From the NCBI GenBank assembly GCA_005656395.1, contig SRSI01000038.1, positions 62,001-126,000 on the forward strand: a stretch of 64,000 bases of DNA, read 5' to 3'. Position 1 is the first letter of the stretch, and the number at the start of each line of letters is the position of its first letter. A model generated the notes under the pieces. It worked only from the letters and a program-made list of their open reading frames with translations, ran no database searches and was not told the origin of the DNA. The DNA is from Strongyloides papillosus. Taxonomy: Eukaryota; Nematoda; Chromadorea; Rhabditida; Strongyloididae. Positions 1 through 64,000 of the stretch are shown one piece after another. The position numbers were made by a program, and so were the translations under genes.

Positions 1-61
1 ATTGATAAAAATAAATAAAATTAAAATAATGTTTTATGTATAAATAAACCATTTTCAGGCA

Positions 62-133
62 GCCTCATTGGCTCAGAGGCAGAGCGTCTGTCTAGTAAAC
101 AGAAGGTCGCTGGTTCGATTCCAGCATGAGGCA
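62..133 (+). tRNA. tRNA-Thr (AGU)
   Basis: A full cloverleaf can be folded: acceptor GCCTCAT pairs with ATGAGGC, the D-arm is GCTC...GAGC, the anticodon loop is CTAGTAA, and the T-arm is GCTGG-TTCGATT-CCAGC. No CCA is encoded and no intron is present. The gene appears intact, unlike many tRNA genes further into the window. Confidence 0.93.
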
Positions 134-342
134 TCTTTTAAAGTCCTCTTTTTCATTATTTACAAAGAAAAATCATTTTTGAATATTTAGTAGCTACTAA
201 TATCAAGAAAGTTTATATTGTTGATGAATAAGAAGACTTTTTTTATTCCAGAACAAATTTAAAAAAAATAATTTATAGTATTAATTGTTTAGATAAAATA
301 TAAACATTAGTAAAGAGCATTAATATCAAAAAAACGTTTGTT

Positions 343-416
343 AGCCTCATCCCGGGCTCGAACCGAGGACCTTATGATTAGAAGTCATACATTCTATCCA
401 ACTGAACTAATGAGGC
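343..416 (-). tRNA. tRNA-Arg (UCU)
   Basis: On the minus strand acceptor GCCTCAT pairs with ATGAGGC, the anticodon loop is CTTCTAA, and the T-arm is CTCGG-TTCGAGC-CCGGG. There is no intron. It is intact and lies 210 bp from the tRNA-Thr gene, on the opposite strand. Confidence 0.92.
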
Positions 417-1283
417 GATTCAAGACACTTACTTACTTCTCTACTATCGTAACTATACTAGTAGAGGAGTATGTCTATACATATCTTTGTCCACTATAGT
501 TTTTTTTTATAAAAAAAACTGTAAAATATTACCACTATATTGTTTTAAATGAGTTTTAAAGTGACTAGCTTTACGAAATACTGTATTTCTATATGAAATG
601 CATATTTAACAAAGCTAGTGTACCTTTATGAGTCCGAAAACAATATAAAGATTTAGAATAAATGAAAGACTACAAGATGACGTTTTTGAGTCATAAATAT
701 TAACTTTTGTGGTTCTTATAAGCTATCATAAAACGTAAAAAACTAAATATCGTTTGTCTATAAAAATAAGCATAGATTTTTAACAACTCAATTTTTTTAA
801 AATAGAAATTGAAATAATTTTTGTAGTAAAAATATAAAATAACTAAATTCATCTTCTCAAAAACTTTTTAAAAATCGACCGACTTTTATGAATAAATAGC
901 TAAAAGATCGTTTTTTCAACCAGAGAAACTAAAAAGTTTTAAAATTTTTAGATAGAATTTGGTTACATTATTCTTTAAAAAACACTTTTTTAGACTTTTG
1001 GTATAGTTTTGTTTAAAAGATAACATACATCAAAGTTGACAAAATAGTTTGGTTAGTATGCCATTAAAAAAGTAAAATTCTTAAATAGTTTGAAAACATA
1101 GTGATATTGGAATTAATTTATAATCGGCAAGATTATGATTCAAAAAATGACAACTGTTTTAAAAAAATTGAATGTTAAATGGGTATAACTTTGTGATAAC
1201 TTGATTAAAAAAATAAAATAATATTTTTTACATAGATCTAAGTCTAATTTAAAAGAAAAATTTATAATAAATTTTATTAGTTG
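417..1283. other. A+T-rich intergenic stretch
   Basis: No gene, RNA or repeat could be supported here. It is low-complexity A+T-rich sequence up to the border of the inverted-repeat element. Confidence 0.5.
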
Positions 1284-2125
1284 ATCACAGAGATTTTTTG
1301 AGTGTCATTTCGACACCGCCTGCCAGACCCGATTCTGTAGAAGTAAATTAAAATTATAATACTTCATTAATTTAAGATAAAAAGTTAGGTCATGCACTCT
1401 TATCAACAAATTTTTTTTGAAAAGGATATGTCAAAAATATTTATGTAAAATAAGGAATTTTTATCACTAAACTTAAAAAAAATTTGAAAAAACAATAATA
1501 ATTTACTGTTTTAATAATTCATACTTAAAGTTACAATATGTTTCAGACCAAACGTTCTTAGATGATACTTTGGTATAAAACATTAAAAATATACAAAATA
1601 ATCAGTTGATTTATCCGCATGACCTTCAATTTTTATTTAAAAATTTTAATATTCGAAAAAAAATATTTTTTATACCATTCATGCACTCATATCACTTGTT
1701 AATTTAGTTTTTTACAAATGTAATAACTTTTTATAATTTAAAAGAACTAGTAGATATCGCTGTTTCTTTTACAATTGACTTTACAAACATTTTTAGTTTT
1801 TTGCATATGCAATTTCTATAAAATGCAGTATAAAACGACACCATAATCTTTGATCACTTAAATGCTTTTTAACTTTAATCTTAACTTTTTGAAAGAGTTT
1901 TTAATAATAAAAATAAATGTTTTTTACAGTATCTTTAATAAATATTCTTCTAATAATACATATATATATCCGAAAACAGTTAATATTATTATCTTCATTT
2001 TCTTTTGTTATAATGATGCATAAACAAAGTAAAAATTCAGTTTTTCTTACCTAATATCATAAATTTTACTGAATGTTCGACTATATGGAATATAGAAAAT
2101 TGCAATAAAATAGTTGATTTTTGTT
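1284..2125 (+). repeat. Left arm of long inverted repeat
   Basis: This arm matches the reverse complement of about 3110-3950. The inner boundary is approximate because similarity fades in A+T-rich sequence. Confidence 0.75.
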
Positions 2126-3109
2126 CAAATAATTATTTACTATACTTTTATAATTTTACATTTTTCGGCAAAATTTTGGTTTAGGGGTTCCCTCTTTCAA
2201 AGGCAAAATAAAGCATTTATGTTGATACAATGGCTATAGTTACAATATAAAATGATAAATAAATGTATTTAAAGGTGGTTTGTAGCATTTAACGACTTTT
2301 TTTTGCAGCATCCATTTTTTGTATAAATTTCAAGTAAATTTTATATTCGATTAAGCTATGGTGGCTAAATAAGAAGATAATTAATGAAAAAATTAGTTTT
2401 TTTAGAATCAATTAGCACATTAAGACCAATTATTAACGTAAAAAGTGAAGATATTTTGTTATACACAACTAAAGCAAAATTAATACTGTTAGTTGTACTA
2501 AAGACAGTCGTTAACCTATATTTTAACTTAAAATTTTTTTAATTTGCCAAATTGCTTGAAAATGTTACTAAATTCATATTAACATTAAAAAACTAAAAAA
2601 GGTGATATTTTAAGTAAAAACTGTTAAAAAGGAGACCTTTTAATTAAAATTGTACCCATTTTTTCTTTAATTACAGGTTATTTTAGATAACACTGTTGTC
2701 ATTTAAATGCTTTTTAGATTCTTTTATATAATTTATTATTTTTCAAACAAATAATAAAAAAAGAAGTAATCTCTAAAGTTTTTGCCATGCTGAATATCTT
2801 ACTTTTTAAAATTTGAAAATATTTCCATACAAGACAATTTTGAAATATCGCACCTGCAAAATTGTAATCAAAAATAAAAAATTCTTAGGGAAAACTATTT
2901 TAAAGCACAATGAAATACTAAGACGTGTTCTACACAATATTGGTGTATGTTAAATCACTTTTATAAAATAAATAATTATAATATTAATTCTATTTATTGG
3001 CAAGACGCGTTGTTACAAAAAAAAGCCAAAAGTATTCAACTTTTGATATAAAATAACTTTTAAAATTGAACAAAAAGAAAAATAATTATATTTGTTTGAT
3101 TATTCGTAT

Positions 3110-3950
3110 AAAAATCAACTATTTAAGGACTATTTTTCATATCTCATATAGTCGAATATTCAGTAAAATTTATGATATTAGATAAGGAAAACTTTATTTT
3201 TACTTTGTTTACGTATCATTATAATAAAAGAAAATGAAGATGATGATATTAATTGTTTTCGGATATATATATGAATTATTAGAAGAATTTTTATTAAAAA
3301 TACTGTAAAATACATTTATTTTTCTTATAAAAAACATTTACAAAAAGTTTAGATTAAAGTTAAAAAGCATTTAAGTGATCAAAGATTATGGTGTCGTTTT
3401 ATACTGCATTTTATAAAAATTGCATATGCAAAAAACTAAAAATGTTTGTATAGTCAATTGAAAAAGAAATAGCGATATCTACTAGTTCTTTTAAATTATA
3501 ACAAATATCTAAATTTGTAAAAAACAAAATTATTAAATGAATTGAGTGCGCGACCGGTATAAAAAATATTTTTTTTCGAATATTAAAATTTTTAAATAAA
3601 AATTGGAGGTCATGCGGATAAATCAACTGATTATTCTGTATATTTTTAATGTTTTAATACCAAAGTATCATCTAAGAACGTTTGGTCTGAAACATATTGA
3701 AACTTTAAGTATGAATTATTAAAACAGTAAATTATTATTGTTTTTTCAAATTTTTTTTAAGTTTAGTGATAAAAATTCCTGATTTTACATAAATATTTTT
3801 GACATATCCTTTTCAAAAAAAATTTGTTGATAAGAGTGCATGACCTGACTTTTTATCTTAAATTAATGAAGTATTTTAAATTTTAATTTACTTCTACAGA
3901 ATCGGGTCTGGCAGGCGGTGTCGAAATGACACTCAAAAAATCTCTGTGAT
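3110..3950 (-). repeat. Right arm of long inverted repeat
   Basis: Reverse-complement partner of 1284-2125. A 71-codon minus-strand reading frame inside it (3411-3626) is not kept in the other arm and is not considered a gene. Confidence 0.75.
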
Positions 3951-5090
3951 AACATAACAAGTTATTTTTACTTAAATAACAAATTTTTCAATTTTTTCAT
4001 TTTTTTGTAAAAATCAATTTTTTGATTAACATAACTTTATTTAAACTACACCATCTTTATGATAAAATGGTTATTAAGTTTTTTTTGTTTACTTGGCAAT
4101 TAAATAGAATCTTAAAAACTTTAGTTTATAATAGACCATGTTATTTTTAAAAACACTACGATTTCGTGTAGTTTTGCTTTTCAAATAACTTTGGTAAAAA
4201 AAATGGTATTTTTATTTTATGATTCATTTAAAAAGTGCAAGCAATCAATAAAAGAAAAAATTAATATTAAAAATTTGATCAAAAACTAGCACGTTAAATA
4301 CTAAAAAGTGATGTCAATGTTTTTAGTAAAAAGATAGCTTATTTTTAATAACAATATTTTGATTTACGATTTAATGTATAAAATTCTTCTATAAATTATG
4401 CTCTGCAGGTTAGCTGAGTCTGCCGAATGCGGGTCTACTGTTGGTAATATAGATAAAAATAATTTGTACAAAATAAATCAATTCATCTTTTTCTGTAAGA
4501 ACATTAGTTATATTTAAAGATTTCTCCAAAAAAAATTTGTATACAGTAGAAAAACAATTATTAGAAGATGAAGAAAATTTTTACATCAATGTTACAATGA
4601 AATTAAACTTAAATATCTTTATATAGTGTGATTGTACATTTTGTCACGAGAGCATTCGGTTTTTGTAAAATAATTGAAATTTTAATAAAAATAATTGCCA
4701 ACTTTTTAAAAATCTCATATTATCAATTTTATTTGATTTAAAGTGTTGTAATTTTGGTAGATATATTTTATTTATTCTAAACATTAATTTATAATATTAA
4801 TTATTTTATTATGATAATAACGTGTAAATAGTTAACAAATAATCATAATTTATACTGTTTTAACTAAATTTTGACTAATAATAAATGTAGAGTGGATTGG
4901 CTTTCTTTTTATCATTAGTTTTATTTTTATAAAAAAAAATAATTACAATATTTTATTTCTGTAAAAAATTCTATAACAAAATAACAATTTACATCTAAAA
5001 AAAGATAGTATTTACTATATTAGCTTTTAAAAAAATTATAACAATTTACTAGTTTATTTCAGCAACAAAATAGAAGAGTCGGGCGCTCGT
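3951..5090. other. A+T-rich intergenic stretch
   Basis: No gene is supported. A short G+C-richer island around 4405-4442 stands out but does not fold as a tRNA. Confidence 0.5.
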
Positions 5091-5162
5091 GGGGATATAG
5101 CTCAGGGGTAGAGCGCTCCCTTAGCATGGGAGAGGGCTGGGGTTCGATTCCCTATATCTCCA
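5091..5162 (+). tRNA. tRNA-Ala (AGC)
   Basis: Acceptor GGGGATA pairs with TATCTCC, the D-arm is GCTC...GAGC, the anticodon loop is TTAGCAT and the T-loop is TTCGATT. The gene is intact and intronless. Confidence 0.92.
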
Positions 5163-6101
5163 AGTACCTTTTTACTTTTTAAAGTGCTTTTTACCACGTT
5201 TCTGTTTTTTTATATTACGTTATGACTTTTTTATATTAAAATAGCAAATTAGAGCTTTGTATGTTTGTTTACGAATTTCTTTATATAACAATATAATTTT
5301 ACTTTTGTAATTGTGATTTAACGTGTCTTGACATGACTATAATTTGCAGCGGGTATATTTACGAATATATAAGTTTTAGGAAAATATTTACTTAAATAAT
5401 ACCATATTCAAAGAACAAACATAAATTAATATAATGAATAAAAAGATTATTTCATACAATACATAGTACTCTATTGTGGGAATGTATATACTCTTTTTTA
5501 ATGATCCAAATTATTTTATTATTATTACAAATGTTAATGCATCTGAGATATCACGCAAAATATTAAGTAAAGTAAAAAACAATCTAGCTTTTCTTCTAAA
5601 TAATATAATAACTTTAATCTTATTAATTGCAAAATTTCTTATTATCTTAAATAAAATATTTTTATTAATTATCTATTAGCATTTTTCTATCAAATATTAC
5701 CGCACCAGAACATGAATTCATAGTCTTTCAACATATTTACTAATTAAAAGAAAAGAAGTTTAACATAAAGTAAAGTTTATTTATCTGTCTCCAATTATCT
5801 ATAAATAAAATATTTAAATAATCTATAGATAAAACTGGCGAAAAAACAAATAGAAATATGATGATAAAAATGTTTAATTTACTATTAAATTTATTAAAAA
5901 CTTCTTTTAGATTGTATTTTTACTATAATAGAATCTAAGCATTACTTTTATATTAAGTTGATCAACAAAAATAATATTTTTTTGATATAATAAAAGTTAA
6001 TTTTTACTTAAAAATTAATTTCAAAAAATATCAAATAAACTAATTTTTAAGTAAATTATAAAGAATTGTATTTAGTAAAAAATATAATTTGCGGTCCTTG
6101 C
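5163..6101. other. A+T-rich intergenic stretch
   Basis: Nothing supportable was seen between tRNA-Ala and tRNA-Tyr. A 67-codon frame at 5476-5679 is all A+T-driven Ile/Leu/Asn codons and is not called a gene. Confidence 0.5.
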
Positions 6102-6188
6102 CCAACCATAGCTCAGTTGGTAGAGCGGAGGACTGTAGATTTAGTTGCTGATATCCTTAGGTCACTGGTTCGAATCCGGTTGGTTGGA
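6102..6188 (+). tRNA. tRNA-Tyr (GUA) with a 14-nt intron
   Basis: Acceptor CCAACCA pairs with TGGTTGG and the T-arm is CTGG-TTCGAAT-CCGG. The anticodon region reads CTGTAG, followed by about 14 extra bases (ATTTAGTTGCTGAT) before the 3' side of the anticodon stem, ATCCTT. This is the canonical intron site of eukaryotic nuclear tRNA-Tyr, one base 3' of the anticodon. Confidence 0.92.
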
Positions 6189-7407
6189 GAACCTTTTGCA
6201 ATTTAATTGTTTTAATATCTAAAGCAAATAGGTTACACACAGATCATATCTTTGTCAATTTCACTATAGCAAATGAACAAAGAATACCAGTCAAATTTAC
6301 AACATTTTTGTACTATAATTTAGTCTTTAATTGTAGTACAATTTTTAATTTTTTTTGTTAATGTATATTGTACGCATTTTTACTCGACAATATTGATGCA
6401 AAATGATGGCAGAATTTTTGAATTTATTATGTGAAATATTGTTTATTGTTATAAAGATTTCTATATATTATGATATTCAAATATGTTAAGTTTTTACGAA
6501 CAATTTTATAATGAGATAAATGTAATTTTGAATTAATATTGATATACGGTTTAAACTAATTTTCTCTTCAATATTGCATTTTTTATAAAGACGTACCAAG
6601 TATAAATGCATGTCATACTAATTTAAAAATATAGACAAAAAATCTATTTTTTGTATAGTAAAATTTTTATATGATAAAAAGTTTTGTGCCAGTTAATTAG
6701 ACGAGTTTTGTTTAATCTTTTATTCGTGGCCACCTATAAAATAACAGTTAAGTAAAAAGAATTTTAACTTACGAATAGTCAGAAAATTAAATGTGAAAAA
6801 TTATACTGACCATCGCTTTATATATGTTATTTATTTATCGATGACCAATGTCCACTATTTTCTTTCTTATTTGAGGTGCATGGTTTTACTGTATTGTTTA
6901 AATATACTTAGTTTATCAATGAAATAAGTTTTATTTATTTATTAAAAATATATTTTACAATTTATTAGAAATTTTAAATAATGTAATTTATTTTTTTTAT
7001 TATCATTTATTTTGAATAGTAATATGTCTGGTCTCATTAAATTATCACTTCTATAACAGTATATTCTAATTAAAATTTATGGTTATGTCGATTGGGAAAA
7101 TCTCATTAACATTAAACTTACTTGTAGAAAATTTGGATCAGTAGTAAGATGTAAAATCTATCATATGTAAAAAACACAATTATGTTTCTTGGATGTCAAC
7201 TTATCTAGAAAATAATTAGTAAAAAAATAAGAATTGTATATAAGATATGTAGTGAAACTGATTGAAGTAATTGTATTCATTATTCGAGATATACAAAAAG
7301 GAAGTAAATCTTTTCTCAATATAACATTTTTCACTAAATCAATTTAATTTCTAGGTTTCTTTTACTAATTTAGAAGATTATAAAACTTTCTCCAAAAGCG
7401 CAACTTT
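6189..7407. other. A+T-rich intergenic stretch
   Basis: No gene or clear element. The motif AATGTCCACTAT near 6850 resembles one near 41330, hinting at an old dispersed repeat, but no element ends could be drawn. Confidence 0.4.
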
Positions 7408-7593
7408 ATGAAATTACATCGTTTATCTTTTTGTATCACTAATCATACATGTTTATTGAAAATTTCTAATGACAATTATGTTCCTGGATATCATCTTAAA
7501 TATGTTTTTCTTGAAAATTATGATGATCAAGTTAGAACAATTCAATTGATTTATAAACTTTTATTACTAAAATCAAGGATACTAAATAAATAA
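7408..7593 (+). CDS. Short hypothetical ORF, possible exon or remnant (61 aa)
   Basis: This ATG-started 61-residue frame has mixed amino-acid use (NYVPGYHLKYVFLENYDDQV) rather than the Ile/Asn/Lys monotony of noise frames nearby. I do not recognise the family. It lies on the same strand as the 114-aa frame about 240 bp downstream, so the two may be exons or broken pieces of one former transposon gene. No ribosomal or promoter signal can be judged in this eukaryotic context. Confidence 0.25.
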   Translation: MKLHRLSFCITNHTCLLKISNDNYVPGYHLKYVFLENYDDQVRTIQLIYKLLLLKSRILNK

Positions 7594-7833
7594 ATTTAAC
7601 AGTAAATTTAAAAGATCAAAACATACCTAAAAATTTTTACATTTTTAGTTATGAAATCATTTAAAAAGTTTTGTTTAGTACAATCAGATAGAACAAAGTT
7701 TGCCACACCAAAGATAGTTTCTCATCTTATATTTAACAGTAATGTTGTTGTATATTTAATTTATATTCAGAAAGTGATAACATATATAATGATATAACTA
7801 AGTACCTCTTAACAGATATTCCATACAGCATCA

Positions 7834-8178
7834 ATGGTGAATGGTTTATGTAAATCTTATATCATAAGATTTTACAAATCATCTGCATTTACGGAACTTC
7901 ATAAGGTTGTTTTTGAAGAACTGTTTAACAACAATTACTATTCTCTTCTATACTATATCAATTGTGGATATTTACATAATAACTTTATTGGTTCAAAAAA
8001 ATGTTTTCAATGTGGAAACAAATATTTTAATACTTGTCATATTCAGTCGCCACTAAATTATTTATATGATTGTCGGAATGAAATTTTACTCCTTACAAAT
8101 ATGTATTTATATTTTACTTTTCATTATTTAATTTACCTTTTCATTATAATGTTACTACTTTTAATAAAGTTTTTATGA
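7834..8178 (+). CDS. Hypothetical ORF with CxxC motif, possible remnant (114 aa)
   Basis: This ATG-started frame has a plausible soluble N-terminal half and a CFQCGNKYFNTC segment around residues 58-69. That segment resembles a zinc-binding knuckle without matching a family I can name. The last 30 residues are Leu/Ile/Phe-rich and may be read-through of an intron. Downstream, 8250-8460 contains further short coding-like fragments in shifting frames, so the locus is probably a decayed or intron-bearing gene, perhaps from a transposon. Confidence 0.3.
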   Translation: MVNGLCKSYIIRFYKSSAFTELHKVVFEELFNNNYYSLLYYINCGYLHNNFIGSKKCFQCGNKYFNTCHIQSPLNYLYDCRNEILLLTNMYLYFTFHYLIYLFIIMLLLLIKFL

Positions 8179-9204
8179 CTTTATTACATGTTAAAAAATA
8201 GTATCAATGATTTTCCACACTTTTTAGATAATGTGGAAGATTCAAACTGATATTTATAAAGAAAATGAGGAAATTTCAACCACCAATAACTAAGGATGAA
8301 GTTATGATTTTGGTGATGAAAGTTGTTTAAATATAAATATTTTTAAAAATATTGATGAAGGAAGGGAAGTTGAAAAAATTGTTGGTGACATTAATACTTC
8401 AATGCTATTGGAGTCAATCGATGAAACATTATAAAGAAAGTTTAAATGACTCTGAAGATTTTACATGGTTACCATAAATTTTATAAAAATATAAAAAGAA
8501 ATTTTATTGCTTTATTAGACTTTTTTTTGTAAATAATTTCTGTTTTAAAAATTAAATTATTACTTCCAATAAAGCAAAAAATAAAAAACTGAAAATAAAA
8601 TATCATAGCTAACAAACTTATTTAATAAGACAGCAGAAAAACATCAACACAAAATCATTAAGTGTTAGCCTTCAAATTAAAAAAAAACAATTAGTTTTTA
8701 TTAAAATAAAGCTTTATTGTATTTAAATTGAGAATAAAATGTATTTCATTTAGAAAAGGAATTAAATGCAATTATTGTGTTAAATAATGAAATATTAAAG
8801 TATAATTGAATACACTACACGAAATTTTTTATTATTAATACTATGCAAAAAAAGGTAAATTTAAAGAATATTTGCTAAAAATAAAGATATAGAAATGTTG
8901 TACAATTATATAGCAAAATGTATGTCAGTTTCAAAATTTTAATTGACAGACAAAAGAGACATTTTTTGTATGTGATTTGTCAAATTGACAAAATTTATCT
9001 CTGTGTGTACTAGTAAATATTTAAAACAAGAAATTACTTTTAGTTTAAATTATTTTATAGAAGGAGATGACGTACACTGGTCAGGTACTATTTTTCAATA
9101 TTTTCCAACTAGGATTTAACAATAAAAATTAAGTGTTATATTTAAAAAACATACAAACTATAATAAATATTTGTGTTAAGATACATTAGATTCATGAATT
9201 ATTG
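8179..9204. other. Coding-like debris and A+T-rich sequence
   Basis: About 8250-8460 has fragments with codon-like composition but with stops and frame changes. The rest, to 9204, holds nothing I can support. Confidence 0.35.
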
Positions 9205-9430
9205 TATTCAGAGCTAGTTCGGACAAAGGTGACGAATTTTTTAAAGCCTGATAAACATTTTATTGTTTTTACAATGTTTTTAGATAAAAATACTATAAAT
9301 AATAAAGATTTATTAATAATAAATAAATAATTCGTAGAATATTTTTATCTATTTCATATATGAGAGGGTTAATTATAGTAGTACCAGTCGAAGAGAGGCT
9401 ACAAGCCAAACTTTATCAAAAAATAAATGA
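9205..9430 (+). repeat. Dispersed module M, copy 1 (downstream of MULE transposase)
   Basis: The block begins near TAGTTCGGACAAAGGTGACG and includes TTCGTAGAATATTTTTATC and a TATGAGRGGGTTA-like segment. It recurs at 28346-28490, 43380-43490 and, inverted, at 41095-41200 and 42178-42290, with weaker inverted copies near 20535-20600 and 56427-56480. Here it lies just past the stop codon of the MULE transposase gene, so it may be that element's 3' subterminal region. Confidence 0.6.
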
Positions 9431-9492
9431 GAAAAGTATCAATAACTAATCTATAATTAATAAGTTTTTAAAAACATAGAACACAGTAAAAT

Positions 9493-11193
9493 TTATTTCT
9501 TTTTTTTAGACTTGTAGTAATCTTCTACCTGTAATAAAAAACTTTCTTTACCAGCCATTGTATCATCATATTCAAACAATTTCATAAAATCTTTATCACT
9601 ATCACATTCATGATCTTTATACTGAATACAAGTTGTAAAACAATCAAGATCATATCTTTTGACTGATAACAAAAATGCATCTAAACGTGGCTTTTTTCTA
9701 AAAGCCCCTGATCTTCTTATCGCTGCATGCCATATTTCACAAATATTTGAAGTTCTTATTCTTTCATTATGAATGCTAAAATCACAGAATTCCCAAAAAC
9801 CAGTCTTTTTATACAACCACTCTGTACGAATATAAAAGTCTAAATCATTCATAGAATATTTCTTGAAAATAGGAAAGACACGTTCAATATAAAATTCTCT
9901 TATATCATCACTCTTAAGATGAGATAATTGTTTAAGAAGTCTTAAAGCAAGATTAATATCTTTTTTCTTTTCTAAAGTTGTGCGCAGACTCATTCTTCTT
10001 TTTGTATCTAAATAATGATCATATTTAAGTCTTCTACATGCTCTATTTATTGATTGCTTGTAATGGAAGGAGCAAGAACGATATTCAAATTTTGGTTCTA
10101 GAAATATTTCTTTCATTGCCTTTAACATCGGTGCTTCTTTATCTGAGATGATTTTTTTTACAACTATTTCACCAAAATTTTCTAATCTTTCTTTCATATA
10201 TAAAAAAACTCTTTTATATAGACAACATTTTCTATTAGTCATAAGAATATAGCAGCACACAACAGATTTTTTTACAGATAAAGGTACATGAATTCCTAAA
10301 ACTTGAGCATAAATCCTAGGTGATGTTGAAAATGTACCATCAATGCACCAAATATTTTTATCGAACAACATTTTAAAAAAGAAATTACTGCAACAAAAAA
10401 TAAAACCATCTCCATGAAATACATATGATTCATTGTTGTAGAAAGTTAACTCCAGATCTGAAACTGCCTTACAGTTATTTCTTTTTTTATTTATACTGTT
10501 TATAAACGTTTCTCTATCTGTAAAATCATTATGCTTTATAAAATCTTCATATTTTATATTATTATTATTGCATAAAATTGTTATTTTATAAAGATATTCA
10601 CGCCAACATTCAGTTGGTGTAAGTGATGAATCCATTGAAATTTGTAATGAAAGAGAAAAACATTTGACAAATGAAATATCCTCGCAGCCATCTACATGTT
10701 TATTTTGAGAAAAAATTTTACCATCTATGACTTTTATTGCTGTTCTTAATGTTTTAGGTGGTTTCATTTTACTACCAACGTTTCTACATGATGAACAATA
10801 AAAAACATTTTTTGCTTCTGATCTCGTGTAACGTTTACCCATACATATTAACATGTTATCAGAAGAGTCATTTTTTACAAAAATAACACTACCTTCACTT
10901 CTTTCTGAGTTTAACCCTGTTACAATTATTGGATTTTCATTACTAAAAAATTTACTCTTGAAAGTTAAAGCTACATTAGAATATTCATTTTTTCCATCAG
11001 ATTTATCATTAATTTTATTAACATTATTTTCTTTGAGTTCTTTAAGTACTTGAGATACCTTTGATTTTTTAAGCGCAGCATCACCAAATCTGTCCCTAAG
11101 TACTTCATGAATTTCTGGGAAGGTAACAAGTTTGTTTTCATCGTACTTTTCAATAATAACATCAATTTGCTTTTGATTTGCTTTCGGTGGCAT
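9493..11193 (-). CDS. MULE (Mutator-like) transposase, 566 aa
   Basis: This is a DDE transposase of the MULE superfamily, which cuts and pastes DNA at terminal inverted repeats and makes roughly 9-bp target duplications. An N-terminal helical segment (residues 1-60) resembles a winged-helix DNA-binding region. Residues about 130-170 contain a Cys-Cys-His-Cys pattern (CSSC...H...GC) like a FLYWCH or WRKY-type finger. The catalytic core shows CIDGTF (D about 285), IISDKEAPML (D about 351), the family's CSFHYKQSI block, and NICEIWHAA (E about 486), where relatives have a RTNN..EGWH-like motif. The frame is complete from ATG to stop, with no disruption, so the gene may be active. Element ends were not identified with confidence. 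MULE-like MITEs with 9-bp duplications occur elsewhere in this window and could be mobilised by it, but that link is inference. Confidence 0.9.
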   Translation of the reverse strand: MPPKANQKQIDVIIEKYDENKLVTFPEIHEVLRDRFGDAALKKSKVSQVLKELKENNVNKINDKSDGKNEYSNVALTFKSKFFSNENPIIVTGLNSERSEGSVIFVKNDSSDNMLICMGKRYTRSEAKNVFYCSSCRNVGSKMKPPKTLRTAIKVIDGKIFSQNKHVDGCEDISFVKCFSLSLQISMDSSLTPTECWREYLYKITILCNNNNIKYEDFIKHNDFTDRETFINSINKKRNNCKAVSDLELTFYNNESYVFHGDGFIFCCSNFFFKMLFDKNIWCIDGTFSTSPRIYAQVLGIHVPLSVKKSVVCCYILMTNRKCCLYKRVFLYMKERLENFGEIVVKKIISDKEAPMLKAMKEIFLEPKFEYRSCSFHYKQSINRACRRLKYDHYLDTKRRMSLRTTLEKKKDINLALRLLKQLSHLKSDDIREFYIERVFPIFKKYSMNDLDFYIRTEWLYKKTGFWEFCDFSIHNERIRTSNICEIWHAAIRRSGAFRKKPRLDAFLLSVKRYDLDCFTTCIQYKDHECDSDKDFMKLFEYDDTMAGKESFLLQVEDYYKSKKKK

Positions 11194-13096
11194 ATTTTAC
11201 AAAATGTGGAATATATTTATCTCATTAATATATATATTACCAAGTCTCGTTTGTCTTACATGGAAAAATGTCCATATGGAAATCTGACCAGTATACCTTT
11301 TCTCTTATAGAAGAAACAAATAAGACACTTATTTTGATAATAAGTAAAAGTTAAATATTTATCGAAACATGGACGTATAAAAAATCAAAAAACATGAATA
11401 ATTATTTAAATTTTTCTTAACGTTTACGCCAATTTTTTTTATTAACTTTCACGATATTTTGCTTATATTGCTCTACTTAAAAATTAGTTAGTACAAGATA
11501 CATCTACAAAATGCTATCAAATTTTTTTGGAAAATAAAAGTTTGCACAAAATTTTAAATCTATAAATCCATTTAAAAAAGAAAACTACTTTTTATGGACT
11601 CTTAATTATCTGTATTTTACTAATCGTTAGTATAAAAAAAGAAAATCCTTTGTTGACAATAATAACACCAAATCTTAGCTTATATTATTCACTATTTACT
11701 CTTCTTCATGATAATATTTAAATTTTGTTGGTATTAATTTTAAATATTATGGTAAATGACATATTTCTTTTTAAAATTATTTTATTTGAAACTTTATTTC
11801 ACAAAGAAATTTGAACAAATTTTGGCAATTCTTCATAAAATGCAATAAAATGTCTAACCTGTTAAAAAAATTAAATTTTACTCATGTTTTTAAATTATTA
11901 AACAATAACAAAAACTTTTTAAATGATGCAAAATATTATACTGCCATATAAATTTTGTCATTTTTTTACAAAAATAAATTTGATATTTTTAGGTAATGTA
12001 ACTTTTATTTAATCATGCTATTTTTTATGATATTATGCTCATGTTAGAGTTTTTTTTGCTTTTTATTTTTAAAAAATACGTTACTGAAAGTCGATTTCGT
12101 GTAAAGTTGTTACTGTTTTAACTAAAAACATTATTTTAAACAATCTTCTAATGATAGTAATTTAAAAAGTCTTCTTAAAATAATAACAAGAATCAAAGAA
12201 CTATTGTTTAACTACACAAAGTATTAATAATTAAAAGAATTATTGTAGTATTTACTCTTATTTTGAATAAAAATATTTAAAAATTATTTTTTACTTTGGA
12301 CAAAAATACATATAACTTTTTATAATTTTGATTTACAAAGATGATCTTTAAAAATAATATAAAAACAATTGTGCTTTTCAGATGAGTACAATTTTACCAA
12401 AAAAAAGTAATTTACAATAATTAAAAATATTGAAACATATAGAAAAAATACTGTTATGTTAGTGAATTTTCTTTATAAAACCATTTACAATTTTATTTTA
12501 AATTAGCATCCAATTTTGTATCTTGAAGTATATTATATAATACAACTTAAATTTTATGATGAGAATAATATTACAAAAAAGAAGTAACTTATTTTAACCA
12601 ACTCTTTAATTGTTACTTTAATTTATGTGCAAATAATTGCGATAAAATTAGTCACTAATAAAAAAAATTGAATCTTACTAAGTTTTGTGAGTACTATTAA
12701 TAACATATATATTTTATGAGTATTGGAAATGATTTTTTTTAAATAGAACAAATTGAAAGTTTAATATCTCGTAAAAAAATTACTTTGCAGAGTTTAAAAA
12801 AAATTTTTAATTATTTAAAAGTCCAAAAATCACATTACAACAACTTTGTTGCTATACCATACATTATTTACCATTATTAGTATAAAATTAGTTGTAAAAG
12901 TTAAAAAACAAAAAAAACAATAAAATATATTATTTGCGCATAAAGTTTAGCAATATAAAAAGGATAAAACAATACTTTAAATTATTTTTAAAATATATTA
13001 TATTACTATGACCGTTTTTATATAAGTTTTCTCTATAATTAAATGTAATAATATTTTAATATTAAGTGAAAGTTGGTATTTTTCGGTGCCCTAGTA
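11194..13096. other. Gene-free stretch with an old dispersed repeat
   Basis: No gene. About 11995-12250 is similar to 55980-56230: both carry AAAGTCRATTTCGTGTAAAGTTGTTA and flanking A+T-rich sequence in the same order. This suggests a decayed dispersed element. Confidence 0.45.
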
Positions 13097-13110
13097 TCCC
13101 ATGTGGTCTA
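13097..13110 (+). pseudogene. tRNA-Glu 5' fragment (nucleotides 1-14)
   Basis: TCCCATGTGGTCTA is the start of a tRNA-Glu gene: TCCCATG pairs with the CATGGGA acceptor 3' strand at 16983-16989. It is left behind on the far side of the non-LTR element. Its last 10 bases, ATGTGGTCTA, are the left copy of the target-site duplication. Confidence 0.92.
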
Positions 13111-16100
13111 ATCTTTTATTTCATCTTATCAACAAAAATAATTAAATTACAATGTCAGGATGTTACAATAATAAAATATGTAAGATATGATAATAAATAA
13201 CTTAAATAAACCATAATAATTTCTATTAATAAGTGGTTAAAATTCAGATTAGTTTTTCAGGAGCTACACATAGGTGTCTTTTGATAATACGATTAGCTGT
13301 ATGTATTGAGATTGCAGACATTCTTTGTTTCATTCTAACATCAAGTTTCAGCTTTTCTAAGTAAACATCGAATTCCATTAACCATTCACCCAAGTTACCA
13401 ACTATTATTGGAATTATTTCTACCGAACATTTCATTCTTGATTCTAGATCTTTCTTGATATTGTTACCCGCCTTGACTGTATCTACTTCTTCAAACTTTA
13501 GTAGCTTTTCACCATTTACACTATAGCGTGCCAATTTCAGTTTCCTCTGTCTTAAAATGTTCTTCAAGGCATTAACAGAAACTTCTATCAAAAAGATTTT
13601 TCCTTCTTTTTTCAGGTGGAGATACAAGTCTGGTTTGCGGTGGTAGATTGAAGTTGATGCAGGTATTGTGTAATTCCATCTTAAGCATACTTCATCGTTT
13701 TCCAATAGTAGTGGTATTTTTTCATTTACTTTTGGTACTTTCAGTTTGTACTTTCTACACAACTCTTCATATATTAGGCGTGCTATTCTGTTATGTCTTT
13801 CCACATATAGTGTTCCGACCCAAGCATCACAGCAGCTTAATATATGGTAGCATGTTTCTTGTGCTACTTTACATTTTCTACACTTTCCTTCGTACTTTCT
13901 ATCAGCTTGTACATGAGTGTTTGTAAAAAGTTGCTCTTCAGCTGCACCGTAGGTATTTCTGAATGTCATTGCGCTAACATTTGTCTTCATGTAGGGTAGT
14001 TCAATTCTATCTTTCAGTTCAATAAATGTCTTTGCATACTTCATACTTTTACCCCAGTCTTGAAGCCATTTATCATTTTCATGCTTTCTAATAATTTCTT
14101 TAACTTTTGTTCTTGCTTCTTTTAATGAGTTGATTTGGATACCATTGATTGTAACTTCGTTAGGTTTTGAAAAATTTAATTTGAATTTAAAGATTTCAGC
14201 TAACTTTGACGCATTGTTTAAGGGATTTTGGTTGCCTTTTGACGTCATTATTTGGTACAATTCCAGTAATGGTTCCAATCTTTCATTGAATACAATATAC
14301 AAACTTTTGTTTATATAACTAATTGCAGCTTCAGAACGTAAACTTTTCATACCATATCCACCATCACTTTCATCTATATATAGACGTGCAGTTGAGGTTG
14401 AATAAAACTTGACATTATTCTTTTCCATAATACTTCTTATTTTTGTGTCAAGTTTCTCTAGATCATTCAGTAACCCATTTATTTTTTGCTTTGATTGGAT
14501 GTTCGTTGCTATATAGTTTGATGCTGGGACAATTGTTGAATTGAATAAATTCTTCATTTGTCTCACTGAAAGCTTTGACGAAAATATTTTGCTTACATTT
14601 GGTAGAATTTTCTCCTGTAAGCTAGCCATACAAATTTTGTTTAGATCGAACGTTGTTTGCGTAAGACCCAAGTACTTGTAACCATCCTTATTAACTGGGA
14701 ATGGTAGTTGACTTTCTATTTCTGTCTCAGCTTTTGGATTCTTTGCATCAATTACCAAGTCAGAACATTTCTTTTGGTTCATTTGGAGACCAACTTCATG
14801 TCCATATGAATGTAAAATCTGCTTGAGTTTATTCATTGTTGATACATCATCACTATATAGTTTGATATCATCCATAAAACTCTGATGATTCATTTCCAAA
14901 TTCTTCTTTAATTTTTGCCGCAACTTTATTTTGTTCTGTTGGTTAAGCTTAAATGAAGCAGCATTTAACACTAGAACAAATAAAATTGGGCTTAGTGAAT
15001 CCCCTTGTAAAATTCCACGTCTAATTTGAAACATGTTCCCATTCACTTCATTACCACTATTTCTATTATTTAATACCAATTGAGATTGCCATTTCTTTGT
15101 TATTTCTTTTAACAAATCTTTGATATAACTATTGATGGGCAACATGTCTACAATTCTATGCAGGCTGGATCTATAGATACTATCGAACGCTTTGCTGAAG
15201 TCAATCCAACTAGTACAGAGTTGAGTACCAGTTTTCCTTTCACTAGCTCTGAAAGTTGTGCTTGCAATTATACACTTGTCAATAGCAAGTCCTTCCAAAG
15301 TACCATTAACATTTCTTCTGATAGCAAGTTGTTCTCTGGATATAAAGTCAGGACCAATTTGTTCTGATAGTATTTCCGCTATAGTACCTGTTAGAATTTT
15401 GTAGTCTGTTGGCATCATCGTTATCGGCCTGTAGTTTTGCGGTTGTTTCCTACACCCACTTTTAAATAATAGTATTGTTCTTCCAATACAATCACTTTTC
15501 ATGATTCTTATTTCTTTATTCAATATTCCATAAACCCAATCTTGAAGATAGTTGAGAGCTGATTTAAAGTATTTGTAGCAAAACGTAGGTATCAGATCTA
15601 CGCCTGCTGCCTTAAAATTCGCACTATATTTGACTTTTAGTGCCACAATTTCTCTTATTCTATCTTTTGATAACATTTCAGGAATATTTCTATAGTTCTT
15701 TTTGACATGTTGTTCATACTCATCTAAGATAGGAGTTTTACTTGGTGGTTGACCTTCACTATACAATTCATGATAGAATTGAATTGCATCTTCCATCAGC
15801 AATTCTCCTTCTTTTCCATCGTATGATTCACCTTCTGTTTTAAGCACCTTAATTGATGGGTTCAGCTCAAAGTTTCTTCTTACATTGAGTTTTTCATTAC
15901 CAATTCTTTTTTGTTCATATTCGTTTTCAAGGTGTTTGATCATTTCTTCTGTTTGGCAATGCAGATGATCTAGCTTCACTTTCTTCTTATTCATTTCTTT
16001 GTAAAGTAATTTTGGGTTGTGCTTTGGTTTTGGAGGTGCTGATCCATTCGCCTTACACTTCCTCCTTTCCTTCTCTTCATTAATTGCTTCAATTTTAATT

Positions 16101-16922
16101 CTTAGCTTCTTTATTTTCTTTTTCAGGTTAAGTTCACTCTTTGAAATTCTTTTCTTTGGAGTACATGATCCGGTAATTTCAGACCTCAGTACTAGTCCAG
16201 CAGTCAGTATCAATTTCTTGATTGTCTTTCTACTTTTAGCTGTGTTGAAATCTTTGTACCGCTCAATCCAATTCATTAATATTTGATCAATTAACTTTAT
16301 CTTTGGATGATTCATGTTTACCCTGAATTTCACAAGTTTCTTAGGACCCTTATTTTTGCAAACTGAATCGAACAATTTATTAAATTTTATATTTAACATT
16401 TTCATTGTTTCATCTAAACAATTTTGCTCATCATTGGCCGCATTACCATCGTTGTACTGCGTCACGTCAGTTCGCGTTTGCATGATTGTTTTTCCATTGT
16501 CATCATTTTCTTTACCATTTTCTTTTGAATTTGAAATTGAAGTTGTTGGTGTAAGTTTGACTTCTTTTACAAAGTTTCTTTCTTTTCCATATTTACTTTT
16601 CAATGCTAGTGCAGTTCGCCCTGGAAATTCTTTAGTTAAGATCTCCCATGTTTCTTTTTTAGAGCCTAATTCATTTACTCTATATACTAGCCTTTCAATA
16701 TCATCATTTGTCCATTTCGTCGTCATTTTTAGTTAATTAATAGTTGATTATTGGTTATTTAGCTGGTTGATTATTACCACTGTCTACCTTTCGCTCATTG
16801 GCACTTGGAGGATTCCAAAAATTTGAAAATTTACCGGATAGCAGACTGTATCTTTAGTATAGACGGAAAATATTCAGAGGAAAATAAAAACCGTCAGCTC
16901 ACCAGCTCGACAAAAGATATAT
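13111..16922 (-). mobile_element. RLE-type non-LTR retrotransposon inserted in tRNA-Glu (element E1)
   Basis: This 3.8 kb full-length element is flanked by a perfect 10-bp duplication ATGTGGTCTA (13101-13110 and 16923-16932). The duplication corresponds to nucleotides 5-14 of the interrupted tRNA-Glu gene. The element lies antisense to the tRNA, with its 5' end next to the tRNA body. The 5' UTR is about 196 bp and the 3' UTR about 133 bp, ending ATGAAATAAAAGAT with no poly(A) tail. It has one long ORF. Restriction-like-endonuclease retrotransposons (R2, R4, NeSL, CRE relatives) are known for site-specific insertion, often into rDNA or spliced-leader genes. A tRNA target at this fixed position is read directly from the duplication. 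Confidence 0.95.
13244..16726 (-). CDS. Retrotransposon protein: Myb-like, reverse transcriptase, CCHC and RLE domains (1160 aa)
   Basis: This single ORF encodes the whole retrotransposition machine. Residues 1-50 (KWTNDDIERLVYRVNELGSK...) form a Myb/SANT-like DNA-binding domain with spaced tryptophans. A basic coiled region follows (about 170-300). The reverse transcriptase spans about 380-750, with RTILLFKSGC, NYRPITMM, SWIDFSKAFDS, RRGILQGDSLSPILF and the catalytic FMDD near residue 615. Near 949 there is a CRKCKVAQETCYHILSCC knuckle. It is followed by the restriction-like endonuclease, with RKPDL near 1027 and LIEVSVN about 16 residues later (PD-(D/E)xK type). This order and these motifs are typical of R2/R4/NeSL-like elements. 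No frameshift or stop interrupts it, and the start is the first ATG after a 196-bp leader. Confidence 0.95.
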   Translation of the reverse strand: MTTKWTNDDIERLVYRVNELGSKKETWEILTKEFPGRTALALKSKYGKERNFVKEVKLTPTTSISNSKENGKENDDNGKTIMQTRTDVTQYNDGNAANDEQNCLDETMKMLNIKFNKLFDSVCKNKGPKKLVKFRVNMNHPKIKLIDQILMNWIERYKDFNTAKSRKTIKKLILTAGLVLRSEITGSCTPKKRISKSELNLKKKIKKLRIKIEAINEEKERRKCKANGSAPPKPKHNPKLLYKEMNKKKVKLDHLHCQTEEMIKHLENEYEQKRIGNEKLNVRRNFELNPSIKVLKTEGESYDGKEGELLMEDAIQFYHELYSEGQPPSKTPILDEYEQHVKKNYRNIPEMLSKDRIREIVALKVKYSANFKAAGVDLIPTFCYKYFKSALNYLQDWVYGILNKEIRIMKSDCIGRTILLFKSGCRKQPQNYRPITMMPTDYKILTGTIAEILSEQIGPDFISREQLAIRRNVNGTLEGLAIDKCIIASTTFRASERKTGTQLCTSWIDFSKAFDSIYRSSLHRIVDMLPINSYIKDLLKEITKKWQSQLVLNNRNSGNEVNGNMFQIRRGILQGDSLSPILFVLVLNAASFKLNQQNKIKLRQKLKKNLEMNHQSFMDDIKLYSDDVSTMNKLKQILHSYGHEVGLQMNQKKCSDLVIDAKNPKAETEIESQLPFPVNKDGYKYLGLTQTTFDLNKICMASLQEKILPNVSKIFSSKLSVRQMKNLFNSTIVPASNYIATNIQSKQKINGLLNDLEKLDTKIRSIMEKNNVKFYSTSTARLYIDESDGGYGMKSLRSEAAISYINKSLYIVFNERLEPLLELYQIMTSKGNQNPLNNASKLAEIFKFKLNFSKPNEVTINGIQINSLKEARTKVKEIIRKHENDKWLQDWGKSMKYAKTFIELKDRIELPYMKTNVSAMTFRNTYGAAEEQLFTNTHVQADRKYEGKCRKCKVAQETCYHILSCCDAWVGTLYVERHNRIARLIYEELCRKYKLKVPKVNEKIPLLLENDEVCLRWNYTIPASTSIYHRKPDLYLHLKKEGKIFLIEVSVNALKNILRQRKLKLARYSVNGEKLLKFEEVDTVKAGNNIKKDLESRMKCSVEIIPIIVGNLGEWLMEFDVYLEKLKLDVRMKQRMSAISIHTANRIIKRHLCVAPEKLI

Positions 16923-16990
16923 ATGTGGTCTAGTGGTTAGGATTCGTGGTTTTCACCCACGCGGCCCGGGTCCGATTCCCGGCATGGGAA
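16919..16990 (+). tRNA. tRNA-Glu (UUC) with its first four bases replaced by element E1
   Basis: D-arm, anticodon loop (TTTTCAC), T-arm (CCGGG-TCCGATT-CCCGG) and acceptor 3' strand CATGGGA are intact. The 5' acceptor strand, however, reads ATATATG instead of TCCCATG: the first four bases come from the 5' end of the retrotransposon. The missing TCCC survives at 13097-13100. Both internal Pol III promoter boxes remain, so transcription may continue, but the acceptor stem is largely unpaired and the tRNA is probably defective. Confidence 0.9.
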
Positions 16991-17982
16991 GTTTTTTCCA
17001 ACTACTATCACCAAAATATTATTTGTAAAATTTTTGGTTGAAAATATAAAGTTGTCCATAAAGTGGTTCTCCGGATATTATATATCTATAATTTTTTCTG
17101 TATTTAATCTAAAATTTATATATCACAGTTATTTTGCAGCTAAAATTCATACAAATATAATTTTAAAATTTCACAACGATATTGTAATTCTGAGCGAAGT
17201 TATAGATCTTTAAAATTCTGCTACATTCATCAACTTGAATTGAATATAACCTTTTAAATTGTGGTTATTTAAATGTAAAATTTTATAACAAATAATAGGA
17301 GCATGCAAAATTCAAAAAATTTAGAAATTTTTTAAATAGCATTTTTTTAAAATCCCCTATGGTTATTAAATAAAATTATTAAACCTATGATTTTTACTTT
17401 TCTATTGATAGCAAAATAAATTTATATCTTAATTTTTACTATTAACATGTTTATAACTAATTTCAACTGACTTTCTATTAAAAAGAATAATATTCCACTA
17501 ATTCAATTAAAACTAAAATATCAAACATTTAAATTAACAATAATATGGCTTTATTAATAAAACATTGTTTAAGTTTTTAAATTGCTTTGAATTTTAATTA
17601 ATTTGACATAATTATAAGATTATAATCTAAAATACATTTTTAAGTTGCATTATTTTCTATGTATAAAATTTCATTAAAAGTATTGAAATAAAATTAAATA
17701 AATAAACATTTTTGAATTATGATTAGTATTACGCTATCATTAAATGTAGTATATCAATTCTTAATTATTTAAGAAAATGTGAACGGTTATTTTTCTAGAA
17801 TGATTGTAAAATAAGGGTAAAAATTTATTTAAATATTAACTTGACTATTAAAGTAGGCTACCAGTTGTTTTATTTCAATTTGTTATTTACATTCATTAAA
17901 CTAAAAAATTAGCAGGTTTTAAAAATTATTTACTATAAATAATTACTATTTCCACAAATAATATAAAAAGGTTCCGAGGATA
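16991..17982. other. A+T-rich intergenic stretch
   Basis: Nothing supportable was seen between tRNA-Glu and tRNA-Ser. Confidence 0.5.
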
Positions 17983-18064
17983 GCCTTGATGCCAGAGTGG
18001 TTAATGGGACAGACTTGAAATCTGTTGGGCTCTGCCCGCGTAGGTTCGAATCCTGCTCAAGGCG
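17983..18064 (+). tRNA. tRNA-Ser (UGA)
   Basis: Acceptor GCCTTGA pairs with TCAAGGC, the anticodon loop is CTTGAAA, a long variable arm TGGGCTCTGCCCGC is present, and the T-loop is TTCGAAT. The gene is intact and intronless. Confidence 0.92.
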
Positions 18065-18399
18065 TTTATTTTTCTATTTTGTTAAAGTATTTTACCATAA
18101 GTATTAAATATATATAGAATTTTTGTTATTATATTTCTTAGTCGTAAAACAATTATTTAATTTTTGCTATAATAGTATTATTTTTAAGAATAACAAAACT
18201 GTTAACAGAAGTTTTTTATCTAAAGACTTTAATTATATTAAATTAATTATAATTGATAGTATTTTAATCACACTATATATTTATTGACAAAATTATTATA
18301 GAATATAGAGAAATATCAAAATTAGTAGACAATAAATGAAAAATTTTATATTCTAAAAAATATAGTTGACTCTTCCAATTATGATAATTTAAAAAGTGA
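18065..18399. other. A+T-rich intergenic stretch
   Basis: Nothing supportable was seen between tRNA-Ser and tRNA-Lys. Confidence 0.5.
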
Positions 18400-18472
18400 A
18401 GCCCTTCAGGGGGCTCGAACCCCTGACCGTTAGATTAAAAGTCTAACGCTCTACCAACTGAGCTAGGAAGGC
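18400..18472 (-). tRNA. tRNA-Lys (UUU), 5' edge used by a hAT-like MITE
   Basis: The anticodon loop is CTTTTAA and the T-arm AGGGG-TTCGAGC-CCCCT. Acceptor GCCTTCC pairs with GAAGGGC apart from one C-A mismatch and a wobble. There is no intron. Nucleotide 1 (18472) is the first base of the 8-bp duplication of the adjacent MITE, so the natural 5' flank beyond -7 has been displaced by 396 bp. Confidence 0.9.
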
Positions 18473-18479
18473 TACGGCG

Positions 18480-18875
18480 GAGTCGTATCTGATTGGCCAC
18501 CGAATAAAATTATATGGTGGCCAATCATGAGATTTTCAGTGTATATATCATGATTGGCCACCAAGCAAATATATGCTGGCAAATCATGAAATTTTCCCCC
18601 GTACATATCATGATTAGCTAGCAAGTAAATAATATATGATGTCCAATTATTAAAATTTGAAAAACAAATTTCCCTGATTTTTATTTTTTATAGTTTATCA
18701 ATTTTTTTATCATTATCATAACTTATATCCTTTCTTCTTATTTGATAAACCATTAATTATTTAATTTTTGCCTTGTTGGAATGATATTTCTTCTTTTTTC
18801 CTATTAGGAGTACTCTCAAATTTAAGAGTGCTGTCTCAAATTTGAGAAGAATTGGTGGCCAATCAGGTGTACCTC
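18480..18875 (+). mobile_element. hAT-like MITE at the 5' end of tRNA-Lys
   Basis: This 396-bp non-coding element has imperfect terminal inverted repeats (GAGTCGTATCTGATTGGCCA and, inverted, GAGGTACACCTGATTGGCCA). It is flanked by the perfect 8-bp duplication CTACGGCG (18472-18479 and 18876-18883). Internally it repeats the TGATTGGCCACC motif several times in both orientations. Eight-base duplications are typical of hAT elements. The closest copy here is 29070-29447, inverted. Confidence 0.88.
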
Positions 18876-18883
18876 CTACGGCG

Positions 18884-21328
18884 AGGGCAACTTTCTTCTC
18901 CATAAAACATTTTACCAAACTTACTAAACTTCATCAACCTCTATTAATATTCATTAATGTTTTTTTAGTTGTTTAATAACTTTTATGGCTTTATAGATGT
19001 ATTTTAAATAAAATAATGAGTATTAATTTTAATTAGATGAAATATTTTTACATCTATTTAGTTTAATTCCCATTTAACTTATTATCTACATTTATACTTT
19101 TTTTTTTAAAAACGTACTGGTATTTTAAAATTACAAAATAGTTTATTACGATATTTGTTGTGAATGACAATTTCGATGACAATTCTAATCACTTTGCGGC
19201 TATAAAAGAGTATTTTTTATCTATTTTGAGTTAGTTTTTAAAATAAATGTTTTTATATTGTCATTTTTTTTATTCTATAAAAATGGATGAACTTAACAAT
19301 ATTACAAACAATAACCAAAATATAGAAAAAAAACTTAATAAGATCTATCAAATAATTAAATCAGGGTAGTGTTTTGCACGGAGTTGTAAAATATTATTTC
19401 CCCTGACTTTAAAAATTGAATACATTTAGGAAAAAAATTAGCAAATGAACGAAAAAAACAATAATCATAAATAATTTCTTATTTAATTTAAATTTCCCAT
19501 AGATATTTTTTAAATTTTTAGAAAAAATTGATTTTGTTTTAAAACATGAGTTGAATTCTAAAAATTATATTATAAAAAAAGTTATATCTTTAAGTAAAAA
19601 TTTAAATTGAGTTTGTTATTTATACATTAGTAACAATAAGATTGTAGAAAAAGTTCTTTACCATATACTGTTTTGTCACTTTGTAATCGAATTAATAAAA
19701 TGTATTTATTAATCTTTTTATTTTTATAAAGCTTTTACAAACCAATTTAAAAGAGATTTTTGGTATTTTTTTATTTGAATAGTAAAAAAAAGTAATTAGC
19801 ATATGAATTGTTATATTACAAAAATAAAAAATATGTTTTTTTAAGATTCATATAATTGAAACTGCTTTAAATATTATTATTCTCCAAAATATTTATATTT
19901 AAAAATGATAGTTAATTAAAAAATTTATTTATATAAAAAATTAACTTATTTTACATTAAAAGTATAATAAGAGTTATTTATATTATCATGTTGATAAAAG
20001 TTTCATAAAAAACGTTCTATCATGATAATTTTTTCATTAAATTATCAAAAATACTTTTGTTCAATATTGCTATACAACATTTAGGACCAATCTTTAGAGT
20101 ATGGTCCCCTTCATGTATATCCTCAAATATGTCATTTTTTGGCAGTAAAAAGTGTTTATGTAATAGAAATGAATAAAAAACTATATCTAGTAGCATTTAG
20201 TAGTATTTGCAGCAAATTTTTTTTTGCATTATTTGTGTTTCTGAGTATTATTTTGGCTACAATGATAAGTTGGTGTTTTTTTTAAATCTTTATTTGTTTG
20301 TACAACCAATTTTTTTAGCCAGTTTGTTTTTTTAGCAGTAAGCTATTGTAGTATTGTGTTTTTTGAACTGTTTTGCAATTTTGTTTTTAAATTAATTTTT
20401 TATAAGAATATTTTATTATTTTAATAAAAATAATAAAATTTATTAGTAGTTATTTCAATTATTTTGTCATAATTTTATGACTTTTTTTGAAGATAGTACA
20501 TTATTTTTGTTAATATTTTGTTAAAGGTAAAGCGTTGCATTCACTAATAGGCATTGCTGTCGTTAATCACCTCATATAAGGATTAGAGTTAAATAGTAAA
20601 CGAAACTAACTCATTAATACAATTTTATGTTAATGAATTGCTTAAAAGTTATCTAGTGAATCTTTGTTTATTATAGATGCAGTGAGACTACATCTTTTTA
20701 TTATTGTGAACCAAAAAGATCAACTAGTAAACTTTATTTTATTGGTATGTGTACCTAAAAAAACATATAATTAACAATAGCATATAATAATATAATAATG
20801 ATATATTTATTTTTTAAGTTAAGTTAAATTGACAGTTTACTTAAACTTTTTCATCATTTTTAAATTTTACGTACATTTGTATATTGATTACTGACTTTTA
20901 ACCTCTTTTAATTTAAAAAAAAATGCACTTTAAAATTTTTTGAAAATTTAAATCCTTTAAAAATAGTTTATCACTAGTTCTAATATGTTTTTATTATATA
21001 AAAGACATTTTTGAAAACATTTAAATAAGAAAGTTTAACAAATGTAAAAAATCTTTTTACTGCCAAATTCCTTTTTTCTATCAAACCCTTTATTTTTTAT
21101 AAAATCCATCGTTTTACATAATTTTTATTTATTTTAAAAAAAATTTATAAAAATTTTGATTTATTAAAGTTTGTAAAACATTTAAAAATTTACAAAAAAG
21201 TTAAGGGGTTCGTATTCTTAAGATACGACATATTTAGTTATGGAAAGAAAAAGTCATTTTTATGTATTTTTTCGACGATTTTTCAATAAAATAATTTTAG
21301 TTGTAAGAAGATAATTCCTCCACACCTA
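18884..21328. other. Gene-free stretch with faint repeats
   Basis: No gene. Around 20535-20600 there is a weak inverted copy of dispersed module M (GGCATTGCTGTCGTTAATCA, then CCTCATATAAGGATTAGA). About 19620-20090 resembles 23980-24330 (shared ...TATTGCTATACAA...), suggesting an old duplication upstream of tRNA genes. Confidence 0.4.
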
Positions 21329-21402
21329 GGTCGTATGGTGTAGTCGGTTATCACGTCTGCTTTACACGCAGAAGGTCGCCGGTTCGAACCCGGCTATGGC
21401 CA
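21329..21402 (+). tRNA. tRNA-Val (UAC)
   Basis: Acceptor GGTCGTA pairs with TATGGCC allowing wobbles, the anticodon loop is TTTACAC, and the T-arm is GCCGG-TTCGAAC-CCGGC. The gene is intact. Confidence 0.92.
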
Positions 21403-21514
21403 TCTTTTTTGAGGTATTTTACTTAGAAATCAAATAATTTTTACCTCAAAAGAATGAATTTAAAAATGTAATTTGTTCTACAACAAAATAAATTTAACAA
21501 TTTATCAAAAAGAA

Positions 21515-21588
21515 TGATTTCGGGCGGATTCGAACCGCCGACCTTCTGTGTGTTAGACAGATGTGATAACCGACTACACCACGAAATC
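21515..21588 (-). tRNA. tRNA-Val (AAC)
   Basis: Acceptor GATTTCG pairs with CGAAATC, the anticodon loop is CTAACAC, and the T-arm is GGCGG-TTCGAAT-CCGCC. It is intact and tail-to-tail with tRNA-Val(UAC). Confidence 0.92.
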
Positions 21589-22303
21589 TATGCCTGGAAT
21601 GATCTATTTGTCTATAGGTTATTATTTTAATATTATTAATTTTCACCAATTTTTATTTATTTTTCTTGAATGTTTTTGATTGTTGTTTGCTGTAAATTTT
21701 TTAATAAGTCATGTAGATGTATTCTAAATATGATAATAGATAGCAATTTAATGAAATATATCATATAAAAACGTTTAATTGCTTTTTAAATTTTTATTTA
21801 TACTTTTTGAAAAATGTATTAATAATAGATTTATTACGATAATACAAAAAATGGCAAAACTTGATAAAACAATTAATATAATAAAGTTTACCAAATTATT
21901 AAATCAAAATTAAATTTAGTACAAAATCTTAAAATGTAATTTTATGTAACAACAAAATTTTTTAAAATGGAATATTCATAAAAAGTAAACTAGCAAATAT
22001 GAAAACAAAAAAGCCACAATTATTAATATTTTTTATATTCATCTAAATTCTTTTTGAGGGTACAATTTTATTTTTAAAATATACTTAATTTGTATGAAAA
22101 TATGTCCACACAAAAAAATTTTTTATTTTGCTTTTTTGCTTTATGAAAATAAATTGGTTTTCTAAAGAATTTTAATTTTCATACTCATGTTATTTTGCTT
22201 TTATATTTAAAAAGATTTGCGTTTTAAGAAAATTAAAATTTTAAATATGTACATAAAAAACACCACCGTCATAAAAAAATGAAATATACATAATACCATT
22301 GTT
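21589..22303. other. A+T-rich intergenic stretch
   Basis: Nothing supportable was seen. Confidence 0.5.
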
Positions 22304-22630
22304 TTAATTATTACTAGAATAAAAATGATTTCTTGTTATCTGATATTCTAATTGTTCTGTGTAGTTTTTAGACCTATCGTTAGTCCCGAATGAAACATAT
22401 TCACTAAAAATAAAGCCTAAGTAATTGGAAATATCTATGCAGGGTTCCTTTTTATATGAAATAACGTCTGATAATGAAAATTGAAAAGAATCTTTATATA
22501 ACACAGAATCTATTACATGTATACAATCAACTGTTGTTAACTACATAATTGGAATACCAATAGCACTGTTTATTTCATTACATACTTCAATACTTTTAAA
22601 ATCTTTAAGTTTGATATTTGGCGTATTTTC
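22304..22630 (-). pseudogene. Unrecognised coding remnant with one in-frame stop
   Basis: On the minus strand a coding-like frame runs from about 22630 to a stop at 22304. It has protein-like content such as LKDFKSIEVCNEINSAIGIP, then a TAG, then LTTVDCIHVIDSVLYKDSFQ and DISNYLGFIFSEYVSFGTND. The single internal stop with normal-looking residues on both sides suggests a decayed gene, or an exon junction I cannot resolve. I do not recognise the family. Confidence 0.35.
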
Positions 22631-22848
22631 AACTAAATTAATTTATTTGTTATTTTAATAAAAGGTTAGTTTCAATTTTTCTCTTACGACGTTACTTTTG
22701 TTTTCTAACAACTTTATTCCTCGATTACATTTGTCTTCTTATTTTTACTTTTCCATTAAATCTTATTATTCCAATAACTTTTTTGTTACTATTTCATATC
22801 ATTTTTTTCTTATAATTTCAAAACTTTTTATTTTTTAGATTGAGCTAA

Positions 22849-23091
22849 ATGGACAGTATAAGTGACAGCGGTGACCTCCAAATTGAGGAAGCAGATGATG
22901 TTGGTACCAGAAGAAGAGGGAGAAAAGTAAAAATTCAACTAATGAAGCCTGAGTTTAGTACAACTTTGGAAATTCTAATCGATGCGGGTGGGCACAATTT
23001 TTTATCAGTGAGTGAAGCATGGGTGCAGAAACTTCTCAACAATGACATGGAAAAATATTGCAAGGATCTCACTTCTTCACTATGGCATTAA
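22849..23091 (+). CDS. Hypothetical ORF, possible remnant (80 aa)
   Basis: This ATG-started frame has balanced composition and an acidic then basic N-terminus (DDVGTRRRGRKVKIQLMKPE). It ends after FLSVSEAWVQKLLNNDMEKY. More coding-like fragments on the same strand follow to about 23880 (for example LLGRQKEINELQKCYVDFQG near 23620-23680), broken by stops and apparent intron-like A+T stretches. The locus may be an intron-bearing or decayed transposon gene. No family is recognised. Confidence 0.35.
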   Translation: MDSISDSGDLQIEEADDVGTRRRGRKVKIQLMKPEFSTTLEILIDAGGHNFLSVSEAWVQKLLNNDMEKYCKDLTSSLWH

Positions 23092-23099
23092 TTCTCAAA

Positions 23100-24426
23100 T
23101 ATTTTTATGAAAAAACATAGATCAAAACGGAACAGACTTCTTAATATGTACAAGATAAATAATGGTATAATCAGTAAAAGCAGTAAATTTTTATTGATAC
23201 CATTATGGAAATTTGAGGAGGTCTTTACAAAGGAAGGTAATGATGTTGGATTATTTTTTTAAGGACAATTATCAATGCAGAAGGAGGTATTATACGAAAC
23301 AGTACGAATTTGGCTTATCATAAAAAAAATATTCTTTAACAGCATTACAAGTAGCATTCCACTTTCAAGTAAGTTTATTATTCTTGTTCTTATCTTTTAT
23401 TTTGCAGAAAACTTCTCGATAGTGACATGCGTTATCACATAACAGAAAACTTAATAACATTTTTGGATAATTTTTGCAAAATATCAACATTTGTACCAAG
23501 AGCTTTTGTAAGTTTATATTTTTTGAGTTATACTTTTATAAAAATTACTTTATTGGCTTTTATATTTATAATTAATTTTAGTTTACAAAAAAAGATGAAA
23601 AATACTTGTGGATTTGCTTGGTAGACAGAAGGAGATTAATGAGTTACAAAAATGTTATGTTGATTTCCAAGGGATAAGGCACAAGTATCATCATATATCA
23701 AAAGCAATTTATAGAGCTATGAGACTATTTATTATTACAAAATATATACATGGCGAGAAAACGTAGAAAAATTCTTTGAAGCCATATTTAACATTTGTCA
23801 AATATCAAGTAACAGTTTTAAGAACACATTTGGTAGATTTTCACTCTCTTCAATTGTTCTTAAACATAAAATAACCGTAAGTATACTTAAATTAAAAAAT
23901 ATAATAGTAAATATTTCCATTTTAAAATGTTATCAATGGTGCAAATAATAATGAATAAATTGGACGTTTTTTTAATTTGCTTATTTGTATTTCTACTTTA
24001 AAGAACGCAAATTATTGCCTCCTATATAAGCAAGTTTTTTTTGTGTTTTTATTTTGTAAATAATAAAAAAAATACTCAAATTGTAAATTATTATTTTAAA
24101 AGAGTAAAAAATATATTCTGTCAAAATTCATGTATTTTAAATTCTCTGAATATTATTGTTTTCAAAAATATTTATATTTGAAAAACAGCGGTTATTTAAA
24201 AATTTTGTTTATTTTTAATTAAACTATTTATATTATTAAATTAATATAAATTAAATAAAAAATGCTTTACTATTTTATTTTCTATTTAAACTGTCAAAAA
24301 TAATTGTATTCAACATTGCTATACAATATTAAACTTAATTGTATAAAAGTCGTCATATATGCACTTATTTGATGATTTCTCTAAAACATAATTTTAATTG
24401 TGTAGAAGTAAATATCCTTTCCAACA
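23100..24426. other. Decayed coding fragments, then A+T-rich sequence
   Basis: About 23100-23880 has scattered protein-like fragments on the plus strand, in several frames, without a continuous reading frame. From 23880 to the tRNA-Leu locus nothing is supportable, apart from similarity of 23980-24330 to 19620-20090. Confidence 0.35.
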
Positions 24427-24839
24427 GGCGGAATAGCCAAATGATCTAAGGCGTCAGACTCTGTAATCCTGGGGGATTCTGGGGAGCCCTTGAGGCTCCC
24501 GGGCTTTGATGTTACAACACAAGACTTTATATAAGATTTTATTAAGCAAATGTTACAATATAGTATATAGAAATAAGTAAATATATATATTTAAAAGGTA
24601 TTCTCTGATATTCCTTAGTTTTACTGATCTGATCTGAGACTGATAAAATATTCTTTATAAGTTCCTTTTATACTCCTTGAGGTAATGGGCGTATACTTCT
24701 TGATATGAACTTACATACATTACATCCGACACAGCTCCCATGGTTCACAACTCAAGTACATAACTTATGTAGGTTCTGCATCATCACTGGATATTGTGAT
24801 CTCGTTATCAAGGCGTGGGTTCAAATCACACTTTCGTCA
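24427..24839 (+). pseudogene. tRNA-Leu (CAA) gene split by a solo LTR
   Basis: The 5' half GGCGGAATAGCCAAATGATC...CAGACTC ends at 24461. The 3' half resumes with ACTCAAG at 24750, continues through a short intron-like segment (about TACATAACTTATGTAG), a long variable arm and the T-loop TTCAAAT, and closes with acceptor TTTCGTC, which pairs with GGCGGAA. Removing the LTR and one ACTC copy restores a tRNA-Leu(CAA) with an intron 3' of the anticodon. The LTR lies inside the anticodon loop. Confidence 0.9.
24462..24749 (-). mobile_element. Solo LTR (288 bp) in the tRNA-Leu anticodon loop
   Basis: The element is bounded by TGTGAACC...GGATTACA (minus orientation), with TG...CA ends and a 4-bp duplication ACTC on both sides. 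It carries a TATA-like TATAAAAGG, an AATAAA, and a hairpin near its 3' end (CTGGGAGCC/GGGCTCCCCAG type). It differs from the copy at 31502-31789 at about four positions by eye, so both insertions are young. It is unrelated to the 165-bp LTRs of the gypsy element at 50-55 kb. Confidence 0.9.
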
Positions 24840-25217
24840 ATACGTTTTGATAGTTTTTATATTTTCTAATAAAATAATTTTAAAACGTTTTCATTAAGTA
24901 AGAATTTTTATAATTTTATGTTACAATAATATTTTAACGTTATTTTTTCTCTACTGTTTTTCAATAAAAAAATTAAGATAGTATAATTTTAAATTTATAT
25001 TATAAATAGAATAAAACAATATTTAACTAATAATATATTTTTACTTTTAAAAAAATTCTATAATTATTTCAAAATTAAATTTTTTTATTTACATTTATTA
25101 AGAATAACAAAACAGCTGGTTAATTTAATATTTATAAATCGTTTTTAGTGATTATATAACTTAATAAAACATATGTAGTAAACCCTTAGTGGAAAAAATA
25201 AACGGTGGCCGGAACGT
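24840..25217. other. A+T-rich intergenic stretch
   Basis: Nothing supportable was seen. Confidence 0.5.
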
Positions 25218-25242
25218 GTTTGGGTGCCCGAGTGGTTAAGGG

Positions 25243-26529
25243 GGTAGCACGTCAATCTTACAATGCGTTTTTTGCCAAAAATCACACAGTGATTTTTCAC
25301 CATACTTCGTGTCAGGATTATGTTTTATTAAAATGAAACATTAATGTAAATTTCTTTCATTATAAACAAAAATAACATGATTTTTTAATATTTTTTTGAT
25401 GATTTAACGTATTACTTATGTTATTGTTGTTTTATTGGTAAATTAAATTCATATAGTAACATTTGGAATATAAAAGATATTTTATGTTATTTTGGTAATC
25501 TATGTATAAACTAATAATTAAGATGTAAGTAAATTTTTGTTAATTATTAAGCAAATTGTTAATAAAATTCAATTGCTAAACATAATTACTCTAGATTTTA
25601 CAAATTTGATGTATAGATTTTTATTATGTCTTGAATAACGTTAGCAAAATTATTTTAAACTAGAAAATATGGTATTAATTTTAAATAAAAACAAATTTTT
25701 ACTTTGTAAGGTAAATATTATTCAATTTAAACATTACAACAAAATTAATCTAAATTTTTACTATTCTGAAAATATAGGATTTTTACTGCATCATAAATAA
25801 TGTTAACAAAAATAATGTCATATACCTAAAAGATATTTTTTGATATTTTGCAAGATAGTTATTAATAAAATATAAATATCAAGTATATTTACTTTAGATT
25901 TTACCAATTTAAGTATGGATTTTTTACTACATCATAATAATGATAACAAAATTATTATCCTTGTGAAATATATACTTTTTGAGACTGAAACACCAATTTT
26001 AAGGTTATAAAATTCTAAGGGCGATTTCTTTGTTAATATACGTACTAGATATGTTTGTACATTAGAAAAATTAGAATACTCATATTAAATAAAAATATGT
26101 AACACTAATACAATTATTATTGTTAAATATAATTTATTTGTGTTTTAAAAAATTTCTTTATACCAAATATGATCAAAATAATGTATATTTTCATAGGTTA
26201 ACAATTTATCACTTTATATTTCATTGGAAAAATGTAAATATTAATCATTATAAGATCACTTTCATTTTATTTAAAGTGACATAAAAATTATAAGTGAATG
26301 AAATGAAATAGGTGTGGGGTAGGTACTTTTACTATGTCGTTGGTTAATAAAACCCAGTTTCAGTTTTAGTTACTGAGGCTGGGGCAATTTGGTATTTTGT
26401 ATAATGGTAGTGCATATATTATATGTATTACTATTATATAAAATCCTAGATTGCATTTTTTGCCAAAAATCACACAATCTTCTAGATTGCGTTTTTTGAC
26501 AAAAATTTTTGAAAGATTGACGTGTACCC
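25243..26529 (+). mobile_element. MULE-like MITE (1287 bp) in tRNA-Ser
   Basis: The ends are GGTAGCACGTCAATCTT and, inverted, GGGTACACGTCAATCTT. The 9-bp duplication GGTTAAGGG flanks it (25234-25242, 26530-26538). Subterminal sequences repeat GCGTTTTTTGCCAAAAATCA. It has no coding region. Near its right end (26277-26395) lies module N, with the TTRATAAAACCCAGTTTC core. The copy at 44248-45393 is the same subfamily in inverse orientation. Nine-base duplications and variable TIRs fit Mutator-like elements. Confidence 0.9.
26277..26395 (+). repeat. Module N, copy in the tRNA-Ser MITE
   Basis: Core features are AAGTGACATAAAAATTATAA, GAATGAAATGAAATAGGTGT, and TAATAAAACCCAGTTTC followed by CTGAGG. 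The same block occurs at 42490-42605 and, inverted, at 43063-43180 and 44398-44515. Diverged copies lie at about 46436-46560 and 57296-57410. Confidence 0.75.
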
Positions 26530-26595
26530 GGTTAAGGGGCCGGCCTGCTAAGCCGTTGGGCTTTGCCCGCGCGAGTTCGAATCTCGTCTCAAACG

Positions 26596-27596
26596 AATTA
26601 CACTTTTGTAAAAAAAAGTATTTTTAGATAAATTCACAAATTTGTAAATTATTTAGATTTAGTCTGAAGAGTAGATGCATTTTCTTAAAATACACAGTTT
26701 AACAAAAATTTAGAAGAATATTATGTTTTAAGTAATGTTGGAACCGTGTTTAAACGCTACTTCGTATAAGTATGAAGTCACAAAAAAGCATAGTAATTAT
26801 AAAAAAAGAATATTGTTAAAATGCTACTATACTTAAATGAAAAAATAGTAATTTATTTTTCTAACATACAGAACACTTTCGTGCAAGAGAAATGTGTCCA
26901 CTATTACACCCATACTATATTATTTTATTAATTTAACTAGTTTATGACTTTACTACCAAGAAGAGTCATAATATTTAAATTAAGTTTGTTAAAAGTTTTG
27001 TAGTGGATGTTTTATGTTGTATTGATAAAGTAAATAGATGTAAAGAAATACAACATAATAAAGCTGTATTTAAGAAACGATTTTTAGAGATAAATATGTT
27101 TTACCTTTGTTTTGTAAAAATACCGTTAAATTTCTGCTATTTTTAAATAAAGAGTGTTTTACTATTTTTTATTATTATAAAGTCATTTTTAATCTGTTTC
27201 TTTCAATTTTTAGAACTTATATAAATAAGTAGTAAATTTATTGTGTCGATTGCTTCATACTAATAGTATATAGCTTTGTACATTTTAAAAACAACTTTTT
27301 GTATAATAAAATAAACTTTAAATGGCGAATATGGTTTTTTCTTTAGTTTAAAAATAAATTAAATTTATTTGTTGTTCGCAATATAATTACTAAATTTTTT
27401 TGTAGATATAATTGTAATTCAGATAAATTACTTTCTTTTTAACTATAATTTTCTACATAAATATTTAGACATCTAAAAAAATGTCTTGATATTTATTATT
27501 CTGATTTTTTTATATACAAGTTGTATGCATAATAGAATTAAAAAGGAAAACTGTATCATACAATATAATTTCTACCATATATTTTTACAAAAGGAA
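26596..27596. other. A+T-rich intergenic stretch
   Basis: Nothing supportable was seen between tRNA-Ser and tRNA-His. Confidence 0.5.
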
Positions 27597-27669
27597 TGCC
27601 TATTGCAGAAATCGAACCTACGTCGCCACGGCCACAACGTGGAGTACTAACCACTATACTAAATAGGCC
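27597..27669 (-). tRNA. tRNA-His (GUG)
   Basis: Acceptor GCCTATT pairs with AATAGGC, the anticodon loop is TTGTGGC, and the T-loop is TTCGATT. The base at -1 in the genome is already G. The gene is intact. Confidence 0.9.
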
Positions 27670-28205
27670 GAGGGCTGCGACATACCTTATTAGCTACCAA
27701 ACTTTCTCAAGTTTAAGAGTACTTATAATAATAAAAAAACAGTCAGATTATTACAAAATAAAATTTAAAAGTTAATACTTAATCAAGAGAATTTATAAAA
27801 AACGTTGTTTTCTTTTTTATAAAACAATTAAAAGAAGTATGAAATTATTATTTTATCAATTGAATGAAAAATAAACAATAAAATGGACTGACTAAATTAA
27901 CTTTAATCTCAGTTGTTAAATTAAAATTATTATTTCTAAAAGATCTTGATAAATTATTTTATATTTTCAATTCTACATATTCAAAACAAAGTTATATGAT
28001 TAATAATCTGATATATTTGCTTGTTAATCGTTTTAAATGGAAAAATAGTGTATATTAGAAAATCGTTTTAACATTTGTATATTTAAAAAATTTTATCTCC
28101 ATATATATAAATGTATGTAATTCACGAATTAAAAGGGTTCTTTTATTTTATCTACATAATAAAACTTTTAATTATATTCCATCAATTTTACTAATTTTTT
28201 AAGTT
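27670..28205. other. A+T-rich intergenic stretch
   Basis: Nothing supportable was seen. Confidence 0.5.
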
Positions 28206-28674
28206 ACGGACCATTATATTCCATTCCCAGAATGTCCCATTTTTAGAAAAATGTTTTTTTATTTTGTGAAATATATTCTTGTAAGATATTCTTAAAGAAA
28301 TATTGTTAATTAAAATTTTTTTACAAAAAGTACTAAATAAAAATTAATAAGGTGATAGTTCGGAATAAAGGCGACGAACTTATTAAAAATAAATAAATAG
28401 TTTGTAGAATGTTTTTATCCATCCCCTATACGAGGACTAGATTATGGCAGTGCTAGACAAAGGGAGGACATGGCACAACTTTATTGATAAATTAATAAAA
28501 GTATTGTGCATTTTTTTCGAAAAAAAATCTTAAAAATCCACTTAAACAAATGCTGCACAAAAATAATGTCTCTAAATAACAATTTGACGATGATTTTCGT
28601 TATTATGAAATTTAGACAAACATTTTTCCAAAAAGGGGACATTCTGAGAATGGGATATAATGGGAAGACACCGT
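28206..28674. mobile_element. MITE with inverted ends and internal module M (469 bp)
   Basis: The left end, ACGG followed by ATTATATTCCATTCCCAGAA and TGTCCC, is mirrored at the right end as GGGGACATTCTGAGAATGGG, ATATAATGGG and CCGT. Module M (28346-28490) lies inside. No target duplication was identified. The small opposing reading frames 28481-28810 are artefacts of the inverted structure. Confidence 0.6.
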
Positions 28675-29061
28675 TATATAATAAAATTATCTCACTTAAT
28701 GTATTATTAATAACATTCTTTTTTATATGCAATAAGTATAAAACAATACAAAAATGGTTAACAAAGAAGAAAAAATGATATTGTGTAGAAATATTATCAT
28801 GAATGTACAAAATACATTAAAAATTTCAAGAAATAAATCTTAAAAGTGCAAAATATGACAAGAAATAAAGTAAAAAGAATTGTTAAACCAACAAGATTTT
28901 TTTGTAATGTATAAAAATTACCAATAATTATTTATGTTAACAAATGTTTTGTAAAATCTTATATATATTAAAGTAATATGTAATGATTAATTGTGATGTT
29001 CTATAGATTTTACAATTAGTAACACATATTGTTGCTCGGTAGCTAACTAAATACGGTCCTG
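28675..29061. other. A+T-rich intergenic stretch
   Basis: Nothing supportable was seen. Confidence 0.5.
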
Positions 29062-29069
29062 GGCGTCCG

Positions 29070-29447
29070 GAGGTACACCTGATTGACCACCAATTCTTCT
29101 CAAATTTGAGAGTACTCCTAATAGGGAAAAAGAAGAAATATCATTCCAACAAGGCAAAAATTAAATAATTAATAGTTTATCAAATAAAAGGAAAGAATAT
29201 AAGTTATGATAATAATAAAAAAAAATTGAAAACCTATAAAAAATAAAAATCAGGGAAATTTGTTTTTCAAATTTTAATAATTCGGCATCATATATTATTT
29301 ACTTGCTAGCCAATCACGATATGTACGAGGGAAAATTTCATGATTTGCTAGCATATATTTGCTTGGTGGTCAATCATGATATATACACGGAACATCTAAT
29401 GATTAGCCACCATATAATTTTATTCAATGGCCAATCAGATACGACTC
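29070..29447 (-). mobile_element. hAT-like MITE at the 5' end of tRNA-Arg
   Basis: This 378-bp inverted copy of the 18480-18875 element has the same ends (GAGGTACACCTGATTG... and ...ATACGACTC). It is flanked by the perfect 8-bp duplication GGCGTCCG (29062-29069 and 29448-29455). The last base of the right duplication, 29455, is nucleotide 1 of the tRNA-Arg gene. The copy at tRNA-Lys shows the same register. Confidence 0.9.
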
Positions 29448-29454
29448 GGCGTCC

Positions 29455-30249
29455 GATCTTGTACACTCAGAAAGAAAACATCACCTCAAGGTGATGATTT
29501 CGTCGGTTTTTGTGAATATACTAATTCATCACCTTGAGGTGATGATTTTAAAATATATACAAAAGAGATACTTTCCCCCAATAAAATGTCTTAGAACATT
29601 TTTTTTGATAATACCTCCATTTATAGTTATATTAACAATAAATAAAACAAACAGATAAAATATTTTTATTATAAAGAAATATTATAACAATAAACATCAA
29701 ATCATATAATAATTTAATAAAACTAACCTTGGTTGAGTGATTATCCATATCTAGAAGCTTGAACAGTAAAAATTGTCCATCCTATAAATAAAAACATTTA
29801 TAAACGTTAATTAAAACAATAACTTACTTGTATACTTGAATATTCCTGATAATTTTGAAATCTAAGTGACAATCCCATGCAAATGCCTAAAAAAATACCT
29901 AGATTTTAAGTAAAGAAAACTTATCTTTATCTGTAGTTCATTCCATTTCTAAATAATTAGTCGGCACTCCTTAATTTACACCTAAAATAGAAATATTAAC
30001 AAGTTAAAATTAGTAGAAAAGAATTACGAAATACAATGTTTTGACAACTTGATATATATGATTCCAATTTTTTGTTGTACCTTTGTAAGACATCTTCCTG
30101 TATACTAAATTCTAAATAAAATCCTCACCTTAAGGTGATGGTTTTAAAAACATCACCTTGAGGTGAGGATTCTGTTCTGAGTGTAGCGTAATGGCTAACG
30201 CGTCTGCCTTCGGAGCAGAAGATTGCAGGTTCGAGTCCTGTCAAGATCG
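29455..30249 (+). pseudogene. tRNA-Arg (UCG) gene split by a TA-duplicating element
   Basis: GATCTTGTA (29455-29463) is the 5' acceptor strand plus nucleotides 8-9. The gene resumes at 30184 with TAGCGTAATGGCTAACGCG, anticodon loop CTTCGGA, T-loop TTCGAGT and acceptor CAAGATC, which pairs with GATCTTG. Removing 29464-30185 restores a complete tRNA. The same gene also carries a hAT-like MITE abutting nucleotide 1, so it has been hit twice. Confidence 0.92.
29464..30183. mobile_element. 720-bp DNA transposon (CACTCAG ends, TA duplication) in tRNA-Arg
   Basis: The ends are CACTCAGAA and its inverse TTCTGAGTG, with a TA duplication at tRNA nucleotides 8-9. Inside each end lies a near-palindrome (TCACCTCAAGGTGATGA and TCACCTTGAGGTGAGGA types), repeated twice per end. 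The CACT start plus a 2-bp TA duplication would suit a CMC/Mirage-like or a mariner-like element; I cannot decide. On the minus strand, 29700-29900 holds short protein-like stretches bounded by GTAAGT and TTTATAG, probably debris of transposase exons. Confidence 0.82.
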
Positions 30250-30874
30250 TAGAATGTTTTAAAATCTCCTAGAATACAGACTATTAGCAGTGCTAGTTAA
30301 TGCTACGTTACGAAACTGACGTTTTGCTTATACTTTATGAATGCATTAGACAATTTGCACTCTTTTTAATGTTGCTCCCGTACGTATAAAGAATAACCGC
30401 AAATTTTTTTGAAAGTACAGAATATTCAATATAGAAAAATGATTTAGAGATAATTTTAATCAAAGAAAATAATCACAGATAAACAAATTTGTTATATAGG
30501 AATTAATGAAGAAGGCGGATGATAAAATATAAGTTTATTTGATAAGAGAAAAGAAAGGAAGTATACACATAAAGTAACAACATATTGAACACAAAATGCT
30601 AGACTACATGGTTGTCCGGAAGATTATCTTTTTATATTGGTTTCTTGACGTAGGTGTATTAAAATGTCTTGTTCTTATTGAACCGAATTTATAATAATTA
30701 TAATGTGTCATAATGATATTCTTCATGTGTTAGTTTTGATTTCTTAGAACACGCGGATCATAATTTTTTGTCACTTTACAAATTTATGTTTATCAAAATT
30801 CCTTTTTTTTTTACACAAATATACAAATATACTGATAAACAAAAAGTTTAAGACTAGAAAAATAAAAGACAGAG
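30250..30874. other. A+T-rich intergenic stretch
   Basis: Nothing supportable was seen between tRNA-Arg and tRNA-Gly. Confidence 0.5.
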
Positions 30875-30945
30875 TGCGTTGACCGGGAATCGAACCCGGG
30901 ACTCCCGCGTGGCAGGCGAGAATTATACCACTTAACCATCAACGC
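30875..30945 (-). tRNA. tRNA-Gly (GCC)
   Basis: Acceptor GCGTTGA pairs with TCAACGC, the anticodon loop is CTGCCAC, and the T-arm is CCGGG-TTCGATT-CCCGG. The gene is intact. Confidence 0.93.
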
Positions 30946-31497
30946 TGCTGTCAGACACGAAACGTCGATTTCTCTACAAAATTTTATTTTAATTTTAATA
31001 ATTTTGATCAATTTTTACTAAATTCTGTTAAACATTTCTGATTGTTTTTTATAGTTTTTACTGCTTAAGGTTTTTTAAGGCTATATATAAACAGAAAAAA
31101 TTTTTTCTTTCACTTCAACTAAGGGTTTGAAGTATAAACAATACTATATTTATTGGAAATTAAGCAGAAATAAAGTAATTAAAATAACAAAAATTTTATT
31201 TTATACTTTTGTAAATTAATAATAAATAGATGCATAAGAAATATTTGTTTCAAGTAATATTTTTTATTATATAAAGTAATTTTTAAAATTTTTTTAATGA
31301 TATTAGAAAAAAGCTATTTTTTTTAGCATTTAATTTTTATGTATAATTATTTTCAAAAATATTTTGCAATTTATATTTAATTTTTATGGTACTTGTTAAG
31401 GTAATTTAAATAAATAATTTTTACATATGTAATTATATTTCCGAAATAACAATTTTTTATTTAAAGCTGACAAAAATTTAAAATTCTTTTCAAGTTA
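30946..31497. other. A+T-rich intergenic stretch
   Basis: Nothing supportable was seen. Confidence 0.5.
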
Positions 31498-31501
31498 GTA
31501 G

Positions 31502-31789
31502 TGTGAACCATGGGAGCTGTGTCGGATGTAATGTATGTAAGTTCATATCAAGAAGTATACGCCCATTACCTCAAGGAGTATAAAAGGAACTTATAAAGAA
31601 TATTTTATCAGTCTTAGATCAGATCAGTAAAACTAAGGAATATCAGAGAATACCTTTTAAATATATATATTTACTTATTTCTATATACTATATTGTAACC
31701 TTTGCTTAATAAAATCTTATATAAAGTCTTGTGTTGTAACATCAAAGCCTGGGAGCCTCAAGGGCTCCCCAGAACCCCCCAGGATTACA
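31502..31789 (+). mobile_element. Solo LTR (288 bp), second copy
   Basis: It starts TGTGAACC and ends GGATTACA, with a 4-bp duplication GTAG on each side (31498-31501, 31790-31793). TATAAAAG (about 31580), AATAAA (about 31708) and a G+C-rich hairpin near the 3' end mark it as a promoter-bearing LTR. No internal region or partner LTR lies nearby, so it is a solo LTR left by recombination. No tRNA gene is disrupted here. Confidence 0.88.
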
Positions 31790-31793
31790 GTAG

Positions 31794-32686
31794 GAAATTA
31801 TATATATTTTTTATAAAAAAAGGTTATTCATTTGACTCAGTATTTTTTTAATTTAAAAATGAAGTTAGTTGAGACTATTTTTATTTTCAATAAATTTTAA
31901 CTTATGAAAAATAAAGTGTAATGTGAAAAATAAGTTTTAATTAATTAAATATATTTAATTATATTAAACTAGGTTATTTTTATTGGATAATTTAAAAAAT
32001 TTATTTTATTACTATTCATACGATATTTATTTAAAATAAATCAAGTTTAATAATAAATATCTTATTTTGTAATAAAGATAAATACCACTGTAATTTTATA
32101 AATTTCATAAAGAATTCAAGATTATGAGCATATTTTAGGTTTAATAATTTTGTTGTATATGGTGTGAAAGAATTAACATTATAAAACTTTGGTTTTGTAA
32201 TTGTAAAAAATAAAGAATGTTTTTTAAAAGTAATGAAAGTATCGATAATAATTAATTAGCTTATTGTCTAACAAATTTGAAAAAGTTTATTGCCATTAAT
32301 AGGACTTTCCTACTACTAAAAACTTTGCATATTGTGTTCATTTTTTTAAAATCAAAAATTGTCTCAAATAAAATAACTTGCGAGAAATATTTAGATTATT
32401 CACTTTTCGCATATTTATTTATTCGGTAATAAACAATTTATTAGTAATAATTTATTTTTATATTATAGCAATTTGATGAGATAACTAGTTATTTTGCAGT
32501 TGTAAAAACAACACAAAACTATTTTGACAGAGATGGCAATAAAGTAAACTGAATATTCTCTAAAAATTATTTTAAAGTTATTTTCACACAAAAATGTCAT
32601 AAAAGTAAAAAAAATTAATACTTTATAAAATAATATATTTATACATTAAAAAGTTTCATAAAACGATTTGATAATAGTAAAAGCAA
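31794..32686. other. A+T-rich intergenic stretch
   Basis: Nothing supportable was seen up to the CACTG-ended transposon. Confidence 0.5.
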
Positions 32687-32706
32687 CACTGAAAAGCAAA
32701 ACGTGA
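32687..32706 (+). repeat. Left terminal inverted repeat of the CACTA-like element
   Basis: It reads CACTGAAAAGCAAAACGTGA and pairs with 39465-39484 inverted, with two mismatches. Confidence 0.85.
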
Positions 32707-33657
32707 TAATTGTCACGCTAAAAAAATTTTTTCTTAATTTTCTATAATTATTTAAATTTTTACTAGCGTGACATTTTTTTCTTTCTTTTTGTAAAAAAAA
32801 AATTAATAGTCAAATTTTAATACAAGTCTAATTTTTGAAAAAAATGATTATTATGATGCACTATTTGGAAAAAAATATAAATGAAATAAATAACAGCGAT
32901 CTCGAAAACATATTAATTTATTTCAAATAAAAAATGTAGACATTAAAATATAATTTATTTTTAATATAAAAGAAAAAAAATTGAAACATTCTAAATTTTG
33001 CTAAAATGTTTACTATATTAAAATTAGAATGTTTCTAATACCCTTTTAAATTGCTTCTATAACGTATAGAAATATTATTTTTAGAGCTGGTTGTGAACAA
33101 TACCTTTTTAATATAATTTTAAATTATATCTTAAACATTTACTTCTTCAAATATAATTAAAAGTATTAAAAGAAGTAGTAAATTATTTAATGAATCACAA
33201 GTTATCTTGAGAAGACAGTAATCTTTATTATTCAAAACTTTTAATATTTTTAAAAAAAGCCATAAATACTACAAAGATTTTATTTTAAATATTTTATTTT
33301 TTGGAACTTTTTGAGTAATTACTACATTACAAAACTTTGCGATTATGATATTTCTGTTTCGTTACTAGTTTTCAATGAAAAATAAAAAATATTGAAACTT
33401 TTATTGTCTAACTAGGATGAATTTTTGTTTATAATTTGGTGAAGCCACTTTTAGAAGTATATATATAATAAAAACTATTTTTTATTAAATTTTCTGTTGT
33501 TACTTTTTAACTTTTAATATTTTAAAGTACATATTTATATATTCAAAATAAATTTATTTGAAAATTTTAATAAAAATAATTCTTTAAAATATATCATTTA
33601 AATTTTTATACATTTATATAGGAAGAACAATGACGTCTTCATCTATAAAAGTTTGTA

Positions 33658-34720
33658 ATGAAAACTATAAGTTGCATAATTAAAATTTTACCAAAGGAAG
33701 ATATAAAAAACAGGCTTGAACTATTGGCAAAAAATGATAATGGTATGAACAATGCTTTAAAATACATAAAAATTTGTAATAACAATAGCGAAATGTTTCA
33801 TAAAGAAGAGATTCATGTAAAAACAATGAATAACTTTTTCTTTAATATTTTTTGGTAAGCTTTTAACATTAACCATAATAAACATTGTTTAGTGAATACA
33901 TTGGTTTTGATAATGCTTACGAAAGAAATTGTTGTATAAAATTTATGAAGTTTATGAGTCAAATTATCGGAACTAATATTCTCTTTGATCCTAAAAGATT
34001 ATCTGCTAGAATAAGACAAAAACGTAGAAGAAATAAAATAGAAGTTTTTGATAAAAAAATTGATAATTTGGACTTTGAAGATAAAGTATGTATAATCTTA
34101 CTATTTTTAAAAAAAATTTTTTATAGAGTAATATTGTTGATATATGTAGAAATGTCAAAGACAACATTTTACCCATAAAGTTTGTGTTAGAGACAAATTT
34201 AAGTGAAATTATTTCTAAATTTAATTACGAAGAACAATTATTGGGACACGAAGGTTACCAACAACACAAAGTATGTAATTTTTTAAGGACTACAATTCCT
34301 TTCAATCATAGATTCATTTTTCCAACAGAATATACAGCTACATCACTACCAAAACAACTTTCTTCCTTCTGTAAATTAATGAAAATTGAAAGAATTTTTT
34401 GTAGTATTGAAAATGCAAGACACCCTTTAAATGGAATTTTTATAGACAATCAAACAGGATTATATTGTGCTTCCGTTGAAAATGAAATTATTTGGAGAGA
34501 AAAAAATTTTGAATCTATCCTCATTAAATACATTTCAGCTACAATCATTTGTCCAAAAATGAAAGTTGACTTTCAATACAAAAAGTTGTTACAATTTATT
34601 TTACTTGGTTCAGGTATACCACGACACTATTTTATGTCAAAAAATTGTCACACCTATAATTTAGTAGAAAAGGTATTAAAAAACTTTAGAAATGTAGTGG
34701 ACATACCAAATTTTCAATAA
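33658..34720 (+). CDS. Unrecognised CACTA-element protein, three exons (about 327 aa)
   Basis: Proposed exons are 33658-33854, 33893-34085 and 34127-34720, with introns of 38 and 41 bp bounded by GTAAGC...TTTAG and GTATGT...ATAG; all junctions keep frame. The ATG at 33658 opens the frame; an upstream ATG at 33630 hits a stop after 17 codons. The middle part has a basic patch (RLSARIRQKRRRNKIE) that could bind DNA or be a nuclear signal. The C-terminal half is globular (SLPKQLSSFCKLMKIERIFC, then NGIFIDNQTGLYCASVENEI). I recognise no family. Its position inside the transposon and convergent to the transposase suggests an accessory element protein. The very short introns explain why single-frame reading splits it. 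Confidence 0.6.
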
Positions 34721-35198
34721 CATGTTTAATCTAAGCAAAATGATGTTTTGTTAAATGATGTAATATTTATATTTGTTTTGTATTGATCATATAATGTTGG
34801 CTGTTTTCCTTTTAAGATAAAAAAAATATCCGTCAAAATTTTTTTCGAGAATAGAAAGTTTCTTAATAAATAATTAAATAAATATTATATATTATCTTAA
34901 ATTTTCTGTAGTAGTAAATTTGTTATCAAGAATTCTATAAAGTAAAAAATTATATCTTGTCATTTATTCTATAAAAATACTTATACTTATTGTCTTATAC
35001 TGTATTAATTTAGATAGTATAAGGACCAATAAAAATTTTACACTGATAGTATTTAATACAATTTGTTAAGTTAGATATCAATATACATATAATAGTTTAT
35101 TAATGGTTACACAATTATGACAAAAGAATGAATCATTTCATGACGATATGTATTTATATATAACAACTTAAAGTCATCATTTGTTATATCTATCACAG

Positions 35199-37151
35199 TT
35201 AAAAATAATTTGAGAATTTTTCGTAACGTTGGAGATATACCTGTAAGTCATTGATACTACCTTCAACGCTACCAAGAATTCCCGTATCATTCAATATGTT
35301 TGTAACGAACGGTGACTGAGTAACGGTGTACTTAAATGATAGGAACTTTTTTTCAGCTTCCAGAATTTGTTTTCCCAGTTCAGCTCTTATTCCTTTACCT
35401 AGATAAGCTAGGCAAAAATTAAGATGTCTATTTTGTAAAAACTTGAAAACATAATCACTTGTTAAAATTACATTGACATTTTTATTTCTAAATTTTATTG
35501 AAGCATAATTCATCATTTCAGCAAAAGCCTAAAATTTTAATTTAAATTTAAAAGTTGGTTACATAGTAAAAATATTATAAGTTTTGTTGGTGTATAATGC
35601 AAGATAAAAGATTACTTTATTTTACAAGTAGGTTACAATAACACAAATAAGACAAAATAATTACAATTTAGATAACATTTCACAAGTGACCACCTAACAG
35701 TTATGCTAATATTAGCTAGTAAAAAGGAGGGAACTTTAGTTTTTATCAATTACAATTAACACACAATATATTTATATTTCCCTCTTATCTCTATTCTACA
35801 CTAAAAATAAAAGTACATTACAATTGAGGTTACAAGGTAAAAACTACGAAACAACGAAATTCCAAAAAAACCATGTAACCGAATTTTTGTGTTTATATAC
35901 CACAAACTGTTAGAGATAAATTTTCTTTACACGATTAAATAAAAAAACAAACAATGATAAGAAGAACTGTTAAGATTACAATTCTTTTACTATATATATT
36001 ATAAATAATATTATTTTTCTATATATATATAGAAATTTACTCATATTTATTGTGCATTCTTTCTAGATACATAATATAAAAGTTTTTTATCAATAGCACT
36101 ATTTATCACAATCACGATATTACAAAACAATAGTATTAAAATTCATATTTAAACAAGTATATACTATTACATATATTTTTGCTCTTACAATTTCTTTAGT
36201 GGGCTTAATATGCTTTCTTAACGCTAGATTTTCAATAACTTATTTTAACCTTAACTAACCCTAACAAATATAATAATTAACTATAATTAACTATAATCAA
36301 AAAAAATATCAATAAGTTAAATTATATAGAAATGACTTATATCATGCAATTTAATCAGTTTACAGTGTTGATTTTAATGACTTTTGAACTTAATCATTAT
36401 TCTCGCATAATCTTATTGCTATATTTAGACATAACATACCTTAAGTTCCATATAATCATCTAGAGAATTTGAACCAAGTTTAAAATGGCCACACCAAATT
36501 TCATTTTTTGTTAAAATAACGATGGCCGCAACTTTTTTGTTATTCATTGAAATTCTACCACCAATAGCAGAAAGAACAGCATCATGCTGCTCCAACATTT
36601 CAGTCAATACCAAATCAGATGTTTTTCTGAAACTTTCTTTATATTCATAACAATTCATATTGACGTCTACAGAAGAATTAAGAATCATTGAATCAAATTT
36701 ATTTTTTTTTGTAAAAATGGAATCATTACTTCCTGTGCTTAAACTATTACTTGTTGTATTGCTAGAAACATCACTACATATTTTTAGTTGATCAATTTTT
36801 GCTGTTAAAACATTAAACATATTTTCCATTTCTTTTTTTATTGTTTTTTCTTGTACAATTTGATCTTTTTTTAATGTAATTAAATTTTTGATAATCTAAA
36901 AAATTTTTAATCAGTATGTTGAAGTTAAAAATATTTACTATTTAAGTAATGGTAGTGTTTTATAAGACCATTGATCTAAGAAATTACGTTTTTTTGAATA
37001 ACAATGATTTAAATTAAAGAATAGCCTTTTTTTATATTATCATGTTGTTTCTTACCTCACTGTTAACGTTTTGATTATGTAACAATAATTCTTCAAGTTT
37101 TTGGAGATGATTTGGGTTAACGGTAACTCGATCTTGATTTTCTTCTCTCAT
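35199..37151 (-). CDS. Unrecognised CACTA-element protein, three exons (about 293 aa)
   Basis: Proposed exons are 37056-37151, 36440-36895 and 35199-35528. The introns are 160 bp and 911 bp with GTAAGA and GTATGT donors and TTTTTAG/ATTTTAG acceptors, and the frame is kept throughout. The N-terminus (MREENQDRVTVNPNHLQKLE onward, residues 1-70) looks like a charged coiled coil, with a Ser/Thr/Asn-rich linker at about 75-95. The C-terminal region contains YLGKGIRAELGKQILEAEKK. No family is recognised. It lies just 3' of, and in the same orientation as, the transposase gene, so a partner or DNA-binding protein is a fair guess. The long last intron is atypical for this element and may hide another exon. 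Confidence 0.58.
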
Positions 37152-37293
37152 TAGAAATTTTTAAAATAAGGAAAATGATTTTTTTATTAAAAAATTTTTA
37201 ATTTATGTAAAAATTTTACAAATTTAAATAATAATGCATATGATTTATAATTAATATTTTCAGAAATAAATTTATAATTTTAAAGCAATTATA

Positions 37294-39271
37294 TTATGTT
37301 TCAATTGACATAACAAATGACTCAATAAATTCAGCATCATTATAAGTTTGATTTAATTCATATTCAATTTCTTTGTAACTCCATTTCTCGTCAACGTGTT
37401 TTCCATCTTCCCAATTATCAGATATATTTAAATCAAAATAATTTTGAATAATTATACTTTTAATTATCGATAAACCAATATTTATGTGACAATTATTATT
37501 TCTCATTATTTTTTTTATTCTCATATGGCTTGCTTAAAGAAAGTATAAATAAAAAATTAGTCACTTACCTTCAAATCTTAGACAACTCCAATTCACTGGT
37601 GTAAGATGAAAATGTTCGATTGCAGATGGATAGTGCAATATATTATGAAATTTAGTGCTCATTCGAAAACCTGGTAAAACTTCCCATAATAACTAAAAAA
37701 CTAGATTCTTAACTTGTAAAAAGTAATTTTAATTTCATTTAATAATATTTTTTTAAAATTTTTCTATTAAAACATGTTTTATAGAAATATTGCTTTTATA
37801 AGGAAGTCAATTTTTAAAACTTTAAACTATACCTTATAAAAATGATCTACATTTGTTGTTGTTATTTTAATAGCTTCATGAACAGATATTTCATGATCCA
37901 TAGTCATATAACAAAGATTAAGTAAGCATTCAATTAAAGATTTTATCTGTAACATCTTTGAAATACTATCCAAAATGTCTTTTTTCTCCTCAATAATCTT
38001 ACAAACAACAATGTAAAATGAATGAAGAATATATAGTGATTGTGTACCTGACACTGACAATTTAACTTTTTTTTGAAAGTTAGTGAGATCATATCTTTGT
38101 GGTACTACAATCATACTTGGTTTAAAAACTGTGCATATTTTTTCATAATACCCTAGTTGTTTTGATTCATCTAGAATAAAATCACATAATTCATTATTTA
38201 AAATATCAGTAATTATTTGTACAATTATTAAAAGAGGATACATCACAACTCCTACAATTCCGTGCATCAGATCATGAAATGGATCACTAATTATGTGATT
38301 TAAATTTGGTAAGAATTCAATCTGTTTTTCCATATATATATATATCGTTTTACTAAAGAAACAGAAACGAAATGTTTCCACTGTCGTCCTCCTAAGCTGC
38401 ACCCTCTACAGTTATTTGTCCCTAAATCTCTATAGTTTTGAGTTTTATTGTGTAAAACTTGAAGAAAAGCATTATCTCCTAAAATGTTACTTGCATTTAT
38501 ATTAAAATTATAGATTTTTATATTTTTCTTTTATTATTTTTGAAAGCTAATTTTTTTAACGTACCTGTAACTAAAACAATTTTTATTTCTCGAACAACAT
38601 CCTGATAATCAAAAATTAAAGAGTTAATATAGTTAACCACAAAGATAACAAGTTCATTGTACTTATTTTTTTTCACAAAAGATGATTTACAGATACCTAA
38701 AGTACGATAGTGTTTTAATGAAGAACTTTTAATATGAGGTCTGTTAACAATCCAATATCCAACATGTGTAATTAAAACATTTGATCTAGATGCTCCAATA
38801 GGATTTCCTAAAATATTAAATAAGAAAGACACTATAAAAACATTTTCAAATACCTATTCCACAATCATCTAATGCTAAAACAATTTCAATAATTTTCGTT
38901 TCAGGTTCCAGGCCTCCTGTCTTATCTAGATATAAAGTTAAATCATTAATCAAATTAATATAGTGAAAACAGGGTACTTCATTTTTCATTTTAATACGAT
39001 GATTCGGAGCTATTGCTTCAGTAAGCTCTTTTTTCTTTATTGTTTTCTGCGCTTTATTTATATCAGAACTGAATTTAACGTATTTCATAACTTTTAATAA
39101 ATCACTATTTTTAAATACTTCTATGAATTGTATTAGAAAATTTTCAAAATCAATTAACTGCTGCTGATTAAAGTAGTTTTTTGAAAGATAATTTATAATT
39201 ACTTGGTTTACATTTTCTCCAATTTCTTTGAAATCATTATATGCTAATTCATTGGGAGCTAATCTTTTCAT
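37294..39271 (-). CDS. Probable CMC-type transposase, multi-exon, possible frameshift
   Basis: Proposed exons are 38854-39271, 38565-38807, 37833-38478, 37569-37692 and 37294-37532, with introns of 46, 86, 140 and 36 bp having GT-AG ends and consistent phase. The joined protein shows ordered motifs: DDCGIGNPIGASR, TGDN, NNCRGC, DPFHDLMHGIV, KFHNILHYPSAI and CLRFEASHMR. From memory these fit a transposase-like protein family of eukaryotic DNA transposons (NPLG, GDN, CRFC, HDLxEG, HYP, RFEAKH). Within the third exon the reading frame must shift once between about 38333 and 38430, either by a further roughly 50-bp intron (weak GTGCAG donor) or by a one-base indel in the (TA)n run near 38335-38350. 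The latter would make the gene defective. The catalytic acidic residues were not assigned. Confidence 0.65.
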
Positions 39272-39464
39272 ATTTGGTAGGTAACAAAATAATATTGAAG
39301 AAAATAATTATCATAAATTTACAAATTTTTTATTCAAATTTTTTGGCGTGATTATTTTTTTTCTATAACGTGACACTAAATTTATGTCACGTTAGAAATT
39401 TATAATTTGAATTATTTATGCTAAATATTCATTTTGAATAGCTAATTTTTTTTAGCCAAAAACG

Positions 39465-39484
39465 TCACGATTTCCTTTTCAGTG
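39465..39484 (-). repeat. Right terminal inverted repeat of the CACTA-like element
   Basis: Read inward on the minus strand it is CACTGAAAAGGAAATCGTGA. It ends 62 bp before the tRNA-Gly(UCC) gene. Confidence 0.85.
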
Positions 39485-39546
39485 AACGAAACAGATGTGA
39501 TTAAATGAGCAAAATAAGTAATTTTATCTCTAAAAGAATATGTAAA

Positions 39547-39618
39547 TGCGTTTATCGGGAATCGAACCCGAATCGGCCGCTTGGAAGGCGGCCATGCTGA
39601 CCATTACACCATAAACGC
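39547..39618 (-). tRNA. tRNA-Gly (UCC)
   Basis: Acceptor GCGTTTA pairs with TAAACGC, the anticodon loop is CTTCCAA, and the T-loop is TTCGATT. The gene is intact. Confidence 0.93.
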
Positions 39619-41094
39619 GTGTTATGATGGAAATACCAAATTTTTCCGTTCTTACACATTGTCTAATTTTTTTAATCCAATAATACAATTAATATATTAA
39701 TAATGTTGTAATTTAAAGAGGAATAAAACATTTTTTTATCATTTGTTTGTAAGCTAATTTACTTTTAAATTAACAAAAATAAATGAATGTTTTTCATAAT
39801 GAATAAAAGAAAGTTATTTTGACTGATCTTCCACTTAGTTTGAAAAAATATAAATACCTCACTAATAGTTATATAATAACATGATACATATAAAAAAAGC
39901 AAAAATCACTGTAAAATATAGTGATTTTGTTACATTTATTAAAAAATCTAATTTTTTTGACTTACCACTAATTTTATCGCAATTATTTAGTATCTAGAAA
40001 TTAAATCAACAATTTGAAAAGTATAAAAATAATTGCCTTTTTTCTATAACATCATTTTTATTTTATAAATTAAGTTGCTTTCTACAATACATTTCAAAAT
40101 ACAAGATTATATTCAATTTTTTAAAAATCGTAAATACTGTTATAAAGAGCATTTATTAAAACATAACAATATCTTTTTTTTAATAATAATTTTAATTATA
40201 GTAAAAATATATTTTTTTTATAAAGTTATACTCATCTGACGACCAAATTTTTTTATGATATCATTCATGATCACTCATAAAAACAGATTTATATAAATTT
40301 ATAATGCATTATGCATTCGTGTTCAAAGTAAAAAACTTTTAAATATTTTAACTTTTAAAAAGAGATTATATTAAAATAATATCTGATAATATATTTCATA
40401 GTATATTAAATAAAGCAACTCTAAGATGAGCAGAATATGATAGAAAATATTAAAAATAAAAAAGTTACATCACTTCAAAGTGTCAAACATATATATTTTT
40501 GTAAAGCACATGAAAATTTTTATTTGGCGAAATAATATTTTATGTCGTTTACAGCACTTTTTGTTTGTCGTTTGATATTATTAAAATTTTGATAAAATTT
40601 AATTTTTTTACAAATAATTTTATTACTTTTATAAAAGACTTTCATAATTTGTTTTTATTATTTCGTCTATACTGTAAATAATTGTTCCAGTAAAACATTA
40701 AGATTATTTAAAATATAATAAAACATTGCACAATTTCCTGATTACTGAAAACAATGTAGGAAATAATCGGTATTTGACTAGTCAAAATTTTCTCAAAATT
40801 TAATTGTAATTAATAGTACTGTAGTCGAGAAAAGAGACATTTGTCTAAAAACTATATAGCGAATCGCGCCGCTACTTAATTTTGCCGGTTAATTTTCTAT
40901 AATAAAGAAATTGCGAAGGTATTTGATTTAACAGTTTGGCTGAAAAATAGCTATTTAGAGCGATTTTTTTCTAGAATAAAAGGTATTCTAAGTATAAATA
41001 ATAACAAATAAACATATTTGAAAGATTTCCAGCATTTGTTTTTTCGAGTGAAATTTATGATTTTGTTCGAAAAAAGCACATAATTTCTATCCAC
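39619..41094. other. A+T-rich intergenic stretch
   Basis: No gene. A small G+C-richer patch at 40860-40892 is unexplained. Confidence 0.45.
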
Positions 41095-41200
41095 TTATTG
41101 ATAAGACTTAGCCTATGGACTCTCATTGACTGGCACTGCCGTAACCTAGCCTCCGTATAAAGATAGATAAAAACATTTTTACGAATAACTTATTTATTAT
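41095..41200 (-). repeat. Dispersed module M, inverted copy
   Basis: Read on the minus strand it contains GGCTAGGTTACGGCAGTGCC, then AGAGTCCATAGGCTAAGTCT, matching 28400-28480 and 43420-43480. Confidence 0.65.
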
Positions 41201-42732
<1,532 letters not shown>

Positions 42733-42930
42733 GACGCTACTACCACTGAGCCAATGTGGCTGTGAATCCGAGCACACCCTGATTGGTAATCACGCTTAAT
42801 TCTTTATACAGTCAATTTTAGAAGTCAAGATTTGCAATATTGGCTAATTGAATAGTAAATTATTTATAACTGCATTTCTCAGTATCCTAAGTTTTTTATG
42901 CCAATTTGTTGAATTATCAAATCTCTGAAT

Positions 42931-43644
42931 GGGTGCACGTCAACTATTCAAAATTTTCTGTCAAAAAACGCGATTTAGAAAAATAACGGTTTTTTGACAA
43001 AAAATGCATTTTAGAAATTGCATAGTGAAAACAGTGTATTTCCACTATGCAATAAATAAAATGCAAACCTCAGTATTCTCGACTATCGAGAAACTGGGTT
43101 TTATAAACCGACGACATCGGAAATGTACCAACCCTACACTTATTTCATTTCATTCACTTAAAATTTTTCTGTCACTTTAAAAAAAACAAAAGTACACATA
43201 GTATATACATTTTCCCAAAAAATGGTAATAATTTTCTTCCTTTGTCTTTTAAAAAAATAAATAAATCTTGTGTTTTTTTTCAAAAATATGACATGCTTAA
43301 AGTAAAACTGTATAAACAAAAAAATATTGCATCGAAAATTTTTTTTTTAAAAAATTTTTATTATGACTGTATCAGTAGAATTTTGTTAAAAAATAATTCG
43401 TAGAATATTTCTTCCAATTCCTTATATGAGGGCTAGACTATGCGATGCTAGTTAAAGGGAGGCCACGGGTCAAGACTTATTAACAAATTGATAAAAATAG
43501 TGTAATTTTGATGTTTTTTTATTATTATATTTGTTAATACTCCACACTTAAACTTATTTTGAAAAGATACTTTTAACACAAATTTAGAGTTTTATGTATC
43601 ACGGCGAATTTGTAAAAAAGACATTGTAGAGTTGACGTGTTACC
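42931..43644 (-). mobile_element. MULE-like MITE (714 bp) next to a tRNA-Ile half
   Basis: The ends are GGGTGCACGTCAACTATTCA and, inverted, GGTAACACGTCAACTCTACA. Internally it mirrors 42028-42732 (modules N and M inverted). The right border continues into tRNA-Ile at GTTGGTTAG, but the left border (…AATCTCTGAAT) has no matching duplication or tRNA sequence. One flank has therefore been lost or exchanged, plausibly by recombination between the two neighbouring copies. Confidence 0.82.
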
Positions 43645-43724
43645 GTTGGTTAGCGCGTGGTACTTATAAGTTAAAGCTGTTCTAAGCAATGCCAAGGTCA
43701 CCAGTTCGAGCCTGGTATGGGGCA
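43645..43724 (+). pseudogene. tRNA-Ile (UAU) 3' part with intron, 5' part missing
   Basis: It begins in the D-loop (GTTGGTTAGCGCG). The anticodon loop CTTATAA is followed by about 20 intron-like bases, then ATGCCA, T-arm ACCAG-TTCGAGC-CTGGT and acceptor ATGGGGC. The expected 5' acceptor strand GCCCCAT was not found at the other end of the adjacent MITE or elsewhere nearby. The break position in the D-arm matches the other MULE-MITE insertions. Confidence 0.85.
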
Positions 43725-44185
43725 AATGTTACATTTTACATCTATGATACTACAAAAACAAAAGTCTTATATTCGTATTCTTTCATTACTACAATCTCTT
43801 ATAATTAAACAATTAAAAGAAAACTAGGAAATGATTAGTTAGTAGACATTATAAATTACTTCTGAATTTTTTTCAAAACAGTGAACACACTTGTTTTCAA
43901 AATAAACATTTTATCAAAATTTAAAAAACACATTATGTTTTAAGTAATTCAGAAAACGAAAGTTGAAGCTACGGTTAAAAACTACTTCTTATGGAAGTAA
44001 ATTCGAACGAAAGCTTAGTTATTGCTAAAATGTTGCTAAATCTTTAAGAATATGTAATAAAGCATTTTATTATCACACAAAACACTACTGTATCAAGACA
44101 AATTCGTTCACTATCCCAAAATTTTGCTTTACTTTGAATTTAGAAGTAATTTTGTGTAGGAACTGATATCAAAAGGAGAGATAAA
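43725..44185. other. A+T-rich intergenic stretch
   Basis: Nothing supportable was seen between tRNA-Ile and tRNA-Asn. Confidence 0.5.
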
Positions 44186-44188
44186 CGC

Positions 44189-44242
<54 letters not shown>

Positions 44243-45414
44243 AATTGGGGTGCACGTAAATCCACCAAAAATTTTTGTCAAAAAACGCAATCTAGAGGAT
44301 TGTGTGATTTTTGGCAAAAAATGCAATCTAGGATTTTATATAATAGTAATATATATATAATATATACACTACTATTATACAAAATACCAAATTGACCCAG
44401 CCTCAGTACTAAACTGAAACTGGGTTTTATAAACCGACGTGCCGGACACATACATATATTATATAGTTTTTCGTTTCATTCGCACATAATTTTTATGTCA
44501 CTTTGAAAAAAATGAAAATGATCTTATAATGATTAATATATACATTTTTTTAATAAAATATAAAGTATTTAAATGTATAAATCATTAAATATATTCATTA
44601 TTTTGATAATAGTTAAGATAAAGAAATTTTTTAAAACACATTTTATTATATTTAACAATAATAATTGTATTAGTGTTATGTTTTTTTATTTAATATGAGT
44701 TTTCTAATATTTTCAATGGACAAACATGTCCAACATATATTAAAAAATAAGTCGTCCTTAGAATTTTATATCTTTAAAATCGGTGTTTTAATCTCAAGAA
44801 ATATATATTTTTTACAAGAATAATAATTTTGTTAACATTATTTATGATGTAGTCAAAATCTGTATTTTCAGAGTAGTAAAAATTTAGATTAATTTTGTTT
44901 TAATGTTTTAATTGAATAATAATCACCTTACAAGTAAAAAATTGTTTTTTATTAAAATTAATACCAATTTTTCTAGTTTAAAATAATTTCGCTAACATTA
45001 TTCATGACATAGTAAAAATCTATACTTCAAATTTGTAAAATCTAAAGTAATTTTGTTTAACAGTTAAATTTTATTAATCATTTGCTTAATAATTTACAAA
45101 ATTTTATCTTATATTTTAATTATTAATGTATACATAGATTACCAAAATAACATAAAATATCTTTTGTATTCAAAGTGTTATTATATAAATTTTTTTTACC
45201 AATAAAATAATGGCAACATAAATAACACACTCAATTATCAAAAAAATACTAAAAATTACATATTATCTTTGTTTTTAATAAAAGAAACTTATATCTATGT
45301 TTTAATTTATAAGCATAATCCTGACACAAAAATTGGTAAAAAATCACTGTGTGATTTTTGGCAAAAAACGCATTGTAGGATTTACGTGCTACCAACCAAT
45401 TGCGCCACGGAGGC
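44186..45414 (-). pseudogene. tRNA-Asn (GUU) gene split by a MULE-like MITE
   Basis: The 3' part (44186-44247: anticodon loop CTGTTAA, T-arm GGTGG-TTCAAGC-CCACC, acceptor CGGGGGC) and the 5' part (45394-45414: GCCTCCGTGGCG and the duplicated site) join after removing the insert and one AACCAATTG copy. In tRNA sense the duplication is CAATTGGTT, nucleotides 13-21, in the D-arm. Confidence 0.92.
44248..45393 (-). mobile_element. MULE-like MITE (1146 bp) in tRNA-Asn
   Basis: The ends are GGGTGCACGTAAATCCACC and, inverted, GGTAGCACGTAAATCCTACA. The 9-bp duplication AACCAATTG flanks it (44239-44247, 45394-45402). It is the inverted counterpart of the tRNA-Ser MITE (25243-26529): subterminal GCGTTTTTTG repeats, module N at 44398-44515 and long stretches of the A+T-rich interior match. 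It has no coding region. Confidence 0.9.
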
Positions 45415-46052
45415 TACGCGTGGCAAGCCTTTTTCTTCAAGATTTTACGTCGAAAAGGCAAAATATTATTCTATTCAAAAAAATTGCGCAAACATTTTCA
45501 AATGACTCATTTCTTTCATTTATTAAATACTTTTAAATACGTTAATTAATATTTATCCTTGGAAAAAAAGCTATGATATTAAATAAAATATAATTTAATT
45601 AATACGGTTATTGAAATTTGATGTTAACAAAAACTACTAACACAAGTGCTTTTTTACTAACTAAATTAACAAAAAATTATAAAAAATTTTCCATGATATG
45701 AAATGAATGGCTTATATCAAAATATAGTTACTTATTAAATAAAATGGCTATCATTTGTTAATAAAAACAAAAAAATATGGTAATTATTGAATTAAACTGT
45801 ATTACTATTTAATACTTTTTTAATTTAAGCTATAAAAGTTTTGTAATTTCTATTTTTCTAAATACCCAATTTTGAATATACAATGAGTTCTTGAAACACT
45901 CGAAGCAAAATATCTTGATAATTTTCACTTTGTTATAAATGAAAATGGCGATAAAATTATACATAATGTATTATATAATATCAAATAAATACCAAGATAA
46001 TAAAGTTTTGCCTTTTTATTAAAGAAACATTTATAGATGGAAATAAAAAAAA
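45415..46052. other. A+T-rich intergenic stretch
   Basis: Nothing supportable was seen between tRNA-Asn and the first 5S-like sequence. Confidence 0.5.
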
Positions 46053-46168
46053 GGCTTTTGCCTGTAAAATTTGCTAGTAGGTTTTTCATCCAAGTTCTAA
46101 AATAACTTGACGTTGATTCGCTTCGGAAATCGGACAGAATCCAGTACTTTAAGCAAGATTTACTTAAC
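46053..46168 (-). pseudogene. 5S rRNA-like sequence, diverged copy
   Basis: On the minus strand GGATTCTGTCCGATTTCCGA, AGCGAATCAACGTC and AGAACTTGGATGAAAAACC align with the conserved middle of eukaryotic 5S rRNA (the TCCCGTCYGATCTC, AAGCTAAGC and GTACTTGGATGGGAGACC blocks). A T-run (CCTTTTTTTT) follows, like a Pol III terminator. Pairing of the outer helix is poor, so it is probably a decayed copy. Confidence 0.5.
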
Positions 46169-46319
46169 GTCAGATTGTCAACTATAGTTAACATTTTTGA
46201 TTTTGAGTATATAAAAACATGGCACTACAATTGTTTTCTACAGAATTATAAATAATAATATTAAATTAACGAAGAATTATTTCATTATAATAAGTACACT
46301 TTTTAAATGAATTTTGTTA

Positions 46320-46610
46320 ATTTTAATATCTAAAAACTTTAAAAATATTGTTATTATTTATAAAATAGTTTTTTTTCGGCATTTTTATTTAAACATTGAC
46401 CTCTTATATCCATACACATACATTTGCTGCGTATTAATTGACATAAAAATTGTAGGCGAATGAAATATAAAAAATGCGGGTTGATGATTATTATAAAATT
46501 GTCGGTTTAAATAACCCAATTTAGAGGTAAAATTGAATTCTGAGGCTGATTCTTCAAATTTCAAAATTTTGGAATGAAGCTAGAAATAGTTTCTAATATT
46601 TTTAACATTT
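46320..46610 (+). repeat. Dispersed repeat with diverged module N (copy 1)
   Basis: It shares TTGTTATTATTTATAAAATA, a CGGCATT segment, GGCGAATGAAATATAAAA-like and GGTAAAATTGAATTCTGAGG blocks with 57180-57460, in the same order and orientation. The module N core (TCGGTTTAAATAACCCAATT) is recognisable but diverged. Confidence 0.6.
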
Positions 46611-46840
46611 GTCTGAATGTAATATATTAACTAATACTTATTATAAGTACATATTTAGTTGTATAACTACATCTAGAATTCAAAATTATACATAATAAAA
46701 TAAAATTAAAATGATAACTAAATTTTTATTGACTTTGTTATTTTTTTGGTAATTATTTAAATTAATAAACAGATATTTAAAATTATTTGTATAAAAATGT
46801 TGTTATTGTAATTATTTTATATAAACAAGATTAAAAAAAA

Positions 46841-46960
46841 GACTTACACCACTAATAGTTTCCAAGAAGTTTCTTATCCAAGTATTAAAATATCTTTCGA
46901 CTGATTCGCTTTAGAGATCGGACGGGATTCCGTGTATTTCAGCCGAATATGAGCATAAAA
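46841..46960 (-). rRNA. 5S rRNA-like gene (120 nt)
   Basis: On the minus strand the 120-nt sequence runs from TTTTATGCTC to GGTGTAAGTC. It carries GGAATCCCGTCCGATCTC, AGCGAATCAGTCG and AATACTTGGATAAGAAAC at the spacing of 5S rRNA. The ends can pair (TTATGC with GTGTAA, allowing G-U), and a T-run terminator (TCTTTTTTTT) follows directly. Several usually invariant bases differ, for example TAAAGCGAATCA for GAAGCTAAGCA. It may be a divergent functional gene, a pseudogene, or a 5S-derived SINE head. The other copy lies about 790 bp away on the same strand. Confidence 0.6.
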
Positions 46961-47329
46961 CGTTATAATTATTTTTCACATAATTATTAAAAATGTTATT
47001 TTACTATGAACACTAGTAATACAAACTACATTAAAAATTTTATTAAAACATATTTAATGATATTAAATTAGTGTAGAATTTTTTTAATATGATATAAACA
47101 AAAAAAAATGAGACAAATTTTAACAATTCTTAGTAAATGTAATAAAAAGCTCTACCTATAAAAAAATATCAAGCGACAAAAAAATGTTTAAAACGAAGAA
47201 CATCATTAGGTTTTACCATAAAGTGTTCCTTTTATTTTACAAAAATGTATATGTTCAATATTTCGAAACAATGTAAACTGTTATTGAATTTTAATATTTT
47301 GTATAATATCATGCTAATTTTAAGGCTCC
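46961..47329. other. A+T-rich stretch with an old repeat
   Basis: No gene. Parts resemble 11800-12000 (ACAAATTTTAACAATTCTTA-like followed by ATGTAATAAAA), a weak dispersed repeat. Confidence 0.35.
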
Positions 47330-48092
47330 GGATGAACTCACCTATATACTTTCCCAAATAACTTCCACATAGGATTTTTTTTTAAATTTTCATTGGGTGC
47401 ACGTATATTCATCAAGAATTTATATGGGAAATTCCCTATATACGTAACGGCTAATTTGCTTTTTTCCGGTCTTGTACTCCTACAATGATTTCCCTGTTAT
47501 TGTTGGATAAGTGTTCCATATGTTGGTGTATTTTACAATTCAGGATAACATTATTATTTATAATTAATTTTTTAAAATGGTATTTGAACTTATATACGAT
47601 TTTAATGGTATTGTTCTAAAGTATTGGACACTGTTTTTTGAAGAAAAATATGATAAAATAAAAATTTTCCCCAGTGAATAATCAAATTCTTTTTACAAAC
47701 GTCTACTTTTTTATTTCAAAGGGATGGGGGTGTGATAAATGCAGTGCTATAATAAACTGAATCCAAAGGAATATCAAAAAAATGCCTTCACTATTTTGGA
47801 TTTTAACCTCCTAGGAAATTTAGAAATCGCTGTGAGACCTAGAGAAAAAGCAAATTAGCTTTTGGTGAACTAACGTGCCCCCGCTGTAAATAGAGATCCA
47901 ATGTGTATAAAAAATGAAAAATATAAAAAACTTTATGAAACTTTTGATCAAAGCAATATTTTTACCTATCTTACTATGTTTTAATTATTTTTGCATATAT
48001 AAAATTAAATAAATAATTTTTAAAATAATTGCATAATTTATATGGATATTATATATAGTGCGTATATACGCACTTGGTGAGTTCACCCGTCC
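47330..48092. mobile_element. Inverted-repeat element (GGATGAACTCACC ends) with a nested MITE
   Basis: GGATGAACTCACC at 47330 is mirrored by GGTGAGTTCACCCGTCC at 48076-48092, giving a unit of about 760 bp. A second inverted pair lies inside (see 47395-47882). No clear duplication was identified for the outer pair. Confidence 0.5.
47395..47882. mobile_element. MITE with MULE-like GGGTGCACGT ends (488 bp), not in a tRNA
   Basis: The left end GGGTGCACGTATATTCATCA and inverted right end GGGGGCACGTTAGTTCACCA both lead into GCTAATTTGCTTTTT, so the repeats extend at least 70 bp. The terminal motif resembles the tRNA-inserted MULE-like MITEs, but no 9-bp duplication and no tRNA sequence flank it. 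Confidence 0.6.
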
Positions 48093-49344
48093 TCAATTTT
48101 AAAGTCTAACTTGTATTAGAATATATTATAAAATACGTTAATAGTAATCTATTTTTTCTTTTTCAGTTTTGAAAACATATTATATAATAGGTCATTAAAA
48201 GTAGTTTTCAAGTAACATAATTTAAAAAATCTTTATTAGAAGCGAAAATTCTATAAATGAATGTTTTATTATTCAAGGTTCATTTATGCATCTTGATATT
48301 TTGAGAACAATTACTAAACTCTTTTAACATTAATACATCTTTTCAAATGTTCGACATAAAATTTTTAAGCTTCAGTTTATTATATCTTAGTTAAAACTCT
48401 TGGAAGACACAGTATCTAAAATAATGGATAATTACATTCACCCTTTAACAAAAAAATTAAGTATTGATAATATGATAATTTGTAATTATACAAATATAAT
48501 GTTAAGAAGTGGTTTTATCTAATTACAATAATAACTTATTCTTATACACTAATAATCATATTTTTCAACTGATAAATATGTGCGGTGATAACCATTAACT
48601 TGAATATTACTAAATTATATTACAGCTTATATCTATTTTTATTGTATTTAAAAAATTAGATTTTTAATAAAATCGTCTCCTTTTAAATCATTAAAAAATG
48701 TAATTAAAAAAAACGACAAAACTTTTGAGACAATCTATATATTAACGTGTAAATGCAAATTTTAAAAGTTAAATAAAAGTTTGACGGATAAATGTTTAGA
48801 ATTTTTTAATAACTTTCATTAACAAATATTTAAATGTTTTGTAAAATTGTAATTCTATAAATATATGATTATACACAAAAAAGAATACAGATTTGTTTTT
48901 TAACGTAGTGAAGTGGTTTAAATGTTTTTATTTGTGGCACTTCTTTCTTATTTTTACTTTAAATGTTAGATATTTTATATTTATTAACAATATTGATATA
49001 ATTTTTAACAATTTAATCTTTTTAAATCGTTTTTTAAAATCTTATAAAAATCAACATATTAAATATTTTGATAAAAAAAACACATATAAATTTTTTATAA
49101 AAGTTTATTTTAAAATGGACATAAATCTATATAAAAATAAAAGATATATTGTAGATGTAATTAACAATTGTGTTCCAATAAACTAAAAGGTTTACACTTT
49201 TCAAAACAAAATGTTTTTAATGACAAAAACATATTATTAATTATCTGCAGAATTTTTGTCAGTTAAAGAACAAAAAATATTTTATATTTTGTAGAAAAAT
49301 AAAAAAATATTTGAAAAGAGTTTTTTAGTTTGAATATTTTATTC
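48093..49344. other. A+T-rich intergenic stretch
   Basis: No supportable gene. The frame at 48893-49186 is Phe/Ile/Asn-rich noise without an ATG start. Confidence 0.45.
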
Positions 49345-49677
49345 TCAACGTCTTCCATTAGGTCTTGCTGTTGTTGTTAAACTGTCCAATCTTGTAGCTA
49401 TAGAGGCTATTTGTGACTGTAATTGTGTTAATGCTTGTCTAACTTGTTGTATTCTTGTTTGTTTGTTTTTTCTTTTTCTTCTTCTACTTTTTTTTGATTT
49501 ACTTTGTCTTTTTTCAATTGACTTCATATCTTCTTCATCATTTAAAATAGCCGGTTATTGTAGATTATCAATGCTTTTAATGTTATTAGAAACTAAATCA
49601 TTTTTGCTTTCAAAAGATTCAGTTAATAATATATTAATGAGTAATATAAATACAATAACTAATTTAATACTTTTCAT
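49345..49677 (-). pseudogene. Small putative secreted basic protein, one in-frame stop
   Basis: From an ATG at 49677 the minus strand encodes MKSIKLVIVFILLINILLTE, a clear signal-peptide-like start, then SFESKNDLVSNNIKSIDNLQ and a TAA. In the same frame it continues for about 70 codons with a strongly basic block (SKSKKSRRRKRKNK) and a coiled-coil-like tail (VRQALTQLQSQIASIATRLD), ending at 49345. Total length without the stop would be about 110 aa. I do not recognise it. This is one of the few stretches that looks like a host gene rather than a transposon. The single stop suggests a recent pseudogene, stop read-through, or two pieces of a spliced gene. Confidence 0.4.
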
Positions 49678-50302
49678 TATTAAAATAGCATGTTATAATG
49701 AAAAATTACTACTTTTTTATACCTTTAAAATATTTATTTTTATCAAAAATTAAAATAATTCATTGTTTACATTGATATAGATTTTTTTAATAAATAAATT
49801 TGTTAGATTGTTTTAATAAAATTTATTAACTTTCTACTATAAAAAAATGTATGGTTTTGGAGTAACATAAAATAAATATGTTTGTGCCATTACATCTTAT
49901 GGTACTAATATTTTAAGTGAGAAATTTATAATAATAATCAATAAGTATAGAAAGTGTAACAAGAATAATTACGATTTTAAAAAATTTTTTGCTAGTTTAA
50001 TTTAGAAGAATTGTTTTGATCTTATAAATTTTTCATTCACAGCGCAAATTTCCTAAATAAAAGAACATTTTAAAACATTTTTTTTAATAATATAAAATTT
50101 ACTTTCTACTTTTTCTGTGATGTTTAATCTTCTATGAGACAAGAAATTTAGTTTTCTTTTTAGCAAAAGTTTTGATAATTATTATCAGTTATTTAATAGA
50201 AATTTTAAGATATAGATTTTAATGATTTTAGACCACAAAAACTATTTTACATTTAAAAAAGTTTTTTATGAAATTATTTTAATTAATTTTTACTTTTAAT
50301 GT
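49678..50302. other. A+T-rich intergenic stretch
   Basis: Nothing supportable was seen before the LTR retrotransposon. Confidence 0.5.
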
Positions 50303-50467
50303 AAGTAATAAATTTATTGGGTTGACGACTCTATAATAATATATAACAATTAATAAAATATAAAAACACCTCTTATAAAATAAAATTAAGTTAAAATGAC
50401 GAATAAGCAATTTCTTTAAGTTTATATAGTAAACTTAATCCCTTCATTGTCATCAATATTACCACTT
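50303..50467 (-). repeat. 3' LTR (165 bp)
   Basis: Matches 55175-55339 except at two sites (GGGTTGAC against GGATTGAC, and AATCCCTT against AATTCCTT). Confidence 0.92.
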
Positions 50468-50498
50468 TGCCCTCTCCCATATGGTTATTCATAATTTG

Positions 50499-53400
50499 TT
50501 AATTTTGATTCGGATCCAACTTAATTTGATCCAATCCGACTTTTCTAAATCTTCCACTTGTAGCATTAATTTTACTAACAAAATAAATATTTCTCTCATC
50601 ATCTTTTCCTTTTATAATAAAACCAGATTCCCATGTAGGTGTAAACTTCATCATTTTATCCTTAAAATTATGTTGTTTCAACATAACCTTGGCACCTGCT
50701 ACTAACCTCTCTGTTCTAGATGGTTGATGTGCACTAGCATTCTCATTTTGAATAAGTTTATTCCTGGTAACTGCTACAACATCTCTATTAATTTTCCACG
50801 CCATTTGTCTAATAGCTTCATTTCTATTAGAATCCATAATATAACTAACATCCATATTCTCATCAACATCAATCTTGTGATAAATCTCCCACCCAAAAAA
50901 TAACATGTGTGGAGTACTTGTTGTTGTTGAATGTGGAACATTATTATAATAATAAACAATTTTTCTTAAGACTTCAGGCCAAATTGATTGTGTATATACA
51001 TCAGTTATAAGCTTTCTTGCTGATTTCTGAATTGTCAATAGAAATCTTTCAACATCACTTTGATGACGATGTTGATGTGCAACACCTATCTCCCAATTAC
51101 ATCCATAATCATCCTTAAGTAATTTTCCCACTTTCATGAAATAATGTGCTCCATCAGACATAAAAGTTCTAGCACAACCAAAAGGGTATATACATGCTCT
51201 TTCGATACATTGCTTTACTTCATCTGCCATACACGTTTTTGAAAATTCTATGAAACCATATTTCGTACAAAGATCAATTCCTACTACAGCATACTTGAAG
51301 CCATTCTCATCACTTAATAATGGGCCTAATAAATCCCACATAACCTTAACCATTGGTTCATCAACTGGTTTAGCTGACATGAATACTTTACCATCTTTTG
51401 GATCTTCAGCATTACTACAACTAACACACTTTTCTAAAAACATTTTATAATGTTTAGAAATTCCCTTCCAACCTACTCTTCTACGAAGTAATGGATAACT
51501 ACGACTATATGACGCATGTCCAAAATTCGTATGAAAAGCATCAAACCATTTTCTTTTTGTATCCTCATCCGGATTCTCTAACTTTACAGGTAACAACATT
51601 CTCTGAGACTTTTCCATTAAATTATCCTGTTCCTCTCCAGTTATCCTTAACGCATATTGACGTGACAATGCATCCGAAAATATTTGTGCCACTCCTGGTA
51701 CAAAATGAATCGACAACGGATACTCAGCCAAAGCCATAAGATACTTGAACAAGTAAGAATACTCATGAGATGATCCATTCCAAATTCTTACCAAGTTTAA
51801 ATGATCCGTTAAAACCAATGTTCTACTGCATTCAATAATATCCGAGAAATGATGAACAGCATGCACCAACGCTCTCAATTCAATCATCAACGGTGGAACT
51901 GACTTTCCATACGATGTTTTCTTAGAATAATAAGCAACTGGTCTAAGCTTCTTAACAACATCACAAAATTGAAATAAAGTTCCTCCTTCAGCTCCTTGGG
52001 ATGCATCAGTCATCAGATAATATTCTTTATTTGCCACTGGTAACTTAAGATATGAAATATCTCTTATCATTTCCTTAACTTTCAAGAATTCTTTTTCACA
52101 TGTCTGGGTCCACGTGAATCTCCTATCCTTTCTCAACAAGGACGTTAACTCCATTGTATTTTTCGCAAATTCTTTTATCCATGGTCTCAAATATTGCACA
52201 AGTCCTAAAAATCTCCTTACACTTTTAGACGACTTCGGCCTTTCATAAGACGTTATTGGATCTACAAATTTCATCGCTGGTTTACAACCTTCATCAGCAT
52301 CAATAATTATACTGAGATACTGAATTTGTTTCACAGCAAATACACATTTCTTTATATTCAAACATAACCGTGATTTTGTTAACAATTGAAATATATCATC
52401 TAACACTTCACAATGATATTTTACATTATCGTTCGTACCTATCAATATATCATCTTGATATGGTAAAACAACTACATAATTTCCATTTTGAACATCTAAA
52501 CTGTCAATTTTCTCTCTCAGTTTTCCATCAAAATTCAACTCATCTCCATGATGATCATTGTAATCTAATTTCTCACTTCTTATTGCATAATTTTCACTTC
52601 CTTCTAATTCTTCAACTAACTTTCGTTCATTCAACTTATCATCAACTTCACTTTGATGCATACCAACTTTCTTCAAGAATGATAATAATTCATTATCATT
52701 TTCCATTATTTTTTTCATTCTTTCTTTCTCCTTAGTAAATTCATCCTCCGAACATACAACATTATTAAATTCTAATTTTGGTGTCCAGTATGCACTTATA
52801 ATATTATCAATAACATATTGAGCATATTGCGGTGCACAACTCAATCCAAATGGTAATCGTTTAAAGCGATAACTCTCACCTGTCAATGGATTCAGGAAAC
52901 CTAAAATTCTTCGACTATCCAATTCACCTTCCTTAGGTTCATCAAAACTCAATTGCAAATAGTAGCTTGCTAAGTCCAACTTCGAGAACAATTTACACTT
53001 ACTTAACAAAATCTTCTGCTGATTAAATGTAAGTGTTTTACTTATTTTCCCAGGATCAGGAGCCGCTAATATCTTATTTACAGGTCTACAGTCCAAACAT
53101 GTTCTGTAATCTTGCAAATTTATATTAGACATCATAACCGATGTGCCATTCCTGTTCATAAGTGTTCTATCCTCATTGAATAACTTTTCTACCTCATTTA
53201 CTTTTGGTACTACCAGGACATTCATTTGAATCAAGATATCTTCACTCTTTTCAACAATTCCATCCTTCTCCCATTGTTTAATTTGCAAGTCCATAATCTG
53301 TTTCTTCCGAAATGGAACATTATAACGTGCTACAACAGGCATTTCATTTTCATTTACATTTACCTTTAACGCAGGTATCTTCACAACACATTCACTTAAT

Positions 53401-55055
53401 GGTTCATTTTCAACTCTAATAATTGACGGATACTTATCAATCAATTTCATCTGCAACTCTTCTCCTAATTGAGAGCTTGCTATTCTTCTAGAAGACTCTT
53501 TACCTTTCTCTCCAGAAGCATTTGACATAACAAAAACTCTTCTATTAAAAACATAAACAGCTTTTTCATCATAATCCAACGACATTTTCAATGCTGGTAA
53601 TGTTGAACTGCCTAATATTAATTCATAACGTTCATATTTATCACATATTTCCATATCATCAACAACCAAGAATGTTGTTTTAACTTCAACATCAACACCA
53701 GTTATTCTAAGTTTAACAATTATTTTCCCCAACGTATTCCAAGATCCATTGTTTGCTAACATCAATGTTTCTTTACTTGTACATTCTAATTGTTCTTTTT
53801 CAAACCCGAGTCTCAACGCTACTTTTAAAGGACATATAGATCGTGAGCTTCCGGTGTCCAGTAACCCCTCTGTCTGCACAACTTTTCCTTTCCCATAACG
53901 TTCTAACTCAACCGGTAGATAAAATTCAACAGGTCCTTTTTCTTCACCTGACATTTTCTCCTTTATTTTTAACGGTTTAACAGCCTTCTTCAATTCTTCT
54001 GACTCAATTGAAGAATTCTCTCTATTCATTTGAACTCTCATACATGCAAAATCTTCTTGACGTTCATCAATCATTCTCTGAATCATCAACTTTTGCTTTT
54101 CATTTTCTTCGGTCAATTTTCTGATCTTCTCTTCCAAACTGTCGTGATCTTGAACTCTCTTAGCATTCAAATTACCCTTCTTTTGATAATCAGGTACAGC
54201 TTCAGTCTTTTTCACTTGACAATTCTTAGATCTATGACCAACAATACCACATGAATGACATTTTCCACTAAACTGTTGTTGATTACCGCTTTTAGCTTTA
54301 TCAAACTTCTCAAGCTTTTCAACTTTCTTACTATTCTTATTCACCCTCAAGAATGCCCAATATGGTACCAAAACACTGATAATATCCTGATTCGATTGAA
54401 TTCTATCCTTATGATCAAACAGCTTATTCCATGTATGACTATTGCGTTCATACTTTTCTAATACTCTTCGAATCTTCAATTCCATCATGTGCTTCTTATC
54501 AACTGTACTCATATTCTGGTGCGCTCTATCAAACAAATCCAATAGTTTTGTCAAACTTTCTTCAGTCATCTCAGCCTCATAGTGCTGTAATCTTAACAAC
54601 GCACTGTCAGTAGAGTCATCCATTTTTTCAAAAATTGCGATGATTTCATCCATGCTCATGTCATCATTCTTGACATTTTCCAATACTCGCATATGTTTCT
54701 CATCCAATTTTGCTAATACATAATTTTTAAAATTACCAGTTATTTGATCAATTGCTAAAACAGCCTTCAAACGTTTTACATAAGAAACAACACTGCCTTC
54801 TTTCTGACTATATATCGGATAGTTCATCCAACCACTCATCTTGCAAGTCAACAGTTCTTTCTTTATCGATAAATCGTTCTTTCCTATAATGCTCTTTTTG
54901 ACCAACTTTGTTATTTTAACTGCGTCACTATCACCTTTTTCCAGACAAACTTTAAATAGTTTTTCTTTCTCTTCCTCAGATAATTGAATCTTCAGGCTTT
55001 CTAAAGCTAAGTTCATACACTTCTTAACTATCTCGTGCTCCTGATCTTTCAACAT
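50499..55055 (-). CDS. Gag-Pol polyprotein of Ty3/gypsy type (1518 aa)
   Basis: This single intact ORF runs from ATG at 55055. Residues 1-260 form a Gag-like helical region, followed by a CCHC knuckle CHSCGIVGHRSKNC (about 264-277). The aspartic protease has LLDTGSSRS near 397. The reverse transcriptase has LFSKLDLASYYLQL (about 690), LPFGLSCAP and YQDDIL (about 863). RNase H has LMTDASQGAEGG (about 1014). Integrase has a CVSCSNAE zinc segment (about 1213) and a DDE core: VMWDLLGPLL, FMSDGAHYF and QSDVERF (about 1240, 1300, 1335). The protease-RT-RNaseH-integrase order is that of Ty3/gypsy. An unusual charged insertion of about 100 residues lies between LPFGLSCAP and YQDDIL, where relatives have about 35. 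Gag and Pol are fused in one frame, so no frameshift is needed. Confidence 0.95.
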   Translation of the reverse strand: MLKDQEHEIVKKCMNLALESLKIQLSEEEKEKLFKVCLEKGDSDAVKITKLVKKSIIGKNDLSIKKELLTCKMSGWMNYPIYSQKEGSVVSYVKRLKAVLAIDQITGNFKNYVLAKLDEKHMRVLENVKNDDMSMDEIIAIFEKMDDSTDSALLRLQHYEAEMTEESLTKLLDLFDRAHQNMSTVDKKHMMELKIRRVLEKYERNSHTWNKLFDHKDRIQSNQDIISVLVPYWAFLRVNKNSKKVEKLEKFDKAKSGNQQQFSGKCHSCGIVGHRSKNCQVKKTEAVPDYQKKGNLNAKRVQDHDSLEEKIRKLTEENEKQKLMIQRMIDERQEDFACMRVQMNRENSSIESEELKKAVKPLKIKEKMSGEEKGPVEFYLPVELERYGKGKVVQTEGLLDTGSSRSICPLKVALRLGFEKEQLECTSKETLMLANNGSWNTLGKIIVKLRITGVDVEVKTTFLVVDDMEICDKYERYELILGSSTLPALKMSLDYDEKAVYVFNRRVFVMSNASGEKGKESSRRIASSQLGEELQMKLIDKYPSIIRVENEPLSECVVKIPALKVNVNENEMPVVARYNVPFRKKQIMDLQIKQWEKDGIVEKSEDILIQMNVLVVPKVNEVEKLFNEDRTLMNRNGTSVMMSNINLQDYRTCLDCRPVNKILAAPDPGKISKTLTFNQQKILLSKCKLFSKLDLASYYLQLSFDEPKEGELDSRRILGFLNPLTGESYRFKRLPFGLSCAPQYAQYVIDNIISAYWTPKLEFNNVVCSEDEFTKEKERMKKIMENDNELLSFLKKVGMHQSEVDDKLNERKLVEELEGSENYAIRSEKLDYNDHHGDELNFDGKLREKIDSLDVQNGNYVVVLPYQDDILIGTNDNVKYHCEVLDDIFQLLTKSRLCLNIKKCVFAVKQIQYLSIIIDADEGCKPAMKFVDPITSYERPKSSKSVRRFLGLVQYLRPWIKEFAKNTMELTSLLRKDRRFTWTQTCEKEFLKVKEMIRDISYLKLPVANKEYYLMTDASQGAEGGTLFQFCDVVKKLRPVAYYSKKTSYGKSVPPLMIELRALVHAVHHFSDIIECSRTLVLTDHLNLVRIWNGSSHEYSYLFKYLMALAEYPLSIHFVPGVAQIFSDALSRQYALRITGEEQDNLMEKSQRMLLPVKLENPDEDTKRKWFDAFHTNFGHASYSRSYPLLRRRVGWKGISKHYKMFLEKCVSCSNAEDPKDGKVFMSAKPVDEPMVKVMWDLLGPLLSDENGFKYAVVGIDLCTKYGFIEFSKTCMADEVKQCIERACIYPFGCARTFMSDGAHYFMKVGKLLKDDYGCNWEIGVAHQHRHQSDVERFLLTIQKSARKLITDVYTQSIWPEVLRKIVYYYNNVPHSTTTSTPHMLFFGWEIYHKIDVDENMDVSYIMDSNRNEAIRQMAWKINRDVVAVTRNKLIQNENASAHQPSRTERLVAGAKVMLKQHNFKDKMMKFTPTWESGFIIKGKDDERNIYFVSKINATSGRFRKVGLDQIKLDPNQN

Positions 55056-55174
55056 CTACAGAGAAACTCAAATTCTGGCCTTATTCTCTTACTTGACTAG
55101 TCTACTTCGATCACTGATCACTAGAAGTAATGAATTCACCTATTACACCAAGTAATAAATCTACTTTATTACAA

Positions 55175-55339
55175 AAGTAATAAATTTATTGGATTGACGA
55201 CTCTATAATAATATATAACAATTAATAAAATATAAAAACACCTCTTATAAAATAAAATTAAGTTAAAATGACGAATAAGCAATTTCTTTAAGTTTATATA
55301 GTAAACTTAATTCCTTCATTGTCATCAATATTACCACTT
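55175..55339 (-). repeat. 5' LTR (165 bp)
   Basis: Direct repeat of 50303-50467; it carries A+T-rich TATA-like sequence (TTTATATAGTAAACTT). Confidence 0.92.
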
Positions 55340-56264
55340 GTACTCTATCATGGAATTAGTAGAAACGAAAAATTAATATCACAATTTTTTTTCTAAAACA
55401 CATTTTTTTAGAAATAATTTTAATTCCAATAAATTTTTTATTTTAGATATGATATCAATGAATCTTTAAATATTTTCTAGGAAGTTGTTAAAATTTGGTT
55501 CTTTCTATAAATTTGCAAATATAGAAAAATGAAGGGTTTAATAACTATTTTAAAGTATTATTTTAAGAGAAAGATAATTGTAATGAGAGTGAATCGAAAG
55601 TGTAGAATCAATCAATTAGAAATATGGCAATCGATTGGTGCATTAAGCTAACAATTTTTTTTCTTTACTAATAAGGCTTTATACAAAGATAGATTTGTAA
55701 AGTTTTAAATTTAGATTTGAACTAAAACAATCATGTATGATATTTGAATGAATTTAATCTCTACTACGGAAATTTATATTGTATAATTATTATATGTTTT
55801 AAAAAATTTATCAGTTCTTGGAAAAAAATCATGCTTTTATTATTGTATTAATTTGAATAAACACATAAAAATAGAACAATTTTACATTAAATATAATGCT
55901 ACACCTACATAAAAAACTAAATTTTATTCTAATCATAAAAATATCAAAGAGCGACAATAGAAATATATGTTTGACAATTTGAAGTAATGTAACTTTTTTA
56001 ATCTTGATATTTTATTATTAGATTATTCTCATATAAGAACTAATTTGTTTTCTATAATGTATTATGAAATATATTATTAAAAGTCAATTTCGTGTAAAGT
56101 TGTTAGTGTTCATAACAAAAATCATTCTTTAAACTTTTTACCAACAACAATAGATTCAGAAATTTTCTAACAGTTTTAATGAAACGCAATGATTATTTAA
56201 CTATATAAATTTAAATACTTAAAAATTATATACTAACCATGAAAAAAAACGCAAACTGTAATTC
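55340..56264. other. A+T-rich stretch with an old repeat
   Basis: No gene. About 55980-56230 resembles 11995-12250 (AAGTCAATTTCGTGTAAAGT core). Confidence 0.4.
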
Positions 56265-56697
56265 TGCCTGAACGTTCAGGCAAAACGTATATATATAAAA
56301 GCCTTTTCAGAATGATTTCTAAAATAATGGAAGCATTTTACTCGACACGAAAATGTTAACGATTATTAAAAAAATGCATTTTATGTAATTTTCAAGGAAA
56401 TTACAAAAGTCTTATTTATTTTCTGATAAAGATAGTGCAATGCACCACTTGTTTGGCACTGCCGTCATTATTTACCTCATATAGAAAATGGGGAAGGGGA
56501 CACAAAATTTGAAAAAAAATAAGTTTTAAATGAATTTTTCCAGAATTTTTATATTTAATATCTTTTAAAGAATATATATTTGATTGCTTATTAAAAAAAC
56601 AATTAATTCTTATTTTAAAATATTTTTTTTATAAAAAAGCGACACTATTTGAACAATAGTTCTCTTTTATATGTACGTCTTGCCTGAACATTCAGCA
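56265..56697. mobile_element. MITE with palindromic ends (TGCCTGAACGTTCAGGCA)
   Basis: The left end is a perfect 18-bp palindrome followed by AAACGTATATATATAAAAG. The right end mirrors it (CTTTTATATGTACGTCTTGC then CTGAACATTCAGCA). Inverted, partial module M lies inside at about 56427-56480. The unit is about 430 bp, non-coding, with no clear duplication. Confidence 0.6.
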
Positions 56698-57179
56698 AAA
56701 GTGGTGGGTCCCAAAAAACATAATGTTATTATAATTTTTATAAGTTTAATTTTTAAAGATAGTACAAAAAAAGTTAAACTATTTGATGATTATAATTTCA
56801 TAAAAAATTATATCTAATAATAACTTCAACTATTGAAACATTTTAAAAAATATAACATGATATGTTAATAAATGATTTTTGTGAAAGCACTAATAAATTT
56901 ACAAAAAAATAAGATTCAATCCTGTAATTTAGAATGTGTTGTAGAAAAAAATTTATGTTTTAAGATAAAAATAATATCATTCAAAAATAACAACTTATTT
57001 TAATAAAATTGTAGTTATTGTTTTAGTCTTCATAAGCCAAATGTTAACGGTAAAATTATTCACAAGTCAAAAAAAGTTTAATTTTTATTGATGAGAAATT
57101 GTTAATGTATTTTTCATTAATTGTGCCTTTTTTTATTTTTATAAGTAGATCCACTTTTTAAAGATGTAGAAATAAATTT
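56698..57179. other. A+T-rich intergenic stretch
   Basis: Nothing supportable was seen. Confidence 0.5.
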
Positions 57180-57460
57180 CGTAAATTCTAATATCTAAAA
57201 TCCTAAAATGTTGTTATTATTTATAATATAGTTGTTTTATCGGCATTATCACTAAAACATCGATCTTATAACGATATAAATGTATTCGCTGTGTATTGAC
57301 TGACAAAAAAATTTATGTGGATGTAATGAAAAAGATTTGGGTTAGTATTAGTATGAAGTCATTGGTTTTTAAAGCCCGATTAGAGGTAATTAATGAATTC
57401 TGAGGTTGGTTATTCAGTTCTTAAAATTTTGAAATGAAATCAAAAATGGTTTCTAATAAT
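57180..57460 (+). repeat. Dispersed repeat with diverged module N (copy 2)
   Basis: Counterpart of 46320-46610; it includes TGTTGTTATTATTTATAATA, GGTTTTTAAAGCCCGATTAG and GAATTCTGAGGTTGGTTATT. Confidence 0.6.
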
Positions 57461-58680
57461 AACATACAGAGATTGCATTTTAAATGTAATTTTAAATCAT
57501 ATTTAACACATTTGAATGTTTTTATAAAACAAATTTTAGTTTGTTAAATTGAAAGATTCCACTGTAAGATAATGAATTATTTGGAATCATCAATTAAATA
57601 AATTCCTTCTTGTTGTGTAAAAGCTTTGAATTTACACTGATAATTTTTGTTATACAAAATTCATAATTTTAATTTCCATATTAAATAAAACAATGATAGT
57701 TTGATTATAGCATTAATTTCATTAGGAAATTTTTTATAGACTCTTAAGAAATTACAAGTTTCTAATGAAACTACAGTTGTTTGTGAGATAAAAAATTAAT
57801 AAGGTATCATTAGAAATTACGTTAATATAAATATTTTTAAAAGCAAAAATCGTGTGTTTTCAACAAAAAAATGCTTTTGTTCGAACTTTTTAGAATAATA
57901 CAACCTTGATTACAAAATTTAAATAGTTTATCATTACAATTTTGATTTTATAAATATTTTAAAATGTTAAGGATACGGAAACGTACATTAGCTCCGACAT
58001 TCTCCTCATTACTATTCATGCTTCTGGAGATCATTTTAAAGAAAGAATTTTATTTAATACTAGAGCTTGTTAACTAGTTATTTTACCGAAGTTAGTAAGT
58101 AGAATAAGTGGTTGACAAGCTCTGTCAATGTTCTTTTATATTCTAATTTTATGATGACATTGACGTGTCATATCTAACATAAAAGAAATGTTTATAAATT
58201 AAAAAGTGAATTGTGAATAATTTATTAAATGAGATAAGAAATAGAAAAAGAATTTTGAAAGATTCAAAGAAAGAGTGTAGTTATACGAAGATATTTATGT
58301 TTGAAAATCGAAACAGGTGATTACCAATATTTAATATATGGTACATTTTTATGATTGAAAATAATTTAAACATATTTAAAATGTTTTTTTAAAAGGAAGT
58401 TACCATACATAATGATAAAAGAGTAATACTAAACGTTATTTTTTATATGAAAAGCTAAAATTATACTATGAAGGTACATAACATTTTTTGGTATTTTTTG
58501 AGTCTTATACTATATATTTTTATATTTTTAATGTAAAATATTATTAATAAACAGAAAAAACGATACTTAAAATATAAAAAAGTGCCTTTTTGACTATATT
58601 TTGTACAAAGTAAAATAATTAAGAAATTAATATTTAAAATGTTTCAAACTGTATTTTATGGGTACCAAATTAAAAAAAGA
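57461..58680. other. A+T-rich intergenic stretch
   Basis: Nothing supportable was seen up to tRNA-Asp. Confidence 0.5.
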
Positions 58681-58752
58681 CTCTCTGGCGGGGAATCGAA
58701 CCCCGGTCTCGCACGTGACAGGCGCGGGTACTCACCACTATACTACCATTCC
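58681..58752 (-). tRNA. tRNA-Asp (GUC) with its first four bases replaced by element E2
   Basis: The anticodon loop is CTGTCAC, the T-arm CGGGG-TTCGATT-CCCCG, and the acceptor 3' strand CCAGAGA, which needs TCTCTGG at the 5' side. The genome instead shows GGAATGG: only the last three acceptor bases are native, and the first four are supplied by the retrotransposon's 5' end. This is the same truncation point as in tRNA-Glu at 16.9 kb. Internal promoter boxes survive, but acceptor pairing is lost. Confidence 0.9.
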
Positions 58753-61700
58753 TTTCTTTTAAGTTCTGGGAGAACGTTGTTTTAGAATATTTTTCTAATA
58801 TTTTCTACTACAATTAAGAAACTGGAAGAAATCAACGAAAGCAGCTAAAATTACTCGCAAAATTCGTTGATCGAGGCTGGAATGGCACCTACTAACAAAT
58901 TAACAAACAATGAAGCTAAGAAAGCACTCCTGTGGACTCCAGATGAAGTAAAATTATTGTTAGAATTGTATGACAAAACTGATGACAATTTAACTAAAAC
59001 AAAAAGGTTAGAACAACAAATATGTCATCATTTTCGTAATCGTACAATAAAAGCAATGTTGACGAAATTGAGAGAAACTAAAGAGGAAAAAGGAGGAAAA
59101 TGTGAAGTTAAAGTGAAGAAGAATGAGGAAAAATTTGAGGAAAAATTTAATTTTGATAATTATGAAGAGATAAAAATGGAAAGGGAAGTTAAAAGTAAAA
59201 AAGAAGAGGAAAGGCCAATTGTCGATGAATTTAACGATGAGGAATTATTGAAAGTGGAAAAATTATTTCTCAAGTTTGTCAATACGATTAATTATCAAAG
59301 GAAAAAAGGGAAATCAACCAGAAGGCAAAAATTTAATGTTTCAAAGGATTCTTTTCAAATTTTCTTAGTGGACAGTATTCTGAACAAACACATTTTGCTG
59401 ACTGAAAGCAAAGTTAAGGATGACATTAAGAGGAGAAGTATCATCAAAACATTGATATGTGCAGCTGGTTTAACCCTTAGGAAATTAGTATGTGGTAAAC
59501 TTGGTAATAATAAATACAACTCCAAGATCAACCAACTTAGGAAAAAAGAAAGGAAGATGATGAACTGTATAGAAGACTTAAAGTATTTGATAGAAACGAA
59601 TAAATGTAGACACAATATTGGGAGAAGGTTGAGGAAAGCCAAAGTAACCCCAACTGAAATGATTGAGGATTACTACAACAAGTTAAGATATATTAGAAAT
59701 GAAATTACAGCATGCTTGGAGGAACACAAAAAGGCAATTTTGAGATCAAAATTTGAGTTAACGCCAAGCATTAAAATCATTTCAAATATCCAAAATCTTA
59801 ATGAAGAGGAAGAACTCCCAAAAGAAGAAGAATTTGTCAAATACTATAAAGAATTATTTACGAGTAAAGATGTGGATGGAAAGGAAACACCGCATCTCGA
59901 CAATTGGTTGAAGGAATTTAGTAAGACATTGAATGTGGACTGGACTATAAGTGACAATGAGATTCTCGAGGCTTTGAAATACTGTGGTAATTTTAAAGCT
60001 CCGGGACCAGATATGGTGATGAATGTTTGTTACAAATGGTTCAAATCTGCACAGAATTACCTAATCAGGTGGATCAAATCAACTTGGTATGGTGAATACA
60101 GAATAAATAAGAAAGATGCAAGTGCAGTCACATACATGATTTGGAAAGGAAACGACAAGCCAAAGAACGATGTAAAATCATTCAGGCCAATTTCTTGTTT
60201 GAACTGTGATTTCAAGCTGCTGAACAAACTTATTGCAAATAAAGTTTATGAATCAGTGGAGAAAATTCTGCCCATGAATCAAATGGCAGTAATTAAAGGT
60301 AAACATGGAACATGCGAAGCCTTACTCCTGGACAAATCACTGGCTCAATCAATGAAATTTAGAAGAAGGAAAGATGTGAAAGAAATATGGTGCTCATGGA
60401 TTGACTTCAGTCAATGTTATGACTCAATAAGTCATAAATGTTTGAAGAAAATGATACAAAGTATAAAGGCTCCACCAACTATTCATAAAGTTATTTTGGA
60501 TGGAATTGATAGCTGGAACATATCAATTTGCAGTGGGAAAAGTGTCTCCAAAGCTAAAATACCGGTCAAATCTGGTATCCTTCAGGGAGAGGTGGCCAGC
60601 CCTTTGTACTTTGTATTGTTAACCGGTGGAATATCTTATGCCTTGAACAAGGAAGAACAAGTACCAATTGAAACAGTGACACCAAGCAATACTTTGAAAA
60701 TCAACCATATCAGCTTTATGGATGACTATCAACTATATGCCACATCACAGAAGAAAGTTGAGAAATTAACTGTTAAGCTGAAGGAGATAGCAGATGAAAT
60801 GAATTTGAAGCTAAATCCTCAAAAATGTGGTATATATGGCTCAGATGATCTTGGAAAGAAGTTAATGTTGAAAGAAAGTTCATTAAACTTTCCGTATACT
60901 TCTGAGTACAAGTATCTGGGTTTGGTGGAAAACTCGTTGGACTTGAAGGATGTCAATATTCAACTGGTTAAGGACAAAATACTATCAAAATGCTCAACTA
61001 TATTTGAATCTAGACTCACTACACATCAAAAAAGGAGAGCATTTAATAGTACAATATCCCCATGTGCAGCATATTATCTTGGAAATTTGGTAACCAATGA
61101 ATGTTCAATTCAAGGACTGTTGAATGAATGTAAGAAATTCGATCAAATGGTCAGAAATCAATTGGTTAGTCAAAATATCAAGAAGCTTCAAGTATCAAAT
61201 AGTAGAATCTACCTGCCTAAAGAGTACAACTCTCTGGGATTTAATGAAATTGAAATTGAAGTAGCCACCAATATTATCAGGAAAGCTTGCTACATCAAAA
61301 AGAGAGAAACTCTTAGGGGGGTAGACAAACTATACATTGCAATGTCAAATAATGGTCATAGGAACACCCTTAGTGATGCTTCATATATCACTAAGAATTA
61401 TTCTAACTTCAAAATAAATTGGAATATCATGGGTGTTGTGAAAGATGAAAATAATATTCTTCTGGATGCGAAGAAAATTATTGAAGACATCAAAGAGAGG
61501 AGGAAAAACTTCTGGCTGGACCATTGGCAGAAAGGAAACATGACATATGCAAATGAAGCAATCAAAAAAGAATTCTATCTTCCTAATCTGAACATCGATT
61601 CCAAATATCTCATGTTGTGCTATGCAGGATCAGAGGAACAAATCATCTACAATGGACATGTAAGTCTAGCTAGCCAATCTACACCAACTAGTAGATTGTG

Positions 61701-62419
61701 CAGGAAGTGTAAGAAATATGAAGAAACTTCGTATCATGTAGCTAGCGTTTGTGAATTCCATAAGAAGAATCTGCATCTCATGCGTCACAATAGTGCAGTT
61801 TACCACATAATAACGGAACTTTGCCGAATCATGAAAGTCAAATGTCCTTTAAGGTATCCAGAAGCATCAGGTATAATAAAAAGTGGTGATATGAAGATTG
61901 CTGCTGGCGTGAAATACACTTTTGGAACAGCAAGGATATATCATAATAAGCCTGACTTGGTATGGTATACTCCAGATGCAATTTATGTTTTAGAAGTTAG
62001 TATTTCATCGCTGAAAAATGTGAAATCTCAAATCAAAATGAAAACTGCTAGATATGCAGTAAATTCAACTGAGAAATTGGAAAATTTTGCTGCTCTGGAT
62101 AATTTGATGAAAGGAGAAAACTTTGTGGACATTTTAAGTCAGAAAGAAAACTTCAAAAAAGTTAAATTTATGCCTCTCATCTTCTGCACTTATGGTGAGA
62201 TACCCAAAGAAACAATGAAACATTTGAAAGAACTCAACTTCACCAAAGAAAAGATCAAAACAATTGCTTCATCAATCGCTCGTCTAACTGGAAGAACCCT
62301 CAAAGCTCATTTTATTAATTAATTAACTTTTATACGTGTTATTCTACCTCAAAGGTATACTAATTGCTAGCTTAATTGTAATTTTTTGTAAATTATAATG
62401 TAACAAGTTTTAAATAAAA
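58749..62419 (+). mobile_element. RLE-type non-LTR retrotransposon at tRNA-Asp (element E2)
   Basis: This 3.67 kb element is flanked by the perfect 10-bp repeat TATACTACCA (58739-58748 and 62420-62429), nucleotides 5-14 of tRNA-Asp on the opposite strand. The 5' UTR is about 133 bp and the 3' UTR about 97 bp, ending TTTAAATAAAA. It is oriented antisense to the tRNA with its 5' end against the tRNA body, as in E1. A third related element starts immediately after the right repeat. Confidence 0.94.
58882..62322 (+). CDS. Retrotransposon protein: Myb-like, reverse transcriptase, CCHC and RLE domains (1146 aa)
   Basis: It has the same architecture as the 1160-aa protein at 13-17 kb but is clearly diverged. 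The N-terminal segment has LLWTPDEVKLLLELYDKT, a Myb-like helix pattern. The RT contains YMIWKGNDKPKNDVKSFRPI, SWIDFSQCYDS, KSGILQGEVASPLYF and FMDD near residue 612. The knuckle CRKCKKYEETSYHVASVC lies near 939. The endonuclease has NKPDL near 1022 and YVLEVSIS just after. The first ATG in frame is at 58882; the frame extends five codons upstream only through a non-ATG codon. It is intact, without stops, so probably recently active. Confidence 0.95.
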   Translation: MAPTNKLTNNEAKKALLWTPDEVKLLLELYDKTDDNLTKTKRLEQQICHHFRNRTIKAMLTKLRETKEEKGGKCEVKVKKNEEKFEEKFNFDNYEEIKMEREVKSKKEEERPIVDEFNDEELLKVEKLFLKFVNTINYQRKKGKSTRRQKFNVSKDSFQIFLVDSILNKHILLTESKVKDDIKRRSIIKTLICAAGLTLRKLVCGKLGNNKYNSKINQLRKKERKMMNCIEDLKYLIETNKCRHNIGRRLRKAKVTPTEMIEDYYNKLRYIRNEITACLEEHKKAILRSKFELTPSIKIISNIQNLNEEEELPKEEEFVKYYKELFTSKDVDGKETPHLDNWLKEFSKTLNVDWTISDNEILEALKYCGNFKAPGPDMVMNVCYKWFKSAQNYLIRWIKSTWYGEYRINKKDASAVTYMIWKGNDKPKNDVKSFRPISCLNCDFKLLNKLIANKVYESVEKILPMNQMAVIKGKHGTCEALLLDKSLAQSMKFRRRKDVKEIWCSWIDFSQCYDSISHKCLKKMIQSIKAPPTIHKVILDGIDSWNISICSGKSVSKAKIPVKSGILQGEVASPLYFVLLTGGISYALNKEEQVPIETVTPSNTLKINHISFMDDYQLYATSQKKVEKLTVKLKEIADEMNLKLNPQKCGIYGSDDLGKKLMLKESSLNFPYTSEYKYLGLVENSLDLKDVNIQLVKDKILSKCSTIFESRLTTHQKRRAFNSTISPCAAYYLGNLVTNECSIQGLLNECKKFDQMVRNQLVSQNIKKLQVSNSRIYLPKEYNSLGFNEIEIEVATNIIRKACYIKKRETLRGVDKLYIAMSNNGHRNTLSDASYITKNYSNFKINWNIMGVVKDENNILLDAKKIIEDIKERRKNFWLDHWQKGNMTYANEAIKKEFYLPNLNIDSKYLMLCYAGSEEQIIYNGHVSLASQSTPTSRLCRKCKKYEETSYHVASVCEFHKKNLHLMRHNSAVYHIITELCRIMKVKCPLRYPEASGIIKSGDMKIAAGVKYTFGTARIYHNKPDLVWYTPDAIYVLEVSISSLKNVKSQIKMKTARYAVNSTEKLENFAALDNLMKGENFVDILSQKENFKKVKFMPLIFCTYGEIPKETMKHLKELNFTKEKIKTIASSIARLTGRTLKAHFIN

Positions 62420-62429
62420 TATACTACCA

Positions 62430-64000
62430 CTTTTCTTTTTTTACACCTGAGGTGAGGTGCTAATTTAATATCGTCTGATTAAATTTTCCACCTAAAGAAA
62501 AGTACTGAAATTTATCACGATTTCTCCCAAATTACGTCAAAGAGAAGAGAAAGTGATAAAGATAAAGAATCTAAATCGAAAATGGAACGTTGGACAGAAG
62601 AAGAACTCCAAATAGTTGAAAAAATTTTGGACCAAAATTCTGAGAATTTAGACTATGCAAAAATTAAAGATGAACATTTCACCAAAAGAACAGTCCCAGC
62701 AATAAAAAAGAAAATTTTAGAGATAAAAAAGAGGAAAAATAATGGTAGTACTGCTAGAGCAGCAACGGTATGGGATAAACTTGAATCTAAAAAATTGTTG
62801 AATGCCTTCGTGAATACTCCAGGGAATCTTACAAAGACCCAAAAATGTCAATTAATCCAGTCGGATTTCCCTAATAGAACGATCAAAGCAATGCAAACTC
62901 ATTTACGGACACATTACTTAGATATCTATATGGGGTATACTACGAAAGTTGACGAGTCACCAGAAAAAAACACGTCATCCATACCACGTCGTCCTCTATC
63001 TAAAATAGTTGATCAAACACCCTCAACCTCTAAAAAGAAGGAAATTACAAAGAAAAATGTAAAGGTAATTGATAATAAAGAATCTTCACTTGAAACATCA
63101 ACAATTGGAAGTAGTGAAACTTCAATGATTAATAATTCAAAGTTTGATGCCCAGCTATCAAATCCTAAAGAACCTAAATCACAAATAGAAAAAATATTCT
63201 TAAAATATTTCAATCTTGTACAAACAAAAAAGTTAAAAAGACTAACTAAATTTGTAGTACAATCGTTCCATCAATGTAAAATAAATGCCGTCAGTAACTT
63301 AGTGAAGAATAAGATTGCCAGTCTTGAAAAAGAAGTCAAAAAATTGCCAAGAAGGCATCAACTCTGCAAATTAGCTATTTTGACAGGAGAATATACATTA
63401 AAAGAATCTTGCACAAAGAAAAATATGGCTAAGAAGGATAAACCTTCAGAAATTCTGAGGAGAAAAATTAGTAAACTTCAAGCTAGAGTTAAAAGAACAT
63501 TAAGAATAGAAGAAGGTGAAAAAATTTCACTACGGTTAAAAAGTGAAATTAAAGAAATGAAACGGTTAAGAATGAAGCCAAAGCAGTACATTTCCACAAC
63601 AAAACATAGAATTGAATTGTTAGAGAAAGAAGTTGCTGAAGCTAAAGAACGTGATGAAAAATGGATATTAAGGTTCAGAGCAGGTAATCAACCAGGGTTG
63701 AAAAATTTGAACAAATTCACCAAAGATGATAATTCGATTGACTATATAGAAGCTGAAAAATATTTCAGTGAATTATATTCTCCATTTCAACCACCAACAC
63801 CAGAAACTCCATATTACAACGAGTGGCTTAACTATATACAAGACACTTGTCTCACATCTGAAGATGAGAATTTATCAGAAGCAGAAATCAGGCATTATGT
63901 CAATCAACATCTGAAAACTACAAGTAATTGGAAAGCTGGAGGTTGGGATCAAATAACGAATTATCTTTACAAATACATCCCTGCAGCTAAAGAATATCTG
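62430..64000 (+). mobile_element. RLE-type non-LTR retrotransposon, third copy, truncated by window end (element E3)
   Basis: It begins directly after the second TATACTACCA with a pyrimidine-rich start (CTTTTCTTTTTTTACACCTG) like those of E1 and E2. The 152-bp leader is followed by a long ORF. This places E2 inside the tRNA-side target copy of E3, that is, two successive insertions at one tRNA site. Its 3' end and the distal duplication lie beyond the window. Confidence 0.85.
62582..64000 (+). CDS. Retrotransposon protein, 5' part (473 codons visible)
   Basis: ATG at 62582 opens a frame that stays open to the window end. Residues 1-45 (MERWTEEELQIVEKILDQNS) form a Myb/SANT-like module. A second similar segment follows at about 60-110 (WDKLESKKLLNAFVNTPGNL), so this copy appears to have two. 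A Lys/Ser-rich linker and long basic helices (about 280-380) come next. The stretch EAEKYFSELYSPFQPPTPET and NWKAGGWDQITNYLYKY align in order with the region just upstream of the RT in E1 and E2. RT and endonuclease should follow beyond the window. Confidence 0.88.
   Translation, partial: MERWTEEELQIVEKILDQNSENLDYAKIKDEHFTKRTVPAIKKKILEIKKRKNNGSTARAATVWDKLESKKLLNAFVNTPGNLTKTQKCQLIQSDFPNRTIKAMQTHLRTHYLDIYMGYTTKVDESPEKNTSSIPRRPLSKIVDQTPSTSKKKEITKKNVKVIDNKESSLETSTIGSSETSMINNSKFDAQLSNPKEPKSQIEKIFLKYFNLVQTKKLKRLTKFVVQSFHQCKINAVSNLVKNKIASLEKEVKKLPRRHQLCKLAILTGEYTLKESCTKKNMAKKDKPSEILRRKISKLQARVKRTLRIEEGEKISLRLKSEIKEMKRLRMKPKQYISTTKHRIELLEKEVAEAKERDEKWILRFRAGNQPGLKNLNKFTKDDNSIDYIEAEKYFSELYSPFQPPTPETPYYNEWLNYIQDTCLTSEDENLSEAEIRHYVNQHLKTTSNWKAGGWDQITNYLYKYIPAAKEYL

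Follow-up and report, generated by a model that had tools for sequence, protein, structure and literature searches.

Insertion of several kinds of mobile elements into tRNA and other Pol III genes of Strongyloides papillosus

Transposons occupy 9 of the 19 tRNA loci (ARAGORN calling 11, Rfam 14, and the rest being read from a B-box scan) in the window, the whole 64 kb stretch of DNA analysed here, which belongs to a compact genome of 58.2 Mb in 79 contigs. This occupancy and its footprints, which agree with the preliminary description, raise the question of whether tRNA genes are a target of several unrelated elements in this nematode or whether the window is an isolated cluster of tRNA genes and transposons. 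The isolated cluster is rejected, because the families have copies on many contigs and interrupted tRNA-Asp loci occur genome-wide; the convergence of DNA transposons and retrotransposons on Pol III genes, with class-specific footprints, is seen outside the window as well. Very probably, several unrelated mobile elements of Strongyloides have independently evolved integration into Pol III genes, for the most part tRNA genes, whose multiple copies make them safe targets.

The retrotransposons RLE1 and RLE2 are arranged in the window as follows:
13097..13110, plus strand: nt 1-14 of tRNA-Glu, a 5' piece that adjoins RLE1 on the left, its last 10 nt being the duplication ATGTGGTCTA
13111..16922, minus strand: RLE1 non-LTR retrotransposon, antisense to tRNA-Glu
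16923..16989, plus strand: remainder of tRNA-Glu(TTC), from nt 5 (ARAGORN, Rfam)
58686..58748, minus strand: body of tRNA-Asp(GTC), adjoining the RLE2 5' end (Rfam)
58749..62419, plus strand: RLE2 non-LTR retrotransposon, antisense to tRNA-Asp
62420..62429, minus strand: target duplication TGGTAGTATA, common to RLE2 and the L006 family

The duplications ATGTGGTCTA and TGGTAGTATA correspond to nt 5-14 of tRNA-Glu and tRNA-Asp, respectively, which is the footprint originally given for RLE elements. The 5' flank of RLE2 appears wrong because a second RLE family (L006, 27% identical) is inserted at the same duplication, from where it extends beyond the window as far as the 5' piece of tRNA-Asp; a wrong-half tRNA-Asp was rejected in favour of this second insertion. 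Two RLE families in tandem in one tRNA gene were found in two cases, in this tRNA-Asp and in a tRNA-Glu on contig C5.

The RLE1 ORF (13247-16732, 1162 aa) encodes a reverse transcriptase, a CCHC motif and a PD..K endonuclease, and the RLE2 ORF (58849-62319) encodes 1157 aa. The RT domain PF00078 is present in both window ORFs and in all eight RLE proteins scanned, among them L005, which is RLE2 again. Near the C terminus, a CCHC knuckle is followed by a PD-(D/E)xK endonuclease, with C951, H963, C968, P1034, D1035 and K1066 invariant in 10 aligned proteins. The RLE1 protein matches solved R2 proteins (best E 1e-16), and for RLE2 the better match, located in the RT region, is LINE-1 (E 2e-16), ahead of R2 (E 1.5e-6). 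Judged from these proteins, both elements are RLE non-LTR retrotransposons of the R2/R4/NeSL type, a designation that names no single clade. RLE elements interrupt a tRNA gene at 13 of 30 loci, sampled from 41 match rows and including five (L009, L010, L011, L027 and L029) with unsettled target assignment. They comprise at least seven families, and those that target tRNA genes are at most 39% identical in pairs. The targets are tRNA-Glu, Asp, Gly or Pro, the target duplications are about 10-17 bp long, and all 13 tRNA insertions are antisense to the tRNA. The RLE1 copies L002 and L003 are 99-100% identical.

MITEs with 8-bp target site duplications (TSDs) adjoin two tRNA genes of the window:
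18400..18472, minus strand: intact tRNA-Lys(TTT) with a MITE at its 5' edge (ARAGORN, Rfam)
18472..18883, minus strand: 8-bp-TSD MITE at tRNA-Lys, with duplications CGCCGTAG at 18472-18479 and 18876-18883
29062..29455, plus strand: 8-bp-TSD MITE at the 5' edge of tRNA-Arg(TCG), with duplications GGCGTCCG

These elements had been described as hAT-like MITEs at -7/+1. The position is right, since CGCCGTAG at tRNA-Lys and GGCGTCCG at tRNA-Arg both lie at about -7/+1; the hAT label is doubtful. The 8-bp TSD expected of hAT elements is present, mostly as exact duplications, and is shared by other superfamilies. The doubt arises because the left end of the 8-bp MITEs is shared with a long element (L146/L149) that encodes a MULE domain (E 1.5e-9) and a Peptidase_C48 domain (E 8e-15) in separate frames; this link consists of one example and one end, the right end not having been found. 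A hAT transposase was not found in L146/L149, the one long element with such an end that was read. MULE ORFs near tRNA-Lys genes (L150-L152) were considered as a source of this group, and no 8-bp-group ends were found there.

Among the best-scoring 8-bp copies with flanks read (22 places out of 51 match rows, window copies included), 16 adjoin the 5' end of a tRNA, with insertion positions held within -9/+2 of its edge. In four of these, the duplications are imperfect, with two mismatches in L047 and L058, three in L059 and no recognisable duplication in L049. The other six copies lie without a tRNA, as confirmed on re-search with ARAGORN and BLAST against a tRNA library.

A further element splits this tRNA-Arg gene:
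29455..30249, plus strand: tRNA-Arg(TCG), interrupted at nt 8-9; the insert is a CACTA-like element (about 29464-30181) with a 2-bp duplication TA

The position at nt 8-9 is as previously reported, and the proposed identity as a TA element has to be given up, as duplications other than TA occur and the ends are CACTA-like (CACTCAG..CTGAGTG). The duplications are TA, TG, AT and TT at tRNAs and also AA, AC and CA elsewhere, so that Tc1/mariner, with its strict TA duplication, was rejected. Hallmarks of CACTA/EnSpm elements are CACT-type ends and TSDs of 2-3 bp, and from ends and TSD alone the element is classed as putatively CACTA/EnSpm-like. Among the best-scoring copies with flanks read (21 places out of 83 match rows), 12 lie inside tRNA genes, at nt 7-20, and 9 lie without a tRNA, with the same outcome on re-search. 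The tRNA-library entry 'Gln_CTG', which matches nine CACTA-like copies without a tRNA, is an ARAGORN artefact from CACTA-like sequence, and no count depends on it. The copies without a tRNA in this and the 8-bp group indicate that targeting is partial or that flanks have been lost.

MITEs with 9-bp TSDs are found at four loci of the window:
25218..26595, plus strand: tRNA-Ser(GCT), split by a 9-bp-TSD MITE (25243-26529), TSD GGTTAAGGG at nt 18-26
41974..42764, minus strand: tRNA-Thr(TGT), split by a 9-bp-TSD MITE (42028-42732), TSD at nt 20-28
42931..43724, plus strand: MITE (42931-43644), followed on the right by the 3' part of tRNA-Ile(TAT)
44186..45414, minus strand: tRNA-Asn(GTT), split by a 9-bp-TSD MITE (44248-45393), TSD at nt 13-21

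The initial account of MULE-like MITEs at nt 13-28 thus holds for tRNA-Ser, tRNA-Thr and tRNA-Asn and fails for tRNA-Ile, where the tRNA lies at one end only and the left flank is rearranged and does not match a tRNA half. With TSDs of about 9 bp and inverted ends, the elements resemble MULEs (Mutator-like). The genome contains 25 MULE domain matches and 27 exact right ends of this MITE, none of them linked in the stretches read. The MULE ORF of the window (9493-11196) was rejected as a source, because no such end with up to two mismatches lies between 2193 and 18616. At L152, a 9-bp-group end in a tRNA-Ser lies about 2 kb past pieces of a MULE ORF and is not linked to them.

For this group, 22 elements were fetched in addition to the window copies, out of 49 match rows. 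Among 18 two-ended copies fetched, 16 lie in tRNA genes, mostly at nt 13-32 and also at nt 24-57. Fourteen of these were assigned by ARAGORN on joined flanks; added to them are L103, in a tRNA-Glu gene that a CACTA-like element also cuts, and L115, with tRNA-Glu at one end and tRNA-Tyr at the other. One more (L093) lies in an SRP RNA gene, one of seven found; the gene starts at C1:1784177, and the end of the element is at 1784180. Once joined, the flanks of this copy align with an intact SRP gene at 90% identity across 127 nt. A single copy lies outside a recognised Pol III gene.

An LTR in a tRNA had been counted as a fifth class:
24426..24843, plus strand: tRNA-Leu, interrupted by a solo LTR that starts at 24462 and ends near 24748; by eye, the break lies in the anticodon loop

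The second LTR copy of the window (31502-31790) is outside all 19 tRNA loci, and no tRNA was found at 20 further copies fetched (flanks read, ARAGORN and tRNA-library BLAST). With a tRNA at 1 of 22 copies, the insertion in tRNA-Leu is a one-off and not targeting. As this family lacks tRNA targeting, five classes are too many; four insertion modes are supported, with the names hAT and TA to be changed.

All copies examined are best-scoring matches and not a random sample, and many of the remaining match rows of the three DNA groups correspond to fragments from within an element, to inverted matches of an element with itself or to a second piece of the same element. Against random placement, the binomial tails for these groups are 1.5e-36, 3e-29 and 3e-22, from counts (17/22, 11/16 and 11/18) that differ slightly from the final ones and with copies treated as independent. 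The background was set deliberately high, using all 3,467 loose first-look tRNA candidates (0.43% of the genome). The more-than-chance occupancy recurs outside the window, where the flanks show target duplications and, once joined, restore tRNA genes. When flanks of different copies were joined as a control, a tRNA was found across the join in 14 of 106 CACTA-like and 21 of 123 9-bp cases, which is read as a consequence of shared insertion positions. A tRNA called across a join is hence insufficient as proof by itself, and the target duplication was inspected too. The corresponding 0 of 87 for the 8-bp group is uninformative because the tRNA sits on a single side of the join.

Surplus tRNA copies that tolerate loss, as had been suggested, are supported for tRNA-Asp: about 30 loci exist genome-wide, 23 of them intact, so that there are spare copies, and 6 are interrupted by the families studied here. 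Among 28 tRNA-Asp 3' halves, the intact 5' half is present in 23 and missing in 5. The window appears denser in occupied tRNAs, with 9 of 19 versus 6 or 7 of 30 loci in a genome-wide count that covers tRNA-Asp only.

For the RLE elements, their own DNA-binding and endonuclease domains would most likely nick the A-box region (nt 5-28) of one isotype, and reverse transcription would be primed at that nick, antisense to the tRNA. The DNA groups seem to depend on no fixed sequence; in a wide range of tRNAs, each inserts preferentially at its own position along the gene, namely the 5' edge (8-bp), nt 7-20 (CACTA-like) or mostly nt 13-32 (9-bp). The assembled Pol III/TFIIIB/TFIIIC complex, or open DNA made by it, may tether their transposases. 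We infer this tethering, and the domains responsible, from a fit with the observed positions, duplications, isotype breadth and independent copies. Better survival of elements at harmless sites may be a contributing factor.

It is possible, although the less probable reading, that the DNA transposases bind a degenerate A-box or tRNA sequence directly, without Pol III factors. Footprints do cluster at or near the A box, and in the excerpts of PMC8869645 several lineages of Dada elements insert at nt 8-13, direct recognition being proposed for them from target sequence similarity. The listed duplications of the DNA groups, however, share no motif to the eye and are conserved in position; the 9-bp group is also found at nt 24-57 and in an SRP gene, and the target of the 8-bp group is a 5' flank that varies between genes. 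Random insertion with survival only in spare tRNA genes of a compact genome under selection is strongly disfavoured: tRNA-Asp copies are plentiful and the genome has only 58 Mb, but survival alone leaves positions held within a few bases (-9/+2, nt 7-20) unexplained, the LTR family of the same genome lacks a tRNA in 20 of 20 sampled copies, and, in spite of abundant AT-rich, tRNA-free DNA, all but 1 of the 18 two-ended 9-bp copies fetched lie in recognised Pol III genes. Multiplication of a few true insertions by segmental duplication is refuted as the sole cause: shared flanks (L052/L054/L055, L063/L064, L076/L077; L001/L002, with 88% similarity along some 1.3 kb of one flank and similar sequence in the other; and L089/L095, with 85% similarity across 75 nt) mean fewer independent events than copies, but after merging, 13 events with 11 anticodon types remain in the 8-bp and 11 events in the CACTA-like group, and the 9-bp tRNA copies differ in isotype or position apart from L089/L095.

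Returning to independently evolved integration into Pol III genes, a tentative extension is that the assembled genes form a general landing platform in the nematode germline. Attraction would come from the host complex or chromatin, on which three DNA-transposon groups and many retrotransposon families would converge, each docking on its own face (at the start site, on the A box or in the gene body). The 9-bp MITEs would carry a spliced-leader-gene-like block into tRNA genes, and NeSL-like retrotransposons would enter this block, giving a three-layer nest.

That tRNA genes can serve as safe havens is already known from the retroelements of amoebae and yeasts and from Dada elements of fish. The yeast LTR retroelements Ty1 and Ty3 likewise target Pol III genes, integration being guided near the start site and outside the tRNA gene body; there LTR elements are the ones that target, whereas the nematode LTR family sampled does not. 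Dada DNA transposons were reportedly described by Kojima and Jurka in 2013. In the excerpted text of Kojima 2022 (PMC8869645), they insert inside tRNA genes, as the nematode DNA transposons do, several lineages within the A box (nt 8-13) and some around the anticodon, and also in 5S and snRNA genes; families are named for their main tRNA type, not always strictly. As far as these excerpts go, Dada TSDs of 6-7 bp differ from the 8, 9 and 2 bp of the nematode groups, which use mixed isotypes and one SRP gene and are set apart from Dada by TSD and targets. For the dictyostelid retrotransposons TRE5, TRE3, DGLT-A and Skipper, the available portion of PMC5006619 describes tRNA targeting that arose six times or more; the genomes are compact, and each family keeps its own distance. 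This convergence in a compact genome resembles the present case; in the portion cited, it concerns retrotransposons only, up- or downstream of the gene, in contrast to insertion inside the gene in the nematode.

Within a limited literature search, three DNA-transposon groups and at least seven RLE families on Pol III genes of one animal genome are new. Narrow, differing footprints in one small animal genome allow sequence recognition to be compared with docking on a transcription complex, and the nematode elements offer candidate tRNA-directed integrases.

Site-specific insertion of RLE elements is shared with the R2, R4 and NeSL clades, and in the partial text of PMC4640811 NeSL-1_TV is an RLE-type element specific to tRNA-Pro, in contrast to at least seven families at tRNA-Glu, Asp, Gly and Pro in one animal here. 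According to the same partial text, nematode NeSL families have an N-terminal Ulp1-like protease, whereas none (Peptidase_C48, E <= 0.05) was found in the eight RLE proteins scanned, including those of the SL-motif families L015 and L021. Two other matches of the RLE search, L147 and L148 (about E 1e-17), were left out of the RLE elements; they have, by eye, an N-terminal exonuclease-endonuclease-like region and therefore look like APE-type LINEs.

Nineteen tRNA loci are found in the window when ARAGORN (11 loci), Rfam (14) and manual reading of a B-box scan are pooled. Nine of them (Glu, Lys, Leu, Ser-GCT, Arg-TCG, Thr-TGT, Ile-TAT, Asn, and Asp) are occupied, as the preliminary description had read from the sequence, with two elements in Arg-TCG. 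Boundaries and duplications in the window were read from the sequence, and the majority were re-found by script. For the genome-wide comparison, the assembly of 58,232,448 bases in 79 contigs, in which the window corresponds to C14:62001-126000, was searched and the best-scoring copies were fetched.

The non-LTR retrotransposons (RLEs) are represented by 30 loci from the 41 rows of one protein search, including both window copies. Twenty-five of these were assigned to a site, thirteen in tRNA genes, ten at a spliced-leader (SL)-like motif and two near LSU rRNA:

RLE loci by insertion site
tRNA-Glu: L001 (window, RLE1), L002, L003, L007, L025
tRNA-Asp: L004, L005 (window, RLE2), L006
tRNA-Gly: L012, L013, L014, L030
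tRNA-Pro: L028
SL-like motif: L015-L024
near LSU rRNA: L008, L026

All 13 insertions in tRNA genes are antisense to the tRNA. Twelve of them belong to seven families, the remnant L030 standing outside this count, with identities of 22-39% between and 97% or more within families. RT, CCHC, and PD..K residues are common to ten aligned RLE proteins, and RLE1 has 19 mismatches over 1,066 aligned columns with a Strongyloides papillosus protein, the 9% difference consisting mostly of gaps. Because their flanks are alike, L001 and L002 may represent a single insertion event. The tRNA-Asp gene of the window contains two RLE families in tandem at one duplicated site, and a tRNA-Glu gene on contig C5 is split by two RLE families. 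Isotype specificity together with fixed position and fixed orientation suggests that target recognition is encoded by the element itself and would be followed by target-primed reverse transcription, by analogy with R2, for which this mechanism is established.

The DNA transposons fall into three groups named by the length of the target duplication. For the 9-bp group (49 search rows), 18 copies were fetched with both ends and a further four with one. A tRNA spans the join of the flanks in 14 of the 18 two-ended copies; together with L103, L115, and L093/L094, Pol III genes thus hold 17 of 18. L103 lies in a tRNA-Glu gene that is additionally split by a CACTA-like element. The MITE L115/L116 is flanked by partial tRNAs of different isotypes, Tyr on one side and Glu on the other, which suggests recombination between two copies inserted in tRNA genes. 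L093/L094 is located inside an SRP RNA gene: one of seven SRP genes found genome-wide begins at C1:1784177 and the element ends at 1784180; against the SRP model the half gene reaches an E-value of 3e-4, under the family cut-off, and the joined flanks are 90% identical to an intact SRP gene over 127 nt. No recognised gene was found at the site of L111. Three of the four copies fetched at one end adjoin tRNA 5' pieces (Ser at L122, Val at L123, Lys at L124) and L121 does not, and the window copies of Ser, Thr, and Asn have tRNA on both sides. The group is inserted in either orientation, and L089 and L095 share an identical site with similar flanks. The predicted location within tRNA genes held for these elements, described earlier as MULE-like MITEs at nt 13-28, but their range is wider, from nt 13-21 to nt 49-57 in 17 measured copies including the window, with nt 15-23 the most frequent position (5/17).

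The 8-bp group was sampled at 22 places (51 search rows; 20 fetched and two in the window), 16 of which have a tRNA at one end (Lys twice, Leu, Ser, Gly, Trp, Phe, Val three times, Arg-TCT three times, Ala, Arg-CCT, and Arg-TCG). Left flanks are common to all three Val copies and flanks to two of the three Arg-TCT copies; merging by common flank leaves 13 events with 11 anticodon types. Rfam confirms the Lys of L045, the Trp of L049, and the Arg of L063, and BLAST the Val of L055, itself interrupted after nt 22, and the Arg of L064. All ten automatically measured copies have their duplication between positions -9 and +2 relative to the tRNA, and in three of them it contains two or three mismatches; L049 has no recognisable duplication. 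No tRNA was found at L051, L056, L057, L060, L061, and L062, three of them one-ended. L062 forms the left end of a more extended stretch (L146/L149, C6:1578195-1582300), which encodes a MULE transposase domain and, in another frame, a Ulp1-type protease; no right end was found for this stretch. On this one example, seen from the left end only, the group is more likely a MULE family than the hAT-like MITE originally named.

Twelve of 21 copies of the 2-bp group (83 search rows; 20 places fetched plus the window copy) lie within tRNA genes, or 11 after merging one duplicated pair, with the duplication at nt 7-20 in the 11 copies where it could be placed. The tRNA-Ile of L069 was recognised by eye at one end (Rfam 27.8 bits, where 29 are required). 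Nine copies (L066, L068, L078-L084) lie outside tRNAs. This group was described earlier as a "TA element"; its duplications at tRNAs are TA, TG, AT, and TT, and in L070 the pair is mismatched. Since they are not only TA and the ends read CACTCAG...CTGAGTG, the group looks CACTA-like rather than mariner-like, a superfamily name that we assume from general criteria.

An upper bound on tRNA density of 0.43% of the genome was obtained from 3,467 loose first-look candidates, and no tRNA was present in ten 4-kb stretches sampled at 500 kb of ten contigs. Against this density, the sampled copies of all three DNA groups show the proposed excess over random expectation, with binomial tails < 1e-21 when copies are treated as independent and with counts slightly different from the final ones. 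The LTR family, also proposed as a tRNA-landing class, has to be withdrawn: one of two window copies lies in a tRNA (tRNA-Leu), and none of 20 fetched copies does, most of these being only ~75% alike to the window copy and some having element interior on one side, so that in these only one host flank could be judged. This family is an internal negative control for tRNA targeting. A Gypsy-like LTR retrotransposon at window 50303-55339 has direct repeats of 165 nt that are 99% alike, together with an open frame of 1518 aa.

Mixed isotypes, duplications without a visible motif, and the SRP site make it fairly probable that the DNA groups dock on the Pol III complex or on the open DNA of this complex. 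Direct reading of the A-box by these elements is the less probable alternative. Published parallels are found in Dada, in the dictyostelid and Ty elements, and in NeSL-1_TV. In S. ratti, two tRNA genes are small-RNA targets, and tRNA-gene insertion is not mentioned in the available passages of that small RNA and transposable element study (PMC9203780). Among the matches listed (titles and abstract starts, few subscription papers, no preprints), no report was recognised of tRNA-gene targeting by CACTA-like or MULE elements, nor of tRNA-targeting elements in Strongyloides.

The comparison of tRNA copy numbers proposed earlier was made for Asp only. Of the 28 tRNA-Asp 3' halves found genome-wide, 23 are accompanied by an intact 5' half (<=3 mismatches):

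Interrupted tRNA-Asp loci
at RLE or 9-bp elements: C14:120681; C14:1147341; C1:2805931; C67:32375; C7:855989 (by position only)
sixth, 9-bp insertion at nt 38-46: C67:19626
further 5' half, possibly a seventh: C57:55409

About 6 or 7 of 30 tRNA-Asp loci are occupied, and 23 intact copies are left.

A block in the 9-bp MITEs matches an SL-RNA-like gene of 5S arrays, namely its upstream stretch and exon GGTTTATAAAACCCAGTTT:

SL-like block in 9-bp MITEs of the window
26258-26361; 42471-42574; 43090-43193; about 44423-44540

The matched gene looks like a nematode spliced-leader RNA gene; Rfam gave no SL match. The splice donor is substituted in the MITE copies read. Two RLE families (L015-L024) are inserted after GGTTTATAAAACC of the SL-like exon, in which they resemble the SL-specific NeSL elements, but unlike these they have no detectable Ulp1 protease. 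Two of the copies, L015 (tRNA-Ala) and L017 (tRNA-Ser), lie in the block inside 9-bp MITEs. L019-L024 are located on C24 at about 1.4-43 kb, where L021-L024 are near-identical repeats of ~5.5 kb, each of which combines an RLE ORF with a 5S gene and a diverged 5S copy. In C. elegans, SL1 genes are reported to be located with 5S genes (PMC1657053). An original-type SL-like copy is likely present near window 46502, adjoining a diverged 5S rRNA copy at 46841-46960, which scores 48 bits vs 95 bits for array copies.
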